Assembly (NCBI RefSeq): GCF_013155125.1
Contig: NZ_CP053564.1
Coordinates: 1,557,501 to 1,621,500, forward strand
DNA length: 64,000 nt
Direction: 5' to 3'
From: Pseudonocardia broussonetiae
GTDB taxonomy: Bacteria > Actinomycetota > Actinomycetes > Mycobacteriales > Pseudonocardiaceae
This document shows, one piece after another, positions 1 to 64,000 of this stretch. A model generated the notes under the pieces. That model did not search any database. It had not been told where the DNA came from and worked only from the letters and a program-made list of their open reading frames with translations. How positions within the stretch are numbered: the stretch's first letter is position 1; every line of letters begins with the position of its first letter. The translations under genes and the position numbers were made by a program.

Positions 1-917
1 GACAGGTCGGCCTTGATCAGCATCCGCCACACCGTCGGCGGTGCGCAGAACGTGTTCACCCCGGCCCGGCGGATCTGCCCCAGCAGCGAGGCCGGGTCGA
101 ACCGGGAGTAGTTGAAGGCGAAGATCGTCGCCTCGGCGATCCACGGGGCGAAGAAGCAGGACCACGCGTGCTTGGCCCACCCCGGCGAGGAGATGTTCAG
201 GTGCACGTCGCCGGGCTTCGCCGCGACCCAGAAGGACGTGGCCAGGTGGCCGACCGGGTAGGAGACCTGCGTGTGCTCGACCAGCTTGGGCAGGTTCGTC
301 GTGCCCGAGGTGAAGTACAGGAGCAGCGGGTCCGACGGCGCGGTCCCCGGGTGCGGGGTGGGCGGGACGTCCGCGGCGTAGGCGTCGCGGAAGGAGACCG
401 TCCCCGCCGGCGCCTCCCCGACGACGAACCGCGTGTACGTGCCGTCGACGGTGTCGAACTTGGCCGCGTCGGCCGCGGTGACGACGACGTGGCGCGCCCG
501 GCCACGGCCGATCCGGTCGGTCAGCTCGGCCGGGCCGAGCGCGGTGGTCGTCGGCAGGATCACGGCACCGAGCTTCATCACCGCGAGCATCGTGTCCCAC
601 AGCTCGACCTGGTTGTCCAGCATCAGCAGCACCCGGTCGCCGCGCGCCACGCCGTTCGCCGCCAGGTGGGCGGCGACCTGGTCGGACCGCGTCGCCATCT
701 CGTCGAAGGAGTACCGGGCCTCCGACCCGTCCTCCTCGACGATCCACAGCGCGGTCCGGTCCACCCCGCGGGCGATCTCGTCGAACCAGTCGACCGCCCA
801 GTTGAACCGGTCGCCGAAGTCCGGCCAGGCGAACTCCGCGACCGCCTTGCCGTAGTCGCGGGAGAGGTCCTGCAGGAGGTCACGGGCCGCGCGGTAGGTG
901 TCGGTGCTGCTGGACAT
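1..917 (-). CDS. AMP-forming acyl-CoA synthetase, 3' part outside the window
   Basis: The reverse strand reads open from an ATG at 917 to the window edge, giving about 305 residues of an acetyl/acyl-CoA synthetase-type enzyme. Such enzymes activate a carboxylic acid with ATP and then form the CoA thioester in the cytosol. The adenylation P-loop appears as YFTSGTTNLPK at about residue 210, followed by an HTQVSYPVGHL stretch typical of acyl-CoA synthetases. The C-terminal half, with the catalytic lysine, lies beyond position 1. The gene is divergent from a LuxR-type regulator with a 177-bp gap, so that regulator may control it. The substrate cannot be read. Lying near a nitrile-to-acid operon, it could activate the acid released there (inference). 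Confidence 0.8.
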   Translation of the reverse strand, partial: MSSSTDTYRAARDLLQDLSRDYGKAVAEFAWPDFGDRFNWAVDWFDEIARGVDRTALWIVEEDGSEARYSFDEMATRSDQVAAHLAANGVARGDRVLLMLDNQVELWDTMLAVMKLGAVILPTTTALGPAELTDRIGRGRARHVVVTAADAAKFDTVDGTYTRFVVGEAPAGTVSFRDAYAADVPPTPHPGTAPSDPLLLYFTSGTTNLPKLVEHTQVSYPVGHLATSFWVAAKPGDVHLNISSPGWAKHAWSCFFAPWIAEATIFAFNYSRFDPASLLGQIRRAGVNTFCAPPTVWRMLIKADL

Positions 918-1094
918 CTCGTACTCCTGGAAGGCATGGGTCGGGACCAGCAGGGTCTCGCCGCGCCACCGGCCGCGGCTACCCCCGCGCGGAGGTAGAG
1001 GAGACGGCGCGATTGCGCACCGCGGGCACCGCCGACGACAATCCCGCCACCGACCTCCCACCACCGCACTCCGCCCCCGACCTCGAGGAGGGAC

Positions 1095-1916
1095 GTGGAC
1101 GACGACACCTCCCCGACGCCGACCGCCGCCCGCCTCGTCGGACTGCGACTGCGCCAGCTGCAACGGGCCACCGGGCTGCCCGCGGTCTTCGGGGGCGCCA
1201 CCGCCCCCCGGCGCAGCGGCCGGGAGCTGCACATCACGCACGTCCGGGGCACCATCGGCACCTCGCTGCTCGACCTCCGGGTGGGGCCGGGCCGCGGGTT
1301 GGGCGGGTCCGTGCTCGCCTCCGGCGCCCTGCGCACGGTGCCCGACTACGCCTCGACCCGGTCCATCACCCACGACTTCGACGAGATCGTCGTCGCGCAG
1401 GAGCGGATCAGCTCGATCTTCGCGCTGCCCGTCACGGTCGCCGGTGTGGTCCGCGCGATCATCTACGGCGCGGTGCGGGGCCCGCACCGGATCGGCGACG
1501 CCGTCCTGGAGCGCGCGGCGGCGTTCGGGACGGCGCTGGAGCAGGAGCTGGCCGGCGTCCTGACGCGGCCCGCCACCCCGGTCCTCCCGCACTCCCGCGC
1601 GGCGGTCGCGGAGCTCGCCGAGCTGGCGAGGACGACCGGTGACGCCGCGACGCGCCGCCGGCTCGACCAGCTCATCGCCGGTCTGCGGGACGTCGTGGGC
1701 GGGGCGGCGCCGACCGCGGGGCAGCCGGGCCTCGCTCCCCGGGAGGTCGAGGTCCTCCGGCTCGTGGCCGTCGGGATGACCAACGGTGAGGTGGCCGGGG
1801 AGCTGGGGCTGAGCGTCGAGACGGTGCGCGCCTACCTCCGCAGCGCGACCCGCCGGCTCGGCGTGCACAACCGGACCGCGGCGGTTCACGTCGCTCGCGT
1901 GCTCGGCCTGCTCTGA
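1095..1916 (+). CDS. LuxR-family regulator with an N-terminal GAF-like sensor
   Basis: This 273-residue protein starts at GTG 1095. The C-terminal 65 residues are a LuxR helix-turn-helix: LAPREVEVLRLVAVG, then TNGEVAGELGLSVETVRAYL and RRLGVHNRTAAV. Residues of about 15-165 look like a GAF-type sensor, as in IclR/GAF-LuxR regulators of catabolic operons. There is no phosphoacceptor receiver domain, so it is probably a ligand-responsive regulator rather than a two-component one. It diverges from the acyl-CoA synthetase gene. Its 3' end overlaps the convergent membrane-protein gene by 31 bp. The ligand and regulon are unknown. Confidence 0.75.
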   Translation: MDDDTSPTPTAARLVGLRLRQLQRATGLPAVFGGATAPRRSGRELHITHVRGTIGTSLLDLRVGPGRGLGGSVLASGALRTVPDYASTRSITHDFDEIVVAQERISSIFALPVTVAGVVRAIIYGAVRGPHRIGDAVLERAAAFGTALEQELAGVLTRPATPVLPHSRAAVAELAELARTTGDAATRRRLDQLIAGLRDVVGGAAPTAGQPGLAPREVEVLRLVAVGMTNGEVAGELGLSVETVRAYLRSATRRLGVHNRTAAVHVARVLGLL

Positions 1917-3094
1917 CCCCGTCGGACCGAGGGCCGCGGTGCCGTGTCGTCCGCGATCTCCGGCAGCCCGTAGGAGCCGAGGAACAGCACGTACCAGAGC
2001 ATCCACAGCACGGCCCAGTCGACGAAGCCGAGCGCGTCGCCGTACAGGGTGCCGCCGGCGTTCGGCTCGTGGAGCACGTGCTGGGCCAGGACGAAGTAGT
2101 AGAGCAGGTAGGTCAGTGCGGCGAGGACGAACGTGGTGATGACGCGCACGGCGATGTTGACGGCCGGTGAGTGCCGGGTGGGGCGGTTCCCGAAGACGTT
2201 CGCCCAGGCGATCATCCAGAAGGCCCAGCAGACGCCGATCTCGGCGGCGTGGAGGGTCACCGCGTCGCCGAGGGCCGTCACGTTGTCCGGCCCCATGAGC
2301 AGCCTCGCGACGGCGAGCAGCAGGAAGTACAGCACCGTTCCGAGGGCGGCGTTGCCCACCAGTGCCGCCGCCGCAACCGCCGCAGGGCGGCCGGCGAAGC
2401 TCCACGGCCGGTTCTCCGCGAGGAGGCCGGTGAGCACTGCCGCGACCACGAGCGAGTAGAACCACCCGATCACCGTGGGGATGCTCATCAGCGACCCGCC
2501 CGGCTCCGCCCAGACGGCGAGGTTCGGAAGGATCAGCACGAGGTAGACGGCCATGGTGGGCACCAGCACGAGGGTGAGCTCGCCCAGCCCGGTCCAGGGC
2601 TGCCGTGAGCCCTGTGACCAGGGCCAGTGGCCGGCGTTGACGGCGGACAGGACGTAGAAGAAGAACCCGAAGAGCACGAACAGGTTGCCGGTGGTGAAGC
2701 CGGCGCCGCCCTCGCGGGTGGCCGCGAAGCTGGGATCCACCGCGCCCCACCCGTAGGCGAGCAGGACCGTGACGGCCGCGCCGATGACGATCGTCAGGCC
2801 GATCCCCACGAGCCCCCGCCAGGGCTGGTCGAGCGAGGCCGGGCCGAGCCACTGGAAGGTGAACCCGACCCACACGGTGGCGATCACGGTCCAGAACAGC
2901 AGCGCTGTGTAGGGCTGCGGGTACGCGCCGAGGGCGCTCCACTGCGGGTCGACCAGCAGCCACCAGGAGACCAGGGAGAGCACGAGGACCACCGCGAGGT
3001 TGGCGAGTCCGAAGGCCCACCACGGCAGTGTCCGGCGGACGGGACCGGGCCCGTCCTCGTCGCGCAGATCCAGGTGGTCGTCGGCGAGTGTCAT
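1886..3094 (-). CDS. Polytopic membrane protein of unknown function in the nitrile hydratase locus
   Basis: The product has about 402 residues. The ATG at 3094 is chosen because GAGGAG lies just upstream (CCAGAGGAGCTGAC-ATG). It has a short charged N-terminus and then roughly ten hydrophobic segments (for example LANLAVVLVLSLVSWWLLV and VLYFLLLAVARLLMG), so it is an integral membrane protein. I do not recognise the family. It lacks the HxxxxDH signature of NhlF-type cobalt importers, which are common in cobalt nitrile hydratase clusters, so a cobalt role is not supported. It is the last gene in the leftward direction of the nitrile hydratase-amidase operon, 99 bp after the preceding gene. Substrate or product transport is possible but unproven. 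Confidence 0.6.
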   Translation of the reverse strand: MTLADDHLDLRDEDGPGPVRRTLPWWAFGLANLAVVLVLSLVSWWLLVDPQWSALGAYPQPYTALLFWTVIATVWVGFTFQWLGPASLDQPWRGLVGIGLTIVIGAAVTVLLAYGWGAVDPSFAATREGGAGFTTGNLFVLFGFFFYVLSAVNAGHWPWSQGSRQPWTGLGELTLVLVPTMAVYLVLILPNLAVWAEPGGSLMSIPTVIGWFYSLVVAAVLTGLLAENRPWSFAGRPAAVAAAALVGNAALGTVLYFLLLAVARLLMGPDNVTALGDAVTLHAAEIGVCWAFWMIAWANVFGNRPTRHSPAVNIAVRVITTFVLAALTYLLYYFVLAQHVLHEPNAGGTLYGDALGFVDWAVLWMLWYVLFLGSYGLPEIADDTAPRPSVRRGQSRPSTRAT

Positions 3095-3193
3095 GTCAGC
3101 TCCTCTGGAAGGCGCCCCTGCGGGCACGCGGCTTCGCACCGGCCACCAGGAGCGGTGGCGGTGGTGGTGGATCGGCGGAGCGGCGGGAGCCGC

Positions 3194-3928
3194 TCAGTGC
3201 GTCGCTCGGGCGAGGGCCCAGAGCCAGGCCGTGTAGATGCTGCTGCGGATCGGGAGCCGTGCGGCGATGCGGTCGAGCTCGACGCCGACCCGCTCGCCGA
3301 GCTCCGGGCGGTCCTCGACACCGGCGAGGACCAACGCCACCGTCCGGAGCTCCCAGGGCTGGTCGATGGCGCGTTCGTCGAGCCGGTAGCCGGGGAACCG
3401 TTGGGCCCAGGGCGGTCCGGTCGCCGTCGGATCGTCACGACCGGGCACGGACGGAGTGCCGACGCCTCGCATCGCCGCCCGGCTGACGAGAGCGGCCAGG
3501 TCGAAGAGCCCCCGGTCCGCGCTGCGCTCCGGCCGCACCGGCACCACCAGGTGGTGGACCGTGGTCGTGTCGGACCAGAACCGGAGGTGCGTCTCCGGTC
3601 CACGGTCCACATCGTGCGGGCCGTACCGGCTGGGTGGGATCCCGAGGACCCGCCAACCGGTGCAGGTCCCCGCGGTGGGCACCACCGTGTTGCGCACCGC
3701 CGTGGAGTCGTGCAGCAGTCGCCAGCGCCGCCCGCACGGGCACCGGCGCAGCCCCGGGGCGTGCACGGCTGCGGGATCGGGGCGGTCCCACAGCCGCGCG
3801 ACGGCCTGCGCCCCGTGCCTGGGTCCGACCTCGTCGGCGTGCAGGTCGCTCCACCGGTCGATCGACCGAGCGGTGGTCAGGCCGCCGGCGAGCATCCGGT
3901 CCTCCAGCCGCTGCACCGTGGTGTCCAT
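3194..3928 (-). CDS. Degenerate nitrile hydratase alpha-like domain fused to an activator-like domain
   Basis: This 244-residue protein starts at ATG 3928. Its N-terminal ~150 residues follow the nitrile hydratase alpha subunit encoded at 6023-6649: EVGPRHGAQAVARLW matches [15 protein letters not shown], and the region around WRVLGIPPSRYG matches [12 protein letters not shown]. At the metal site the active subunit has CTLCSC, whereas this protein has PTAGTC. Two of the three claw cysteines are therefore missing and no metal centre is expected. The C-terminal ~80 residues (DQPWELRTVALVLAG) follow the activator protein encoded at 5591-6019 (DHAWEIRAFSMTLAL). It is thus a fusion of two paralogous parts. 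It lies just downstream of the amidase in the same operon. A chaperone, assembly or regulatory role is a guess. Confidence 0.6.
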   Translation of the reverse strand: MDTTVQRLEDRMLAGGLTTARSIDRWSDLHADEVGPRHGAQAVARLWDRPDPAAVHAPGLRRCPCGRRWRLLHDSTAVRNTVVPTAGTCTGWRVLGIPPSRYGPHDVDRGPETHLRFWSDTTTVHHLVVPVRPERSADRGLFDLAALVSRAAMRGVGTPSVPGRDDPTATGPPWAQRFPGYRLDERAIDQPWELRTVALVLAGVEDRPELGERVGVELDRIAARLPIRSSIYTAWLWALARATH

Positions 3929-3945
3929 CGCCGACGCACCCCCGC

Positions 3946-5370
3946 TCAGCCCGGAGCCACGAGCGGCGGCACCCGGGTGTGGAAGTCGGTCCCGGACTGG
4001 AACGCCGCGCCGATCCGGAGCAGCGTGGCCTCCGCGAACGGTCTGCCGATCAGCTGCACGCCGATCGGCAGTCCTGCGTCGTCGAACCCGCAGGGCACGC
4101 TGATCGCGGGCAGTCCGGTCAGTGAGGGCAGCCCGGTGAACTGCATGATCGCCGAGAGCATGTCCTCCGGTGCGCCCTCGATGATCTCGACCATCACCTC
4201 GCCGAGCGGGGTCGCGGTGAACGGCAGTGTCGGGCACACCAGCACGTCGGCCCGGGACAGCGCGGCGAGCGTCTGGCGGCGCAGCAGTGCCCGGTAGCGC
4301 TGGGCCTGCAGGTACTGGGTGGCCAGCAGGAGCTCGCCGGCCTCGAGCAGCAGCCGCACGTCGTCGCCGTAGTCCTCGGGCCGCTCGCGCAGCCAGCGCT
4401 GGTGGTAGGTGCTCGGTTCGGCGGCCTCCACGGTGAGCTGTGCGGAGATGTTGCCCTCGATGTCGGCGATCGACACCTCGGTGGTCCGGGCGCCGAGGTC
4501 GGTCAGCGTCTCCAGCGCGATGCGGAGAGCCTTCTCCACCCCGGGCTGCACGTGGTGCAGCGAGTACCCCTCGATGATCCCGATCCGCAGGCCGTCCACG
4601 CCGAGGGCCAGGTCCCGCGAGTAGTCCTCCGCCGAGCGGTCCGCGGATCCTGCATCGTCCGCGTCGTGTCCCGCGAGCGCGGTGAGGACCACGGCGCAAT
4701 CGGCTGCGGTCCGCGCCATCGGGCCGACGGTGTCCATGCTCCAGGCGAGTGGCACGACGCCGGTGTTGGGGACGCGGCCGATGGTCGGGCGGAGACCGGT
4801 GATGCCGTTGAGCGCCGACGGCAGCCGGATGGAACCCCCGGTGTCGGTGCCCAGCGCGGCGAAGCACGAGCGGGTCGCCACTGCCACACCGGAGCCGCCG
4901 CTGGAACCACCCGGCATGCGCGTGGTGTCCCAGGGGTTGGTCACAGAGCCGTAGTGGGGGTTCGCCGACGTCCCGCCCCAGGCGAACTCGTGCATGTTGG
5001 TCTTGCCCACCAGGATCGCTCCGGCGGCACGCAGGCGCTTGACGACGGTGGCGTCGGCGGCGGGCCGGTGGTCGGCGAGGATCTTCGCGCCCGCGGTGCT
5101 GGGCCGGTCGCGGACGTCGATGTTGTCCTTGAGCGCCACCGGAACCCCGTGCAGCGGGCCCAGGCGGTGCCCCGCGGCGATCATGGTCTCGCTGGCCCTG
5201 GCGACGGCCAGCGCGTCGTCGGCGAGCACGGAGATGTAGGCGTTGGTCTCGTCGATCAGCTCGATCCGGCGCAGTGCGGCCTCCACCAGCTCGACCGGGG
5301 AGACCTGCCGGTCCGCCACCAGTGCTGCGGTGGCGGTGAGGGACCGGTCCAGCATGTCGTCGTCGCTCAT
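3946..5370 (-). CDS. Amidase-signature amidohydrolase
   Basis: This 474-residue amidase-signature enzyme hydrolyses amides to acid and ammonia in the cytosol. The Ser-cisSer-Lys triad region is clear: the catalytic lysine is in VALKDNIDV near residue 84, the glycine/serine-rich loop is MPGGSSGGSGVAVA near 155, and GTDTGGSIRLP is near 178. It starts at ATG 5370, overlapping the stop of the small gene upstream by 4 bp (ATGA), so the two are translationally coupled. With the nitrile hydratase encoded upstream it would complete the nitrile-amide-acid route. The adjacent AtzG-like gene suggests an AtzE-type two-subunit arrangement. Confidence 0.9.
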   Translation of the reverse strand: MSDDDMLDRSLTATAALVADRQVSPVELVEAALRRIELIDETNAYISVLADDALAVARASETMIAAGHRLGPLHGVPVALKDNIDVRDRPSTAGAKILADHRPAADATVVKRLRAAGAILVGKTNMHEFAWGGTSANPHYGSVTNPWDTTRMPGGSSGGSGVAVATRSCFAALGTDTGGSIRLPSALNGITGLRPTIGRVPNTGVVPLAWSMDTVGPMARTAADCAVVLTALAGHDADDAGSADRSAEDYSRDLALGVDGLRIGIIEGYSLHHVQPGVEKALRIALETLTDLGARTTEVSIADIEGNISAQLTVEAAEPSTYHQRWLRERPEDYGDDVRLLLEAGELLLATQYLQAQRYRALLRRQTLAALSRADVLVCPTLPFTATPLGEVMVEIIEGAPEDMLSAIMQFTGLPSLTGLPAISVPCGFDDAGLPIGVQLIGRPFAEATLLRIGAAFQSGTDFHTRVPPLVAPG

Positions 5371-5594
5371 CCGCCCGCCTCCTGCGCTTCGGCCCCCTGG
5401 GTGAACGTCACGGCGGGGGCGAGCCCGCGCAGGTCCTCGGCCTGCATCCGGGTGTTCAGGGCGTGCGCCGCCGGGAGCCAGGAGGCGAGCAGTGCCGCGA
5501 CCTCGGTGGCCCGCTGCGGGGTGAGCGGCAGGTCGGCGAGGACCGCGGCGGCGTGCACCGCGTCCGGTGTGATCGCCTCGCCGGCCGGGCTCAT
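5367..5594 (-). CDS. AtzG-like small subunit (DUF4089 type)
   Basis: A 75-residue protein from ATG 5594. It has a short leader, then a helical GatC-like segment (LADLPLTPQRATEVAALLASW) and ends near EDLRGLAPAV. AtzG proteins partner amidase-signature enzymes such as AtzE, much as GatC partners GatA. It overlaps both neighbours by 4 bp: its start overlaps the stop of the activator gene and its stop overlaps the amidase start. That placement is the main support for a subunit role. Family assignment rests on length, helical pattern and context. Confidence 0.7.
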   Translation of the reverse strand: MSPAGEAITPDAVHAAAVLADLPLTPQRATEVAALLASWLPAAHALNTRMQAEDLRGLAPAVTFTQGAEAQEAGG

Positions 5595-6019
5595 CGGCCA
5601 CCTCCCCCGACGACCGCGACCGGCTCGCGCACGGCGTGGTGGTGGTTCGCGTTCGCCGGCTTCGCGAGGACCTCCTCGGTGCGGCGGTCGAGCTCTGCCT
5701 GCGACAGCCACCCCTTGGTCCTCGCGAGCTCCTCCAGCGCCGCCGTCCAGCGCTCGTAGTAGCTCCACTGCGCCAGGTCGGACTGCTCGGACTCCCAGCG
5801 GCGGATCGCATCGATGAGCTCCTGCTGGAAGTCCGACCAGTCGAAGCCGAGCCGTTCGTGCAGGGCGAGGGTCATGCTGAACGCGCGGATCTCCCAGGCG
5901 TGGTCGAAGGCGACATCGCCGGACCGCCGTGGGATGCGCTCCCCGAACGGGAGCACGTCGACCAGGGAGTCGACACGGGGCTTCGTGTCCGGGGAGGGGC
6001 GCTCGTTGATCCGTTCCAC
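5591..6019 (-). CDS. Nitrile hydratase activator/accessory protein
   Basis: A 142-residue protein from GTG 6019, 3 bp after the alpha-subunit stop. It resembles the N-terminal half of the beta subunit (FDHAWEIRAFSMTLALHER, later YYERWTAALEELARTKGW), which is characteristic of the P14K/NhlE-type activators. These form a complex with the alpha subunit and help insert cobalt and oxidise the claw cysteines, often by whole-subunit swapping. The order beta-alpha-activator is the usual one for cobalt nitrile hydratases. The C-terminus is histidine-rich (ANHHHAVREP), which might bind metal. Confidence 0.85.
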   Translation of the reverse strand: MERINERPSPDTKPRVDSLVDVLPFGERIPRRSGDVAFDHAWEIRAFSMTLALHERLGFDWSDFQQELIDAIRRWESEQSDLAQWSYYERWTAALEELARTKGWLSQAELDRRTEEVLAKPANANHHHAVREPVAVVGGGGR

Positions 6020-6022
6020 GGT

Positions 6023-6649
6023 TCAGGCCTTCGCGGGGTCGGGGCGGAGCGCCTCGGTCACACCGATCATGCAGTCGCGCGTGACCAGCTCGGCGAGCTG
6101 CTCCTCGGTGAACCCGTCCGTGCCCGCCGGACGCTGGGGCAGCACCCAGTAACGCAGTTCGGCGCTGGAGTCCCACACCCGCACCTCGACGCTGTCGGGC
6201 AGCCGGAGTCCGAACTCCGCCAGGACCCCGCGGGGATCGCGGACCGTGCGGGACCGGTAGGCGGGGTACTTGTACCAGTTGGGCGGCAGGCCGAGGACCG
6301 GCCACGGGTAGCACGAGCACAGCGTGCAGACCACGACGTTGTGGACCGCGTCGGTGTTCTCCAGGACGATCATCTCCTCGCCCTGCATCCCGCTGACGCC
6401 GACCTCCTTGCACGCCTGCGTCCCGTCGGCGAGCAGGCGCTGCTTGAACTCCGGGTCGGTCCAGGCACGGGCGACGATCTTCGCGCCGAGCTGCGGGCCG
6501 ACCTCCTTCTCGTAGACCGAGGACATGTAGTCGATGGCGTCGGTGCCGATCAGGCCCTTCTCGACCAGGATCGCCTCCATCGCCTTGACCCGGGCGGCGA
6601 TGCGCTCGTCCTCGGTGGTGGCTGCCGTGGTGTCGTGCTCGACGGACAT
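6023..6649 (-). CDS. nthA: Nitrile hydratase alpha subunit, cobalt type
   Basis: This 208-residue subunit hydrates nitriles to amides as an alpha2beta2 or higher complex with the beta subunit. The metal-binding claw [11 protein letters not shown] lies at about residues 110-120. The threonine in CTLCSC is the form associated with cobalt enzymes (iron enzymes usually have CSLCSC). Other family landmarks are [25 protein letters not shown] and [11 protein letters not shown]. The start is ATG 6649. The gene lies 54 bp after the beta gene and is followed by the activator gene. Confidence 0.95.
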
Positions 6650-6703
6650 GAGGAACCTTCAATCGCTTCGTTCGGACAACTGGACGGGACGTGCTCCGAC
6701 GCG

Positions 6704-7384
6704 TCAGACGCGGACGAGGTAGGGCTCCCACAGGTCGATGTGGATCACTGCGTTGGCGGCGCCGGGTTCGTCACCCCAGAGCTCGGTCGCGTCGAACCTG
6801 ACCGTGTAGAGGTGGTGGGGGTCCTCGCCGAGACCGAGCGCGTTGCTGTCCGGGTACACGTAGGCGCCGTGCGCGGCCACGATGTCGCCGACCCGACCAC
6901 GGACGTATCCCGCACGACGGGTGTGCGTGGTCGACACCTCCGGACGGACCCGGACCTGGTCACCGACATCGAACACCGGTGCGGCCTCCACCTCACGGCG
7001 GTAGTCGTCGCCGCTCGGGATGAGCTGGCGCAGGGTCTCGACCATCTCCGGCTTGGCGGCCTTCGGCGCCGCCTCCTCCGGGTGCTCGAGGTAGTGCTGC
7101 GTGCGGCGTTCCAGGTCCTCGGGGTCGAAGATCCCCGCCTCGACGCCGTGGCGGATCATCGAGTGCATCCAGTGCTCGTAGTACGTCGAGCTGAGGTACT
7201 CCGCCGGCGGGATCTGCTCCATCCCCGCACGGAACTGGTCGAGGTTGAAGGCGCCGGCCATGGCCATGGCCGGGAACATCACCAGGACCGAGCGTTCCCA
7301 GTCGGCGTGGAAGACGGGCTCGTCGGCCTCGGGCCTGATCGCGCCGAGGCCGTGACGGCCTCCGAGATCGTGCACACCATCCAT
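6704..7384 (-). CDS. nthB: Nitrile hydratase beta subunit
   Basis: A subunit of about 226 residues with the classic N-terminus MDGVHDLGG. The ATG at 7384 is chosen because it gives this conserved start; a GTG three codons upstream is also open. Landmarks are the YYEHWMHSMIRHGVEAG helix, then the SH3-like C-terminal domain with FDVGDQVRVR, HTRRAGYVRGRVGDI and VIHIDLWEPYL. It is the first gene of the leftward operon beta-alpha-activator-AtzG-amidase. A 19-bp motif shared with the arsR promoter lies 55-73 bp upstream of its start. Confidence 0.95.
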   Translation of the reverse strand: MDGVHDLGGRHGLGAIRPEADEPVFHADWERSVLVMFPAMAMAGAFNLDQFRAGMEQIPPAEYLSSTYYEHWMHSMIRHGVEAGIFDPEDLERRTQHYLEHPEEAAPKAAKPEMVETLRQLIPSGDDYRREVEAAPVFDVGDQVRVRPEVSTTHTRRAGYVRGRVGDIVAAHGAYVYPDSNALGLGEDPHHLYTVRFDATELWGDEPGAANAVIHIDLWEPYLVRV

Positions 7385-7438
7385 GTCGCGCACCTTTCGT
7401 GCTCTGTGGTGCGCGTGACACTAGCGAGCTTACTTCTA

Positions 7439-7457
7439 CATGTCGATATCTATCGAC
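7439..7457. promoter_or_regulatory. Candidate ArsR operator upstream of the nitrile hydratase operon
   Basis: The reverse strand reads GTCGATAGATATCGACATG. It contains the inverted repeat TCGATA-N2-TATCGA and matches 14 of 19 positions of a sequence found upstream of the nearby arsR gene (9368-9386). Its place 55-73 bp before nthB would suit a repressor site. The match is seen directly; the binding protein is inferred. Confidence 0.5.
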
Positions 7458-7513
7458 CTATTAACGGTCGTGTGACGCCGGTAGCGGCGCGGCGCAGCGG
7501 CCGCGCACACCCA

Positions 7514-8958
7514 TCACCGGCCCGCTTCGTCGAAGACCTGCAGCTCACCGGCGCGGACCTCGGCGAGGTACAGCCGGGGAGCTACCAGGTCTCTGGCACC
7601 GATGGCCGTGCCGCCGCTGCCGGCCCGGTGCCCGAGCAGCGCCCGGCCCTGCAGCCGAGCACTGTCGTCGGGACTGCGGCGCACCGCCTGGGCGTACTGG
7701 AGTATCGCCTCGTACACCGTCTCCGAGAGCGTGGAGATCGGCGGGGCCACCTCCCGTTGGCCGCCCGGTACCGCGACAGAAGATCGGGGTTGCCCGCCGC
7801 CGGGCCGTCCTGGAAGTAGCCGAGAGCGGTCCAGATCCCTTCGGCCGCGGTGGCCCCGATGTGCTCGCAGGTCGGCTCGTCCATCGCCAGGGACAGCGAG
7901 CTCACCGAGGATCGCAGGCCCGCAGCGGCGCACTGCCTCTGGAACTCGACCTCGTCGGAGCCGATCAGGGACGACAGGACGATGTCGGCGCCGGAGAGCT
8001 GGATGCGCTCGATGAGCGGAGCGAAGTCCGTGGTGCCCAGCGGGGTGAACGCCTCGGCGATCACCCGCCCCGCCGCCCTCGGCACCGCCGCCCGGGCGGC
8101 GCGGTGCGCACCGTAGGACCAGCTGTACTGCTCGCCGACGAGGAACCAGCCACGTCCACCCGTGGCCCTCATGAGCCGTCCGGCCATCGCCTCGATCTGC
8201 GTGGCCGGCTGCTCCCCGAACCGGACGACCGACTCCTCGTCGTCGCTCCCCCGCTCGTTCATCACCGCGTGCACCAGGAGGACGCCGGCGTTGCGGACCG
8301 AGTCGCTGATGGCCGCGAAGCTGATCGACGTGGTGCAGGCGAAGATCGCCCGGCAGCCCGCGCGCACCAGCCTCTGCGCCTCGCCGGCAGCCACCGTGTG
8401 GTCGGTCTCGTCGTCGGCGACGAGGATCTCGAGGCGCCGGCCGTCCAGCCCGCCGGAGTCGTTGACCTCCTCGACCGCGAGCTCGGCCAGGTACTCGGTG
8501 GCCATCGAGTAGATCGCGGCCGGGCCCGACTTGCTCGTGATCACGCCGATCCTCACCGCATCCGGCCGCACCGGCGGCACCGGGAGCGCGCCGCCGCCGT
8601 GACGCACGAGCCACTCGACGCCGGCGCCCGAGACGTCCGCACGCACGCGGACCCTCGTCCGTCGCGCTCCGAGCCGGTCCAGAGTGACCTTGAGGCGCCC
8701 GCGCCACGGCTGGACGTGTTCGATGACGAACATCTCGTTCGGCCGAACCGCCGTCAGCCGTCCCAGCAGCTCGACGTCGAACCGACGTCCGCTGTGGCCG
8801 CCGACCGGCAGCGACAACCTCACCGCTGAGCCGACGACCATGGACTCGCAGCGCGCGTCGAACAGCCAGCTCCCGGCTTCCGGCCTGCCGAACAGGCCGA
8901 AGACCTCGGCGGGAGACAGCTCCACGTGGGATTCGGCCGTCAGCGCTGTGCTGGTCAC
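7514..8958 (-). pseudogene. SRPBCC domain fused to an amide-receptor-like (AmiC/Peripla_BP) domain, apparent frameshift
   Basis: From GTG 8958 the frame encodes an SRPBCC/AHSA1-like domain (SPAEVFGLFGRPEAGSWLF; MFVIEHVQPWRGRLKVTL), residues of about 1-125. A type I periplasmic-binding fold follows (RIGVITSKSGPAAIYSM; ELAVEEVNDSGGLDGRRL; LVGEQYSWSYGAH; TDFAPLIERIQLSGADIVL), related to AmiC and urea/amide receptors. No signal peptide is present, so it should be cytosolic, like AmiC. Near 7750-7765 the homologous text leaves this frame (RYRAANGR) and continues in another (EVAPPISTLSETVYEAIL) to a stop at 7514. A one-base error or true mutation is implied. It sits beside arsR and the nitrile hydratase operon and is a likely inducer sensor. 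Confidence 0.65.
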
Positions 8959-9001
8959 GAGTGGGCGGCTCTCATCGTGAACGTCCCCGCGAGGAAGCTG
9001 A

Positions 9002-9349
9002 TCAACCGGTGTCGCGCTGCGGATCCGACTCGGAGTCTGCCGTGTCGCCCGCCGCGGTGTCGAGGGACACCGCTGCCTGCAGGATCCCCTGGAGGAACCG
9101 GAAGGCGTCACGCACCGAGCCCTCGGCATCGAGCGAGTAGTAGCGCCTGCGACCGTCGCGGCGTTCGTTCACGACCCCGGAGGTCCGCAGGATGCGCAGG
9201 TGGCTCGACACCGTGCTGCGACCGACGACGTCGACGCGCTCGGCGATCTCGGTGACCGTGAGTTCGCCACCCTCACCCAGCACGGACAGGATCTGCCGCC
9301 GAACCCGGTCCGACAACGCGTCGAACGCGAGGTTCTCGTTCGCGGTCAC
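9002..9349 (-). CDS. ArsR-family repressor
   Basis: A 115-residue winged-helix protein from GTG 9349. It has an N-terminal FDALSDRVRRQILSVLGE helix pair, then LTVTEIAERVDVVGRSTVSSH as the recognition region, LRILRTSGVVNERRDGRRR as the wing, and YSLDAEG. There is no CxC metal-binding pair, so it is not a metal sensor of the SmtB/ArsR kind. ArsR proteins linked to SRPBCC genes are a known pairing; here the SRPBCC domain gene follows 43 bp downstream. It probably represses itself and the nitrile hydratase operon through the shared motif. Confidence 0.85.
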   Translation of the reverse strand: MTANENLAFDALSDRVRRQILSVLGEGGELTVTEIAERVDVVGRSTVSSHLRILRTSGVVNERRDGRRRYYSLDAEGSVRDAFRFLQGILQAAVSLDTAAGDTADSESDPQRDTG

Positions 9350-9367
9350 GACGGGACCCTAACACGC

Positions 9368-9386
9368 GTCGACAAGTGTAGACATG
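9368..9386. promoter_or_regulatory. Candidate ArsR operator at its own promoter
   Basis: The sequence GTCGACAAGTGTAGACATG matches 14 of 19 positions of the site before nthB. It lies 19-37 bp upstream of the arsR start codon, a normal place for autoregulation. Confidence 0.45.
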
Positions 9387-9469
9387 ACGACTCACAGCCC
9401 CGGAGGTGCCCCTTCCCAGGGCTCGAGTGGAGCGCAGCGGAGCCACGGGGATGCTTACACTGTTGCACC

Positions 9470-9928
9470 ATGGAGCCGACACTGTTCGAGTGGGCCGGGG
9501 GCACCCCGGCGTTCCAGCGCCTCATCAACGCCTTCTACGACCGCGTGCAGGGTGACGAACTGCTGTCGCCGCTCTTCCCGGGCGGCGTGACCACCGAGCA
9601 CCGGGAACACGTGATCGCCTGGTGGAGCGAGGTCTTCGGCGGCCCGCCGCTGTACACCGACGAGCTCGGCGGCTACCGGCGGATGGTCAACAAGCACATC
9701 GGCCTGGGCATCACGCCCGAGCAGCGGATGCGGTTCGCCTCCCTCATGAGCCGAGCGGCGGACGACGCCGACCTGCCGGACGACCCCGAGTTCCGGGCGG
9801 CCTTCGTCGGCTACCTGGAGTGGGGCACCCGCATCGCCCTGGGCAACTCGCAGCCGGGCGCCGAGGTGGTGCAGCAGGCCCCGGTGCCGCGCTGGGGCTG
9901 GGGAGTGGCCCCGCCCTACCAGCCGTGA
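9470..9928 (+). CDS. Group II truncated hemoglobin (GlbO-like)
   Basis: A 152-residue 2-over-2 globin from ATG 9470. It begins LFEWAGGTPAFQRLINAFYDRV and has SPLFPGG and HVIAWWSEVFGGPPLYT. The proximal histidine is likely in YRRMVNKHIGLGITPEQRM, and YLEWGTRIALGNSQPG sits near the end, as in mycobacterial GlbO-type trHbO proteins. These bind heme and O2 and act in oxygen or NO/peroxide chemistry. It is a single gene, ended by a hairpin at 9948-9980 shared with the convergent neighbour. Confidence 0.9.
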   Translation: MEPTLFEWAGGTPAFQRLINAFYDRVQGDELLSPLFPGGVTTEHREHVIAWWSEVFGGPPLYTDELGGYRRMVNKHIGLGITPEQRMRFASLMSRAADDADLPDDPEFRAAFVGYLEWGTRIALGNSQPGAEVVQQAPVPRWGWGVAPPYQP

Positions 9929-9947
9929 TCGGCGTCAGGACGCCGGC

Positions 9948-9980
9948 GGACGCCCGCTCCGGACGCAGGAGCGGGCGTCC
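9948..9980. terminator. Bidirectional hairpin terminator
   Basis: GGACGCCCGCTCC and GGAGCGGGCGTCC form a 13-bp perfect stem with a 7-base loop. It lies between the ends of two convergent genes. There is no U tract, as is common in actinobacteria. Confidence 0.7.
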
Positions 9981-9995
9981 TGATCGCCCCGTTGG

Positions 9996-10271
9996 TCAGC
10001 GGTTCTGGCCGGGGGCGCGCTCGGCCGGGCTGCCCGTGGTGTCACGGCAGTTCGACGCGCCGGACGTCCCGCCGTGCGGGCCGGGGTTGCCGCCCTCGGC
10101 GTGCTCGGCCTCCTTCACGTGGTCGGTGCCGAAGTAGGAGAAGCCGGGCGAGGACATGTCCTCCGCGGTCGTCCCCGTGCAGTGCGCGGCCGAGGCGCTG
10201 CCGGCGCCGACCAGCACCGCCCCGCCTGTCAGTGCCGCGATGGCGACGACCCGTGCGAGTGTGGCGAGCAT
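9996..10271 (-). CDS. Small secreted protein of unknown function
   Basis: A 91-residue protein from ATG 10271, with GGAGG four bases upstream. Residues 1-29 form a signal peptide ending in an AXA-type site (VLVGAGSASAAHC). The mature part is short, polar and glycine-rich (HCTGTTAEDMSSPGFSYFG; GGNPGPHGG) with two cysteines that could pair. I do not recognise a family. It is convergent with the globin gene. Confidence 0.6.
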   Translation of the reverse strand: MLATLARVVAIAALTGGAVLVGAGSASAAHCTGTTAEDMSSPGFSYFGTDHVKEAEHAEGGNPGPHGGTSGASNCRDTTGSPAERAPGQNR

Positions 10272-10745
10272 GATGCCTCCGAAGTGAGAGCACGTGCGAA
10301 CACCTCTGCATACGTGCGCGGCGCCACGAGCATTCGATCGGCGGGAGATCTCTCGTCCCGCCACCATGCGTGCGGCTCGTGCCTGGCTGCGCAGGTCCTG
10401 GCGGTCCCGGCACGACCACCAGCCTCACGACCCGCCCGCCACCCCTGCCGAGGCCGACCGCCGTCAGCGAGTCGACCGCCGGCGCGCCCACGCTGTGGTT
10501 CAGACCACCGGCGCTGCGAGCGGTTCGGCATCGGGGTCGGGGATCCGCGGTGCAGGTCGATGTCGACGCCCTTGTGCAGGCGCTGGCGTCCGGGCTGGGC
10601 GGGGGGGTCTGGCAGACCACGTCGGCCGGGGCGGCCCGCGGCCTGCTCCGTGGTCCGCCCTGCACCGCTTCGTCCGCGGGCTGCGCACGCCACAGTCATT
10701 GATCGACGATGACTGCGTGGTCGACCATCTTGTCGCTGGTCGGGC
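10272..10745. other. Gene-poor stretch before tRNA-Ala
   Basis: Several overlapping open frames exist on both strands, but all have Arg/Pro/Ala-rich shadow composition. None has a convincing start or a recognisable domain. I see no gene here. Confidence 0.5.
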
Positions 10746-10821
10746 TGGTGGAGACGAGGGGAATCGAACCCCTAACCCCCGCCTTGCAAAGGCGGTGCTC
10801 TGCCAATTGAGCTACGTCCCC
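10746..10821 (-). tRNA. tRNA-Ala (anticodon TGC)
   Basis: The reverse strand folds as a complete cloverleaf. The acceptor GGGGACG pairs with CGTCTCC, the D-arm is AGCTCAATTGGCAGAGC, the anticodon loop is TTTGCAA and the T-arm is AGGGGTTCGATTCCCCT. A CCA end is encoded at 10746-10748. It lies near gyrA together with tRNA-Ile, as in most actinobacteria. Confidence 0.97.
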
Positions 10822-10860
10822 GTACCCGGCGAGGCTACCCGCCGGAGGGGGCGGGCGGGC

Positions 10861-10974
10861 TCAGCGGGTGGTGGCCTCGTGCCACAGGTCGGACTCGGAA
10901 CGCGACGCCCGGACCTTGGAGAACACGGCCGCGCCGGCGGCCAGGGCGATGACGACGGTGAGGAGCTTCTTCAT
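10861..10974 (-). CDS. DLW-39 family small membrane protein
   Basis: A 37-residue protein from ATG 10974: it begins MKKLLTVVIALAAGAA, a single hydrophobic segment, and ends with SESDLWHEATTR. The DLW motif near the end and the place between tRNA-Ala and tRNA-Ile downstream of gyrA fit the DLW-39 family of very short conserved actinobacterial proteins. Its function is unknown. It is too short for most ORF filters. Confidence 0.85.
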   Translation of the reverse strand: MKKLLTVVIALAAGAAVFSKVRASRSESDLWHEATTR

Positions 10975-11020
10975 CGAGGACTCCGGGTGCCGAGGGAGTG
11001 TGCCGAGGGGGTCGAGAGAG

Positions 11021-11094
11021 TGGGCCCAGGTGGATTTGAACCACCGACCTCGTCGTTATCAGCGACGCGCTCTAACCAACTGAGCTATGGGCCC
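11021..11094 (-). tRNA. tRNA-Ile (anticodon GAT)
   Basis: The reverse strand gives GGGCCCA...TGGGCCC acceptor pairing, D-arm AGCTCAGTTGGTTAGAGC, anticodon loop CTGATAA and T-arm GGTGGTTCAAATCCACC. No CCA is encoded. Synteny with gyrA and tRNA-Ala supports the call. Confidence 0.97.
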
Positions 11095-11144
11095 CTGCGG
11101 CGGAGTCGAGGTTACCCCAGCGCCTCCACCGCCTTCCGACGGGG

Positions 11145-12143
11145 TCAGTCGCGCTCGGAGAGCGTGACCTCGACGCCGCCGACCAGGTCGGCGGACACGT
11201 TGTAGACGAAGGCCGCGATGGTGACGGCGACGGCGAACAGCAGGCTGTTGATCGCCCCCACCACGGCCGCGAACCCGAAGACGCGACCCGCGCTGATCAG
11301 CGGCGCACCGGTCTGGGCCTGGCCGGAGACGAGGTCGGCGTAGGTGCCGTTGAGGCGGTCCCACACGCCGATGCCGTCGAGGACGCCGTACAGCACGCCC
11401 ACGGCCACCAGCCACACGAAGAACAGCACCACGGCCAGCACGAGGGCGAGCTTGAGCACCGACCACGGGTCGAGCCGGCGCAGCTGCAGGGCCGCCTGGC
11501 GGGGGGCGCGGGTGCGGGCCGCGCGGACCGGCGAGCGCACGCCGTCCTCACCGCGCACGGGCTCGGGCTCCGGGGCCCGCAGGAACGCCGTGGGGCCCTC
11601 GTCGAGCAGGCTGCCGCCCGCGGCGACGGGCTCGGGGCGGACCTCCTGCTGGTCGGGGCCTCCCCGGCCGGGGATGCGGCGCCACGGCGGCGGCGTGGCG
11701 GCGTCGGGGCCGGGCCCGGGCACCGGACCCGGCGCGGGGGCCGGTCCCCCGGACGGCCGGGCCTGCGGCACCGGCACGTGGTGCTGCGTCGGGGCCTCGG
11801 CGGAGACCGGGCTCATGCCGGGCACGCTGCCGTTGCCCGAGCCGTTGCCCGAGCTGCTGCCGTTCTCCGACCCACCGGCGTGCGGCGCCGCCGCGGCCTC
11901 GTCGGGCACCCGCATCTGCGCGGTGGGGGCGTCCGGCGGGGCCGTGGGGACGTCGACGACCGTCTGCTCGTCGTCCACGACCTCGACGGCTCCCTCGGGG
12001 TCGGCGGGACGAGCACCCGGTGCGGCCGGCGCGGGCCCGGCGTCGGTGCCGTCGGGCGCGGCCTGCTCGTCGGTGGCCACCGTGGCCCGGTCGTCCGGGC
12101 CGCGGCGGCCCACGTCGCCGTCCTTGCTCGTCTTGTCGTCCAC
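11145..12143 (-). CDS. DUF3566 membrane protein with a long disordered N-terminus
   Basis: About 332 residues from GTG 12143, chosen because GAGGAG lies just upstream; a longer open frame exists. The first ~215 residues are Pro/Ala/Gly/acid-rich and probably disordered. The C-terminal ~115 residues are the DUF3566 domain: LRRLDPWSVLKLALVLAVVL, a first membrane helix, then a loop (GVWDRLNGTYADLV) and a second helix (FGFAAVVGAINSLLFAVAV). The family nearly always follows gyrA in actinobacteria, and here it begins 52 bp after the gyrA stop. Its role is unknown. Confidence 0.9.
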   Translation of the reverse strand: MDDKTSKDGDVGRRGPDDRATVATDEQAAPDGTDAGPAPAAPGARPADPEGAVEVVDDEQTVVDVPTAPPDAPTAQMRVPDEAAAAPHAGGSENGSSSGNGSGNGSVPGMSPVSAEAPTQHHVPVPQARPSGGPAPAPGPVPGPGPDAATPPPWRRIPGRGGPDQQEVRPEPVAAGGSLLDEGPTAFLRAPEPEPVRGEDGVRSPVRAARTRAPRQAALQLRRLDPWSVLKLALVLAVVLFFVWLVAVGVLYGVLDGIGVWDRLNGTYADLVSGQAQTGAPLISAGRVFGFAAVVGAINSLLFAVAVTIAAFVYNVSADLVGGVEVTLSERD

Positions 12144-12195
12144 GAGGTGGAGCTCTCCTCGGTACTGGGTTCCAGCGGTCAGGGGCCGTGCGGGG

Positions 12196-14694
<2,499 letters not shown>

Positions 14695-15003
14695 GTCACA
14701 CCCTTCCACCTAGCTGGTGCATGTCTTTCCGTACGCTTCACTGAATTTGAGATCCGGCAGTGTCGGAATGCACCAGAATTTTTGCCAAGCTTACCATGCA
14801 GCCCCGAGCACCCGTGACATAGGTCCCGACGCCGTCCGGGACTGCCACGTCGAGAGCCGCCCTGATTTTCCGAACCCCCCAAGAATCCCCCGCTCCGAGG
14901 AGAGATCAGACGGCGTAATTGCCGATGTCAGACTATTCTCCAGTCACAATCAATGCTTGCGACCGGGAGCCCACCTGTGGGACCCGGAGGAAGAAGATCA
15001 AGC
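14695..15003. other. gyrA upstream region at the cluster border
   Basis: This 309-bp stretch lies upstream of gyrA and downstream of the cluster's class IV aminotransferase gene. It is less G+C-rich than its surroundings and must hold the gyrA promoter. I cannot assign -35 and -10 boxes with confidence. I see no gene, transposase remnant or long inverted repeat. Confidence 0.5.
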
Positions 15004-15858
15004 TCAGCGGTGGGTCGACCGCCGGAAGCGGTCGATCACGTGACGCACAGTCGGATCATCTGCGGAGGGCCAATTCACGTCGCCGATGCAACTCACCGGG
15101 CGCACCTCGCTGAGCGTCCCGCAGAGCAGCGCGGCGTCGAAATTGGGAAGCTCGGCGGGGTGCACGTCACGTTCCACCAAGGTGATGTCGGCGGCGCGTG
15201 CCTGGTCGATGAGTAGCGCCCTGGTCAGGCCAGGAAAGACGTCGCCATCGAGGCGGGGCGTGACCAACGTGCGGTCGGCCACGAAGAACAGGTTTGAGGA
15301 ACTCGCCTCGCAGATCAGGCCGGCCGAGTTGAGCATCACGCCCGTGTCGAAACCGGCGCGTCGCGCCTCCCGCTCGCACAGGTAGCTGTTGGCGTAGGCA
15401 CCCGACACCTTCCAGGTGACATCGATCGCCGTGTGCCGCACCCGTTCGACCGAGGAGAGCTGGCAACGGACGGCGCCATCGACGTCGCGTGTAATGGGGA
15501 CGGCGAACATGCACGCGCTCGTCGACTCGACATCGACGGAGAAGAACACCTCCGGTGCGGTGCGATAGGCTATCGGCCGGATGTAATGCGTACGGCGCGG
15601 CAAGGTGTCGAGCAATAGGTGGACACCGTCGAGGAGTTCCTCGACTCCCCAGGGAAGTGCGAGGTCCATCCGCGCTGCTCCCCGGTGGAACCGCTCCATG
15701 TGCTCCCGCATCAGGTGCTGATGCCAGTGGTCGTCGTTCCAGTAGGCGACGCATCCGTCGAAGACCGCAATGCCGAGGTGCAGTGTGTTGCTAGCAACCG
15801 ACGGGTCAGCGCTGTGGTGAGGCACTACCTGGCCATTGAACCATGCACGTTCGCTCAT
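15004..15858 (-). CDS. Class IV PLP aminotransferase, BCAT-like
   Basis: A 284-residue fold-type IV aminotransferase from ATG 15858 (MSERAWFNGQ). The PLP lysine is in DVTWKVSGAYANSYL at about residue 160; YIRPIAYR and LICEASSSNLF are BCAT-like landmarks, and LLCGTLSEVRPV matches the C-terminal BCAT motif. Class IV also includes aminodeoxychorismate lyase (PabC), which would give p-aminobenzoate, but the YIRP and CGT-EV motifs favour an aminotransferase. With the Pap-type genes nearby it may aminate 4-aminophenylpyruvate or a derived keto acid (inference). It is divergent from the papC-like gene with a 93-bp gap. Confidence 0.8.
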   Translation of the reverse strand: MSERAWFNGQVVPHHSADPSVASNTLHLGIAVFDGCVAYWNDDHWHQHLMREHMERFHRGAARMDLALPWGVEELLDGVHLLLDTLPRRTHYIRPIAYRTAPEVFFSVDVESTSACMFAVPITRDVDGAVRCQLSSVERVRHTAIDVTWKVSGAYANSYLCEREARRAGFDTGVMLNSAGLICEASSSNLFFVADRTLVTPRLDGDVFPGLTRALLIDQARAADITLVERDVHPAELPNFDAALLCGTLSEVRPVSCIGDVNWPSADDPTVRHVIDRFRRSTHR

Positions 15859-15951
15859 CTTCACAGTTGGTCTCCACCTCGTCGGCCGGGTTGGGTCGTC
15901 GGCCCCGCGGCCGGGTGCCGCAGGCCGGACAATCGGGCACAATTCCCGAAC

Positions 15952-16905
15952 ATGACACACAGTTTCGGCAACGCTGTCGTTATTGGCTCGGGAGCGGTCG
16001 GGGAGATGTTTGCCGGGCTGCTCGCCGCCGACGGCGTCCGCGTGCGCTCGTTCGACCGCCGCACCGGCACCGATGCCAACGACCCCCCGACCGGCGAGTA
16101 CGGAAGTGCCCTGGCCGGTTCCGGGCTAGTGGTGCTCGCCCTGCCGGAGTCGGTGACCCGCCAGGCGCTGCAGCACGTGCTGACGACCGCGTCGAGGGCC
16201 CTCGTCGTCGACACGACGTCGGTCAAGATGGCGATTGCACCGGTGTGGGCGGGGGTCGTCGGACGGCCGCCGGTCCTCAGTGTCAACCCGATGTTCGCCC
16301 CTAGCCTGGCGCCGGCCGGGCGGCCGTGCCTGGTCGTCGACCCTGACGGCGGGCCGGCGGGCCGCCGGTTCGTTGCGCTGCTCGCCAGATGGGGGCTGCG
16401 CGTCATAGAAGTTCGAGACGTCCTTGAGCACGACCGCCTCTGTGCGGCCGTCCAGGCCGGTGTGCACGCAGCGGTGCTGGCCCTCGGCGCGGTGCTCGCC
16501 GCCTCGCCGCTGTCCGTGGACGACGTCTGGGCCCTGGCCCCGCCGCCGTGCCGTGTCATGCTGCTCCTGCTAGCCAGAATCAGCAACGGGGCGCCCGAGG
16601 TCTACGAAGACATCCAGGTGCGCAACACATTCGCGGCCGACTCCCGCGAAGGACTTGCCGCGGCGCTCGCCCACCTGAACCAGGAGCTGCGCCTGTCGGG
16701 CGGCATGCCCACCACCCTGGCCAATATCGCGGCGTGGCTGGGCGAGCGCCGCGACCCGCTGGGCAACGACTGCCGACGCATGTTCGAAGACCTCGCCGCG
16801 TCGACCACGCCCGACGCCGTGGGAGGCACGCAACCCGTCCAGGACCGCGGAGCCGTCCCCGGCGAGCCGGACGGGCAGGCCAGGCCCAGCTCGTCGGACA
16901 CATAA
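15952..16905 (+). CDS. papC: PapC-type prephenate dehydrogenase homologue (4-amino-4-deoxyprephenate dehydrogenase)
   Basis: A 317-residue NAD-dependent enzyme from ATG 15952 (MTHSFGNAVVIGSGAVG). The Rossmann loop is VIGSGAVGEMFAGLL at residues 8-22. The prephenate dehydrogenase fold is seen in VVDTTSVKMAIAP and VLSVNPMFAPSLAPAGRP, where primary-metabolism enzymes have a G-HPM motif. The C-terminal helical dimerisation part has HAAVLALGAVLA and SREGLAAALAHLNQEL. In chloramphenicol and pristinamycin pathways PapC oxidises aminodeoxyprephenate to 4-aminophenylpyruvate. The assignment to the amino rather than hydroxy series depends on the papA gene in the same cluster. The last ~35 residues are polar and probably disordered. 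Confidence 0.8.
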   Translation: MTHSFGNAVVIGSGAVGEMFAGLLAADGVRVRSFDRRTGTDANDPPTGEYGSALAGSGLVVLALPESVTRQALQHVLTTASRALVVDTTSVKMAIAPVWAGVVGRPPVLSVNPMFAPSLAPAGRPCLVVDPDGGPAGRRFVALLARWGLRVIEVRDVLEHDRLCAAVQAGVHAAVLALGAVLAASPLSVDDVWALAPPPCRVMLLLLARISNGAPEVYEDIQVRNTFAADSREGLAAALAHLNQELRLSGGMPTTLANIAAWLGERRDPLGNDCRRMFEDLAASTTPDAVGGTQPVQDRGAVPGEPDGQARPSSSDT

Positions 16906-16988
16906 CTGCAGCGGTCAACGGCGGCATTGTCGATGACATCGCAGTTTTCTTGCCAGGTGGCGTCGGTCGGACCCGCCGGAGCGCTGGT

Positions 16989-18002
16989 TCAGCGGGCACA
17001 GGAGCGGTGCGACGACGAGTCGGCAGGGTCGGCGAGCGCGGCGTCGATCGCGCGCAATGTCGCGGCGTCGAGCTGCGTCGGGAGCTCCGCGGCAGCGAGG
17101 AGCGTGCTGAGTTGTGCGCCGGACGACGCGCCGCACAGGGCGGTGTCGACCTGCGGATTGCGCAGGACCCACGATAGCGCCATGGACACGGGATGGCGCC
17201 CGGTCTCGCGAGCCAGCGCGGTGAGGCGACGGATCCGGGTGAGGGCGGCCTGCTCATCATCGCCGAGCGCCGTGTGCCGCAGCCACTGCAGCTCCGGCTG
17301 GCACAGCCGGGCGTCGGTAGGCATCCCGTCGTCGTAGCGGCCGGCCAGCAGTCCGTAGAGCAGCGGGGACCAGGTCATCAGGCCGAGCCCGAGGTCGCGC
17401 TGGACCTCGGCGAAGTCGCCCTCGACCCGATCTCTGACAACCATGTTGTACTGGCGCTGCTCGACGACCGGCGCCACCCCTCCACCGGAGGCGGCGATCT
17501 CGTGCGCGGCCCGGATCTGCTCGGGCTCCCATTCCGAGGTGCCCCAGTACAGCACCTTTCCCTGGCGGACCAGGTCCGACATCGCCGTCACGGTCTCCGC
17601 CAGCGGGACATCGGGGTCGAAGCGGTGGCACAGGAACAGGTCCAGGTAGTCCACGCCGAGGCTGCGCAGGGAGCGCTCACACCCGTCACGCACATGCTTG
17701 CGACTCAGCCCCCACGTGCCGGGTCGTCGCTGGTGCACACCCCAGAACACCTTCGCGCACACCGCGAAGGTCTCGCGGTCCCAGCCCAGGCGGGTCAGCA
17801 GCCTCCCGAACGCGCGCTCCCCGCTTCCCGCGGCGTAGGTCTCGGCGTGGTCGAACAGGTTCACCCCGGCCTCATGGGCGCGGTGCAGCAGGACGAGCGC
17901 CTCGTCGTCGGCGAGCCGGTCACCGATGGTGGTCCACGCGCCCAGTGACACCGCGGAGACCTCCAGGCCCGTGCCGCCCAGCCGGCGGTGGGAGATGCTC
18001 AT
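16989..18002 (-). CDS. Aldo/keto reductase
   Basis: A 337-residue (alpha/beta)8 NADPH-dependent oxidoreductase from ATG 18002. The catalytic tetrad is visible: Asp in NLFDHAETYAAG, Tyr in the same motif, Lys in CAKVFWGVHQ and His in LFLCHRFDPDVP. It resembles the potassium-channel beta-subunit-like group (SLGVDYLDLFLCH; MTWSPLLYGLLAGRY). It lies between papC (convergent, 83-bp gap) and the mutase-dioxygenase gene (48 bp upstream). Its substrate may be a keto or aldehyde intermediate of the arylamine branch, or the aldehyde released by the terminal NRPS reductase. Neither is shown by sequence. Confidence 0.85.
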   Translation of the reverse strand: MSISHRRLGGTGLEVSAVSLGAWTTIGDRLADDEALVLLHRAHEAGVNLFDHAETYAAGSGERAFGRLLTRLGWDRETFAVCAKVFWGVHQRRPGTWGLSRKHVRDGCERSLRSLGVDYLDLFLCHRFDPDVPLAETVTAMSDLVRQGKVLYWGTSEWEPEQIRAAHEIAASGGGVAPVVEQRQYNMVVRDRVEGDFAEVQRDLGLGLMTWSPLLYGLLAGRYDDGMPTDARLCQPELQWLRHTALGDDEQAALTRIRRLTALARETGRHPVSMALSWVLRNPQVDTALCGASSGAQLSTLLAAAELPTQLDAATLRAIDAALADPADSSSHRSCAR

Positions 18003-18050
18003 ACTGGTCCCCTCAGACCAAGGCGGCCTCGGGTCCTGCCGGCTCGGGAT

Positions 18051-18884
18051 TCACCAGACGTTCTCCCGTTCCATGGACTCGAACAGCTCGCGGACGTTGT
18101 CGTCCTCGAAGCCGGTGGCGCCACCCGTGCGGCTGATGAATTCCAGCTGCAGGCCGGTGGCGGTGCTGCGCCGGGTGAAGGTTTGGTCAAGGCCCGGGGC
18201 GTGGATGATCCCCGTCAGCAGGTCGGCCTGGGCGACGCGCAGATCCGTCAGCAGGGCTGTGTGGTCACCGACCGCCAGCGCCACGTGCTGCACCCCCTGT
18301 CCGCGGTGGGCGATGTACTGGCTGACGTTGGACCGCTCCGAGGTGCCCTGGCACACCACGAAGGTGGCCCCGCCGGCTCGCATGGTCGCCGACACCATGC
18401 CGCTGTACTCGCCTTCGACCGAGCGGCGCTCGATGACCTCGAAGCCATAGTGGTCGCGCAGCTCGGCCACCGCCGTCTCCAGGTCCTCGACCGCGATCGC
18501 GATATGGTCGATGGCCTGGATCTGGGAGTGCCGGGTGGCGTCCGTCGCGAGTGGTTCGTCACCGTCGATGATCGCAGCCTCCAGCCGGCACGACTCCTCG
18601 GTGATCACGCTGACGATCTGGTGCACGAACGACTCGCTCAGCCCAGCGGCTCGTCCCTGGGCCAGCATCCGGTCGCGGACGTGGGCGAGCCGATTGGGCT
18701 GCATCATGGAGACCCCCGAGGCGGCCTTGACCTCGGCGATCTCCGCACAGACCCGCATCCGCTCGGCGAGCACGCGCACCAGCTCACCATCGAGCTCGTC
18801 GATGCGCTCACGTGCCCTCTCCAGCTCGGGCGCCCCCGGCGCGTCACCGCCCGCGTCGGCCTGCCGGTCTCGGTCTTGTGTCAT
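18051..18884 (-). CDS. Chorismate-mutase-like (PapB-type) domain fused to a catalytic HPPD/HmaS-like VOC domain
   Basis: A 277-residue protein from ATG 18884; AGGAGG lies six bases upstream. Residues ~20-105 are an AroQ chorismate-mutase helical domain (RARERIDELDGELVRVLAER, then EIAEVKAASG), the type used as aminodeoxychorismate mutase in Pap pathways. Residues ~123-260 are one VOC domain with the three expected iron ligands of 4-hydroxyphenylpyruvate dioxygenase and hydroxymandelate synthase: His127 (AIDHIAIAV), His200 (GVQHVALAV) and Glu248 (LQLEFISR). Ordinary members of that family have an extra N-terminal VOC half, which the mutase domain replaces here. It would rearrange aminodeoxychorismate and then oxidise the aminophenylpyruvate made by PapC, possibly to an aminomandelate or aminohomogentisate analogue. 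The outcome is not readable. Confidence 0.8.
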   Translation of the reverse strand: MTQDRDRQADAGGDAPGAPELERARERIDELDGELVRVLAERMRVCAEIAEVKAASGVSMMQPNRLAHVRDRMLAQGRAAGLSESFVHQIVSVITEESCRLEAAIIDGDEPLATDATRHSQIQAIDHIAIAVEDLETAVAELRDHYGFEVIERRSVEGEYSGMVSATMRAGGATFVVCQGTSERSNVSQYIAHRGQGVQHVALAVGDHTALLTDLRVAQADLLTGIIHAPGLDQTFTRRSTATGLQLEFISRTGGATGFEDDNVRELFESMERENVW

Positions 18885-18973
18885 GTCATTCCTCCTGAGG
18901 TCCGCGGAGTGAGGGCTCCGCGCGGTGTCCGCCGCGCTCGGGCCCGTACGAGCAGCCCGTTGCGGGGGCGTCG

Positions 18974-21151
18974 TCACACAGCGATCTCGTGCTTGCCCGG
19001 TGGGTGTGCCACCGGCGGCGTGCACAGCCCCTGATCTGGGCCGGGGGGCTGCGCGGTCACGCGCACCGCGGCCATCGGAACCTCGGCCTTGAGTTGCATC
19101 TCCGCCACCTCCTCGCCGGCGTCGGAGAGTGCGACGACCGCACCGCCCGCCCCGACGCTGACGTCCTCACCGCGGACGACCAGCGTGCGGATAACAATGC
19201 TCAGGTCGACAGATCCGGTCAGTGAGAAGTAGCCCAGCGCCCCGGAGTAGACGCCGCGCCCGCCGCGCTCGAGCCGGTCGATGATCTGCATCGTCCGGAT
19301 CTTGGGTGCGCCCGTCATCGACCCCCCCGGAAACGCCGCGCGCACGCAGTCGACGGGCGAGACGTCCTCACGCAGCCGCGCACGCACCGTGCTGACAAGC
19401 TGGTGCACTGTCGCGTAGGTCTCGACGGCGAAGGCCGTGGGAACGTGGACGGAACCGATCGCGGCGACTTTCCCGAGGTCGTTGCGCAACAGGTCGACGA
19501 TCATGAGGTTCTCGGAGCGGTCCTTCTCCGCGGTGCCGAGCTCTGCGGCCAGTCGCGCGTCCTCGACGGGTGTCCGCCCCCGCCGCCGGGTGCCCTTGAT
19601 CGGCTTGGCCTCCACCTCCCGGTCCGCGGAGATCGTGAGGAACCGTTCGGGGGACGCGCTGAGCACGTCGACGCCGGGCAGGTGCAACAGCGCGCCGTAG
19701 GGCACCGGGCTGCGCCGCCGCAGCTCCCGATAGGTGGTGACCGGATCGATTCGTGCGCGCGCCGTCATCGTGGTGGTCAGGCACACCTCGTAGGTCTCAC
19801 CCTCCCGGATCTCGGCGAGGCAGTGCCCGATCAGCTCGCGGTACTCCTCGGGTGAGTCCCGAGCGGTGAAGGGCACCGGTACCTCCGGGGTCGGCGCCGC
19901 GACCCCGGCGGCCCCGGCCACGGGGGCGGCGAGTACGGCGCAGGCTGCCTCGGCCAGCCACGAACGGCCCGCGAGCTCGGTGTCCTCGTCGACGAGGGTG
20001 AGCAGCCATGTCCGACCGAGCAGGTGGTCGATGATCACGGCACGGTCGCAGTAGAGGAACGCCGCATCAGGCAGGTCTGAGGCATGCACGAGGTCGCCGC
20101 CGCACTCGGCCTTGAGCTCGTAGCCGAGGTAGCCGACGTACCCGAGCGCGAAGCCGCACCCACTCGGCGGCCCCTCGACCGCACGCGCTGCGGTCTCCCG
20201 CGCCAGGTAGTCGAATATGCTCTCCTCCAGGTGGGCCTCGGCGCCCGTGGCCGTCTGGACCCGCACGCCGCGGTTGGCTATCGCTGTCACCCACTCACCC
20301 AGGGGACCGCGACCTCCGAGGATGGAGTGCCGCGACAGGCCCGCGACGACGGCGGAGCTGTCCAGCCAGAAGGCGCAGTCGCCGGCGGCGAACAGCGCGG
20401 TGTACACCGCCTCGGCCGCCGGGTGATGTTCCAGCTGGTGGCTGAGCAAACGATGTCGCCGCTTCACAGGTCGCTCGGTCCGTCCGGCGGGGCGGGCCGG
20501 GATGCCCTGTGCCGGCCTGCTCGCAGCCGGCCTGCTCGTGCCCCGGGCGTCGAACCGCCGCGGTGTCCGACGCGCAAGCCCCAGAAAGTTCTCGATGAGC
20601 AGGCGGCCGTGCTCAGTGGAGATCGACTCCGGATGGAACTGCACGCCCCACTGTGGTCGGGTGCGGTGCGCGACGGCCATCACCACCGGCGTGCCGGCCC
20701 GGTCCGCGGACCGCCCGGTGATCCGCAGGCAGTCCGGGACGTCGTGCACCACCAGCGAGTGGTAGCGGACCGCCTCGAAGGGTGAGGGAATCCCCGTGAA
20801 GATTCCGGATCCGTCGTGCGAGACCGTGCTGACCCGGCCGTGCATGGGCTCGGCGCCCCGACCCACTGTGCCGCCCTCGAAATGACACAGCCCCTGATGT
20901 CCGAGACACACACCGAGCAGTGGGAGATCAGTCTGCAGGGCCAGCCTGCTGATTCCGAAGTCGCTCTCCACGTCAGGACGTCCCGGACCGGGGGACAGAA
21001 TAATCGCCTCGACCGGTTCGGTCTTCAGTGCTTCCCACGATGCCCGGTCGTCATTCTTGATGACATCGACGCGATTGCCGGAAACCTCGGCTGCCAGCTG
21101 ATAGAGATTAAATGTGAACGAGTCATAGTTGTCAATTATCAGGATCGTCAT
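18974..21151 (-). CDS. papA: Fused aminodeoxychorismate synthase (PabA-PabB type, PapA)
   Basis: A 725-residue two-part enzyme making 4-amino-4-deoxychorismate from chorismate and glutamine. Residues ~1-195 are a class I glutamine amidotransferase: IIDNYDSFTFNLYQ, nucleophile Cys in LLGVCLGHQGL, and WGVQFHPESIST. After a Pro/Arg-rich linker, residues ~230-690 are the chorismate-binding part with VEAKPIKGTRRRG, AAFPGGSMTGAPKIRTM and GVYSGALGYF. The lysine in PIKGT marks aminodeoxychorismate synthase; anthranilate synthases have PIAGT. The linker is longer than in housekeeping versions. It lies 89 bp upstream of the mutase-dioxygenase gene, probably in one operon with it. Confidence 0.92.
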   Translation of the reverse strand: MTILIIDNYDSFTFNLYQLAAEVSGNRVDVIKNDDRASWEALKTEPVEAIILSPGPGRPDVESDFGISRLALQTDLPLLGVCLGHQGLCHFEGGTVGRGAEPMHGRVSTVSHDGSGIFTGIPSPFEAVRYHSLVVHDVPDCLRITGRSADRAGTPVVMAVAHRTRPQWGVQFHPESISTEHGRLLIENFLGLARRTPRRFDARGTSRPAASRPAQGIPARPAGRTERPVKRRHRLLSHQLEHHPAAEAVYTALFAAGDCAFWLDSSAVVAGLSRHSILGGRGPLGEWVTAIANRGVRVQTATGAEAHLEESIFDYLARETAARAVEGPPSGCGFALGYVGYLGYELKAECGGDLVHASDLPDAAFLYCDRAVIIDHLLGRTWLLTLVDEDTELAGRSWLAEAACAVLAAPVAGAAGVAAPTPEVPVPFTARDSPEEYRELIGHCLAEIREGETYEVCLTTTMTARARIDPVTTYRELRRRSPVPYGALLHLPGVDVLSASPERFLTISADREVEAKPIKGTRRRGRTPVEDARLAAELGTAEKDRSENLMIVDLLRNDLGKVAAIGSVHVPTAFAVETYATVHQLVSTVRARLREDVSPVDCVRAAFPGGSMTGAPKIRTMQIIDRLERGGRGVYSGALGYFSLTGSVDLSIVIRTLVVRGEDVSVGAGGAVVALSDAGEEVAEMQLKAEVPMAAVRVTAQPPGPDQGLCTPPVAHPPGKHEIAV

Positions 21152-21261
21152 GAAGGCTCTTCTCGCAACACAGACTCTTCTCTCGCCCGTCCCGGATGTG
21201 AGCCTATCCTTTCAGGTCTTCTGAGCAAATGATGCAGTATGCTCGTCGGCCTGTCAACCGT

Positions 21262-21275
21262 ATCCATTAATGGAT
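21262..21275. promoter_or_regulatory. Perfect 14-bp palindrome in the divergent promoter region
   Basis: ATCCATTAATGGAT is fully self-complementary and lies between the papA start (21151) and the promoter of the NAT-like gene. It is a good candidate operator for control of both divergent operons. No regulator gene is present in the cluster. Confidence 0.4.
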
Positions 21276-21320
21276 CATGTTCGATGATCTCTGCGCCGAA
21301 CGATTCGACGGACTCAAGGG

Positions 21321-21349
21321 TTGACGTGCTTCGCCGCGAATAATACTAT
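21321..21349 (+). promoter_or_regulatory. Sigma-70-type promoter for the NAT-PCP-FkbH operon
   Basis: TTGACG (21321-21326) and TACTAT (21344-21349) are separated by exactly 17 bp. Transcription would begin near 21357, leaving a leader of about 135 bases before the ATG at 21491. The whole 21152-21490 intergenic stretch is A+T-richer than its surroundings and contains no gene. Confidence 0.55.
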
Positions 21350-21490
21350 CGGCCAGGACTCTTTGTCTGTATGTCGCAGTGTCCGACAACGCCGCCGACC
21401 GCGCATCGCAGTGCCCTTCCCCGCGGCGTCCCCTTCTCCGAAAGGCAGCCCGGTGACCGTTGGCGCAACCGGCCGTCGATCGGATAGCCG

Positions 21491-22312
21491 ATGAACACGG
21501 TCGGCCACGACCGGAGCACCTCTTGTCAACCCCCGTTCGAGGTGTCGGCCTGCTTCCCGTTCGCCGTGCCGGAGCACGTCGACCCGCACCATCGACTTGA
21601 GGCGCTGTACCGCACGTGGTGTCGGCGGGTCTCGTTCGACAACGCCATGCGGGTGCTGGCCCTGCGAGCCGGCCTCGATGATCTTCCGGGGAGCGAACCG
21701 GACGACTTCTGGGCCGCATGGGCGATGACAGGGTGTGGCGGCATGTGCGTCGCCACCGCACGGGCTTTGGGTGTGCTACTCACCGCGCACGGTTTCACGT
21801 GGCGCCACGCCCTGGCCCGGATCGACGACGCGCGGGAACCCGACCATCTCTCCACGATCGTCACGCTGCCCACCGGGCGATTCCTGCTCGACACGGTTGC
21901 GCTGGGCGAGGTGCCGGTGCTGCTCGACACCGGGCCCCACCGGGTCGGCCACAGCGCTCTCGAGGTGCGGTCACGGCCCACGGCGGACGGGTGGGAGATT
22001 CAGTGGTCGACACCGGTGAACCGGGCCGTACAGCGCTGCCACGTCCTTCCGGCGCTGCCGCTGCCCGACCTCGTCGGATTCTACCGGAGCACGCAGGAAT
22101 CCGAGACGTTCCAGCGGTTCAACGCGATGCTCTACGCCCGCCGAAACACCGACGACGGGCCGGTGGTCGTGATTGGGGGTTTCGCCGTGCGGGTGGACGG
22201 CGACGGGACCGTCGAGCCGATCGAGCAATCCGCTCCGGACGTGCTGATAACCCTTTTCGGTTGGTCCGAACGGATCGTCACGAGGCTGGAGCAGGCCGGG
22301 GTCTTCGGATGA
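21491..22312 (+). CDS. Arylamine N-acyltransferase-like protein
   Basis: A 273-residue protein from ATG 21491 with the arylamine N-acetyltransferase fold pattern. The nucleophilic Cys is in GCGGMCVATARALGVLL at about residue 82 (family motif RGGxC), His in PDHLSTIVTL at about 118 and Asp in RFLLDTVAL at about 133, so the Cys-His-Asp triad is complete. Family members include acetyl-CoA-dependent NATs and RifF-type amide synthases that join an arylamine to a carrier-bound acyl chain. It sits directly before a carrier protein (19-bp gap) and an FkbH-type gene, in a cluster that makes an arylamine. Carrier-dependent acylation of the amine is therefore likely (inference). Confidence 0.7.
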   Translation: MNTVGHDRSTSCQPPFEVSACFPFAVPEHVDPHHRLEALYRTWCRRVSFDNAMRVLALRAGLDDLPGSEPDDFWAAWAMTGCGGMCVATARALGVLLTAHGFTWRHALARIDDAREPDHLSTIVTLPTGRFLLDTVALGEVPVLLDTGPHRVGHSALEVRSRPTADGWEIQWSTPVNRAVQRCHVLPALPLPDLVGFYRSTQESETFQRFNAMLYARRNTDDGPVVVIGGFAVRVDGDGTVEPIEQSAPDVLITLFGWSERIVTRLEQAGVFG

Positions 22313-22331
22313 GTGGACGGGTCGGTTCCCG

Positions 22332-22601
22332 ATGAATGGTGAAACGCAACCGTTCCTTGAAGAGATTCTCGTCGCGTATGCAGCCGTCCTCCTAGCGGAG
22401 GACATCCACCCGCGGGCCACGTTCGCCGATCTCGGTGGCACCTCGCTGACCGCCGCGATCGTCCTGGCCCGGCTCTGGCGTGTCCTGGGTGTCCGGCTGG
22501 CCCTGACCGACCTCGGCGCCGGGGTCACCGCCGCCGAGCTCGCGGCTCTCGTGGCCGAGCGGGCCGGGGGGCCGCCGGCCGACCGTTCGGTGACACGATG
22601 A
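22332..22601 (+). CDS. Stand-alone acyl/peptidyl carrier protein
   Basis: An 89-residue carrier protein from ATG 22332. The phosphopantetheine serine is in FADLGGTSLTAAIVLARLW at about residue 37. The GGTSL form is PCP-like. It overlaps the FkbH-type gene by 4 bp (ATGA), so the two are coupled. The most likely cargo is the acyl group loaded by the FkbH-type partner. Confidence 0.85.
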   Translation: MNGETQPFLEEILVAYAAVLLAEDIHPRATFADLGGTSLTAAIVLARLWRVLGVRLALTDLGAGVTAAELAALVAERAGGPPADRSVTR

Positions 22602-24190
22602 GCGAGCGAGTCGTAGTGCTCTGCACCTTCACCGCCGAGCCCCTGGTCGCCGGCCTCCGGCGGGCGTTCGAGGGGCAGGGCGTGCGGTGGGACGTCGAGG
22701 CCGGCCCCTACGGGCAGGTTGTCGAGCCGCTCAAGAGACCCTGCGCCGACGACGTCGTGGCGGTCGTGCTGGTGGTGCGGATCGCGGACCTCCTACGCCG
22801 GATGTGGGTCGACACCCACGGCGGGGAGACGGCGCACTACGACACCGAGCCGGACCCGCAGGCGACCCGCCGGGCCGAGGAGTGGGTGCACGACCTGGTC
22901 GCCGGGGTGGCCACGTGGCGCGCGACGGCGTCCGCGCCGCTGCTGCTCAGCGTGCTCGACGACGCGCGGACACCGGGCCCCCGCAGCCTCTGTGAGCGGT
23001 TGGCCACCGCCGCGCGCGACGGCGCCGCCGAGAGCGGTGTCCTCGTCGTCGAGGCAGGCGAGCTGGAGGGCGAACCGTTCCTCGACACACTGGCCCACGT
23101 GCCCTACCAGCCTGCGGGGCTGGCAGAGCTGGCGGCTCGCCTGGCCCGCCGGTGCTGGCTGCAGGTACGACCGTCGGTGAAGGTGCTCGTGTTCGACGGG
23201 GACGGAACGCTGTGGGGTGGATCGGCCGCGGAGGACGGTCCCGCGGGTGTCGACCGTGGGGGTCCCTACGCCCGGATCGGCCTGCTGGCTCTGCAGCAGC
23301 GGGCGTCCGGACGGCTGCTGTGCCTGGCGAGTCACAACGTCGAACTCGACGTGCTCGACGTGCTCGCAGCGCCCCCGTCCGGGGGTGGGCTGCGGGCCGA
23401 GCACCTGAGTGCTCGACGGGTCGGTTGGCAACCCAAGGACCGCATGCTCGTCGAGCTCGCCGGCGAGTTGGGACTCGGCCTGGACACCTTCGTGTTCCTC
23501 GACGACAACGATGTGCAGCGTGCGCTGGTCAGGAGTGCGCTGCCGCAGGTCGCCGTACCCGACTTCACGTCGGGCGGCGGGTTGGTCACGCTGCTGGGCA
23601 CCTCCTGGCTGTTCGAGCGGTCGCACACCACGCCCGAGGACCGGACGCGGGCGGGCAGCTACGAGGACGAGCGCCGCCGCCGTGCCGCGCGCGCCGCGGC
23701 GCCGAGCCACCTCGACTACGTCGCGTCGCTGCAGGTCGAGGTGACGGCACGTCCCCTCGACGCATCCGCATGGCCGCGTGCGCGCCAACTCCTGGCCCGC
23801 ACCAACCAGTTCGCCCACGTCGTCCCCGGCTTCCGGCTCCCAGCGGGTTCGGACCGGGCCGACCCGGACCGCCGGACATGGATCGTGCAGGTGAAGGACC
23901 GGATCGGCGACTACGGTCGCGTCGGTCTGGTCGCCGACCGGGTCGTGGGCGACACGCTGTGGATCGAGGCCCTGCTCCTGAGCTGCCGGGTGCTCGGCCG
24001 CGGGGTGGAGGAGGAGATGGTCGAGGTCATCCTGCGGGACGCGCGGGCGGCGAAGATTGCCACTGTGCGCATGGACCTGGTGCGCACCCCCCGCAACGCC
24101 CCCCTACAGAACTTCGTCACGCGCCTCGGCGGGCAGCTGACCGGCTCCGGATCCGGTCTCGTCAGCCTCCACCTCCCGGTGCGGCTGTGA
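22598..24190 (+). CDS. FkbH-type HAD acyl-loading enzyme
   Basis: A 530-residue protein from ATG 22598. The HAD-IIIC domain starts near residue 195: motif I is KVLVFDGDGTLWGG, followed by ASHNVELDVLDVL, RRVGWQPKDRMLVELA and DTFVFLDDNDVQRALV. A GNAT-like C-terminal domain follows (VKDRIGDYGRVGLVADRVV; LLSCRVLGRGVEEEMV). FkbH proteins such as OzmB and FkbH take 1,3-bisphosphoglycerate, remove phosphate and load a glyceryl group on an ACP. The usual DLDNT and SKN motifs read DGDGT and SHN here, a slight divergence. Pairing with a carrier and a NAT-like enzyme instead of a dehydrogenase set is unusual. Confidence 0.85.
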   Translation: MSERVVVLCTFTAEPLVAGLRRAFEGQGVRWDVEAGPYGQVVEPLKRPCADDVVAVVLVVRIADLLRRMWVDTHGGETAHYDTEPDPQATRRAEEWVHDLVAGVATWRATASAPLLLSVLDDARTPGPRSLCERLATAARDGAAESGVLVVEAGELEGEPFLDTLAHVPYQPAGLAELAARLARRCWLQVRPSVKVLVFDGDGTLWGGSAAEDGPAGVDRGGPYARIGLLALQQRASGRLLCLASHNVELDVLDVLAAPPSGGGLRAEHLSARRVGWQPKDRMLVELAGELGLGLDTFVFLDDNDVQRALVRSALPQVAVPDFTSGGGLVTLLGTSWLFERSHTTPEDRTRAGSYEDERRRRAARAAAPSHLDYVASLQVEVTARPLDASAWPRARQLLARTNQFAHVVPGFRLPAGSDRADPDRRTWIVQVKDRIGDYGRVGLVADRVVGDTLWIEALLLSCRVLGRGVEEEMVEVILRDARAAKIATVRMDLVRTPRNAPLQNFVTRLGGQLTGSGSGLVSLHLPVRL

Positions 24191-24220
24191 TCACCGAGTA
24201 TCGATCGGCGGCCGGTGTGT

Positions 24221-25780
24221 ATGTCTGTGCATGTCATCACTGATCTCCTGACATCAAATGTCCGGACGCGACCGGAAGCACCGGCGCTCCTCAGCGCAGC
24301 GGGCCGGGTCAGCTACCGGGAACTCTTCGTCGAGGCGCACGGACGCAGCCGCAGCCTCGCCCGGATCGGAGTTGCCAAGGGAGATCGGGTCGCCATTTTT
24401 CAGGCGCGCGGACACGCAGCGCTCGCGTCCTTCTTCGGGATTCAGCTGCTCGGCGGGGTGGCCGTCTTTCTCGGCGACGGCGTGCGCCGCGCACAGATCG
24501 ACCACATCCTGCGGGACAGCCAGCCGCGTGCCGTTGTGGTCGATGATCGACAGCGACACCTGCTGCCGTCCACCCTGCCCTCCGATGCCGTGCTCGCGCT
24601 GGGACCTGACGAGGCGTCGGACGACGCGAGCAGCGCAGACCCCGCAGCGGCGCCGCCGGTGATCGGACGTGATCTCGCGGTCCTCCTCTACACCTCGGGC
24701 TCGACGGGCGGACCGAAGGGGGTGATGGTCACCCACGAGAACCTGGTCAGCGGCGCGCAGATCGTCGCCGATTATCTCGGGTTGTGCCCCGCCGACCGCG
24801 CCCTCGGTCTGCTGCCGTGGAACTTCGACTACGGGCTCAACCAGGTCCTCGCGACCTTTCACGCCGGCGGCTGCGTAGTCCCGCAGAACTCGTCGTTCGC
24901 TCCGGACATCTGTCGCTCCATAGCTGACTACGCGGTGACCGGGCTGGCCGGCGTCCCCGCCATCTGGTCGCTGCTCCTGCGGCGCCCGTCGCCGTTCCTG
25001 CACATGGAGCTACCGTCGCTGCGGTACATTACCAATTCAGGTGGGCCATTGAGCAGTATGACGATCGATTTGCTCCAGCGGCACCACCCGAATACCGAAA
25101 TCGTGGCCATGTACGGACTCACCGAGGCGTTCCGGTCCTCCTATCTGCCGCCAGCGGAACTGCATCTGCGCCCCGGTTCCATGGGACGGGCGATCCCGAA
25201 CACCGAACTGCTGGTCGTCGGGGCTGACGGTCATCGATGTGGTCCCGGTGAGCTCGGAGAGCTGGTCCACAGCGGTCCCACGGTAGCCGCTGGCTACTGG
25301 CGCCAGCCCGAAGCCACGACCAAGGTCTTTCGCCCGCACCCGTTTCCACCCCCCGGGGCCGTACCTCAGGTCGTGGTGTATTCGGGCGACAACGTCACGA
25401 CGGACGAGCAAGGTTACCTGTACTACGTCGGCCGCGGGGACGAGCTCTTCAAGTCCCGCGGCATACGGACGAACCCCGGAGAGATCGAGGCCGGCCTGCT
25501 TGCCTCCGGGCTGGCGACGGAAATAATTGTCCGGCCGTTGCCGGCGGAAGACTCCGAACCCCTTATCATAGCCGCTGTCATCCCGATCGGTAGCGACATC
25601 GAAGACTCTTCGCTGGCGAGCCGACTGGATGCCCATGCACGGGCCACGTTGACGCCGCACCTGCGACCACACCACTACATGATCGTCCGTGAACCGCCGC
25701 GAACCGACTCAGGCAAGACCGACCGCATGACGGTCCGTCGCATGATGGTGGCCCGGTTCGGCACGGACCAACCGTTATGA
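24221..25780 (+). CDS. AMP-dependent acyl ligase (acyl-ACP/CoA ligase)
   Basis: About 519 residues; ATG 24221 is preferred over the GTG two codons before. A3 motif LLYTSGSTGGPKGVM, A5 MYGLTEAFRSSY, A7 YSGDNVTTDEQGY, then YYVGRGDELFKSRGIRTNPGEIE, and the A10 lysine in RTDSGKTDRM are all present, so the enzyme is intact. It has no attached carrier. It resembles acyl-AMP ligases that hand a carboxylic acid to a separate ACP. The stand-alone ACP encoded at 33159-33446 is a candidate acceptor. It is convergent with the luciferase-like gene; the two overlap by 6 bp. Confidence 0.85.
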   Translation: MSVHVITDLLTSNVRTRPEAPALLSAAGRVSYRELFVEAHGRSRSLARIGVAKGDRVAIFQARGHAALASFFGIQLLGGVAVFLGDGVRRAQIDHILRDSQPRAVVVDDRQRHLLPSTLPSDAVLALGPDEASDDASSADPAAAPPVIGRDLAVLLYTSGSTGGPKGVMVTHENLVSGAQIVADYLGLCPADRALGLLPWNFDYGLNQVLATFHAGGCVVPQNSSFAPDICRSIADYAVTGLAGVPAIWSLLLRRPSPFLHMELPSLRYITNSGGPLSSMTIDLLQRHHPNTEIVAMYGLTEAFRSSYLPPAELHLRPGSMGRAIPNTELLVVGADGHRCGPGELGELVHSGPTVAAGYWRQPEATTKVFRPHPFPPPGAVPQVVVYSGDNVTTDEQGYLYYVGRGDELFKSRGIRTNPGEIEAGLLASGLATEIIVRPLPAEDSEPLIIAAVIPIGSDIEDSSLASRLDAHARATLTPHLRPHHYMIVREPPRTDSGKTDRMTVRRMMVARFGTDQPL

Positions 25781-26809
25781 ACCCGGTGACTGCTTGAGTA
25801 CCTGCGCGAGTGGGCCCAGCCCCCTGAGTGCGGTGGCGGTGTCGATACCGAAGTCCACGAGGCACGCGATCTCATCGACGCCGGCCTGCTCGAACTTCCG
25901 TACCAACCGCACCGCCTCATCCACGTTCCCGATGAGTCCATCCAATGAAAGGTAGCGCTCGCGAGCAGCGCTGACGGCCAGCCGGAGCTTTCGGTCGGCC
26001 CGCTCATGCAAAATTTCCGCGTCGGCGGAGAAAGCTTGCAGCGCCGCCGTGAGATACCGTGTCAAGGCGGGCCGGGCTACGTCGGCGGCATCACCGGAGT
26101 TGCTCACGTATGTGTGCAGCATCAAGGTGACGTGCCCGCGCCACTGCGAGCCACTGTCCCGCGAACCACTGTCCCGCAGCGCCTCGCGATAGAGCGAAAT
26201 CTTCTCGGCCAGCTCATCGAGGCTCTGGTTCATCAGATGAGTCAGCACGCCGGTCCGCGCCCGTCCGGCCAGTGTGAAAATAGCCGGTGCACCGCTGGTG
26301 GTGAGCCACAGCGGCAGTGGATTGGAGACCGGCCGGGGGTACACCATCAGCTCCAGGCCGGATGCGCTCGGGCACGCGACCGGTTCGCCACGCCAGATGG
26401 TACGCAGCCATTCCACGCTGTCCTCGGTCAGCTCGCGACGCCGTTCGAACGCGTCGGGCTGCAGGACGAAATCGGTGGGGTTCCATCCCGGGGCGAGCGA
26501 GAGTCCGATTCTGCCACCTGACAAGTTGTCGAGCACCGACCACTCTTCCGCCAGCCGTAGCGGATGATGCAATGGAACCACGACACTGCCGGCTCTGATC
26601 TGGATTCTACTGGTGATGGCCGCGACGGCGGCCCCGGTGACGGAAGGGTTGGGGTACAGCCCGCCGAACTGCGCGAAATGCCGCTCCGGCGTCCAGACCG
26701 CAGAAAAGCCGTTGCGATCCGCGAAACGGGCTCCTTCGAGAAGTAGCCGATACGGATCCGACGTGGGTCGGGAAGCGTTGGCGGCGAAGTAGAAGAGGCT
26801 CAGATTCAC
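25775..26809 (-). CDS. Luciferase-like monooxygenase, MupA/Atu3671 group
   Basis: A 344-residue flavin-dependent TIM-barrel enzyme from GTG 26809. Landmarks are SLFYFAAN at the start, GFSAVWTPERHFAQFGGLYP, VVPLHHPLRLAEEWSVLDNL, GRIGLSLAPGWNP and the Ser/Gly phosphate-binding region near PLWLTTSGAP. These match the secondary-metabolism luciferase-like group found inside or beside NRPS/PKS proteins, including MupA. Such enzymes hydroxylate carrier-bound acyl or aminoacyl groups using FMNH2 and O2. Its start overlaps the NRPS stop (GTGA), so it is coupled to that NRPS and probably acts on one of its intermediates. Confidence 0.85.
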   Translation of the reverse strand: MNLSLFYFAANASRPTSDPYRLLLEGARFADRNGFSAVWTPERHFAQFGGLYPNPSVTGAAVAAITSRIQIRAGSVVVPLHHPLRLAEEWSVLDNLSGGRIGLSLAPGWNPTDFVLQPDAFERRRELTEDSVEWLRTIWRGEPVACPSASGLELMVYPRPVSNPLPLWLTTSGAPAIFTLAGRARTGVLTHLMNQSLDELAEKISLYREALRDSGSRDSGSQWRGHVTLMLHTYVSNSGDAADVARPALTRYLTAALQAFSADAEILHERADRKLRLAVSAARERYLSLDGLIGNVDEAVRLVRKFEQAGVDEIACLVDFGIDTATALRGLGPLAQVLKQSPGS

Positions 26810-29800
26810 GAAGGGGGTCCATCATCCGAGCCGCGGAGGTCGTCCTCGGCCGCCTGGCGCAGCAATTCTCTCCTGACCAGCTCGGCCTGGTCGGCGAGCC
26901 GGGGCGAGTGGAAGACGTCACCGACGCCGAGGTCGACACCCATGCGGTCACGCAGGTCGGCGACCAGCATCACGGCATGGAGCGAGTGCCCTCCGAGCTC
27001 GAAGAAGTCCGACTCCAGTGCCACCACCTCAACCCGCAAATGGGTCCGCCAGAGAGCCGCCAGCTCACGTTGCACCAGCGTCCTGGGTTCACCGCCGCGT
27101 GTCGGGCTCTTCAGTGGCGTGCCTAGATCACGCAGCCCAGCGTAGTCAACCTTGCCCGATGGTGTCAGGGGCAGCGTCGCGACGACGGCGAAGGATGTCG
27201 GTACCGCAGCAGCCGGAAGGGCGTCGATCACGGCCTGCCGCATGGCGGCGACCTCCACGGCCCTGTCGCCGTCCGGCGCGACCACGAAGGCGGTCAGGCC
27301 GCGCTCGTCCGGAACCACCACAGCCCGCGCGACCCCGGGCAACGACCCGAGCGCCGCCTCGATCTCGGCGCTCTCCAGCCGCACGCCGCGGACCTTGAAC
27401 TGGCGGTCACGCCGACCCCGACAGTGCAACGATCCGTCGAAGTCCAGCACTCCGAGGTCACCGGTACGAAACCAGCGGGACTCTTCCTCGTGCACATCCG
27501 GCGCCTCGTGCACATCCGGAGATGTCAGGTAGCCGACACTCATCGGAACTCCGCCGACCGCGACCTCACCCGTGATTCCGGTCGGCACGGCGTGTCCCCA
27601 GGGGTCCATCACCATGACCGTGCACCCGTCGATGGGCACACCGACCGGCGCCGTGACACCTTCTTCGTCACCTCGGACCCAGTGCGCGGTGGCATCGGCG
27701 GTCACTTCGGTGCAACCGTACAAGTTGATGATCTGGGCCGACGGAAAGTATGCACGGAGCCGGCGTACCAGCGCCAAGGACAGCGGCTCCCCGCTGAGCT
27801 GCCAGCAGTTCAACGACGGGACTCGTGTTCGAAGGTCCTCCCCACTTTCCAGGAACTGTTCCAGCAGGGTCGGCACCATGGTGACGCGCGTGGCGCCGGC
27901 CCTCTCTAGGTGCTTGAGCAGTTCGACCGGCGACCTGTCCTCTTCGGGAACAAGGTAACTCGTTGCGCCACCCAGCAGCCCGCCGAGCATCTCGGCAATC
28001 GCGTCGACGAACGCCGCCGGCGTCCTCACCGCCAGCACGTCACGAGCGGTCAAGGGCGCACATCGCCAGCCCCACCGGAGCCGGTTGAGAATGGACCGGT
28101 GTGAGAGCAGAACCCCTTTCGGGGTACCTGTCGAGCCAGAGGTGAACACGATGTAGGCGGGGTCGTCTGGTTGGCGCTCGGCACGGATCTCCGCCGCCGG
28201 CGGCACGCACTGGTCGGTACACACCGTGTCGGCGACGAGTGTGGTCACGACGTCGGCGAGATCCGACGCGGCCGTTGTCACGACCAGCCGGCAGCGCGAG
28301 TTGCTGATCATGTGCCGCCGCCGGGCCAGCGGCAGCGCGGGATCGATGGGCAGGCAAACGCCACCCAGCAGGAGGACACCGAGGTGGGCGACCGCGGTTG
28401 CGGCCGACCGGGGGAGTTGGATGCCGATGACATCGCCCGGCTCGGCACCCGCGCTGCGCAGCGCGTCCACAAGCCTTTCGGCCATCTCCCGTACCTGCGT
28501 GAACGTCCACGCCCCGTCCGGAGTGCGGACCGCTACGCGGAGCGGGTGTTCTCCAGCCGTTCGGAGGAACACGGGACCGAGCGCCCCACCCGGCCCGGCC
28601 GGCTCCCCGTCGACCACCGCCTGCTGGCTTCTCGTCGCCAGGCCGATGTGCTCGTGTGACCCATAGGGGGTCAGGGCGAGTTCGGACACCGCCACTCGGT
28701 ACATGCTCGCGATGGCCTGTCGCTGATCCAACCGGACTTCGGTTCCGAAGAACTCGAGTGACAGGGTCAGCGCGTCACCGCGGGCCATGAATTGTGCGGT
28801 GAGCGGAAAATAGGTCTGGTCGGTAGCCCGCCGGTCCAGAATCCGGAGCTCATCCGTACGCGCACGGTTCTCGTACGAACGAAAGCGTGTATAGTTGAAC
28901 AAGGCATGAACCTGACCGACCATTCCTTGTCGTCGCACTTCGGAGAACGGAAATCCGCGGTGCGGCATCATACGCTTTTCCAGGTCATGCAACCGCTGTG
29001 CCAGATCGAGCCACGAGCCATGTCCGACGCTCACCGGAAAAGCGTTTGCATTGATGAACATGCCGACCCCGTCAACACCGCCGGGGGTGGCCGGACGTTC
29101 GCTGTTCAGCACGGCGGTGACAACTTCGCGCTGATGTGAAAGAACTGCCAGAACCCGAGTGTGGGCTGCCAGTAAGAGGGCCTTCGTCGGTAGTCCGGTT
29201 TGCCGGTTCACAGTGTCCAGAGCGTTGGCGATCTCGGTGGGAAAATGTACGTCAATGGAGCTCACAGCGGCAGGGTCGGCCTCCGCTGCCAGCCCTGGAA
29301 TCGAGGTGTCGGGCGCACCTTGTAGCAGTTCTCGCCAGGCCTGCGCGGATCTAGTCAACGCTACCTGTTCCTGCCTGAGGAAAGTCGGCCACACGTCCAC
29401 GACTGCCTCGGGAACGCTTAACCCAAGGTACCGGTCGAGTAGCTCGGTGAGGAAGGTGGCGACGCTCATCCCGTCGAGGAAAGGTTCTGAGAGGGTGAGC
29501 CTGAAATCGGCGTCGCCCAGGACGTGGACGGTGACGCGCAGCAGCGGCGGCTGATACCAGTCGAACGTGCGAGCCCACTCCGCGGCGAACCACCCGTCGA
29601 AGTCCTGTTGCTGCCGGGCACTGCCGCGCCCCCGCAGATCCTGGACGTCGACAGGGATGGACACGTCGCGATGTACCACCTGGATCGGTTCTTCGGCCGC
29701 GCCCATACGCCATAGTGAGCTGCGCAGCACGGGATGACGCCGTAGCGTTTCCGCGCAGGCACGCCCGAATCGGCCGGCGTCGAACTCGCCACCGAGGCGC

Positions 29801-32800
29801 AGGCTCGTCAGATAAGGCCGGTAACGGCCCGGTCGGCTCGACTCTACAACCAGTCCGCGCAGCGCTGCGGACAGCGGATATGCATCCTCTACCGTCTCCG
29901 GCAGCTGTGCGTGCACGTGAGCATCGACGAGCGAAAACGGGTCCGGAGGGGGTTCGTCCCGGCCCGAGCTCCGGCCGACGACGGCTGCCAGCTGGCGAGC
30001 CGTGGGATGGAGGAACACGTCTTCCACCGACAATGCCAGCCCTACGGAGCGGGCCTGGGCCACCACTTCGAGACTCCGGATGGAGTCACCGCCGCATGCG
30101 AAGAAGGAGTCATCGATCCCGAGGTCAGCTCGCTGCACGACCGTCCGCATGATATGCAGCAGCAGCTGCGACACCTCGTTCGGCGGTGCAGTCCGCGTGT
30201 CCGACAGCGTTCCCGATTCGGCCCGGGTACCGGCTTCGGTGGTGATCCGAGCGTCCTCGTCGAGGAGGCGCGCGTAATCCATCTTGCCGGACGTCGACGT
30301 CGGAAGTGATTCCACCATATGGAAACGCGACGGAACCATGTACTCGGGCAGGAAGGTGGTGAGCTGCGCAGCGATCACCCGGGCATCCGCAACCCGGGGA
30401 CCTCGCGACACTGTTGTGGACCCCACCTCGGCGTGCACGAAAGCGACCAGTTCCCTGGCGCCGTTGCGCTCGGGTGCGATCACCGCGGCCTGTCGGACCC
30501 CGTCGATCCGTTCGAGGGCAACTTCGATCTCACCGGGTTCGATTCGGTAGCCGCGGATCTTGATCTGCCGATCCACTCGGCCGATATACTCGAGCACACC
30601 GTCTCGACGCATCAGGCCCAGATCACCGGTTCGGTAGAACCGCTCGTCCGATCCTGCGAGATGGGGGCCGAACCGCTCGGCCGTCAGCTGCTCCTGCCCC
30701 AGGTAGCCGGCAGCCAGCTGAATGCCACCGAGATGGAGCTCACCGATGGCTCCCGGCGGTTGCGGACGGCCGGCTCGGTTCAGGACATGGACGCGGGTTC
30801 CGGGCGTCGGGAGCCCGATCGGGACCGCCGCACCGATGTTCTCCGGCCGGCAGGTGAATGACGTGACGTCGATAGCCGCCTCGGTGGGGCCATACAGGTT
30901 GTGGACCTCCGCGGGGCAGCTCGTCAGCAGCTCGCCGGCCAGCGAGCTCTTCAGTGACTCGCCGCTGAGGATGACGTGCCTGAGCGGGAGCGGCTCCCGT
31001 GCCTGGCCGGCCGCGAGAAACGCCGCGAGCATCGACGGGACGAAGTGCACGACCGTCACTCCCGCTCGACGGATGAGGTTGCCCAGGTACTCGGGGTCCC
31101 GGTGCCCGCCCGGCCTGGCGACCACCATCCGAGCACCGGCCACGAGCGGCCAGATCAGTTCCCAGACGGACACGTCGAAGGAGATGGGTGTCTTGTGCAG
31201 CACACTGTCGCCGGGCCCGATGGCGTAGTAGTCCTGCATCCAGGCGATTCGGTTCACCAGGCCGGCCTGCGTGTTCCCGACAGCCTTCGGCGTGCCGGTG
31301 GAGCCGGATGTGTAGAGCACGTACGCCAGGTCGGTGGCAGCCGGTGTCCGCGGCGGCGTGTCCGGTCTCCCACCTTCCCGCACAGCGTCCGCGACTGTCA
31401 CGAAGGCCCACGAGCCGTTGTGCTCATCCTGTTTCCTGGACCGGTGGACGCCGGACGGCTCCGAGTCGGTCAGCACGACCACCGGATCCGCGTTTGCGAT
31501 CATGATGTCCTGGCGGCCCGCGGGTAGTTCCGCGTCGACCAGGACGACGGCAGCGCCGGCGAGCAGAACTCCGGCAACGGCGACGACGAGATCCAGTGAG
31601 CGCGGAGTACGCACCGCAACGACATGGCCTGCACAAGCGCCCCGCGCGGCGAGGTAGTCGGCCACCCGGTGGGCGCGCAGCCGTAGTTCCCCGAAGGTCA
31701 GATGGTGGTCGGCGAATGCGACGGCCACGTTGTCCGAGGGCGCGACGGCGAGGCGGTCCGCGAGCAGGGCAGCCACCGTCCCGTAGGCCGTCGACGGGGC
31801 ACCGGTCCCGAGCTCGAGGACGCGCGCAGACTCCTGTGCCGTCATCACCTCGAGTGTTGCTGCCGGCGTGTCCGGATCTGCGGTCAAGGACCGGAGGATC
31901 TGGACGTAGTGCCACAACAGCTGATCGATGCCCTCGACGTCGAAGAGGTCCGCGGGACACCGCAGGGCAACGTGTGTGTCGCCACCCTTGCACACGTAGA
32001 TTCGCAACTCCGCGTCCAGCCAGGCGAAACGCAGCGGGACGATCGCCGGCGTCGCCGTGAGATCTTCCGCTATGATCTCCGGGCCAAGATCTATGTAGCT
32101 GAGGAAGCACTGAAAGAACGGGTTCCCGGCGCGCGAACCATATTCGGGTAGCAGCTGCAGCACGTCTTCGAGATGAGCCTTCTCACAGCGGACCGCGTCA
32201 ACGAGGTCGGTGCGGACCTGGGTGATGGCGCCCCGCCCGGTCCGGTCGCTCCCGTCGAGTCTGCTCACCAACGTCTGAGCATGCAGACCCACGCTCTCGC
32301 GCCGCGCGGCGGAGCGGTTCCCGGTCATGAAGCCGACGAGAGTCTGATCCTGACCGCTGTACCGCTGGACAAGCAGGTGCAGGGCCGTGAGGTGGACGAC
32401 GAAAGGACTGGCCCGGCAGCTGCGCGCAAGACGGGCGACGCCCTCGATGAGGTCGTCGTCGACGACGGCTTGGCACCAGTTGGCCCGCGGTGACGTGTGG
32501 CCCGCGCGGCTTCCTGTCGGCCGGAACGTGCTTCCGGGTGGGGACCCGGCCAACCTCCGCGCCGTGGTTGCGGCGTCAGCGGCCCGCTGCTCGGCGCTCC
32601 CGTCCTCGGCCTGCTCGCCGGCGAGATCGACCTGAAGACCGTCTCCGCAACTGCCGGCCGCGCCGGCCTCCGGGTACCGGCCGGCCGCGTAGAGCCGCAT
32701 GAGGTCTCGTCTGATTATCCGGGACGAGATGGCGTCACCGAGGAGATGGTGGTAGGCGACGACGAGGAGGTGCTCGTCCGCGGAGAGCCGGATGAGCACG

Positions 32801-33162
32801 GGTCGGAGCAGCGGGCCACCGGCGACCTCGAACGGCGTCGCGACGGCGGTCTCGGCGATGCGCTGTGCCTCTGCCTTCCGCATCGCTCGGGTGCGACCCT
32901 CGGCATCCACCCGCTCGGCCTGGGGCCGTGTCCGGACGGCGCTCAGCCAGGGGCGGCCATCGGCATCGGGAGCAACCCCCATGCCGAGCAGCGGGTGCAA
33001 CCGGACGAGCGCCTCCAGGGCGGCGTCCAGCCGATCACGGTCGAGGGGGCCGGTCAGCCAACTGCTCGACTCGATGACATAGGTCGCCGCTGCGTCGCCA
33101 CGCTGCTCGGCGAACCAGATTCGCCGCTGGGCGAGGCTCAACCCGTGGGCTTCGCCGGTCAC
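26806..33162 (-). CDS. Dimodular NRPS C-A-PCP-C-A-PCP
   Basis: A 2118-residue synthetase from GTG 33162, overlapping the ACP stop by 4 bp. C1 (~5-430) has HHLLGDA at 138-144. A1 (~455-960) has YTSGSTGTPK near 617, and FDVSVWE with the later contact residues gives the code D-V-W-H-I-S-L-I-D, the known serine pattern. PCP1 has CGGDS near 1022. C2 (~1090-1500) has SEPFLDG near 1226 in place of HHxxxDG, so both histidines are absent. A2 (~1530-2010) has FVDAIAE near 1720; its code V-D-A-T-Q-S-L-A-D lacks Asp235 and resembles beta-alanine-type codes. PCP2 has GGHSL near 2057. There is no epimerase or release domain. C1 at the N-terminus implies an acyl starter from a separate carrier. Confidence 0.92.
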   Translation of the reverse strand: MTGEAHGLSLAQRRIWFAEQRGDAAATYVIESSSWLTGPLDRDRLDAALEALVRLHPLLGMGVAPDADGRPWLSAVRTRPQAERVDAEGRTRAMRKAEAQRIAETAVATPFEVAGGPLLRPVLIRLSADEHLLVVAYHHLLGDAISSRIIRRDLMRLYAAGRYPEAGAAGSCGDGLQVDLAGEQAEDGSAEQRAADAATTARRLAGSPPGSTFRPTGSRAGHTSPRANWCQAVVDDDLIEGVARLARSCRASPFVVHLTALHLLVQRYSGQDQTLVGFMTGNRSAARRESVGLHAQTLVSRLDGSDRTGRGAITQVRTDLVDAVRCEKAHLEDVLQLLPEYGSRAGNPFFQCFLSYIDLGPEIIAEDLTATPAIVPLRFAWLDAELRIYVCKGGDTHVALRCPADLFDVEGIDQLLWHYVQILRSLTADPDTPAATLEVMTAQESARVLELGTGAPSTAYGTVAALLADRLAVAPSDNVAVAFADHHLTFGELRLRAHRVADYLAARGACAGHVVAVRTPRSLDLVVAVAGVLLAGAAVVLVDAELPAGRQDIMIANADPVVVLTDSEPSGVHRSRKQDEHNGSWAFVTVADAVREGGRPDTPPRTPAATDLAYVLYTSGSTGTPKAVGNTQAGLVNRIAWMQDYYAIGPGDSVLHKTPISFDVSVWELIWPLVAGARMVVARPGGHRDPEYLGNLIRRAGVTVVHFVPSMLAAFLAAGQAREPLPLRHVILSGESLKSSLAGELLTSCPAEVHNLYGPTEAAIDVTSFTCRPENIGAAVPIGLPTPGTRVHVLNRAGRPQPPGAIGELHLGGIQLAAGYLGQEQLTAERFGPHLAGSDERFYRTGDLGLMRRDGVLEYIGRVDRQIKIRGYRIEPGEIEVALERIDGVRQAAVIAPERNGARELVAFVHAEVGSTTVSRGPRVADARVIAAQLTTFLPEYMVPSRFHMVESLPTSTSGKMDYARLLDEDARITTEAGTRAESGTLSDTRTAPPNEVSQLLLHIMRTVVQRADLGIDDSFFACGGDSIRSLEVVAQARSVGLALSVEDVFLHPTARQLAAVVGRSSGRDEPPPDPFSLVDAHVHAQLPETVEDAYPLSAALRGLVVESSRPGRYRPYLTSLRLGGEFDAGRFGRACAETLRRHPVLRSSLWRMGAAEEPIQVVHRDVSIPVDVQDLRGRGSARQQQDFDGWFAAEWARTFDWYQPPLLRVTVHVLGDADFRLTLSEPFLDGMSVATFLTELLDRYLGLSVPEAVVDVWPTFLRQEQVALTRSAQAWRELLQGAPDTSIPGLAAEADPAAVSSIDVHFPTEIANALDTVNRQTGLPTKALLLAAHTRVLAVLSHQREVVTAVLNSERPATPGGVDGVGMFINANAFPVSVGHGSWLDLAQRLHDLEKRMMPHRGFPFSEVRRQGMVGQVHALFNYTRFRSYENRARTDELRILDRRATDQTYFPLTAQFMARGDALTLSLEFFGTEVRLDQRQAIASMYRVAVSELALTPYGSHEHIGLATRSQQAVVDGEPAGPGGALGPVFLRTAGEHPLRVAVRTPDGAWTFTQVREMAERLVDALRSAGAEPGDVIGIQLPRSAATAVAHLGVLLLGGVCLPIDPALPLARRRHMISNSRCRLVVTTAASDLADVVTTLVADTVCTDQCVPPAAEIRAERQPDDPAYIVFTSGSTGTPKGVLLSHRSILNRLRWGWRCAPLTARDVLAVRTPAAFVDAIAEMLGGLLGGATSYLVPEEDRSPVELLKHLERAGATRVTMVPTLLEQFLESGEDLRTRVPSLNCWQLSGEPLSLALVRRLRAYFPSAQIINLYGCTEVTADATAHWVRGDEEGVTAPVGVPIDGCTVMVMDPWGHAVPTGITGEVAVGGVPMSVGYLTSPDVHEAPDVHEEESRWFRTGDLGVLDFDGSLHCRGRRDRQFKVRGVRLESAEIEAALGSLPGVARAVVVPDERGLTAFVVAPDGDRAVEVAAMRQAVIDALPAAAVPTSFAVVATLPLTPSGKVDYAGLRDLGTPLKSPTRGGEPRTLVQRELAALWRTHLRVEVVALESDFFELGGHSLHAVMLVADLRDRMGVDLGVGDVFHSPRLADQAELVRRELLRQAAEDDLRGSDDGPPS

Positions 33163-33446
33163 GACACCGGCCCCGACTGCTGCCGCGCGCGGACGAGGAT
33201 GCCCGCTATGCCGTCAACTGTTGTGAAGTTCCGACCGAACAGATCTTCATCCGCCAGTACCAGTAGGAATGTGGACTCTACGAACTCTATCAACCTGATG
33301 ACGCCCAGCGAGTCGAGATAACCGCTCTCGAAGAGATCGACATCACGATCGAATCCCCTGTCGTCGGGGGCGATGCGGCCAACCTCTCGAACGAAGGCCT
33401 CGATCTGGCCCGCGATCTGCTCGTGTTCTATCGGTCGGACAGTCAT
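33159..33446 (-). CDS. Stand-alone acyl carrier protein
   Basis: A 95-residue ACP from ATG 33446. The attachment serine is in LFESGYLDSLGVIRLIEFVE at about residue 46, and the DSL form is ACP-like rather than PCP-like. It overlaps the aminotransferase stop (ATGA) and the NRPS start (GTGA), so it is made in step with the NRPS and probably presents the starter unit to C1. It may receive its acyl group from the AMP ligase encoded at 24221-25780 (inference). Confidence 0.85.
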   Translation of the reverse strand: MTVRPIEHEQIAGQIEAFVREVGRIAPDDRGFDRDVDLFESGYLDSLGVIRLIEFVESTFLLVLADEDLFGRNFTTVDGIAGILVRARQQSGPVS

Positions 33447-34636
33447 GACGTCCCCCTGGTGGGGCCACGAGACTCCGTCACGTGGTGAATCCGGACAAGC
33501 CGCCGCAGGCCTTCGTCCAGCTGTTCGCCTCCGACGTTCAAAGCGATCCGATAGTGGGAGCTGTCATGAAACAGTTCGGAAGGTAAGATCAGAACTCCCT
33601 CCGCCGCAGCCGCCTCGGCGAACTCACTGTCGGTCAAACCGAGGGGACAACGTACATAGACAAACGCGGTGGCCGTCGCGTCGACAACGTCGGCGCCGCC
33701 CGACCTCAGCAACTGACGAGCACGGTCCTGATCCGCGGCCAGGCTGCCCATGGCTGGACGGTGGCCCGCCAGTTCGGCCATGACCTGCTGCATGACGACG
33801 GTCGGGGCGCACGCGCCGTTCGCGCGGAGTGCGCGGACCGCGTCGCGCTGGACCGATTCTCGCTGCTGGAAACGTGGTGATATCGCGAGGTAACCGGTGC
33901 GTTGACCCTGTAGGGACCAAGCCTTGCCGAGTGAGTAGAAACTCACGACGTTGTCATAGAAGTGAACCGGGCTGACGAACTCGCCGGCCCACGTCTGGTC
34001 GCGATGCACCTCGTCGCTGAACAAGATCGGCATTCGACCGTCCCGGCGGCCCACGTCCACCAGAGCCTCGGCGAGGGACGCGAGCTCCGCGGCTCCGAGC
34101 ATCACACCCGTCGGGCAGTTCGGCTGGCTGAGGATCACCGCACGGGTTCGCGGACCCCACGCCCGGGTGAGCGCGGCCAGGTCAGGCGATCCTCCCGCGT
34201 ACCGGACGAATTGCCAGCCCACGCCCAGCTGGCGCAGGTAGAGGGGGTAGTCCATCCACCCGGGTGTGAGGACGAGCGCCTCGTCACCCGGCTCGAGCAG
34301 CGCCGCGAAGCCGGTGGCCAGCGCCGCGGCCCCGCCCGGCGTGAAAACAATGTCACGGTAGTTATAGGGCACACACGTCATCTGCGACAATACTCCCGCG
34401 ACCTTCCGCCGTAAGATCGTCGAGCCGCCGAGAGGCGTGTACTGCAGTTCATCCGCCGTGAGGCGGCCGGCTACCGCGCCGAGCAGATCGACCGCGCGTC
34501 CGTCTCGTCGGACACGCGGATTCGGAAAGGAAAGGTCGATCGCATGCGAGCCATGCCGCCGGAGGGTGGCCGCATGGAGGCTGGTGAACTGCTCGAGTGG
34601 GCGCAGCAGTGGCTCAAGTCCGCGTTTTTCCGACAT
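33443..34636 (-). CDS. Class I/II PLP aminotransferase
   Basis: About 397 residues if started at ATG 34636 (MSEKRGLEPLL). A GTG at 34702 gives 22 more and no ribosome binding site clearly decides. The fold-type I landmarks are FTPGGAAALATGFAALL, ILSQPNCPTGVML, DEVHRDQTW and the PLP lysine in FYSLGKAWSLQGQRTGYLA. It heads a four-gene leftward operon (aminotransferase-ACP-NRPS-monooxygenase) in which each junction is a 4-bp overlap or less. It may supply a nonstandard amino acid to the NRPS, such as the residue chosen by the second A domain or an aryl amino acid. Confidence 0.85.
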   Translation of the reverse strand: MSEKRGLEPLLRPLEQFTSLHAATLRRHGSHAIDLSFPNPRVRRDGRAVDLLGAVAGRLTADELQYTPLGGSTILRRKVAGVLSQMTCVPYNYRDIVFTPGGAAALATGFAALLEPGDEALVLTPGWMDYPLYLRQLGVGWQFVRYAGGSPDLAALTRAWGPRTRAVILSQPNCPTGVMLGAAELASLAEALVDVGRRDGRMPILFSDEVHRDQTWAGEFVSPVHFYDNVVSFYSLGKAWSLQGQRTGYLAISPRFQQRESVQRDAVRALRANGACAPTVVMQQVMAELAGHRPAMGSLAADQDRARQLLRSGGADVVDATATAFVYVRCPLGLTDSEFAEAAAAEGVLILPSELFHDSSHYRIALNVGGEQLDEGLRRLVRIHHVTESRGPTRGTS

Positions 34637-34935
34637 GCTGCGGCGCTGCGATCCGGACACCTCGTCGGTGGAGCTCAGTTCGCCCGCCCTCCCACCCTGC
34701 ACCCATTTTAGACGTTTGTCTCGTGATCAGGAACTGCGCGCCGGCCGCGCAACAACCCTGCGCCGCTGACGCCCGGGCTAGGGGTATCGGGCCCACTTAT
34801 GAAGTGTAGGACAGACACCGAGCTTCAACAATCCCACTCGGGCGCCGAATTTTGCACCACTTGCCCTCGGGTCGAGCTCCATCCATGATGGGCCTGATCC
34901 GGGCTGGGAGAGGCCGAGCAGCGGGGGAGGTCGTT

Positions 34936-37900
34936 GTGACGCTGGAAGATGATCTCGCGGATCAGTACCTGGAACGGATCCTCGCTGGCCGCCGCGCCGC
35001 GGCCGACGAATCCAGCGATGTCCGGCGTGGAGCCGTCACTTCGGCACAGGCGCGGATGTTCTTTTTGGACAAGGTCGAGGCAGACCCCAGCCGATACCAC
35101 GTCGCCGAGACGTTCCGCGTGCATGGCGCCCTCGACCGGCGTGCCCTCGAACGGTCCCTCGCCGTGCTGGTAGGCCGGCACAGCAGCCTGCGGTCCGGTT
35201 TCACCGACGGTGCTGGCCTGCGCCGGGCTGTGGTGGACGACGCCGTGGTCATGATCGAGGATCTACAGGTTGCGGACACATCCGACGAGACCGCGGTCGA
35301 GGCAGCTCTACTCGGTTTCTTCCGGCGGCCTTTCGATCTTGCGGTGCCTCCGCTCGCCCGTGCCGCACTGTTGCACATCACCGAGCGCGACCATCTGCTG
35401 TGCATGGTTTACCACCACATTATCTGTGACGGCTCCGCCATTGGTGTTCTGAATCGGGAACTGGGACTCGTGTACTCAGCACTTGCCCGGGACGGAAGAC
35501 CACCGGTGTTGCCGCCGGCAGTCGATCCCGACGTCCTGCCCGCCCGGGAACACGCCTATCTCCGTTCGCCTGCCGCCACCGAGGCTCTCGCCTGGTGGGA
35601 GCATCAACTGCGTGGAAGCGCGAGTGCTCCACTGCCGCTCGTCCGGCAGTTGAGTCCTTCGGACGGACCTTCCGCATCGAGCACCGTGCACCTCTCCGCC
35701 GAGACGACGGCGGCGCTGGAGCTGCTGGCGGCTCAGCGACGCACGTCGCTGTACGCGGTCATCTGCGCGAGCGTGGCGGCATGGGTCATCCGGTGTACCG
35801 GCGAGACCGATCTGACCTTCGGCGCGCCCGCGGCCAACCGCACCTCCGCCGACGTGGTCGATCTTGTTGCTCTCACTGTCAACACCATCGCCCTCCGCAT
35901 GAGATGTGCCGAGGTGACCACGTTCGCCGAACTCGTCGAACTCGCTCGCGATACGGTGTCGTCCGGCTTGGACCACCAGAGCATGCCGTTCGAACGCGTG
36001 GTGGAGAGGCTGGCGCCCGACCGTCACGTCGACCTCAACCCATTGTTCCAGATCATGGTTGCCCACCAGAACGTCGACGCACCACTTCCCCAGTTCCCGG
36101 ACGCCACGGTGGAACGGGGCACAAACATCAGCGGAGCGGTACACGTCGATCTCGAGGTGACTACCTGGCGGCGCCCGACCGGCCTGGAGGTTCGGGTGGG
36201 CGGCCATCCCCGCCACTACGACGACGCCACCATCGGTCGGATCATCCGCCAGCTCACGATCCTGTTGGATCACGTGTCCCAACATCCGGAAAGCCTTCTG
36301 GAAGAACTCCCGATCATGCCGCCGGACGAGATTGGAATCATCGCCGGCTGGGAACACGGGCCGGCCGCCGAAGTTGGCGACGCACGCACCGTACCCGCCA
36401 TGTTCACCGCTGCTGCGCGCGTTTATTCGAGCCGGCCGGCCCTCGAAACCTCGGCCGGCAGCGCCTCGTTCGGCGAGTTGGCTGAAATGGCCGACAAGGT
36501 GACTCGACAGCTGACCGGGATGGCTGGGCCAACGCGCATCACGGCTGTCGCCCTGCAGCGTGACATTCCGCTCGTGGCAACGATCCTCGGCATCATGGGC
36601 ACAGGATCCGCGGTTCTGGCGCTCAACCTGCAGGATCCGCCCGCACGTCGTCGACACGTGTTGGAGGACGCCGGGTGCCAGTTGGTGGTGACCGACGACG
36701 TCGACGTGGCGTGGCTGCCCGCCGGCGTCACCGGAATACCGTTCTCGTCCCTCAACGGCGACCAGCCGATCCCCGTTTCGGACGACGCGCGAGTTCCCTC
36801 TCGAGCACCTGTGCCGGAGAACGTCGCCTACGTCATGTACACGTCCGGCTCGAGTGGCCGGCCGAAAGCTGTCCTGGTCGAGCACCGGAACATCGTCAAC
36901 ACACTCTCGGCCTGCGTACGCGCAGAGGATCTGCATGAGGGGGACCTCGGGCTCGTCCTAGCGGCCCACACCTTCGACGTCTTCTATCACGAGCTCTTCA
37001 CTCCGATGTTGTCCGGCGCCTGCGTGTACCTGGTGACTCCGCAGGAACTGTTCGACCATGACGCCATGCTCGGCCTCCTGCAGCGCGCGTCGAGTTTACA
37101 GGCGGTGCCTGGTCTGATGGAGCAGATCATGCAGATCACCGCCGCGCACGGCGCCGGGGTCAACCACAGCCTGCGGCGGCTCATGACCGGCGGCGACACG
37201 GTTCCGCCAGCTCTGCTCAAGGCCATGCGGAAGACTTTCCCCCGGGCGAGGATCTCCATCACCTACGGACCGACGGAAGCGGCGATATTTTGTACTCGCT
37301 ATAACGTTCCGGACACCGGAGAGGTTACCGGGAACCCGCTCGGGCGCCCGCTCCCCGGAGCCTCGATCCGGGTCGCGAACGCCCGCGGAGAGCGTGTACC
37401 GGTCGGGGCCGAGGGGGAAATCTGGATCGGCGGAAACGGGGTCGGTCGTGGCTATCTGAATCGTCCGTCCGAGCACGCCGCGTCCTTCGTCGAACGCGCT
37501 GGGATGCGCTTTTATCGCACAGGCGACCGAGCGCGGTGGCGCACCACCGGCGACCTGGAATTCCTCGGCCGCCGAGATACCCAGGTCAAGGTACGCGGTG
37601 CCCGGATAGAACTCACGGAGATAGCGGCGTTGGCGGCCGGCGCGGCCGGGGTCGGGCAGAGTGTGGTCGTGCCGACCGGGACGACCCTCGCCGAACAGCG
37701 TCTCCTCCTGTATGTGACCCCCGCGGTCGGTGCCATGAGCGGCGAGACCGACGGTCGGCGCGTCGAGAACTGGCGGCACGTTTTCGACGATGCCTACGGC
37801 GGGCGTGTACGTAGCGTCCGGGGTGGCCTCGACTTCACCGGTTGGAGGAGCAGCTTCAGCGGGACGTCGATCGATCTGGACGTCATGCGCGACTGGCTTT

Positions 37901-40524
37901 CCGGGACCGTCCGGCAGATCCGGCGCTGCCTCCCGACCACCGGTCCCTCCACGATCCTCGAGATCGGCTGCGGCACCGGACTCGTGCTCCTGTCCTTGGC
38001 TCCCGAAGTACTGCGATACGTCGGTACCGACGTGTCCCGGAGAGCAATCTTCGATCTGCGTAAACGGGTGCAGGCGGCGGGGCTCTCCCAGGTCGAGCTT
38101 GCGACGGGCTCGGCGCTGGGGACACTCACGGCGGCCAGCGACGAATACGACGTCATAGTGATCAATTCGGTCGTGCAGTACTTCCCGGGACCTGGGTACC
38201 TGACCGAGGTCCTCGATGCGTGTACGGGCACGATCGCAGATGACGGCTGCATCTTCGTTGGAGATGTTCGCGATGTCACCCGGTTGACGGATTTCCACCT
38301 GGCGGTCGGTCGGGCCCGCGGCCTGGATGGTGCCCGGCTACGGGAGTTCGTCGAGGACGCCTCCCACGCGGAAGACGAGCTGCTGCTGGCACCGGCGTGG
38401 TTCGAGCAGTACGCCCGCCGCCGTCCGCGGATCACCGACGTGGAGATCATGCCGCGGCTGGATCACCACGCCACCGAGATGAGCCGGTTCCGGTACGACG
38501 TCGTGCTGCGTACCGGCCCCGGCACCGCGCAGGTCGACGTACGTCCGATGGAGGAGATCCGAGCGGCCGACATCCGCGGTGGGATGGGCGGTGTGCGGTC
38601 GCTGCTCGACACCGACCCCGGGCCGGTCGCCATCCGGTCGGTGGCAACCCCGTTCGAGCCGCACGCGGACGGCGAGGCGACCGGGCTGATCGCCAGCGCC
38701 GCCGAGATCGACGATCTTGCACACGACCTCGGCTGGACCGCGACCTTCGACATGCGCAGGACGGCTGACGAAGGGGATTTCGATGTCCTGCTTCGTCCTC
38801 GGGCGGTGTCCGGTGACGTTCGGCCCACGGTGACGAACACCGTTGGTCAGAAATGGCGGCGTGCCCGCCCAGTTCCCGGTGTGCTGTCGAATGATCCGGC
38901 TCGCCGGCTACAGGACCGCGATCTGGAACGAACGGTCCGAGAACATCTGTTGCGCCACCTTCCGAGCTATATGGTTCCGGCAACTGTCATCGTGCTGCCG
39001 AAATTCCCTCTGACACCGAACAACAAGGTGGACCGTGCCGCGCTCCCGCCGCCACGACCATCGAGGGCGTCAGTCGTGCTTCGCGAGCCAGCAGGCGACG
39101 AGATTCCTGTCGCCGCGGCCTGGACGGAAACCCTGGGGCACCAGAACTTCTCGGTGACGGACGACTTCTTCGACATCGGTGGCACCTCGCTGGCCGCGAT
39201 TCAGCTCGCTGTTGCCCTGCGCTCTCGTGGCTTGTCGTTGACACCGCAGCAGGTCTTCGAGTTCCGTACCGTGGCCACGATGGCTGTGGCGGTGTCGGCC
39301 GACTACGGGTCACCCGAGTCCGCGCCGCCGGATACCGCTGATGATCACGACGTGGCGCCGCTGCTGGCGCTCTCCGACACATCCATGGGTGCTCCGCGTC
39401 CGCTCATCGACGGACGGCGGATCCTGCTCACCGGAGCCACCGGAATGCTCGGTATTCACATCCTCCACGCGCTGCTGTCGCGGACGACCGCCGACATCGT
39501 CTGCCTGGTCCGCGCCGCCGGGCCGGACAGCGGACTCGCCCGGATCCTGGACCAGTACGGCTGGTATTTTCCCACCGCCGATATCGGCGTGCTCCGGAGC
39601 AGGGTCGCCGCGTGCGCTGCCGATCTGTGCAGCGACAACCTGACTGTGGCACTCCACGCGCAGCACCCAGGGACCCGCTTCGATCACGTCTTGCACTGCG
39701 CAGCAGACGTGAGGCATGTAGCGGACCGGAATGAGGTCATGGCGGCGAACGTCGACGGCACCCGTAGGGTCGTCGATCTGGTTCAGGGCCTCGGACCGGT
39801 GTCTCTTCACCATATTTCGACGGTGGGAGTAGCCGGCTGGGTACCGCGGGATGCAGCGGTGACAGTGCTCGATGAGGACTCGCTGGACATCGGACAACGC
39901 CCGACCGAAGTGTACTCGGAGTCGAAGATCATCGCTGAAGGAGTCGTGCGCAAGCACTTCGCCGCTGGCTGGGAAGGCAGCGTACTGCGAGTCGGTACGG
40001 TCGCCCCGAATTCCAGGACCGGACACTTTCAGCGGGACATCCAGGCCCATTTTCTCAGTCGCCACCTCCGTTCGATTCTCATGCTGGGGATTACCTCCAC
40101 CTGGCCGGGCCGCGACCTCAGGCTCATACCCGCCGATCTCATGGCGACAGCCGTGCTCGAACTCGCAAGTTCACATGCGGGTCGCTCCAAGAATACTTTC
40201 CACCTCGAAGGCACGGAACCGCTGAGTCACGGGCGGCTGGCCACAATACTGACCGACCTCGGATACAATCTACGTGTCGTACCGCCCGGTGAGTTCCCAG
40301 CCGAAATGGACCGGTTGATTTCTGGTGGAGCAGACCGCGATCTGGTGGGTGGCCTGCTCCCGCAGATCAACCGACACTCCGGGGTTGCCGTGACCCTGGA
40401 CTCCCGGCGGTCCCGGGCAGCCGCCGCGGAGCTCGGGCTGGTTCTCGGTGCGTCCGGGACCGCCTACGTCCGGTCCTTCATCCAAGACGGGCTCAGTCGC
40501 GGCTTCTTCCCCCCACCCAGCTGA
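34936..40524 (+). CDS. Terminal NRPS C-A-MT-PCP-reductase
   Basis: A 1862-residue synthetase. GTG 34936 is chosen because GGGGGAGG lies five bases upstream; the frame is open further back. C has HHIICDGS at ~159. A has YTSGSSGRPK near 634 and FDVFYHE; its contact code D-V-H-Q-M-G-T-I-F is not one I can assign. A methyltransferase (LEIGCGTGLVLLS near 1007; VVQYFPGPGYL) is inserted between A8 and A10, as in N-methylating NRPSs. A10 is TPNNKVDRA. PCP has DIGGTSL near 1412. The C-terminal thioester reductase has LLTGATGMLGIH near 1498 and the YSESK catalytic pair near 1659. Release should give an aldehyde or alcohol of an N-methylated residue. It diverges from the aminotransferase operon. Confidence 0.92.
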   Translation: MTLEDDLADQYLERILAGRRAAADESSDVRRGAVTSAQARMFFLDKVEADPSRYHVAETFRVHGALDRRALERSLAVLVGRHSSLRSGFTDGAGLRRAVVDDAVVMIEDLQVADTSDETAVEAALLGFFRRPFDLAVPPLARAALLHITERDHLLCMVYHHIICDGSAIGVLNRELGLVYSALARDGRPPVLPPAVDPDVLPAREHAYLRSPAATEALAWWEHQLRGSASAPLPLVRQLSPSDGPSASSTVHLSAETTAALELLAAQRRTSLYAVICASVAAWVIRCTGETDLTFGAPAANRTSADVVDLVALTVNTIALRMRCAEVTTFAELVELARDTVSSGLDHQSMPFERVVERLAPDRHVDLNPLFQIMVAHQNVDAPLPQFPDATVERGTNISGAVHVDLEVTTWRRPTGLEVRVGGHPRHYDDATIGRIIRQLTILLDHVSQHPESLLEELPIMPPDEIGIIAGWEHGPAAEVGDARTVPAMFTAAARVYSSRPALETSAGSASFGELAEMADKVTRQLTGMAGPTRITAVALQRDIPLVATILGIMGTGSAVLALNLQDPPARRRHVLEDAGCQLVVTDDVDVAWLPAGVTGIPFSSLNGDQPIPVSDDARVPSRAPVPENVAYVMYTSGSSGRPKAVLVEHRNIVNTLSACVRAEDLHEGDLGLVLAAHTFDVFYHELFTPMLSGACVYLVTPQELFDHDAMLGLLQRASSLQAVPGLMEQIMQITAAHGAGVNHSLRRLMTGGDTVPPALLKAMRKTFPRARISITYGPTEAAIFCTRYNVPDTGEVTGNPLGRPLPGASIRVANARGERVPVGAEGEIWIGGNGVGRGYLNRPSEHAASFVERAGMRFYRTGDRARWRTTGDLEFLGRRDTQVKVRGARIELTEIAALAAGAAGVGQSVVVPTGTTLAEQRLLLYVTPAVGAMSGETDGRRVENWRHVFDDAYGGRVRSVRGGLDFTGWRSSFSGTSIDLDVMRDWLSGTVRQIRRCLPTTGPSTILEIGCGTGLVLLSLAPEVLRYVGTDVSRRAIFDLRKRVQAAGLSQVELATGSALGTLTAASDEYDVIVINSVVQYFPGPGYLTEVLDACTGTIADDGCIFVGDVRDVTRLTDFHLAVGRARGLDGARLREFVEDASHAEDELLLAPAWFEQYARRRPRITDVEIMPRLDHHATEMSRFRYDVVLRTGPGTAQVDVRPMEEIRAADIRGGMGGVRSLLDTDPGPVAIRSVATPFEPHADGEATGLIASAAEIDDLAHDLGWTATFDMRRTADEGDFDVLLRPRAVSGDVRPTVTNTVGQKWRRARPVPGVLSNDPARRLQDRDLERTVREHLLRHLPSYMVPATVIVLPKFPLTPNNKVDRAALPPPRPSRASVVLREPAGDEIPVAAAWTETLGHQNFSVTDDFFDIGGTSLAAIQLAVALRSRGLSLTPQQVFEFRTVATMAVAVSADYGSPESAPPDTADDHDVAPLLALSDTSMGAPRPLIDGRRILLTGATGMLGIHILHALLSRTTADIVCLVRAAGPDSGLARILDQYGWYFPTADIGVLRSRVAACAADLCSDNLTVALHAQHPGTRFDHVLHCAADVRHVADRNEVMAANVDGTRRVVDLVQGLGPVSLHHISTVGVAGWVPRDAAVTVLDEDSLDIGQRPTEVYSESKIIAEGVVRKHFAAGWEGSVLRVGTVAPNSRTGHFQRDIQAHFLSRHLRSILMLGITSTWPGRDLRLIPADLMATAVLELASSHAGRSKNTFHLEGTEPLSHGRLATILTDLGYNLRVVPPGEFPAEMDRLISGGADRDLVGGLLPQINRHSGVAVTLDSRRSRAAAAELGLVLGASGTAYVRSFIQDGLSRGFFPPPS

Positions 40525-40583
40525 ACCCCACCCGCACTCGCGGCGCGGGTAACCCGGCGTTCCGGCACCGGGGGCGGGGCGCC

Positions 40584-41237
40584 TCACCGGTCCTTGACGA
40601 CGAGTCCCAGCGTCCGAGCCATCGTCGGCGCCAGCTCGGCGAGTTGCAGCGAGCTGACGACAGCGCCCTGCAATGACGTGATGCCGTCGGCGACATCGAG
40701 CACGGATGCCCCGCGGAGGTCGACCTTCTTCAACTGCACCCCGGCCATCCGCGCGCCACGCAGCTCGGAACCGGGCACCGTGACGTCGGTCAACGTCGCT
40801 CCGGCGAAGTCGACGTCCTGGAGCACGCAGTTGCGGAACGTCACCTCCTTCAGTCGCGCCCCGCGCAGGTTCACCGCGTCGAACCGGCAGTCGTGGAAGC
40901 TCACCCGCGTCAGCTCGGCGTTGAACATCTCCACGCCCGCCAGCGAACCCTGGGCGACCTCAGCGTCGAGCCATGACGACTCGGCGAAGCTCGCGCCCAC
41001 GAGCCGCACGTTGTTCATCCACACGTCGTTGAACCGGGTTCGGGAGTAGCGCCCACCGGTGAGGACGGCCTTGGTGAACGCGCACTCGGTGAACCGGGCA
41101 TTCCCCACTTCCCCGTCCTCGACCTCGAGATCGACGAAGTAAGCGGTGTCGTAGTCGGCGTGCTGCTCGAGGGTACCGACGAATCGACTGAGGTGGCGCG
41201 CATAGGGTAGATCGTCCAGCTCACGCGGCTTACTCAT
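40584..41237 (-). CDS. Pentapeptide-repeat protein, probable gyrase-protection protein
   Basis: A 217-residue protein from ATG 41237 (GGGAGA six bases upstream), 22 bp after the gyrB stop. From residue ~45 to ~185 it is a run of five-residue repeats with a central Leu/Phe, for example VNLRGARLKEVTFRNC and DVDFAGATLTDV. This pattern folds as a right-handed quadrilateral beta-helix. Qnr, MfpA, AlbG and McbG are pentapeptide proteins that protect DNA gyrase from inhibitors by mimicking DNA. Pentapeptide repeats alone do not prove this, but placement between gyrB and the biosynthetic cluster makes self-resistance the best reading. It is convergent with the terminal NRPS. Confidence 0.85.
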   Translation of the reverse strand: MSKPRELDDLPYARHLSRFVGTLEQHADYDTAYFVDLEVEDGEVGNARFTECAFTKAVLTGGRYSRTRFNDVWMNNVRLVGASFAESSWLDAEVAQGSLAGVEMFNAELTRVSFHDCRFDAVNLRGARLKEVTFRNCVLQDVDFAGATLTDVTVPGSELRGARMAGVQLKKVDLRGASVLDVADGITSLQGAVVSSLQLAELAPTMARTLGLVVKDR

Positions 41238-41259
41238 GAAATCTCCCGATCCTGTGCCG

Positions 41260-43455
<2,196 letters not shown>

Positions 43456-43494
43456 TCATGTCGCCCTGAGCGGGCCGCAGGACGTTGCGGCAGG

Positions 43495-44151
43495 TCAGCC
43501 GTACGTGTCGCGCGGGCCGCGGCCCCGGACGGTCCTCGGGCCGTGCTTCCACGTCGGCCCGCTCGGCCCGACCACCCGGATCCGCCGCACGACGTCCTTG
43601 CCGACGGCCCCGGCCAGGCGCACGAGCAGCTGGCGCTGCAGCATCCGCAGCTGCGTGGCCCACGCCGTGGACTCCGCCTGGAGCACGAGCTCGCCGTCAC
43701 GCAGGGAGATCGGGGTGCAGTGGTCGGCCACGTCGTCGCCGACGAGCTGGGGCCAGCGCCCGAGCACCGTGGCGTCGGTGAGCCGGGGCGACCACCCGCG
43801 GTCGAGCGCGACGCGCGAGACGACCCGGCCGAGCGTCTGCGGGTCCCGGTCGTCGGGGCCGGGGCCCGACCACCGGCGCCGCTTGCCCGCGCGGCCCAGG
43901 CGCGGCACGCCGCGGCGCTCGCCCGCGCGCTGCGCCGACTTCGCCGCCGACGCCTCGCGGGCGGCCCTCAGCGCGTCCCGGGCGATGTCCGATCCGCGAC
44001 CGGCGGTCGCCGGACCGTCATCCCCAGGGGTGGGGACAACCGACCCCGGACGGGCCGCGCCGGACGGTTCGCGCGGCACGATCGGCGGTCGTCCGGGCCG
44101 GTCATCACCAGTACGGGCCGAGTTATCCACAGTATCCACAACCTTGTCCAC
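43495..44151 (-). CDS. DUF721 (DciA-like) protein
   Basis: A 218-residue protein from GTG 44151. The first ~110 residues are basic and disordered. The DUF721 domain follows: LGRVVSRVALDRGW, LGRWPQLVGDDVADHCTPI, LVLQAESTAWATQLRML and LVRLAGAVGKDVV. The DUF721 family includes DciA, a loader of the replicative helicase, and it sits between recF and gyrB in most actinobacteria. Its first eleven codons are made of DnaA-box sequences, so the true start may lie further downstream. The gap to gyrB (43234-43494) must hold the gyrB promoter; I see no gene there. Confidence 0.85.
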   Translation of the reverse strand: MDKVVDTVDNSARTGDDRPGRPPIVPREPSGAARPGSVVPTPGDDGPATAGRGSDIARDALRAAREASAAKSAQRAGERRGVPRLGRAGKRRRWSGPGPDDRDPQTLGRVVSRVALDRGWSPRLTDATVLGRWPQLVGDDVADHCTPISLRDGELVLQAESTAWATQLRMLQRQLLVRLAGAVGKDVVRRIRVVGPSGPTWKHGPRTVRGRGPRDTYG

Positions 44152-44152
44152 A
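44123..44152. promoter_or_regulatory. Cluster of three DnaA boxes
   Basis: TTATCCACA (44123-44131), GTATCCACA (44132-44140) and TTGTCCACA (44144-44152) lie head to tail. The first and third are perfect matches to DnaA-box consensus forms, better than most in the dnaA-dnaN gap. They overlap the start of the DUF721 gene. Confidence 0.7.
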
Positions 44153-44169
44153 GCCGGTCGGGTTCACGG

Positions 44170-45300
44170 TCACCCTCCTGACGAGCCGGTTCGCGCCGCG
44201 GGCGTCACGCGGCCGCCGCCCACCGCGAGGCGCGCGCCGTCGAGGCCCTCGGGGACGTCCTCGGCCACCGCGGCCGTCACGAGCACCTGCTCGGCCCGCC
44301 GGGCGACGTCGGCGAGCGCCCGCCGGCGGCGCGCGTCGAGCTCGGCGAACACGTCGTCGAGGATCAGGACGGGCTCGACGTCGTCGGCGCACAGCAGCCG
44401 GTAGGACGCCAGGCGCAGCGCGAGCGCCATCGCCCAGGACTCGCCGTGGCTCGCGTACCCCTTGGCCGGGCCGGGGCCCAGCAGCAGGTCGAGGTCGTCG
44501 CGGTGCGGCCCGACCAGGCACACCCCGCGCTCCACCTCCTGGCGCCGCACGCGCGCCAGCTCGTCGAGCAGCAGGGGCTCCAGCTCGGCGGGCGAGGGCG
44601 GCAGCGCACCCGGCACGGTCGAGCGGTAGGACAGCCCGAACTCCTCCGACGTCGGCGCGATCTCGGCGAACGCCTCCACCGCGTACGGGGCGGTGCCGGC
44701 GACGAGGTCGAGCCGGCCGGCCAGCAGCGCGGCGCCGGTGCGGGCGAGGTGGCCGTCCCAGACGTCGAGCGTGGAGAGGTCGGAGCGCCCGTTGCGGGCG
44801 GTCTTGAGCAGCGCCGAGCGCTGGCGCAGCACGCGGTCGTAGTCGGCGCGCACGGCGGCGTAGCGCGGGTAGCGCACGACGAGCAGGTCGTCGAGGAAGC
44901 GCCGGCGCTCGCCCGGGTCGCCGCGCACCAGCGCGAGGTCCTCGGGCGCGAACAGCACCGTCCGCAGGATCCCGAGCACGTCCCGGGGGCGCGGGACCGG
45001 GGCGCGGTTGACCCGCGCCCGGTTCGCGCGCCCAGTGGTGATCTCCAGCTCGATCTGCAGCTCGCGGCCGTGGTGCACGACGGTGCCCCGCACCACGGCC
45101 CGCTCCGCGCCGCGCCGGATCAGCGGCGCGTCGGAGGAGACGCGGTGCGAGCCCAGCGTCGCGAGGTAGCCGACGGCCTCGACCAGGTTGGTCTTGCCGA
45201 CGCCGTTGGGCCCGACCAGCACCGTGACGCCCGGCTCCAGCTCGAGGTCGGCCGTCTCCCAGGAGCGGAAGTCGGTGACGGCCAGTCGGCGCAGGTGCAA
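44170..45300 (-). CDS. recF: DNA replication and repair protein RecF
   Basis: A 376-residue SMC-like ATPase that loads RecA at gaps with RecOR. It appears to start at TTG 45300 ([20 protein letters not shown]). Walker A is [20 protein letters not shown], the signature region is [18 protein letters not shown] and Walker B is [13 protein letters not shown]. It follows gnd by 12 bp and precedes DUF721 by 18 bp, the standard origin operon. Confidence 0.97.
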
Positions 45301-45312
45301 GCGGTGCCGGCC

Positions 45313-46257
45313 CTAGTCCTGCGTGGAGCCGGTGCCCGAGCTCGGGCCGGCGTGCTCACCCGGGGCGCCCGCGGGGCCCGCCGCGCGCACGGCGTGGCCG
45401 CCGAACTGCTGGCGCAGCGCCGCGACCGCGCGCATCGCGGGCGAGGACTCCTGGCGCGAGGAGAAGCGCGCGAACAGCGCCGCGGAGATGACCGGGAGCG
45501 GCACCGCGTGCGTGATGGCCTCCTCGATCGTCCAGCGGCCCTCGCCCGAGTCGTCGACGTAGTCGTCGAGCTTGGACAGCTGCGCGTCGTCCTTCAGCGC
45601 GAGGACGAGCAGGTCGAGCAGCCACGAGCGGACGACCGTGCCGCGCGACCAGGCCTGCAGCACCGCGGGCACGTCGGTGACGAGGTCGGCCGCCGACAGC
45701 AGCTCGAAGCCCTCCGCGTAGGCCTGCATGAGGCCGTACTCGATGCCGTTGTGGACCATCTTCGAGAAGTGCCCGGCGCCGACCGGACCGGCGTGCGCGA
45801 AGCCCTCCTCGCGGGGGCCCTCGGGGCGCAGGGCGTCGAAGATCGGCATGGCGAGCTCGACGTGCTCGGGCGTGCCGCCGGCCATCAGGCCGTAGCCGTT
45901 GTCCTTGCCCCAGATGCCGCCGGACACGCCGCAGTCGAGGTAGCCGATGCCCTTCGCGTCGAGCAGGGCGGCGTTCGGGCCGTCGTCGGTGTAGCGGGAG
46001 TTGCCGCCGTCGATGACGAGGTCACCGGGCTCGAGCACGTCGGCCAGCGCCTGCACGGTGCTGCGCGTCGGCTCGCCGGAGGGGACCATCACCCACACGA
46101 CGCGCGGCGCGGTGAGGGCGGCGGCCAGCGACGCGAGCGAGTCGACGTCGGTGACCTCGGGGCGCGGGTCGTAGCCCACGACCTCGTGGCCGGCGGCGCG
46201 CACGCGGTCGCGCATGTTGCCGCCCATCTTGCCCAGCCCGATGAGTCCGAGTTGCAC
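45313..46257 (-). CDS. gnd: 6-phosphogluconate dehydrogenase, decarboxylating (Gnd/YqeC type)
   Basis: A 314-residue short-form enzyme from GTG 46257 that converts 6-phosphogluconate to ribulose 5-phosphate in the pentose phosphate pathway. Rossmann motif GLIGLGKMGGNM is at the N-terminus, with the substrate-binding regions DGGNSRYTDD, CGVSGGIWG and the catalytic Lys in HFSKMVHNGIEYGLMQ. The ~300-residue form between dnaN and recF is typical of actinobacteria. The last ~25 residues are Gly/Pro/Ser-rich. Confidence 0.96.
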   Translation of the reverse strand: MQLGLIGLGKMGGNMRDRVRAAGHEVVGYDPRPEVTDVDSLASLAAALTAPRVVWVMVPSGEPTRSTVQALADVLEPGDLVIDGGNSRYTDDGPNAALLDAKGIGYLDCGVSGGIWGKDNGYGLMAGGTPEHVELAMPIFDALRPEGPREEGFAHAGPVGAGHFSKMVHNGIEYGLMQAYAEGFELLSAADLVTDVPAVLQAWSRGTVVRSWLLDLLVLALKDDAQLSKLDDYVDDSGEGRWTIEEAITHAVPLPVISAALFARFSSRQESSPAMRAVAALRQQFGGHAVRAAGPAGAPGEHAGPSSGTGSTQD

Positions 46258-46305
46258 GGTTGTGGCTCCTGAGTTCTCGAGTGCTGCCGGACGGGCGCTC
46301 CGGAC

Positions 46306-47487
46306 TCAGCCGGGCAGCCGGACGGGCATCAGCAGGTGCAGGTATCCGGGGACGGGGTCGGCGACCGCGGTGTCGCCGGCGCCATCATCACCTGCTGCGG
46401 CGGCAGGCGCCGGGACGGGGCGGACGAGCGCGGGCCGGTTGGGCGTGGTGAACGTCAGCTGGGCCCGGTCGGTGTGCAGCGCGCCGAGCGAGTCGAGCAG
46501 GTAGCCCGGATTGAACGCGATCGTCAGCGGGGCGCCGTCGAGCTCGCAGGGGAGCTCCTCCTCGGCGCTCCCGACGTCGTCGCCGCCGGCCGACAGGCGC
46601 AGCCCGTCCTCGCCGAACTCCATGCGGACCTGCGCCACGCGGTCGGTGACGAGCGCGACGCGCTTGATCGCCTCGACCAGCCCCGCCACGCCGACGACCG
46701 CGGCGCTCGTGTGCTCGGCCGGGATCAGCTGCCGGAAGCGCGGGAACTCGGCGTCGAGCAGGCGGGTGGTGGCGCGCCGCCCGGCGCCGGTGATGCCGAG
46801 CATCCCGTCGCCCGCTGACAGGGAGATCTCCACGCGGCCCGCACCGGCCAGCGACTTCGCGACGTCCGACAGCGTCTTGGCCGGGATCAGCACCGCGACG
46901 GAGCCGGTGGCCAGGTCCTCGCCCGGGTTCCACTCGAGCTCGCGGACGGCGAGCCGGAAGCGGTCGGTGGCCGCGAGGGTGAGCCGGCTGCCCTCGATCT
47001 CCAGCCGGATGCCGGTGAGCATCGGGAGCGTGTCGTCGCGCCCGGCGGCGACGGCGACCTGCGCGACCGCCTCGGCGAGCTGGTCGCCCGCGACGGTGCC
47101 CGCGTGCTGGGGCATGGCGGGCAGCTGCGGGTAGTCCTCGACCGGCATCGTCGGGAGGCTGAACCGGCTGTTGCCGCAGTTGATCGTGGCGCGCGCGCCG
47201 TCGACCACGAGGTCGACCGGCTTCGACGGCAGGGCGCGGGTGATGTCGGCCAGCAGGCGGCCCGAGACCAGGACGCGGCCCGGGTCGCCGATCGTGGCGT
47301 CGAGCTCGACGCGGGCGGAGGTCTCGTAGTCGAACCCCGACACGGTGAGTCGGTCGCCGTCGCCGCCCCCGCTGACCGCCTCGACCAGGACCCCGCCGAG
47401 CACGGGGACCGGCGGCCGCGCCGGGAGGCTGCGCGCCACCCACGCGGCGGCGTCGGCCAGGACGTCGCGTTCGACCCGGAACTTCAT
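46306..47487 (-). CDS. dnaN: DNA polymerase III beta sliding clamp
   Basis: A 393-residue clamp from ATG 47487 ([19 protein letters not shown]). Three repeated clamp domains are visible, with [26 protein letters not shown] and YLLDSLGAL, ending LHLLMPVRL as expected for beta clamps. A Pro/Ala/Asp-rich insertion near residues 355-380 is a lineage feature. It is separated from dnaA by the origin region. Confidence 0.98.
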
Positions 47488-48267
47488 GACGGGGACCTCT
47501 CGCGGGCGGGGCAGGACTCACCGGTCGTCGGGGAGCCGGGAGGACCACCACCGTAGAGCCTCCCGGCTCCGGGTGTCATCCCGCCCGAGAGGGGCGCGAC
47601 GGCGCCCGTCCGGGTCTCCGTCCACACACTCGTTCTTCTTGTAGTTCCAGGAGAAGAGAGAACCAGCAGTAGTACTCACACCTGTGTGTTGTGTGGATGG
47701 AGCCCGTCGCCGCAGGTCGTGGGGTGTGGCGTCCTGTGGATCCGCGGGTGGGACGGACGGTGCACGGATCGGGCGGTCCGTGGATGGACGCCGGCCGTCC
47801 CCGGTTGTCCCCCGGCGGGACACCGGTTGTCCACCGTTTCCGGGCCGTCCGTCCACCGGTCCCCGCACGTCGATCCACAGAGTTGTCCCCAGATGTGGGT
47901 GAAAAGAGCGTGCGCGTCAGAACGCACGGCGACGGGTTCGTCGCGCTCGGCGCGGTTCCGCCGGCGGCGAGAACTCACAGACTTCCCGCCCGTCCCACAC
48001 GGAGAACGGAGCGTGAGCATCTTCGTCACGGGGAGTGCGTGATCGACACGCCGGGAGGCGCCGGGTGACGGTGGCGGAACGGCGAGCGGTCGGCCCGGTC
48101 CGGTGTCCGGCGCAGCGGACGCGCGTCCCGGAGCGGCGTGGCGGGACCGTGCCCCCCCGCGACGGGGCGTCCGGGCGCGGGCACCGGCGCGCACGACGGC
48201 GCCCCGGCACATCTCGGGCCGATCACGGGAAACCGCTGCGCACCGCGGAGAACGGTGCGCGGGAACG
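47488..48267. other. Chromosomal replication origin (oriC) region
   Basis: This 780-bp gap between dnaN and dnaA is the usual actinobacterial origin. It holds several degenerate DnaA boxes: TGTGGAT near 47692, TGTGGATCC at 47735, TTGTCCCCC at 47805, TTGTCCACC at 47827, CGATCCACA at 47871 and TTGTCCCCA at 47883. An A+T-richer segment at about 47625-47690 could be the unwinding element. Open frames here are Arg/Pro-rich shadows; I see no gene. Confidence 0.85.
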
Positions 48268-50037
48268 TCAGTGGCGGGCGCGCTGCTTGATCCGCGCCGT
48301 CAGCTCCTGCACCTGTTCGAAGGTCTTGCGGCGCTGCGCGATCTCGTTGCGGATCTTCTTGTCCGCGTGCATGACCGTGGTGTGGTCGCGGCCGCCGAAC
48401 GTCTGCCCGATCCGGGGCAGCGACAGGTCGGTGAGCTCGCGGCACAGGTACATGGCGATCTGGCGGCTCTGCGCGAGCGCCTTCGTCTTCCCCGGCCCGC
48501 ACAGCTCGTCCATCGTGACGCCGAAGAACTCGGCGGTGACGCCCATGATCGTGGACGCGGTGATCTCGGAGGCCCCGGAGTCGGGGATGAGGTCGCGCAG
48601 CACGATCTCGGCGAGCTGGGTGTCGACGGGCTGCCGGTTGAGCGACGCGAACGCCGTGACCCGGATCAGCGCGCCCTCGAGCTCGCGGATGTTGCGCTCG
48701 ATGCGCTCGGCGATGAAGGAGAGGACGTCGTCGGGCACGGCGAGCCGGTCCTGGGCCGCCTTCTTGCGCAGGATCGCGATGCGCGTCTCCAGTTCGGGCG
48801 GCTGGATGTCGGTGATGAGGCCCCACTCGAACCGCGTGCGCATCCGGTCCTCGAGGGTCTCGAGGCGCTTGGGCGGGCGGTCGGAGGAGACGACGATCTG
48901 CTTGTTGGCGTTGTGGAGGGTGTTGAAGGTGTGGAAGAACTCCTCCTGCGTCCCCTCCTTGCCCTCGAGGAACTGGATGTCGTCGACCAGCAGCACGTCG
49001 ACGTCGCGGTAGCGGCGCTGGAACGCCACCTTGCGGTCGTCGCGCAGCGAGTTGATGAAGTCGTTCGTGAACTCCTCGGTGCTGACGTACCGCACCCGCA
49101 TCCCGGGGAACAGCCGCTGCGCGTAGTGACCGACGGCGTGCAGCAGGTGGGTCTTGCCCAGCCCGGAGTCGCCCCAGATGAACAGCGGGTTGTACGCCCG
49201 CGCCGGCTGCTCGGCGACGGCGACGGCCGCGGCGTGGCTGAAGCGGTTGGACGCCCCGATGACGAACGTGTCGAAGATGTACTTCTCGTTGAGCCGCGAC
49301 TGCGAGCGCGGTGCGGTGCCCGGCTCGGCGGCCGGGGGCGCGGAGTAGGTGGGCCACACGTCGGCGCGGCCCTCGCCGATGCGGCCGTCGGGCATGCGCC
49401 CGTCGGACATCCGGTCGGACAGCGCCGCGTCGTCGCGCCGGGCCGGCGGGTCGACCGCGAGCGGCGGACCGGGGCGGAGGTCGGGGCCGTCGCCCTGGAG
49501 CCCGGGACCGTGGGAGTCGAAGCCCGGGGCGCGGACGGGCATCGGGCCGGTGCCGTCGACGCCGTGCCCGTCCCGGCGCCCGTCGACGTCGTGCCCGTCG
49601 GCGCCGGGTCCGTCGAAGCCCCGGCCGTCGAACCCCCGCCCGTCGCCGCCGCGCCCGTCGGGGCGCTCGGGGCGGTGCTCGGAGCGGTGGTCGTGGTGCG
49701 GGCCGCCGTCGCGGCCGGGCGGGTCGGGCACCTCGGTGCCGCCGGACGCCGCGGAGGCGTCGACGACGACGGCGAGGTTGACGGTGACGCCGAGGTGGCG
49801 GCCGAGCGCGTCGCTGATCGGCTGGCGCAGCACCCGCTCGATGGCGTTCTTCGCGAACTCGCTCGGCGCGGCCAGCAGCGCGGTGCCGTCGATGAGGCCC
49901 AGCGGCCGGGTCAGCCGGAGGAAGGCGCGCTGCTGCGAGGACAGCGCCTGCAGCGAGTTGGGGCCGCCCGCGGCGCCGGAGAGGTCGGCGATGACGCGGT
50001 TCCAGACCTGTCCGAGGTCGCCTGGCTGATCCGCCAC
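48268..50037 (-). CDS. dnaA: Chromosomal replication initiator DnaA
   Basis: About 589 residues from GTG 50037, chosen for the GGGAGGGGAG upstream and the DnaA domain I start ([12 protein letters not shown]). Domain II (~110-250) is long and rich in Gly, Asp and Pro (repeated GRGFDG-like units), a common actinobacterial trait. AAA+ domain III has [18 protein letters not shown], Walker [15 protein letters not shown], Walker [18 protein letters not shown] and the arginine-finger region. Domain IV ends with the box-recognition motif [14 protein letters not shown]. It binds DnaA boxes to open oriC. Confidence 0.98.
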
Positions 50038-50100
50038 GCCGGCTCCCCTCCCGGTACTCGCTCCAGATGGCCGCGCAGGCCGGTCGGGGTATCCCCAGAC

Positions 50101-50109
50101 TTGTCCACA
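50101..50109. promoter_or_regulatory. DnaA box in the dnaA leader
   Basis: A perfect TTGTCCACA lies 64 bp upstream of the dnaA start codon. This position suits DnaA autoregulation. Confidence 0.65.
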
Positions 50110-50284
50110 CCTGTGTGCAGGACCGTACGCGGGCCGGCAGGAGCGAACTCCCGCGGCCCGTGGGTTCCCGCTCGGGTGCGTTCGATCCCCCCGGACCGAA
50201 CTGTGAGGGGGCAACCTAACAACACCGACCTCCTGCCACAACCCGTTCCCCCGCCGCTACCGGCAACGGGGTGACCGGGGTGGT

Positions 50285-50314
50285 TTGACCCTCCTCGACG
50301 GGGCTGCGTACCCT
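50285..50314 (+). promoter_or_regulatory. Promoter for rpmH
   Basis: TTGACC (50285-50290) and TACCCT (50309-50314) are separated by 18 bp, about 130 bp upstream of the rpmH start. Similar boxes precede rpmH in other actinobacteria. Confidence 0.6.
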
Positions 50315-50440
50315 GGTCGAAGGAGTGCCGCAGGTTGGGCACCGCATGCAGTCACACCGTTCCGATCTACCAGGCGGACGGCGGACGCGTCGCCCCCTCG
50401 GGTGCCGTCCTCGTCGCGCCATCGAGCAGGAGAACCGACC

Positions 50441-50584
50441 GTGAGCAAGGGCAAGCGCACCTTCCAGCCGAACAACCGCCGCCGCTCGCGCACGCACGGC
50501 TTCCGGCTGCGCATGCGCACCCGCGCCGGCCGCGCGATCCTCGCAGCTCGTCGCGGCAAGGGCCGCGACAAGCTCTCGGCCTGA
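50441..50584 (+). CDS. rpmH: Ribosomal protein bL34
   Basis: A 47-residue protein from GTG 50441 ([15 protein letters not shown]), with a GCAGGAG ribosome binding site upstream. The family signature is [20 protein letters not shown], followed by [15 protein letters not shown]. It is a basic structural protein of the 50S subunit and the first gene of the rightward origin operon. Confidence 0.97.
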
Positions 50585-50597
50585 TCCGGCCCCGCCG

Positions 50598-50975
50598 GTG
50601 CTACCGGCCGCATCCCGTCTGACGAGGGCCGACGAGTTCGCCTCGGTCATCCGTCGTGGACGGCGAAGCGGTCGGCACCGGCTGGTCGTCCACCTGCAGA
50701 TCGTGGGAGACACCGGGGCCCCGCCGCGCGCGGGGCTCGTCGTGAGCCGTGCCGTGGGAGGTGCCGTCGTGCGCCACCGCGTGTCCCGGCGCCTGCGCCA
50801 CCTCCTCGTACCCCGGCTGGCCCCGCTGCCCGCCGGGGCCTGCGTCGTGGTGCGGGCCCTGCCCCCGGCGGCCGCGGCCACCTCGGCGGAGCTCGGCTCC
50901 GACCTCGACGCGGCGCTGCGCGGTGCGCTGCGCAAGCTCCCGGCGGCCCCGGCGCAGTCCGGCGGTGCGCGGTGA
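50598..50975 (+). CDS. rnpA: Ribonuclease P protein component
   Basis: A 125-residue basic protein from GTG 50598 that supports RNase P RNA in tRNA 5' processing. It begins [17 protein letters not shown], and the RNA-binding motif is [14 protein letters not shown] (family RNxxKRxxR). It ends with a short Ala/Pro tail. It is 13 bp after rpmH and overlaps yidD by 4 bp (GTGA). Confidence 0.96.
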
Positions 50976-51232
50976 CGCCCTCCCGGGCGGCCCGGCCGCT
51001 GATCGCCCTGCTGCGCGGCTACCAGACCTACGTCTCCCCCGCGTTCCCCCCCGTGTGCCGCTTCTACCCGACGTGCAGCAGCTACGCCGTCGAGGCGCTG
51101 CAGGTGCACGGGGCGCTGCGCGGTTCCTGGCTCACGCTCCGGCGCCTGCTCAAGTGCGCGCCGTGGCACCCTGGCGGTATCGACCTGGTTCCGGCCCGAC
51201 CGAACCACCACGAGGAGCAAGCGCCGTGCTGA
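50972..51232 (+). CDS. yidD: Membrane protein insertion efficiency factor YidD
   Basis: An 86-residue protein from GTG 50972. It starts with a short amphipathic segment ([19 protein letters not shown]), then the cysteine signature [15 protein letters not shown] and [15 protein letters not shown]. It is a small membrane-associated helper of YidC. It overlaps rnpA and the yidC start codon. Confidence 0.96.
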
Positions 51233-52464
51233 ACTTCATCTACTACCCGGTCTCCTTCATCCTGTGGGTCTGGCACAAGGTGTTCGGAGCCGTCCTCGGC
51301 GCGGACAACGGCATCGCCTGGGCGCTGTCGGTCGTCTTCCTCGTCTTCACGCTGCGCGCGATCCTGTACAAGCCGTTCGTCAGCCAGGTCCGCTCCATGC
51401 GCAAGATGCAGGAGTTCCAGCCGGAGATCGCGAAGCTCCGCAAGAAGTACGGCAACGACCGGCAGAAGCAGGCCGAGGAGATGCAGAAGCTCCAGAAGGA
51501 GCACGGCGTCAACCCGCTGGCCGGCTGCCTCCCGGTGCTCGTGCAGGTGCCGGTGTTCATCGGCCTGTTCCAGGTGCTGCGCAACTTCACGCTCTACAAC
51601 GGCGACGGGTCGCTCCGCACGGAGAACTACTTCTTCGGGCAGGAGGAGGTCAACTCCTTCCTCCGGGCCGACTTCCTCGGCGCGAAGCTCGGCAACTGGC
51701 CGCTGCAGGAGTGGAACGCACCGGGGACGCTCGAGGCCGCGGGCACCTCGCTGCTGCAGATGCTCATCGTCATGATCCCGCTGATGATCATGGCGGGCAT
51801 CTTCACGCACATCACGGCGCGGCACTCGGTGGCCCGCCAGACCGCGGCGCAGGGCGAGAACCCGCAGACCGCGATCATGAACAAGCTGATGCTCTACGTC
51901 TTCCCCATCGGCGTCGTCGTCGGTGCGCCCTTCCTGCCGCTCGCGGTGCTCCTCTACTGGGTGTCCAACAACCTGTGGACGCTGGGCCAGCAGTACGTCG
52001 TCTACAAGCGGATCGACGTCGAGGAGACGGCGAAGCGCGAGCAGGCCGTCGTCGAGCGCACCGCCCGCGCCCCCAAGCCGGGGCAGAAGCCGGTGCGCCC
52101 GGAGACGGCCGCGGTCGAGGCCCCCGAGAAGACGCCCGGGGCCAAGCCCGTCCTGCGCAAGCCGGCCGCGGCGGGCAAGGGCGGAGCCGCGAACGGCAGT
52201 GCCAACGGGAGCTCGGCGGGCGGCGCCACCAACGGCAGCGCCACCAACGGCGCCACGAACGGCAGTGCGACGAACGGCAGCGCCACGAGCGGCAGCACGG
52301 CCAACGGCAGCAGCACGGCGAACGGCAGCAGCACGGCGAACGGCAGCAGCACGGCGAACGGCAGCACGGCGGGCGGGGGCGGCGCGAGCTCGCCCGGTGC
52401 CGCCGCGCGCCGCGCCGGCGGCGGGTCCCGCCCGCCCGCGCGCCGCAACCGCAAGCGCCGCTGA
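51226..52464 (+). CDS. yidC: Membrane protein insertase YidC
   Basis: A 412-residue insertase from GTG 51226 ([19 protein letters not shown]), overlapping yidD by 7 bp. Five membrane segments are seen; conserved parts include [40 protein letters not shown] and [20 protein letters not shown], with a late [19 protein letters not shown]. The hydrophilic groove arginine is present in the first of these. The C-terminal ~130 residues are a charged then low-complexity Asn-Gly-Ser/Thr tail, ending [11 protein letters not shown], which may contact ribosomes. Confidence 0.97.
52190..52375 (+). repeat. In-frame short tandem repeats coding the YidC tail
   Basis: Units such as GGCAGCAGCACGGCGAAC (18 bp; product Gly-Ser-Ser-Thr-Ala-Asn) repeat three to four times near 52307-52370, preceded by looser AACGGCAG repeats. 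All keep the reading frame, so this is a replication-slippage-prone low-complexity coding tract. Confidence 0.75.
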
Positions 52465-52561
52465 CCCACGAACCACCGGTGGCCGCCCGCGTCGGCGGCC
52501 GCTGCGGTGGTGCCCGGGACCTTCCGGGCACCACCGGCCCATCTCGGAGAGGAGACGCACC

Positions 52562-53098
52562 GTGCCCCAGACTGCGCAGGACGGGACGACCCAGGACACC
52601 GCGGCCGGCCCGCCGAAGGCGGCGACCACCGCGGAGGACCAGCTCGTCCGCGAGGGCGACATCGCCGGCGACTACCTGGAGCGCCTGCTCGACGTCCTCG
52701 ACTTCGACGGCGACATCGACCTCGACGTCGAGGCCGGCCGGGCGATCGTCAGCATCGACGGCGGCGAGGACCTCAACAAGCTCGTCGGCGACCGCGGTGC
52801 CGTCCTCGAGGCTCTGCAGGAGCTGACCCGCCTGGCGGTGCAGCAGGAGTCGGGCAACCGCAGCCGCCTCATGCTCGACATCGCCGGGTGGCGCCAGGGC
52901 CGCCGCGACGAGCTCACCGAGATCGGCACGCGCACGGCGAAGGAGGTCCTGGAGTCGGGCGAGTCGGCCCGCCTCCGGCCGATGACGCCGTTCGAGCGCA
53001 AGGTCGTGCACGACGCCGTCGCCCGTGTGAAGGGCGTGTCCAGCGAGAGCGAGGGCGAGGAGCCGCGACGGCAGGTCGTCGTCTTCCGCAATGGCTGA
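52562..53098 (+). CDS. jag: Jag/KhpB-family RNA-binding protein (KH and R3H)
   Basis: A 178-residue protein from GTG 52562 (GAGAGGAG upstream). A KH-like domain is in [20 protein letters not shown] and a C-terminal R3H domain in [20 protein letters not shown] with [17 protein letters not shown]. The usual N-terminal Jag_N part is absent, as in other actinobacterial members. It overlaps rsmG by 8 bp. Confidence 0.93.
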
Positions 53099-53768
53099 CG
53101 TCGATCACGTGGTCGACCCGGCGGTCGCCGAGCGCGTGTTCGGCGACCGCCTCCCGCTGGCCCGGCGCTACGCCGAGCACCTCGTCACCACCGGCGTCGA
53201 GCGCGGCCTGATCGGGCCCCGCGAGGCGCCGCGCATCTGGGAGCGGCACGTTCTCAACTGCGCGGTCGTCGCGGAACTCCTGCCGGACGGCGCCCGTCTG
53301 GTGGACGTGGGTTCGGGAGCCGGGCTCCCCGGGATACCGTTGGTGCTGGCCCGGCCTGATCTCCAGGTCGCGCTCGTCGAACCCCTCGCCCGTCGGGTGG
53401 AGTGGCTCGAGGAGGTCGTGGCCGATCTCGGGATCGACGTCCGCGTCGACCGGGGCCGGGCCGAGGAGACCGCCGTGCGGCGGCGATGGGAGGGGGCCGA
53501 CGTGGTGACCGCCCGTGCCGTCGCGCCGCTGCACCGCCTCGCCGGATGGGCGCTGCCGCTCCTGCGCACCGGAGGGCGGGTCCTCGCCCTGAAGGGCGCC
53601 TCGGCCTCCGAGGAGATCGCGCGCGACGCCGTCGCCGTCCGCAAGCTCGGGGGCGGCGATCCGGCGATCGTGCTGTGCGGCACCGGTGCCGTCGACCCGC
53701 CCACCACGGTCGTCGTGGTGGAGCGGCTGCGGAGAGCCGGCCGTCCGGCTCGGCGGGAGAGACGATGA
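53091..53768 (+). CDS. rsmG: 16S rRNA (guanine-527-N7)-methyltransferase
   Basis: A 225-residue SAM-dependent enzyme from ATG 53091. Motif I is [20 protein letters not shown], followed by [15 protein letters not shown] and [15 protein letters not shown]. It methylates G527 of 16S rRNA; loss gives low-level streptomycin resistance in other bacteria. The gene is between jag and parA as usual. Confidence 0.96.
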
Positions 53769-53793
53769 CAGCCGGAGTCGGCGAGGAGGGTTC

Positions 53794-54717
53794 GTGCGCT
53801 TGACCGAGCAGCATGTTTCACGTGAAACACCTGAGTGGACGCCGATCGCCGAGGAGGCGGAGCGGGCGGCCCGGGTGCTGCACCCCGACCGCCACGGCAT
53901 GCCGCGCCCGGTGCACCGCCGGGTCATGACGGTCGCCAACCAGAAGGGCGGCGTTGGCAAGACGACGAGCACGGTCAACCTGGCCGCGGCGCTCGCGATG
54001 CACGGCGTGCGCGTCCTGGTGATCGACCTCGACCCGCAGGGCAACGCCTCCACCGCGCTCGGCGTCGAGCACCGCCTCGGCACGCCGTCGGTGTACGAGG
54101 CGCTGCTCGGCGAGATCCGGCTCGCCGAGGCCGCCGTCACGAGCACCGCGTCGCCCAACCTGCTGTGCGTCCCGGCCACGATCGACCTCGCCGGCGCGGA
54201 GATCGAGCTCGTCAGCATGGTCGCGCGGGAGCAGCGGCTGAAGCAGGCGCTGTCCCCCGAGGCGCTCGACGAGCTCGACGTCGACTACGTCCTCATCGAC
54301 TGCCCGCCCTCGCTCGGTCTGCTCACCGTCAACGCGCTCGTGGCCGCCGACGAGGTGCTCATCCCGATCCAGTGCGAGTACTACGCGCTCGAGGGGCTCG
54401 GGCAGCTGCTGAGCAACATCGACCTCGTCCGCGCGCACCTCAACACCGACCTGCACGTCTCGACGATCCTGCTGACGATGTACGACGGCCGCACGAAGCT
54501 GGCCGACCAGGTCACCACGGAGGTGCGGACGCACTTCGGGCCGACCGTCCTGCGCACCGTGATCCCGCGCAGCGTCAAGGTCTCCGAGGCGCCGGGGTAC
54601 AGCCAGACCGTGCTGGCGTACGACCCCGGCTCGCGCGGGGCCATGAGCTACGTCGATGCGGCCCGCGAGATCGCCGAGCGCGGCGCGAGCGGCCGCATCC
54701 GGACCGACGGGCGGTAG
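53794..54717 (+). CDS. parA: Chromosome partitioning ATPase ParA (Soj)
   Basis: About 307 residues from GTG 53794 (GAGGAGGG upstream; a TTG at 53800 is also possible). The deviant Walker A is VANQKGGVGKTTSTVNLA, Walker A' is VLVIDLDPQGNASTALG and Walker B is YVLIDCPPSLGLLTVNAL. It is the ATPase that moves ParB-parS complexes. A parS site lies inside its first codons. Confidence 0.97.
   Translation: MRLTEQHVSRETPEWTPIAEEAERAARVLHPDRHGMPRPVHRRVMTVANQKGGVGKTTSTVNLAAALAMHGVRVLVIDLDPQGNASTALGVEHRLGTPSVYEALLGEIRLAEAAVTSTASPNLLCVPATIDLAGAEIELVSMVAREQRLKQALSPEALDELDVDYVLIDCPPSLGLLTVNALVAADEVLIPIQCEYYALEGLGQLLSNIDLVRAHLNTDLHVSTILLTMYDGRTKLADQVTTEVRTHFGPTVLRTVIPRSVKVSEAPGYSQTVLAYDPGSRGAMSYVDAAREIAERGASGRIRTDGR
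53814..53829. promoter_or_regulatory. parS site 1
   Basis: TGTTTCACGTGAAACA, a perfect 16-bp palindrome identical to the Streptomyces parS consensus. It lies within the 5' coding part of parA (residues Val-Ser-Arg-Glu-Thr). Confidence 0.92.
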
Positions 54718-54720
54718 ACC

Positions 54721-55740
54721 GTGGCCGAGCGGAAGACCCCGGAGCGCAAGGGTGGGCTGGGCCGGGGGTTGGCCGCGCTGATCCCCACGGGCCCGGCGGC
54801 TCCGGCCGCCCCCGCCGCGGGAGGCGACACGTCGGTGCGCACCCAGGAGGAGCTCCCGTCCGACCGGCGGGGTGCTGATCCCGAGGACCGGCGCTCGCCG
54901 GCGCCGTCGTACGGCGACGACGGGCCCGGCGCCGTCGAGGGTGCGGAGTACCGGGAGATCGCCGTCGCGGCGATCCACCCGAACCCGCAGCAGCCGCGCA
55001 CGAGCTTCGACGAGGAGGCGCTCACCGAGCTGGAGCACTCGATCCGCGAGTTCGGGTTGCTGCAGCCCGTCGTGGTCCGCGAGGTGTCCACCGGCTCGTA
55101 CCAGCTCGTCATGGGCGAGCGGCGCTGGCGCGCGACCCAGCGCGCCGGCCTCCAGACCATCCCGGCGATCGTCCGCAGCACCGGCGACGACGTCATGCTC
55201 CGCGACGCCCTGCTGGAGAACATCCACCGCGTCCAGCTCAACCCGCTGGAGGAGGCGGCCGCGTACGAGCAGCTGCTCGCGGAGTTCGGCGTCACGCACA
55301 CCGAGCTGGCCGACCGCCTCGGCCGCAGCCGCCCCGTCGTCACCAACACGATCCGGCTGCTGCGGCTGCCGGTGTCGGTGCAGCGGCGCGTCGCGGCCGG
55401 CGTGCTCTCGGCCGGGCACGCCCGCGCACTGCTCGGTCTCGAGGACGCCGGGGCGCAGGAGGAGCTCGCCGCGCGGATCGTCGCCGAGGGGATGTCGGTC
55501 CGAGCCACCGAGGAGGCCGTCGTCCTCGCCCGACACGAGACGCCGACCGCGAAGCCGGTGCGCCGCCGTCCGATGCAGGCGCCCGGGCTGCAGGACCTCG
55601 CCGAGCGCCTGTCGGACACGTTCGACACGCGGGTGAAGGTCGAGCTGGGTCAGCGCAAGGGGCGCATCGTCGTCGAGTTCGGGTCGGTCGAGGACCTGGA
55701 GCGGATCGCGACCCTGATGAACCCGGCCGCCCGCGACTGA
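54721..55740 (+). CDS. parB: Chromosome partitioning protein ParB
   Basis: A 339-residue CTPase and DNA-binding protein from GTG 54721, 3 bp after parA. It begins [14 protein letters not shown], the ParA-contact peptide. The ParB/Srx domain has [35 protein letters not shown] and [20 protein letters not shown], and the helix-turn-helix has [18 protein letters not shown]. The C-terminal dimer domain has [18 protein letters not shown]. Two parS sites follow its stop. Confidence 0.97.
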
Positions 55741-55751
55741 ACGCCGTCGCG

Positions 55752-55767
55752 TGTTTCACGTGAAACA
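55752..55767. promoter_or_regulatory. parS site 2
   Basis: A second perfect TGTTTCACGTGAAACA, 12 bp after the parB stop codon. Confidence 0.92.
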
Positions 55768-55794
55768 CCGCCACTCCGTCACCGCCACCGCCCC

Positions 55795-55810
55795 TGTTCC
55801 ACGTGGAACA
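55795..55810. promoter_or_regulatory. parS site 3, variant, inside a longer palindrome
   Basis: TGTTCCACGTGGAACA is the Bacillus-type parS form. It is flanked by CCCC and GGGG, giving a 24-bp perfect palindrome (55791-55814) that could also act as the parB terminator. Confidence 0.8.
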
Positions 55811-55824
55811 GGGGCGGTCGTGCG

Positions 55825-56775
55825 TCAGTGACCGCGCTCGACGGCGCGCTCGACGAGCGCGGCGTAGAGGTCGCCGAGCTCGATGCCGGCGGTGGCGGCG
55901 GCCGTCGGCAGGAGCGAGGTGTCGGTCAGCCCGGGTGACACGTTCACCTCCAGGATCTGCACCCGACCCTCGGCGTCGACGACCGCGTCCAGGCGCGAGA
56001 CGTCGCGCAGGTCGAGGAGCGTGTGGGCGGCGATCGCCGCCTCCTCCAACGCGGCGGTGGTGGCGGCGTCGAGGCGGGCCGGGCAGTGGAACGACGTCGC
56101 GCCGGGCGTGTAGCGGGCGGTGTAGTCGTAGACGCCGCCCGTGGCGACGACCTCCACCGGCGGCAGCGCCCGCGGCTCCGCGCCGTCGTGCACGACCGAC
56201 ACCGCCACCTCGGTGCCCGCGACGAACCGCTCCGCCAGCACGGTGTCGGCGTAGGCCAGGCAGCTGACCATCGCGGCCGGCAGCTCACCCGCCTCGTGCA
56301 CCACCTGGGCGCCCAGCGCCGACCCGCCCTGGTCGGGCTTGATCATCAGCGGCAGCCCGAGCCGCTCCACCATCGCGTCCAGCACCGCCTGCGCACCGAA
56401 CTCGCGGAACGTGCTGTGCGGGAGCGCGACCCAGTCCGGCGTCGTCAGCCCGGCGCGCTGCAGCTCCGCCTTCGCCGTCGGCTTGTCCCAGGCGCGCCGG
56501 CACGCCGCGGCCGGGGTGCCGACGAACGGGACGTCGAGCAGGTCGAGCACCGCCTGCACCGACCCGTTCTCCCCCTCACCGCCGTGCAGCGCGATGACGA
56601 CGGCGTCCGGCCGCTCGGTGCGGATCCGCTGCAGCAGGGTTGCGTCGGCGTCCCACTCGACCACCGACAGCCCCGTCTTCCGCAGGGAGGCCGCCAGCCG
56701 GCGTCCGGAGCGCAGGGACACCTCGCGTTCGTGGGACAGCCCACCGGCCAGCACGGCCACCGTTCTCGGAGTCAC
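55825..56775 (-). CDS. D-alanine-D-alanine ligase-like ATP-grasp protein
   Basis: About 316 residues from GTG 56775 (TPRTVAVLAGGLSHEREVSL). ATP-grasp motifs are present: IALHGGEGENGSVQAVLDLL, CRRAWDKPTAKAELQRAG, MIKPDQGGSALGAQ and ILEVNVSPGLTDTSLLP. Canonical Ddl has HGxxGEDG and EVNTxPG; here these are HGGEGENG and EVNVSPG. It joins two small amino acids, possibly D-Ala-D-Ala, with ATP. A parB-linked ligase of this type is common in Pseudonocardiales besides the main ddl, so its exact substrate is open. Confidence 0.85.
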   Translation of the reverse strand: MTPRTVAVLAGGLSHEREVSLRSGRRLAASLRKTGLSVVEWDADATLLQRIRTERPDAVVIALHGGEGENGSVQAVLDLLDVPFVGTPAAACRRAWDKPTAKAELQRAGLTTPDWVALPHSTFREFGAQAVLDAMVERLGLPLMIKPDQGGSALGAQVVHEAGELPAAMVSCLAYADTVLAERFVAGTEVAVSVVHDGAEPRALPPVEVVATGGVYDYTARYTPGATSFHCPARLDAATTAALEEAAIAAHTLLDLRDVSRLDAVVDAEGRVQILEVNVSPGLTDTSLLPTAAATAGIELGDLYAALVERAVERGH

Positions 56776-56909
56776 CGCCGCATTCTGCGCCACCGTGGTG
56801 GGAGGCGGTCGGGTCGGGCGGTGCGTGGGTCCCGTCTCCCACCACGGCGACGAGCTCGCGCGGGACGGCGGAGTGGGCGAGGCGCGCACCCGAGTGCGCC
56901 GTTCCGGCG

Positions 56910-56955
56910 CTCGTGAGTGCGAACCGTGGTCCCGGCGACGATCGCCACTCACGAG
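56910..56955. repeat. Dispersed 46-bp dyad repeat, copy 1
   Basis: It begins CTCGTGAGTG and ends CACTCACGAG, so the ends pair as a 10-bp stem. The internal part is close to that of copy 2 at 57191. It lies in a non-coding stretch (56776-57731) where I see no gene. Confidence 0.7.
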
Positions 56956-57190
56956 GTCCGGGTCGGGCAGGGAGGCCTGCGGGTGCGGAACGCGAGGTCG
57001 CGTCACGGCTGTAGGAGCGGGGTGTGCCGGGTGGCGTCCTCGGCAACGTGCCCGCGCGTAGTGCATAGGTGGTGTGGTGGCGGCCGCGCACGGCGTGGTG
57101 GCCGCGCACAGCGAGTGGGACGTCCGCACGGCGCGGCGAAGTCCTTCCCGCGCGTGCGCGGGTAGACCCGGGGCGTGCGGCTGCCGGCGA

Positions 57191-57236
57191 CTCGTGAGCG
57201 GGAACCGCGGTCCCGGCCACGATCGCCGCTCACGAG
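57191..57236. repeat. Dispersed 46-bp dyad repeat, copy 2
   Basis: Same length and organisation as copy 1, with compensating stem changes: it begins CTCGTGAGCG and ends CGCTCACGAG. Paired changes suggest that the hairpin itself is kept. Confidence 0.7.
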
Positions 57237-57484
57237 GTGGTGCGGCTCGTCGAGGGCGACGGCTGCGGGTTGCCGATCGGGTGCGGGGACACGGCGCTCG
57301 CTCCCGCGTTCCGCGGGACGAAGGCGGATTCCCGCCGCATCGACAGGCCGCGCCGCTCCCACTGACGCGCGCCGAACAGGCTCCCGCGCGCTCCCGGGGG
57401 CGCGCGGGAGCGCGAAACGTGCGCGGCAGACGGGAACGTGCGCGGGAGACAGCCGCCGGTCCCCCGACATGTCCTCCCGCGGGT

Positions 57485-57665
57485 GATCGCCGGGACCGCG
57501 CTGCCACGGTCGTCAGGACGACGCTGGTGACGCGGTTTCGTCGATCACCGGCCGCTCGGCCGCACCTTCTGCCCTTGATCGCCGGGACTGCGCCGCCACG
57601 GACGTTGGAACGACGCTGGCGGCGCGATCTCGGCGATCACGGGCGCGTCCGCACCTTCTGCCCTT
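57485..57665. repeat. Two and a part tandem ~90-bp imperfect repeats
   Basis: Units at 57485-57576 and 57577-57665 both start GATCGCCGGGAC, contain CGACGCTGG and end GCACCTTCTGCCCTT. A third partial unit starts at 57666 (GATCGTCGGG). Each unit has inverted ends (GATCGCCGGG and CGTCGATC/CGGCGATC). No coding frame fits. They lie between the Ddl-like gene and an aminotransferase gene. Confidence 0.75.
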
Positions 57666-57731
57666 GATCGTCGGGCCCGCACCGTCGGCGCCCTCCGGAT
57701 CTGCACCGGCGCGCACCGACGACGACGGCAG

Positions 57732-59057
57732 CTACGGCGTGTGGGGCGAGGGCGCCTGCGGGCCGTTGCGGGGCTCCGGCGGGGTGGCGGGGAGGCGGGC
57801 GGGGGTGCCGAAGGTGCGCATGACGTCCAACTCCGCCTCCAGAACGCCGGCCAGCCGCCGGACCCCCTCGGTGATCCGCTCGGGCGTCGGGTAGCAGTAC
57901 GACAGGCGGAGCTGGCGGCTGCCGAAGCCGTCGGCGTAGAAGCCGGTGCCCGAGGCGTAGGCGACGCGGGCGGTGACGGCGCGCGGCAGCATCGCCTTCG
58001 TGTCGACGCCCTCGGGCACGGTCAGCCACACGTAGAAGCCGCCGTCGGGGATGTTCCACGTGCAACCCTCGGGGAGGTAGGTCTCCAGGGCGCGGAGCAT
58101 CGCGTCGCGGCGGTCGCGGTAGGCCTCGGTGTAGGTCTTCACCTGGCTGCGCCAGTCGTGCGCGGCGAGGTAGCGCGAGACCAGCATCTGGTTGAACGAC
58201 GGCGGGCAGAGCGTGGCCGACTCGGCGGCGAGGACCAGGCGGTCGCGCACCGCGGGCGGCACCAGCGCCCAGCCGACGCGCAGGCCGGAGGCGAACGTCT
58301 TGGAGAACGAGCCGAGGTACACGACGTCGCGGTCCATCGACCGCAGCGCCGGGTAGATGGTGCCGCTGAAGCCCAGCAGGCCGTACGGGTTGTCCTCGAC
58401 GACGGCGACGCCGTACTCCGCGCAGATCGCGAGGACCTCGCTGCGGCGCTCCACGGCGAGCGTGACGCCGGCGGGGTTGTGGAAGTTCGGGATCGTGTAG
58501 AGGAACTTGGGCGTGATCCCCTGCCCGGCGAGGGAGTGCAGGGCCGAGCGCAGCAGCGAGGGCACGAGCCCGTGCTCGTCCATCTGCACGTGGACGACGC
58601 GCGCCTGGTACGCCGCGAAGCTGCCCAGCGCGCCGACGTAGGACGGCCCCTCGGCGATGACGACGTCGCCCGGGTCGCAGTAGATGCGCGTGACGAGGTC
58701 GAGCGCCATCTGCGAGCCGACGGTGACCACGACGTCGTCGGGGTCGGCGCGGATCCCCTCGAGCGCCATCACCTCGCAGATCTGCTCGCGCAGCTCGGGG
58801 CGGCCCTGCGCCGACCCGTACTGCAGGGCCACCTGGCCCTCGCGCTGCACGAGGTCGGCGACCTCGACGGCGAGCGCGTCGAGCGGCAGCGCCGCGATGT
58901 TCGGCATCCCGCCGGCGAGCGAGACGACCTCCGGCCGGCTGGCGACGGCGAACAGCGCGCGGATCTCCGAGGCGGTCATGCCGGCGGTACGTGCTGCGAA
59001 CCGCTCCGCCGGGGCCGCCGCGGACGGTCGGTGGGGCTGGGGCAGCGCGTCGGACAC
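57732..59057 (-). CDS. PLP-dependent aminotransferase (Aro8/LysN-like)
   Basis: About 441 residues from GTG 59057 (GGGAGGA upstream). Fold-type I motifs are LAGGMPNIAALPLDAL, LQYGSAQGRPELREQI, YTIPNFHNPAGVTLA, VVEDNPYGLLGF and the PLP lysine in LGSFSKTFASGLRVGW. There is no N-terminal GntR helix-turn-helix, so it is an enzyme rather than a MocR regulator. It resembles 2-aminoadipate/aromatic aminotransferases. It is a conserved neighbour of parAB in related genera; its substrate is not evident. Confidence 0.9.
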   Translation of the reverse strand: MSDALPQPHRPSAAAPAERFAARTAGMTASEIRALFAVASRPEVVSLAGGMPNIAALPLDALAVEVADLVQREGQVALQYGSAQGRPELREQICEVMALEGIRADPDDVVVTVGSQMALDLVTRIYCDPGDVVIAEGPSYVGALGSFAAYQARVVHVQMDEHGLVPSLLRSALHSLAGQGITPKFLYTIPNFHNPAGVTLAVERRSEVLAICAEYGVAVVEDNPYGLLGFSGTIYPALRSMDRDVVYLGSFSKTFASGLRVGWALVPPAVRDRLVLAAESATLCPPSFNQMLVSRYLAAHDWRSQVKTYTEAYRDRRDAMLRALETYLPEGCTWNIPDGGFYVWLTVPEGVDTKAMLPRAVTARVAYASGTGFYADGFGSRQLRLSYCYPTPERITEGVRRLAGVLEAELDVMRTFGTPARLPATPPEPRNGPQAPSPHTP

Positions 59058-59239
59058 GGTTCCTCCCGGAGGTAGAGATCCGATCGAGTGTAACCAGGTG
59101 GGGTGACCCACAGCCCTTCGTCGTGGGTGAGGCACCGGTCGCAGCACACGGGGTACCGTCCTGAGCTGTATCGATCTATCGTCGGGACGGTCGACGCGTC
59201 GGGCGGCGACGCACGGGGAGCTCGCCGCCGGAGGTTGTT

Positions 59240-59884
59240 GTGTCCTGGCACGTCGCTCCGATCACTCTGGACAATCTGGACGATCTGCCCAAGCGGTGTC
59301 GTCGCTGCGTGTTCTGGGAGCTGTCGGAGACACTCGGCAAGCAGGCCGTCGAGTTCGGCTCGGTGGAGCTGGAGAAGGAGGCCTGGGTCTCCGAGGTCCT
59401 GCTGGAGTGGGGCTCGTGCGGGCGGATCGTCCACGTCGACGGCGCCCCCGCGGGGTACGTCATCTACGCCCCGCCGTCGGCTTCCCCCCGCGCCGCCGAG
59501 ATGCCCACCGGCCCGGTCAGCGCCGACGCCGTGCTGATCACCACGATGCAGGTGATGCCCGAGTTCGCCGGCGAGGGTCTGGGCCGGATGCTCGCGCAGG
59601 CGGTCGTCCGCGACCTCACCCGCCGTGGCGTCAAGGCCGTCGAGGTCTTCGGCGAGGCACGCCCCGGCACCGAGCCCGGGTGCATGATCCCGGTCGACTT
59701 CCTGCGCAGCGTCGGCTTCAAGACCGTCCGCCCGCACCCGCGCTGGCCGCGGCTGCGCATGGAGCTGCGCTCGGCGATGACGTGGAAGGAAGACGTCGAG
59801 GCCGCGCTGGAGCAGCTGCTCGGGTCGATCACGATCCCGATGCAGGCACCGGCTCCGCGTGATTTGGTACCCACCCACTCCTGA
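59240..59884 (+). CDS. GNAT-family acetyltransferase (Rv3916c position)
   Basis: A 214-residue protein from GTG 59240 (GGAGG upstream). The acetyl-CoA-binding region is MQVMPEFAGEGLGRMLAQAVV, followed by AVEVFGEARPGTEPGCMIPV. A Cys-rich N-terminal part (KRCRRCVFWEL) is unusual. It lies between an aminotransferase and cwlM, the place taken by Rv3916c in M. tuberculosis. Its substrate is unknown. Confidence 0.85.
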   Translation: MSWHVAPITLDNLDDLPKRCRRCVFWELSETLGKQAVEFGSVELEKEAWVSEVLLEWGSCGRIVHVDGAPAGYVIYAPPSASPRAAEMPTGPVSADAVLITTMQVMPEFAGEGLGRMLAQAVVRDLTRRGVKAVEVFGEARPGTEPGCMIPVDFLRSVGFKTVRPHPRWPRLRMELRSAMTWKEDVEAALEQLLGSITIPMQAPAPRDLVPTHS

Positions 59885-59974
59885 TCACCCGGCAGCGACG
59901 ATCTCAGGGCGCCCTGAGAACGCCGCTGGAGCCCGTTCCCGGGTCACCGCAGGTGAGGGGCCCGGGACGACCTT

Positions 59975-61132
59975 TCAGATCGCCTGCGCCCCGCCCCGCT
60001 CCAGTTCGCGCGCCAGCACGTCGGAGAAGGTGAAGGTCCCGGTCGGCTGGTCGTTCTGGCCGAGCAGGTAGAGGCGCTTGACGCCCACGAGGACGCCCTC
60101 GGCCACGACGTCGCGGAAGTTCGGGTCGAGCAGGTTGCGCCGGTCGCCGAGGTGCGTCAGGTAGCCGACCTCGATGCGGACGGTCGGCATGCGCGTCAGC
60201 CGCAGCAGCTCCCAGGTGCGGCCCTGCGTGCCGCAGTCGGTCATCGCGGTGCGCGTGAGCAGCTCGCGCTGGATGAGCCCGGCGAGCGCCTCCCCCACGG
60301 TCGACGTGGAGCCCGAGCCGTTGCCGAAGTGGAACGTCGCCAGACCGTTGGCGTGCATGCTGGGGTTGGCGTCGGTGTGCAGCGAGAGCACGAGGTCGGC
60401 GCCGGCGTTGTTGGCGAACGCGGCCCGCTCCGTGTCGCTGGGGCAGGTGTCCTCGCGCCGCGACAGCATGGCCTCCATGCCGGTGGCGGTCATGCGGCCG
60501 ACGAGGCGGCGCCCGAGGTCCCACATCAGGTCGGCCTCGGTGGCGCCGGCGACGGAGACGCCGCGGTCGAGCCCGCCGTGCCCCGGGTCGACGACGATCC
60601 GCTTGCCGCGCAGCCGCGGCCCGGCCTCGCGCAGCAGCTCCTGCTCGCGCAGCAGGTGCGGGCGGCCGCCGGTGACCTTGCGGCCCAGCTGCTTGAGCGA
60701 GCGCAGCGTGGCGGGGCCGCAGACGCCGTCGGGGACGAGGCCGTACTCCCGCTGGAACGCCTTCAGAGCCTTCTCGGTGCGCTCGTCGAACACCCCGCCG
60801 GGACGGCCCGGGTCGAACCCGAGCTCGAGGAGGCGCTCCTGGAGCGTGGTGACGTCGTCGCCGCTCATCGGGGCGGCGATCATGTGCGCGAGCATCCGGT
60901 CGCCCAGGCTCCAGCCCGCCTCGCGCAGCGCGCGGTAGGTGGCCGGGCCGACGATCCCGTCGGTGATGAGGCCCCGGCCCTGCTGGAACGCCCGGACCGC
61001 CTGCTCCACATGGACGTCGAAGTGCTCGTCCGGAAAACCGGGCAGGGGCCCCGCGAGCAGACCGAACTGCCGCAGCGTGGCGCGGACCTCGACCACGGCC
61101 CGACCGGTGTCACCTCGGCGCAACAGCTGCAT
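59975..61132 (-). CDS. cwlM: Peptidoglycan amidase-family protein CwlM
   Basis: About 385 residues from ATG 61132 (MQLLRRGDTGRAVVEVR). Two peptidoglycan-binding repeats come first (FQQGRGLITDGIVGPATYRAL and FQREYGLVPDGVCGPATLRSL). An amidase_3 domain follows with IVVDPGHGGLDRGVS, LVLSLHTDANPS and RIEVGYLTHLGDRRNL; the zinc-type histidines appear present. No signal peptide is visible, fitting CwlM, which in mycobacteria is a cytoplasmic regulator of MurA. It follows trxA in the same direction. Confidence 0.9.
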   Translation of the reverse strand: MQLLRRGDTGRAVVEVRATLRQFGLLAGPLPGFPDEHFDVHVEQAVRAFQQGRGLITDGIVGPATYRALREAGWSLGDRMLAHMIAAPMSGDDVTTLQERLLELGFDPGRPGGVFDERTEKALKAFQREYGLVPDGVCGPATLRSLKQLGRKVTGGRPHLLREQELLREAGPRLRGKRIVVDPGHGGLDRGVSVAGATEADLMWDLGRRLVGRMTATGMEAMLSRREDTCPSDTERAAFANNAGADLVLSLHTDANPSMHANGLATFHFGNGSGSTSTVGEALAGLIQRELLTRTAMTDCGTQGRTWELLRLTRMPTVRIEVGYLTHLGDRRNLLDPNFRDVVAEGVLVGVKRLYLLGQNDQPTGTFTFSDVLARELERGGAQAI

Positions 61133-61256
61133 GCACCCCTCGCTCGATGTCGCGGTCACCACCCGGCTACGGGCGGTCCGGGGAGACATTGTGCCCTGCC
61201 GGCACCCGGAAGGGGGACAGCGGTCGGTTCCCCGGCGTGTTCGAGTCGTGATAAGA

Positions 61257-61288
61257 GCGTGCCCCGCTCCGTGCGGAGCGGGGCACGC
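61257..61288. terminator. Hairpin terminator after trxA
   Basis: GCGTGCCCCGCTCC and GGAGCGGGGCACGC pair as a 14-bp perfect stem around a 4-base loop. It lies just beyond the trxA stop (61297) and before cwlM. Confidence 0.75.
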
Positions 61289-61296
61289 GGGGGGCA

Positions 61297-61626
61297 TCAG
61301 CCCAGGTAGTCGGCCAGGTCCTTCAGCAGCGCGGCCTTGGGCTTGGCGCCGACGATCTGCTTGACCGGCTTGCCGTCCTGGAACACGATCATGGTCGGGA
61401 TCGACATGACCTGGAACGTGCGGGCGGTCTCCGGGTTGGCGTCGATGTCGAGCTTCGCGACGGTGAGCTTGTCCTTGTTCTCACCGGCGATCTCGTCGAG
61501 CACGGGGGCGACCATCTTGCACGGACCGCACCACGTGGCCCAGAAGTCGACGACGACGGTCTTGCCGCTCTTGAGGACGTCGGCGTCGAAGGTGTCGTCG
61601 GTGACGTCGACGGTGTTGTTGCCCAT
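61297..61626 (-). CDS. trxA: Thioredoxin
   Basis: A 109-residue thioredoxin from ATG 61626. The active site is VDFWATWCGPCKMVAPVLDE, with the cis-Pro in VMSIPTMIVFQDGK. It is the dithiol protein reduced by the thioredoxin reductase encoded just upstream. Confidence 0.97.
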   Translation of the reverse strand: MGNNTVDVTDDTFDADVLKSGKTVVVDFWATWCGPCKMVAPVLDEIAGENKDKLTVAKLDIDANPETARTFQVMSIPTMIVFQDGKPVKQIVGAKPKAALLKDLADYLG

Positions 61627-61662
61627 TTCTGTTCTCCCTCTGGGTGGATCGGTCGGACGGTC

Positions 61663-62661
61663 TCAGCCGGTGACGGCGGCGACCTGCTCGGACGCCTGGC
61701 CGTAGCCACCGCCCGCCATCTCGGTGGTGACGGTTCCCTCGGCGAGCCAGCGCTCGGCGTCGATCGCCGCGGAACAGCCGGAACCGGCCGCCGTGATGGC
61801 CTGCCGGTAGGTGTGGTCGACGAGGTCGCCGCAGGCGAACACGCCGGGGATGGCCGTGGCCGTGCTCGGGGACGCGACCTTGACGTAGCCGGCGTCGTCG
61901 AGCTCGAGCTGGCCCTTCACGAGGTCGCTGCGCGGGTCGTGGCCGATGGCGACGAACATCGCCGTGGCCGGGATCGTGCGCTCGTCGCCGGTGACGGTGT
62001 CGCGCAGGCGCAGGCCGGACACGCTGCCCTCGCCCTCGACGCCCACGACCTCGGAGTTCAGCGCCCAGCGCATCTTCGGGTCGTTCTGCGCGCGCTCGAG
62101 CATGATCCTCGAGGCGCGGAAGGTCTCGCGGCGGTGCACGATCGTCACCGACTTCGCGAAGCGGGTGAGGAACGTGGCCTCCTCCATGGCGGAGTCGCCG
62201 CCGCCGACCACGGCGATGTCGTGGTCGCGGAAGAAGAAGCCGTCACAGGTGGCGCACGAGCTGACGCCGCGGCCGAGCAGCTCCTGCTCACCGGGTACGT
62301 CCAGGTAGCGGGCGGCGGCGCCCATCGCCAGGATGACGGCGCGGGCGGAGTAGGTGACGCCGTTGGCGACCACGGTCTTGACCGGGCCCTCGAGCGACAC
62401 CTCCTCGACGTCCTCGGCGCGCAGGTCGGCGCCGAACCGCGTGGCCTGGCCGCGCATCTGCTCCATGAGCTCGGGACCCATGATGCCGTCGGTGAAGCCG
62501 GGGTAGTTCTCCACCTCGGTGGTGGTCATCAGGGCGCCGCCGAACTGCGTGCCCTCGAAGACCAACGGCGCCAGCTGTGCGCGCGCGGCGTACACCGCGG
62601 CCGTGTAGCCGGCCGGCCCGGAGCCGATGATGATCAGCTCGTGCACCTCGTCGGTGGTCAC
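61663..62661 (-). CDS. trxB: Thioredoxin-disulfide reductase
   Basis: A 332-residue flavoprotein. FAD motif [18 protein letters not shown], redox pair in [16 protein letters not shown] motif [15 protein letters not shown] and C-terminal [17 protein letters not shown]. It transfers electrons from NADPH to thioredoxin. It lies between the anti-sigma gene and trxA, the same order as rv3912-rv3913-rv3914 in M. tuberculosis. Confidence 0.97.
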
Positions 62662-62747
62662 TGCAACCCCGTCCTCTCAGCTGTACGGCGGTACATCGCC
62701 TCCAACACGATCCCAGGGGTGGACATTCCACGCCGGACCGGGCCTGG

Positions 62748-63350
62748 TCAGCCGACGACGGCGTCGTCCAGCACGGTGCAGGACGGGGTGACGACCAGCA
62801 CGCGGATGCGGCCGAGCTGCCCGGTCGGGAGCACCAGGAGCACGGCGTCGACCCCGTCGAGGCGCACCCGCCGCCCGCCGAGCACCGCGGCGCCGGGACG
62901 GCCGGCGGCGTCCAGGCAGGCGGCGCGCCGGGCGGGGTCGGCGAGCGGGCCGAGGTCGGTGAGCCCGACCGTCGAGCGGGCGACGGCGGCGAGCTCGACC
63001 CGCGTGACGTCGGCGGGCGCCCCCGGACCGGCCACCCCGGACACGGCCCCGCCCGCCAGGGCGACGACGACGGCCGCGGCCGCGGCGAGCAGCCCCCGGC
63101 GCGGAGCCCTCGCGCGCGGCGCGGGAGGAGCCACCCAGGGCTGCGCCAGCCCCGGCGGCAGCGGCGGGGGCCGGAGCGCGGCGAGGTCGGCCCGCGTGGC
63201 CGCGAGCGCGTCGAGGACGGCGGCGGAACGCGGATCGGCGCGCGCGGTGTCGCGGACGGCGCCCGCCCGGACCGGGTCCAGCAGGCCGGCGTCGAGGTCG
63301 GCCAGCAGCTCGACGTCGGGAGCCCCGGCGTCGGGGGTGTCGTCGCTCAC
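62748..63350 (-). CDS. Membrane anti-sigma-M factor
   Basis: A 200-residue protein from GTG 63350, overlapping the sigM stop by 4 bp. The N-terminal ~90 residues are cytosolic (LLADLDAGLLDPVRAGAV), then one membrane helix (GLLAAAAAVVVALAGGAVSG) and a periplasmic part (LAAVARSTVGLTDLGPL). No HxxxCxxC zinc motif is seen. Coupled translation and synteny with rsmA (Rv3912) support an anti-SigM role. Confidence 0.85.
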   Translation of the reverse strand: MSDDTPDAGAPDVELLADLDAGLLDPVRAGAVRDTARADPRSAAVLDALAATRADLAALRPPPLPPGLAQPWVAPPAPRARAPRRGLLAAAAAVVVALAGGAVSGVAGPGAPADVTRVELAAVARSTVGLTDLGPLADPARRAACLDAAGRPGAAVLGGRRVRLDGVDAVLLVLPTGQLGRIRVLVVTPSCTVLDDAVVG

Positions 63351-63892
63351 GCCCCCTCCCGCAGGTGTCCGAGGAGCCGGGCGAGCCGCGTGCGCCCGCG
63401 CGCGCAGCGGCTCTTCACCGTGCCGACGGGCACGGCGAGGATCTGCGCGGTCTCGGCCACGGAGAAACCCTGCACGTCGACGAGCACGACCGCCAGCCGC
63501 TGCTCGGTGGGCAGCTCCGCCAGCGCGTCCTCGACGGCCAGGCGCGTGGCGAGGTCGTTGGCCGTGTCGCCGCGGCGCGCCGGCACGTCGTGGGCGGGCC
63601 AGGGCACCGTGCGGCGGACCGACTCGCGCCGGATCCGGTCGATGCAGGCGTTGACGAGGATGCGGTTGAGCCAGGTGCGGACCGAGGACTCGCCGCGGAA
63701 CCGGTGCGCGTTGCGGTGCGCCGACAGCAGCGCCTCCTGCACGACGTCGGCGGCGTCGTCCCGGTGGGACAGCGTCTGCACCGCGATCCCCCACATCCGC
63801 TCGGTGTGCCGCCCCACCAGCTCGGCGAACGCGGCCCGGTCGCCGTCGAGGTGCGCGGCGAGGAGCTCCGCGTCGCTCCGGGCGCTGGTCAC
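63347..63892 (-). CDS. sigM: ECF RNA polymerase sigma factor SigM
   Basis: A 181-residue ECF sigma factor from GTG 63892. Region 2 has RDDAADVVQEALLSAHRNAH and SSVRTWLNRILVNACIDRIR; region 4 has LPTEQRLAVVLVDVQGFSV and VPVGTVKSRCARGRTRLARL. Position before the anti-sigma-trxB-trxA genes matches the mycobacterial sigM locus. Confidence 0.93.
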   Translation of the reverse strand: MTSARSDAELLAAHLDGDRAAFAELVGRHTERMWGIAVQTLSHRDDAADVVQEALLSAHRNAHRFRGESSVRTWLNRILVNACIDRIRRESVRRTVPWPAHDVPARRGDTANDLATRLAVEDALAELPTEQRLAVVLVDVQGFSVAETAQILAVPVGTVKSRCARGRTRLARLLGHLREGA

Positions 63893-63942
63893 GGGCGGAG
63901 GCTAGGTCGCCGACACCGCCCCCCGTGGCCGAACGGGGGAAC

Positions 63943-64000
63943 TCAGCCCGCCCGGCGGAACTCCACCTCGCCGAGCTCGGAGGAGAAGCCGCCGTCGGCG
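63943..64000 (-). CDS. C-terminal end of an unidentified protein, possibly the MurJ/Rv3910-type protein
   Basis: A stop codon at 63943-63945 closes a reverse-strand frame that stays open to the window edge, ending GEVEFRRAG. In related genomes the gene upstream of sigM encodes a large MurJ-like membrane protein with an extracellular C-terminal domain. Nineteen codons are too few to confirm this. Confidence 0.4.
   Translation of the reverse strand, partial: ADGGFSSELGEVEFRRAG

Follow-up and report, generated by a model that had tools for sequence, protein, structure and literature searches.

Resistance-guided genome mining usually seeks extra copies of antibiotic target genes. Aminocoumarin clusters carry a linked resistant copy of gyrB, which provides self-resistance by target modification. 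In Pap pathways of the chloramphenicol and pristinamycin type, PapA, chorismate mutase and PapC-like steps lead to 4-aminophenylpyruvate. Albicidin is described as a peptide gyrase poison with a pentapeptide-repeat protein (PRP), AlbG, as protector (PMC9886550). Speirobactin of Photorhabdus, a non-ribosomal peptide synthetase (NRPS) product and chlorinated diketopiperazine assembled by two linear modules, is described as targeting DNA gyrase; its operon includes a PRP gene for resistance, resistance of the target organism is reported to involve changes in its GyrA, and no gyrase gene is reported from the cluster (PMC12406682). Here, we describe a Pseudonocardia locus in which NRPS and Pap genes separate gyrB from gyrA; in the open PMC literature, covered mostly as titles and abstract openings, we found no published account of such a cluster between gyrA and gyrB.

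Organization of the locus

The window, i.e., the whole 64,000-nt stretch of Pseudonocardia DNA that was analyzed, covers the origin region, in which dnaA, dnaN, gnd, recF, dciA and gyrB, all on the minus strand, are followed by the 26-kb cluster, gyrA, the gene of a DUF3566 protein and tRNA-Ile/Ala genes (Table 1). As the first-pass annotation had stated, the gyrB–gyrA interval holds an NRPS/Pap cluster and a PRP gene; the genes number 14. The flanking genes, assigned with NCBIfam models, had also been taken for the only origin-linked gyrase genes of the producer, and they are the only ones in the genome: each was the sole match at E ≤ 1e-3 in the 7.29-Mb, 4-contig genome, and a second, unlinked gyrBA pair, looked for genome-wide, was not found. 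Family searches recognized no transporter or regulator among the 14 interval genes. The GC3 of these genes was 0.76–0.90, as compared to 0.91–0.98 in the flanking dciA, recF, gnd, dnaN, dnaA and DUF3566 genes, and no 12-mers common to both cluster ends were found. Elsewhere in the window, a gene of a 560-aa D-Ala-D-Ala-ligase-like protein (55825–57507) lies close to a parA-like gene at the origin, and genes for an amidase and for nitrile hydratase alpha and beta (3946–7393) lie several kb past gyrA.

Table 1. Features of the gyrB–gyrA region (window positions)
Feature	Position	Strand	Remarks
gyrA, sole copy	12196..14694	-	From ~codon 181 mostly like nearest Pseudonocardia
Foreign 5' part of gyrA, ~codons 1-150/180	14160..14694	-	Borders approximate; N-terminal/winged-helix region including the quinolone-resistance region; right-hand homology arm of the putative import
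Class IV aminotransferase	15004..15858	-	Aminotran_4, branched-chain-aminotransferase-like; start inferred
PapC-like prephenate/4-amino-4-deoxyprephenate dehydrogenase	15952..16905	+	PDH_C; start inferred
Aldo-keto reductase (AKR)	16989..18002	-	Aldo_ket_red
Chorismate mutase (CM, PapB-like) fused to HPPD-like VOC domain (CM-VOC)	18051..18884	-	Start inferred
PabAB-type aminodeoxychorismate synthase (PapA)	18974..21151	-	GATase, Chorismate_bind; TIGR00553 above cutoff
Weakly arylamine-N-acetyltransferase-like protein	21491..22312	+	Acetyltransf_2, E 0.0012, below Pfam cutoff; start uncertain
Free carrier protein	22332..22601	+	PP-binding
FkbH-type HAD protein	22598..24190	+	TIGR01686 above cutoff
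Free AMP-forming ligase	24215..25780	+	AMP-binding
MupA/Atu3671-type luciferase-like monooxygenase (LLM)	25775..26809	-	TIGR04020 above cutoff
NRPS1, C-A-T-C-A-T	26806..33162	-	A1 DVWHISLID, A2 VDATQSLAD
Class I/II aminotransferase	33443..34702	-	Aminotran_1_2
NRPS2, C-A-MT-T-R (terminal thioester reductase)	34852..40524	+	A3 DVHQMGTIF; true start within frame
Pentapeptide-repeat protein (PRP)	40584..41237	-	22 bp after gyrB stop, same strand
Foreign 3' part of gyrB	41260..42400	-	From ~codons 285-345, clear from codon 346; border approximate; TOPRIM part; left-hand homology arm of the putative import; codon 476 (41905-41907) CCG = Pro in EGPSAGG
gyrB, sole copy	41260..43332	-	Codons 40-240: 1/201 residues differ from genome G023

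Mosaic structure of gyrB and gyrA

Alignments of GyrB and GyrA included 20 of the 55 genus relatives, mostly the nearest ones by GyrA score. Codons 31–240 of gyrB and most of gyrA after approximately codon 180 resemble the nearest Pseudonocardia, and the stretches that face the cluster, gyrB from approximately codon 346 and gyrA up to approximately codon 150, are foreign. At columns that were otherwise invariant among the 20 relatives, GyrB has 20 private substitutions, all at residues 456–683, and GyrA has 8, all at residues 6–142; such clustering at both facing gyrase ends occurred in none of the other aligned genomes. The identity of DNA to G023 was 92–100% in gyrB codons 61–240 and 71–90% in codons 421–690, and in gyrA it was 76–90% in codons 1–150 and 96–100% in codons 271–832. 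By counting the nucleotides absent from all four nearest relatives, we located the crossovers at approximately codons 285–345 of gyrB (window ~42300–42480) and 150–180 of gyrA (window ~14160–14250). Small foreign patches further out (gyrB codons 241–255, gyrA codons 211–225) leave room for more than one recombination event.

Tree reconstructions agreed with this division: residues 40–330 of GyrB grouped beside G023, and residues 421–690 formed a branch of their own, which was the longest terminal one (0.130; the next was 0.053). The foreign GyrB part is approximately as distant from the genus members as other genera are, and in a search for the donor with GyrB residues 430–690 the best non-self identity was 86% among the 120 best matches listed of 7,998 candidates scored. 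The same facing ends, both of them in drug-binding parts, would also carry the changes if the cluster had been inserted first and selection for resistance had afterwards driven rapid evolution of the gyrase ends in place. We regard such a course of events as highly improbable: synonymous divergence jumps abruptly within both flanking gyrase genes, and the four-fold sites have diverged about as much as between genera inside the foreign parts (0.38–0.47), but only by 0.10 outside them. As selection on residues does not yield synonymous divergence, import is favored over evolution in place, and, as far as alignments can tell, a mosaic import into gyrB and gyrA is close to certain. The tract that was exchanged extends beyond 15004–41237, the coordinates first given for the cluster, and takes in parts of both gyrase genes. 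The initial description of the cluster as inserted exactly between these genes thus has to be corrected, as parts of both were replaced.

Occurrence of insertions between gyrB and gyrA

The normal adjacency of gyrB and gyrA, on which the first-pass annotation relied, is the rule in the genus but not throughout the family. Among 62 Pseudonocardia genomes, the one studied here included, 56 had both genes on one contig, and the gap did not exceed 128 bp in 55/55 of the others, as compared to 26.6 kb here. The family sample comprised 160 genomes, 143 of them measurable, again with the one studied here. The gap was at most 200 bp in 121 of these genomes and 200–1000 bp in 5, and it exceeded 1 kb in 16 of the 142 other measurable ones, reaching 10.2 kb at most. 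By eye, genes seem to have landed repeatedly in this interval. Because it is permissive in the family, location alone proves little, and it was dropped as evidence once this base rate had been measured.

The readiness of the interval to take other genes lends some credit to an explanation in which the cluster came to lie between gyrB and gyrA of the donor by chance. The gyrase genes would then have served as mere homology arms, Pro at GyrB residue 476 would be donor background, and the product would have another target. We consider this explanation unlikely, though deserving attention. Of the 16 inserts of relatives, 12 were read, and neither NRPS nor PRP genes were seen in them by eye; their frames looked ordinary (methyltransferase-, transporter-, hydrolase-, regulator- or ESX-like).

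Several of the family inserts resemble one another. A secreted hydrolase-like gene is common to L264 (G267) and L259 (G379), a look-alike methyltransferase-like gene occurs at loci L260, L261 and L266, and another look-alike gene, of a small protein, at loci L262 and L265. In five genus genomes (G006, G022, G038, G052 and G053), the GyrA matches were broken near residue 132/133, within open frames as long as 735–1286 aa, which is an intein-like pattern; GyrA of the window has no intein-like break.

GyrB residue 476 and the pentapeptide-repeat protein

The usual EGDSAGG motif of GyrB reads EGPSAGG here. The Pro at residue 476 aligns with D426 of E. coli GyrB (6rks) and presumably occupies the same position as D429 of gonococcal GyrB. 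Its codon, CCG, differs in all three bases from GAC of G023. Asp was present at this residue in 139/139 other sequences (119 database proteins picked by similarity and 20 relatives), and also in 51/51 locus readings from 50 other genomes, the 20 relatives belonging to both counts. A relative with the same allele but without the cluster was not found, as all 20 aligned genus relatives have Asp476. Asp426 and Lys447, together with Ser83 and Asp87 of GyrA, are named among residues involved in quinolone resistance (PMC9886550), and zoliflodacin resistance in gonococcus is reported to result from GyrB D429N (PMC13061509). The catalytic motif residues of GyrB look intact by eye. Thus, the change hits a residue with an established influence on drug sensitivity, and Pro476 itself is a candidate resistance change. 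That Pro stands at a known resistance residue where all other compared sequences have Asp speaks against a chance association of the cluster with the gyrase genes.

The remainder of the imported gyrase parts is less distinctive. A test of the imported part of GyrB for faster amino-acid evolution found none; the overall rate of this part is ordinary, as would be expected of mere homology arms. This part differs at 6 strictly invariant sites from 49 other GyrBs of the family, D476P being the sole change within a motif, and the family lineage G365 likewise has 6 changes at such sites. The imported N-terminus of GyrA looks ordinary, with 3 residues within 12–150 absent from 48 others, and with Ser and Asp at the classical quinolone positions.

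The position of the PRP gene directly after gyrB is a further argument against chance association. The model of the protein is predicted to form a right-handed solenoid with C-terminal helices, similar to Qnr, AlbG and MfpA; its scores are below the curated NCBIfam cutoffs (42.0 of 240 bits for Qnr and 39.4 of 360 bits for MfpA). Relatives with 41–49% identity were found in 9/149 other genomes of the family draw; 5 of them share a contig with gyrB, at a distance of at least 375 kb, and 4 are on another contig. The protein is a member of a broad family in actinobacteria, whose genes usually lie away from gyrB and from clusters of this type. This distribution would suit a scenario in which the PRP and the altered gyrase guard against a foreign gyrase poison or tune supercoiling, the NRPS cluster being an unrelated neighbor. 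However, the PRP, the altered gyrase and the cluster share one imported tract that holds no other genes, and the simplest such unit is a toxin with its immunity, which makes this scenario quite improbable.

Predicted pathway and related clusters

The functions of PapA, PapB and PapC are encoded together, as a PabAB fusion, a CM domain and a PDH-like protein. The PapC assignment is based on weak family scores: PDH_C is above the Pfam cutoff, and the score against the bifunctional CM/PDH model is below the cutoff of that model. PapA, chorismate mutase and a PapC-like dehydrogenase together should yield 4-aminophenylpyruvate, and the domains thus predict a 4-amino-aryl building block. The single VOC domain fused to chorismate mutase is HPPD-related by sequence (TIGR01263, below cutoff), and its fold search returned methylmalonyl-CoA epimerases first, and then 4-hydroxymandelate synthases. 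We take the A1 code to specify Ser, and the A3 code to be reminiscent of those for arylglycines; a 4-aminophenylglycine-like third unit is a possible, if speculative, reading of A3. As NRPS2 ends with MT-T-R, a methylated residue would be released as an aldehyde or alcohol. The predicted product is a modified tripeptide made up of Ser, a second unit and, as the third residue, a methylated one that is reductively released; its decoration would be the task of the FkbH-type protein, carrier protein, AMP ligase and LLM.

A core cluster with closely matching A-domain residues also occurs in Saccharothrix variisporea (G140) and Microvirga calopogonii (L032/G390), i.e., in at least two relatives among the matches listed; both cores include CM-VOC, AKR, PapA, PapC and the class IV aminotransferase. 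In the stretches read with tblastn (55 kb and 48.8 kb, respectively), there was neither a PRP gene nor a gyrase gene, and GyrB of both organisms has EGDSAGG. An altered GyrB was looked for in the other genomes that have the core cluster or CM-VOC (G140, G258 and G390) and was not found. That these two relatives have no gyrase link favors the view that the cluster met the gyrase genes by chance, and the absence of the PRP and altered GyrB from them is the strongest point against gyrase as the target of the core scaffold. Either gyrase activity comes from decorations specific to the cluster described here, or the relatives protect themselves otherwise, or the link to gyrase is a coincidence. In Saccharothrix, an MFS and an APH gene close to the cluster might serve such protection; oxygenases and oxidoreductases are encoded near the Microvirga cluster.

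The CM-VOC marker had no match at E ≤ 1e-15 in the 61 other genus genomes. Full-length matches were present in 3/390 family genomes, namely the one studied here, G140 and G258, the last of which had no full-length NRPS2 match among the matches listed; 394 genomes of the class, searched with the CM-VOC alignment at E ≤ 1e-50, yielded only the genome studied here. VOC relatives without chorismate mutase lie beside NRPS-like genes at loci L035–L059, in Lysobacter-, Pseudoalteromonas-, Janthinobacterium- and Pelomonas-type genomes. Saccharothrix (G140, L192) also encodes another type II topoisomerase B-like protein, which reads EGDSALGSA, and no such second match was found in the genome studied here.

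Discussion

The best explanation would be that homologous recombination, crossing over within gyrB and within gyrA, brought in a tract of approximately 28 kb (~14200 to ~42400). The tract probably entered with the donor's TOPRIM part of GyrB and N-terminus of GyrA, and the mosaic would be compatible with one event or several. In the simplest case, the donor would be an unsampled actinobacterium that already carried the cluster between its own gyrB and gyrA. The swapped block holds both the cluster and the drug-binding parts of gyrase, a combination that points to gyrase as the target of the product and to a protective role of these parts. The product may be a poison acting at the DNA gate, where TOPRIM of GyrB meets the N-terminal domain of GyrA. 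The imported GyrB, with Pro at the position of Asp426, and the N-terminus of the donor GyrA would have a low affinity for the poison, and the PRP, produced next to GyrB, would free trapped complexes, by analogy to what has been proposed for AlbG and MfpA. The only gyrase of the host would thus be a hybrid, and biosynthesis and immunity would have travelled together.

We consider it likely that this reading is right as a whole, i.e., that the cluster was imported, that its product poisons gyrase, and that immunity is double, by altered gyrase and PRP. The idea that the product acts on gyrase was already part of the first-pass annotation; the imported Asp-to-Pro GyrB and the PRP gene 22 bp after gyrB strengthen it; location argues weakly, and the two core-cluster relatives without a gyrase link speak against it. 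We infer that the product is a gyrase poison, and in our opinion there is a good chance that it is. On balance, we also favor the view that the pathway, the PRP and the resistant parts of both subunits moved as one tract, so that the sole gyrase is now a resistant hybrid.

If this is true, the producer gained toxin and immunity in one step, essential target genes can act as homology arms that spread a toxin cluster with its immunity, and the cluster represents an uncharacterized family of gyrase-directed peptides, to which at least the Saccharothrix and Microvirga clusters are related. The signal here is not an extra copy but a recombination mosaic in a single essential target. Moreover, the locus supplies a naturally occurring GyrB variant, changed at a residue with a known role in resistance, for direct enzyme tests.

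Target modification and PRP immunity are already known as such; their import with a cluster, in the form of a hybrid sole gyrase, would be new. NRPS genes and a PRP gene occur together in the cluster described here, but, unlike that of speirobactin, it combines three modules and reductive release with Pap genes and an altered gyrase of its own. Albicidin is built with aryl-amine building blocks, in which it resembles the predicted Pap-derived unit, but it is a hybrid polyketide–peptide, unlike the product predicted here, and we know of no gyrase gene adjoining its cluster. As compared to the chloramphenicol and pristinamycin type of Pap pathway, chorismate mutase is fused here to an HPPD-like VOC domain, and a three-module NRPS with MT and R domains is present. 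Finally, in aminocoumarin clusters resistance resides in a second gyrB and in the ATPase domain, whereas the cluster described here has no extra gyrase copy, gyrB and gyrA both being single, and the sole gyrase appears to be a hybrid formed by recombination, with its alterations at the DNA gate.
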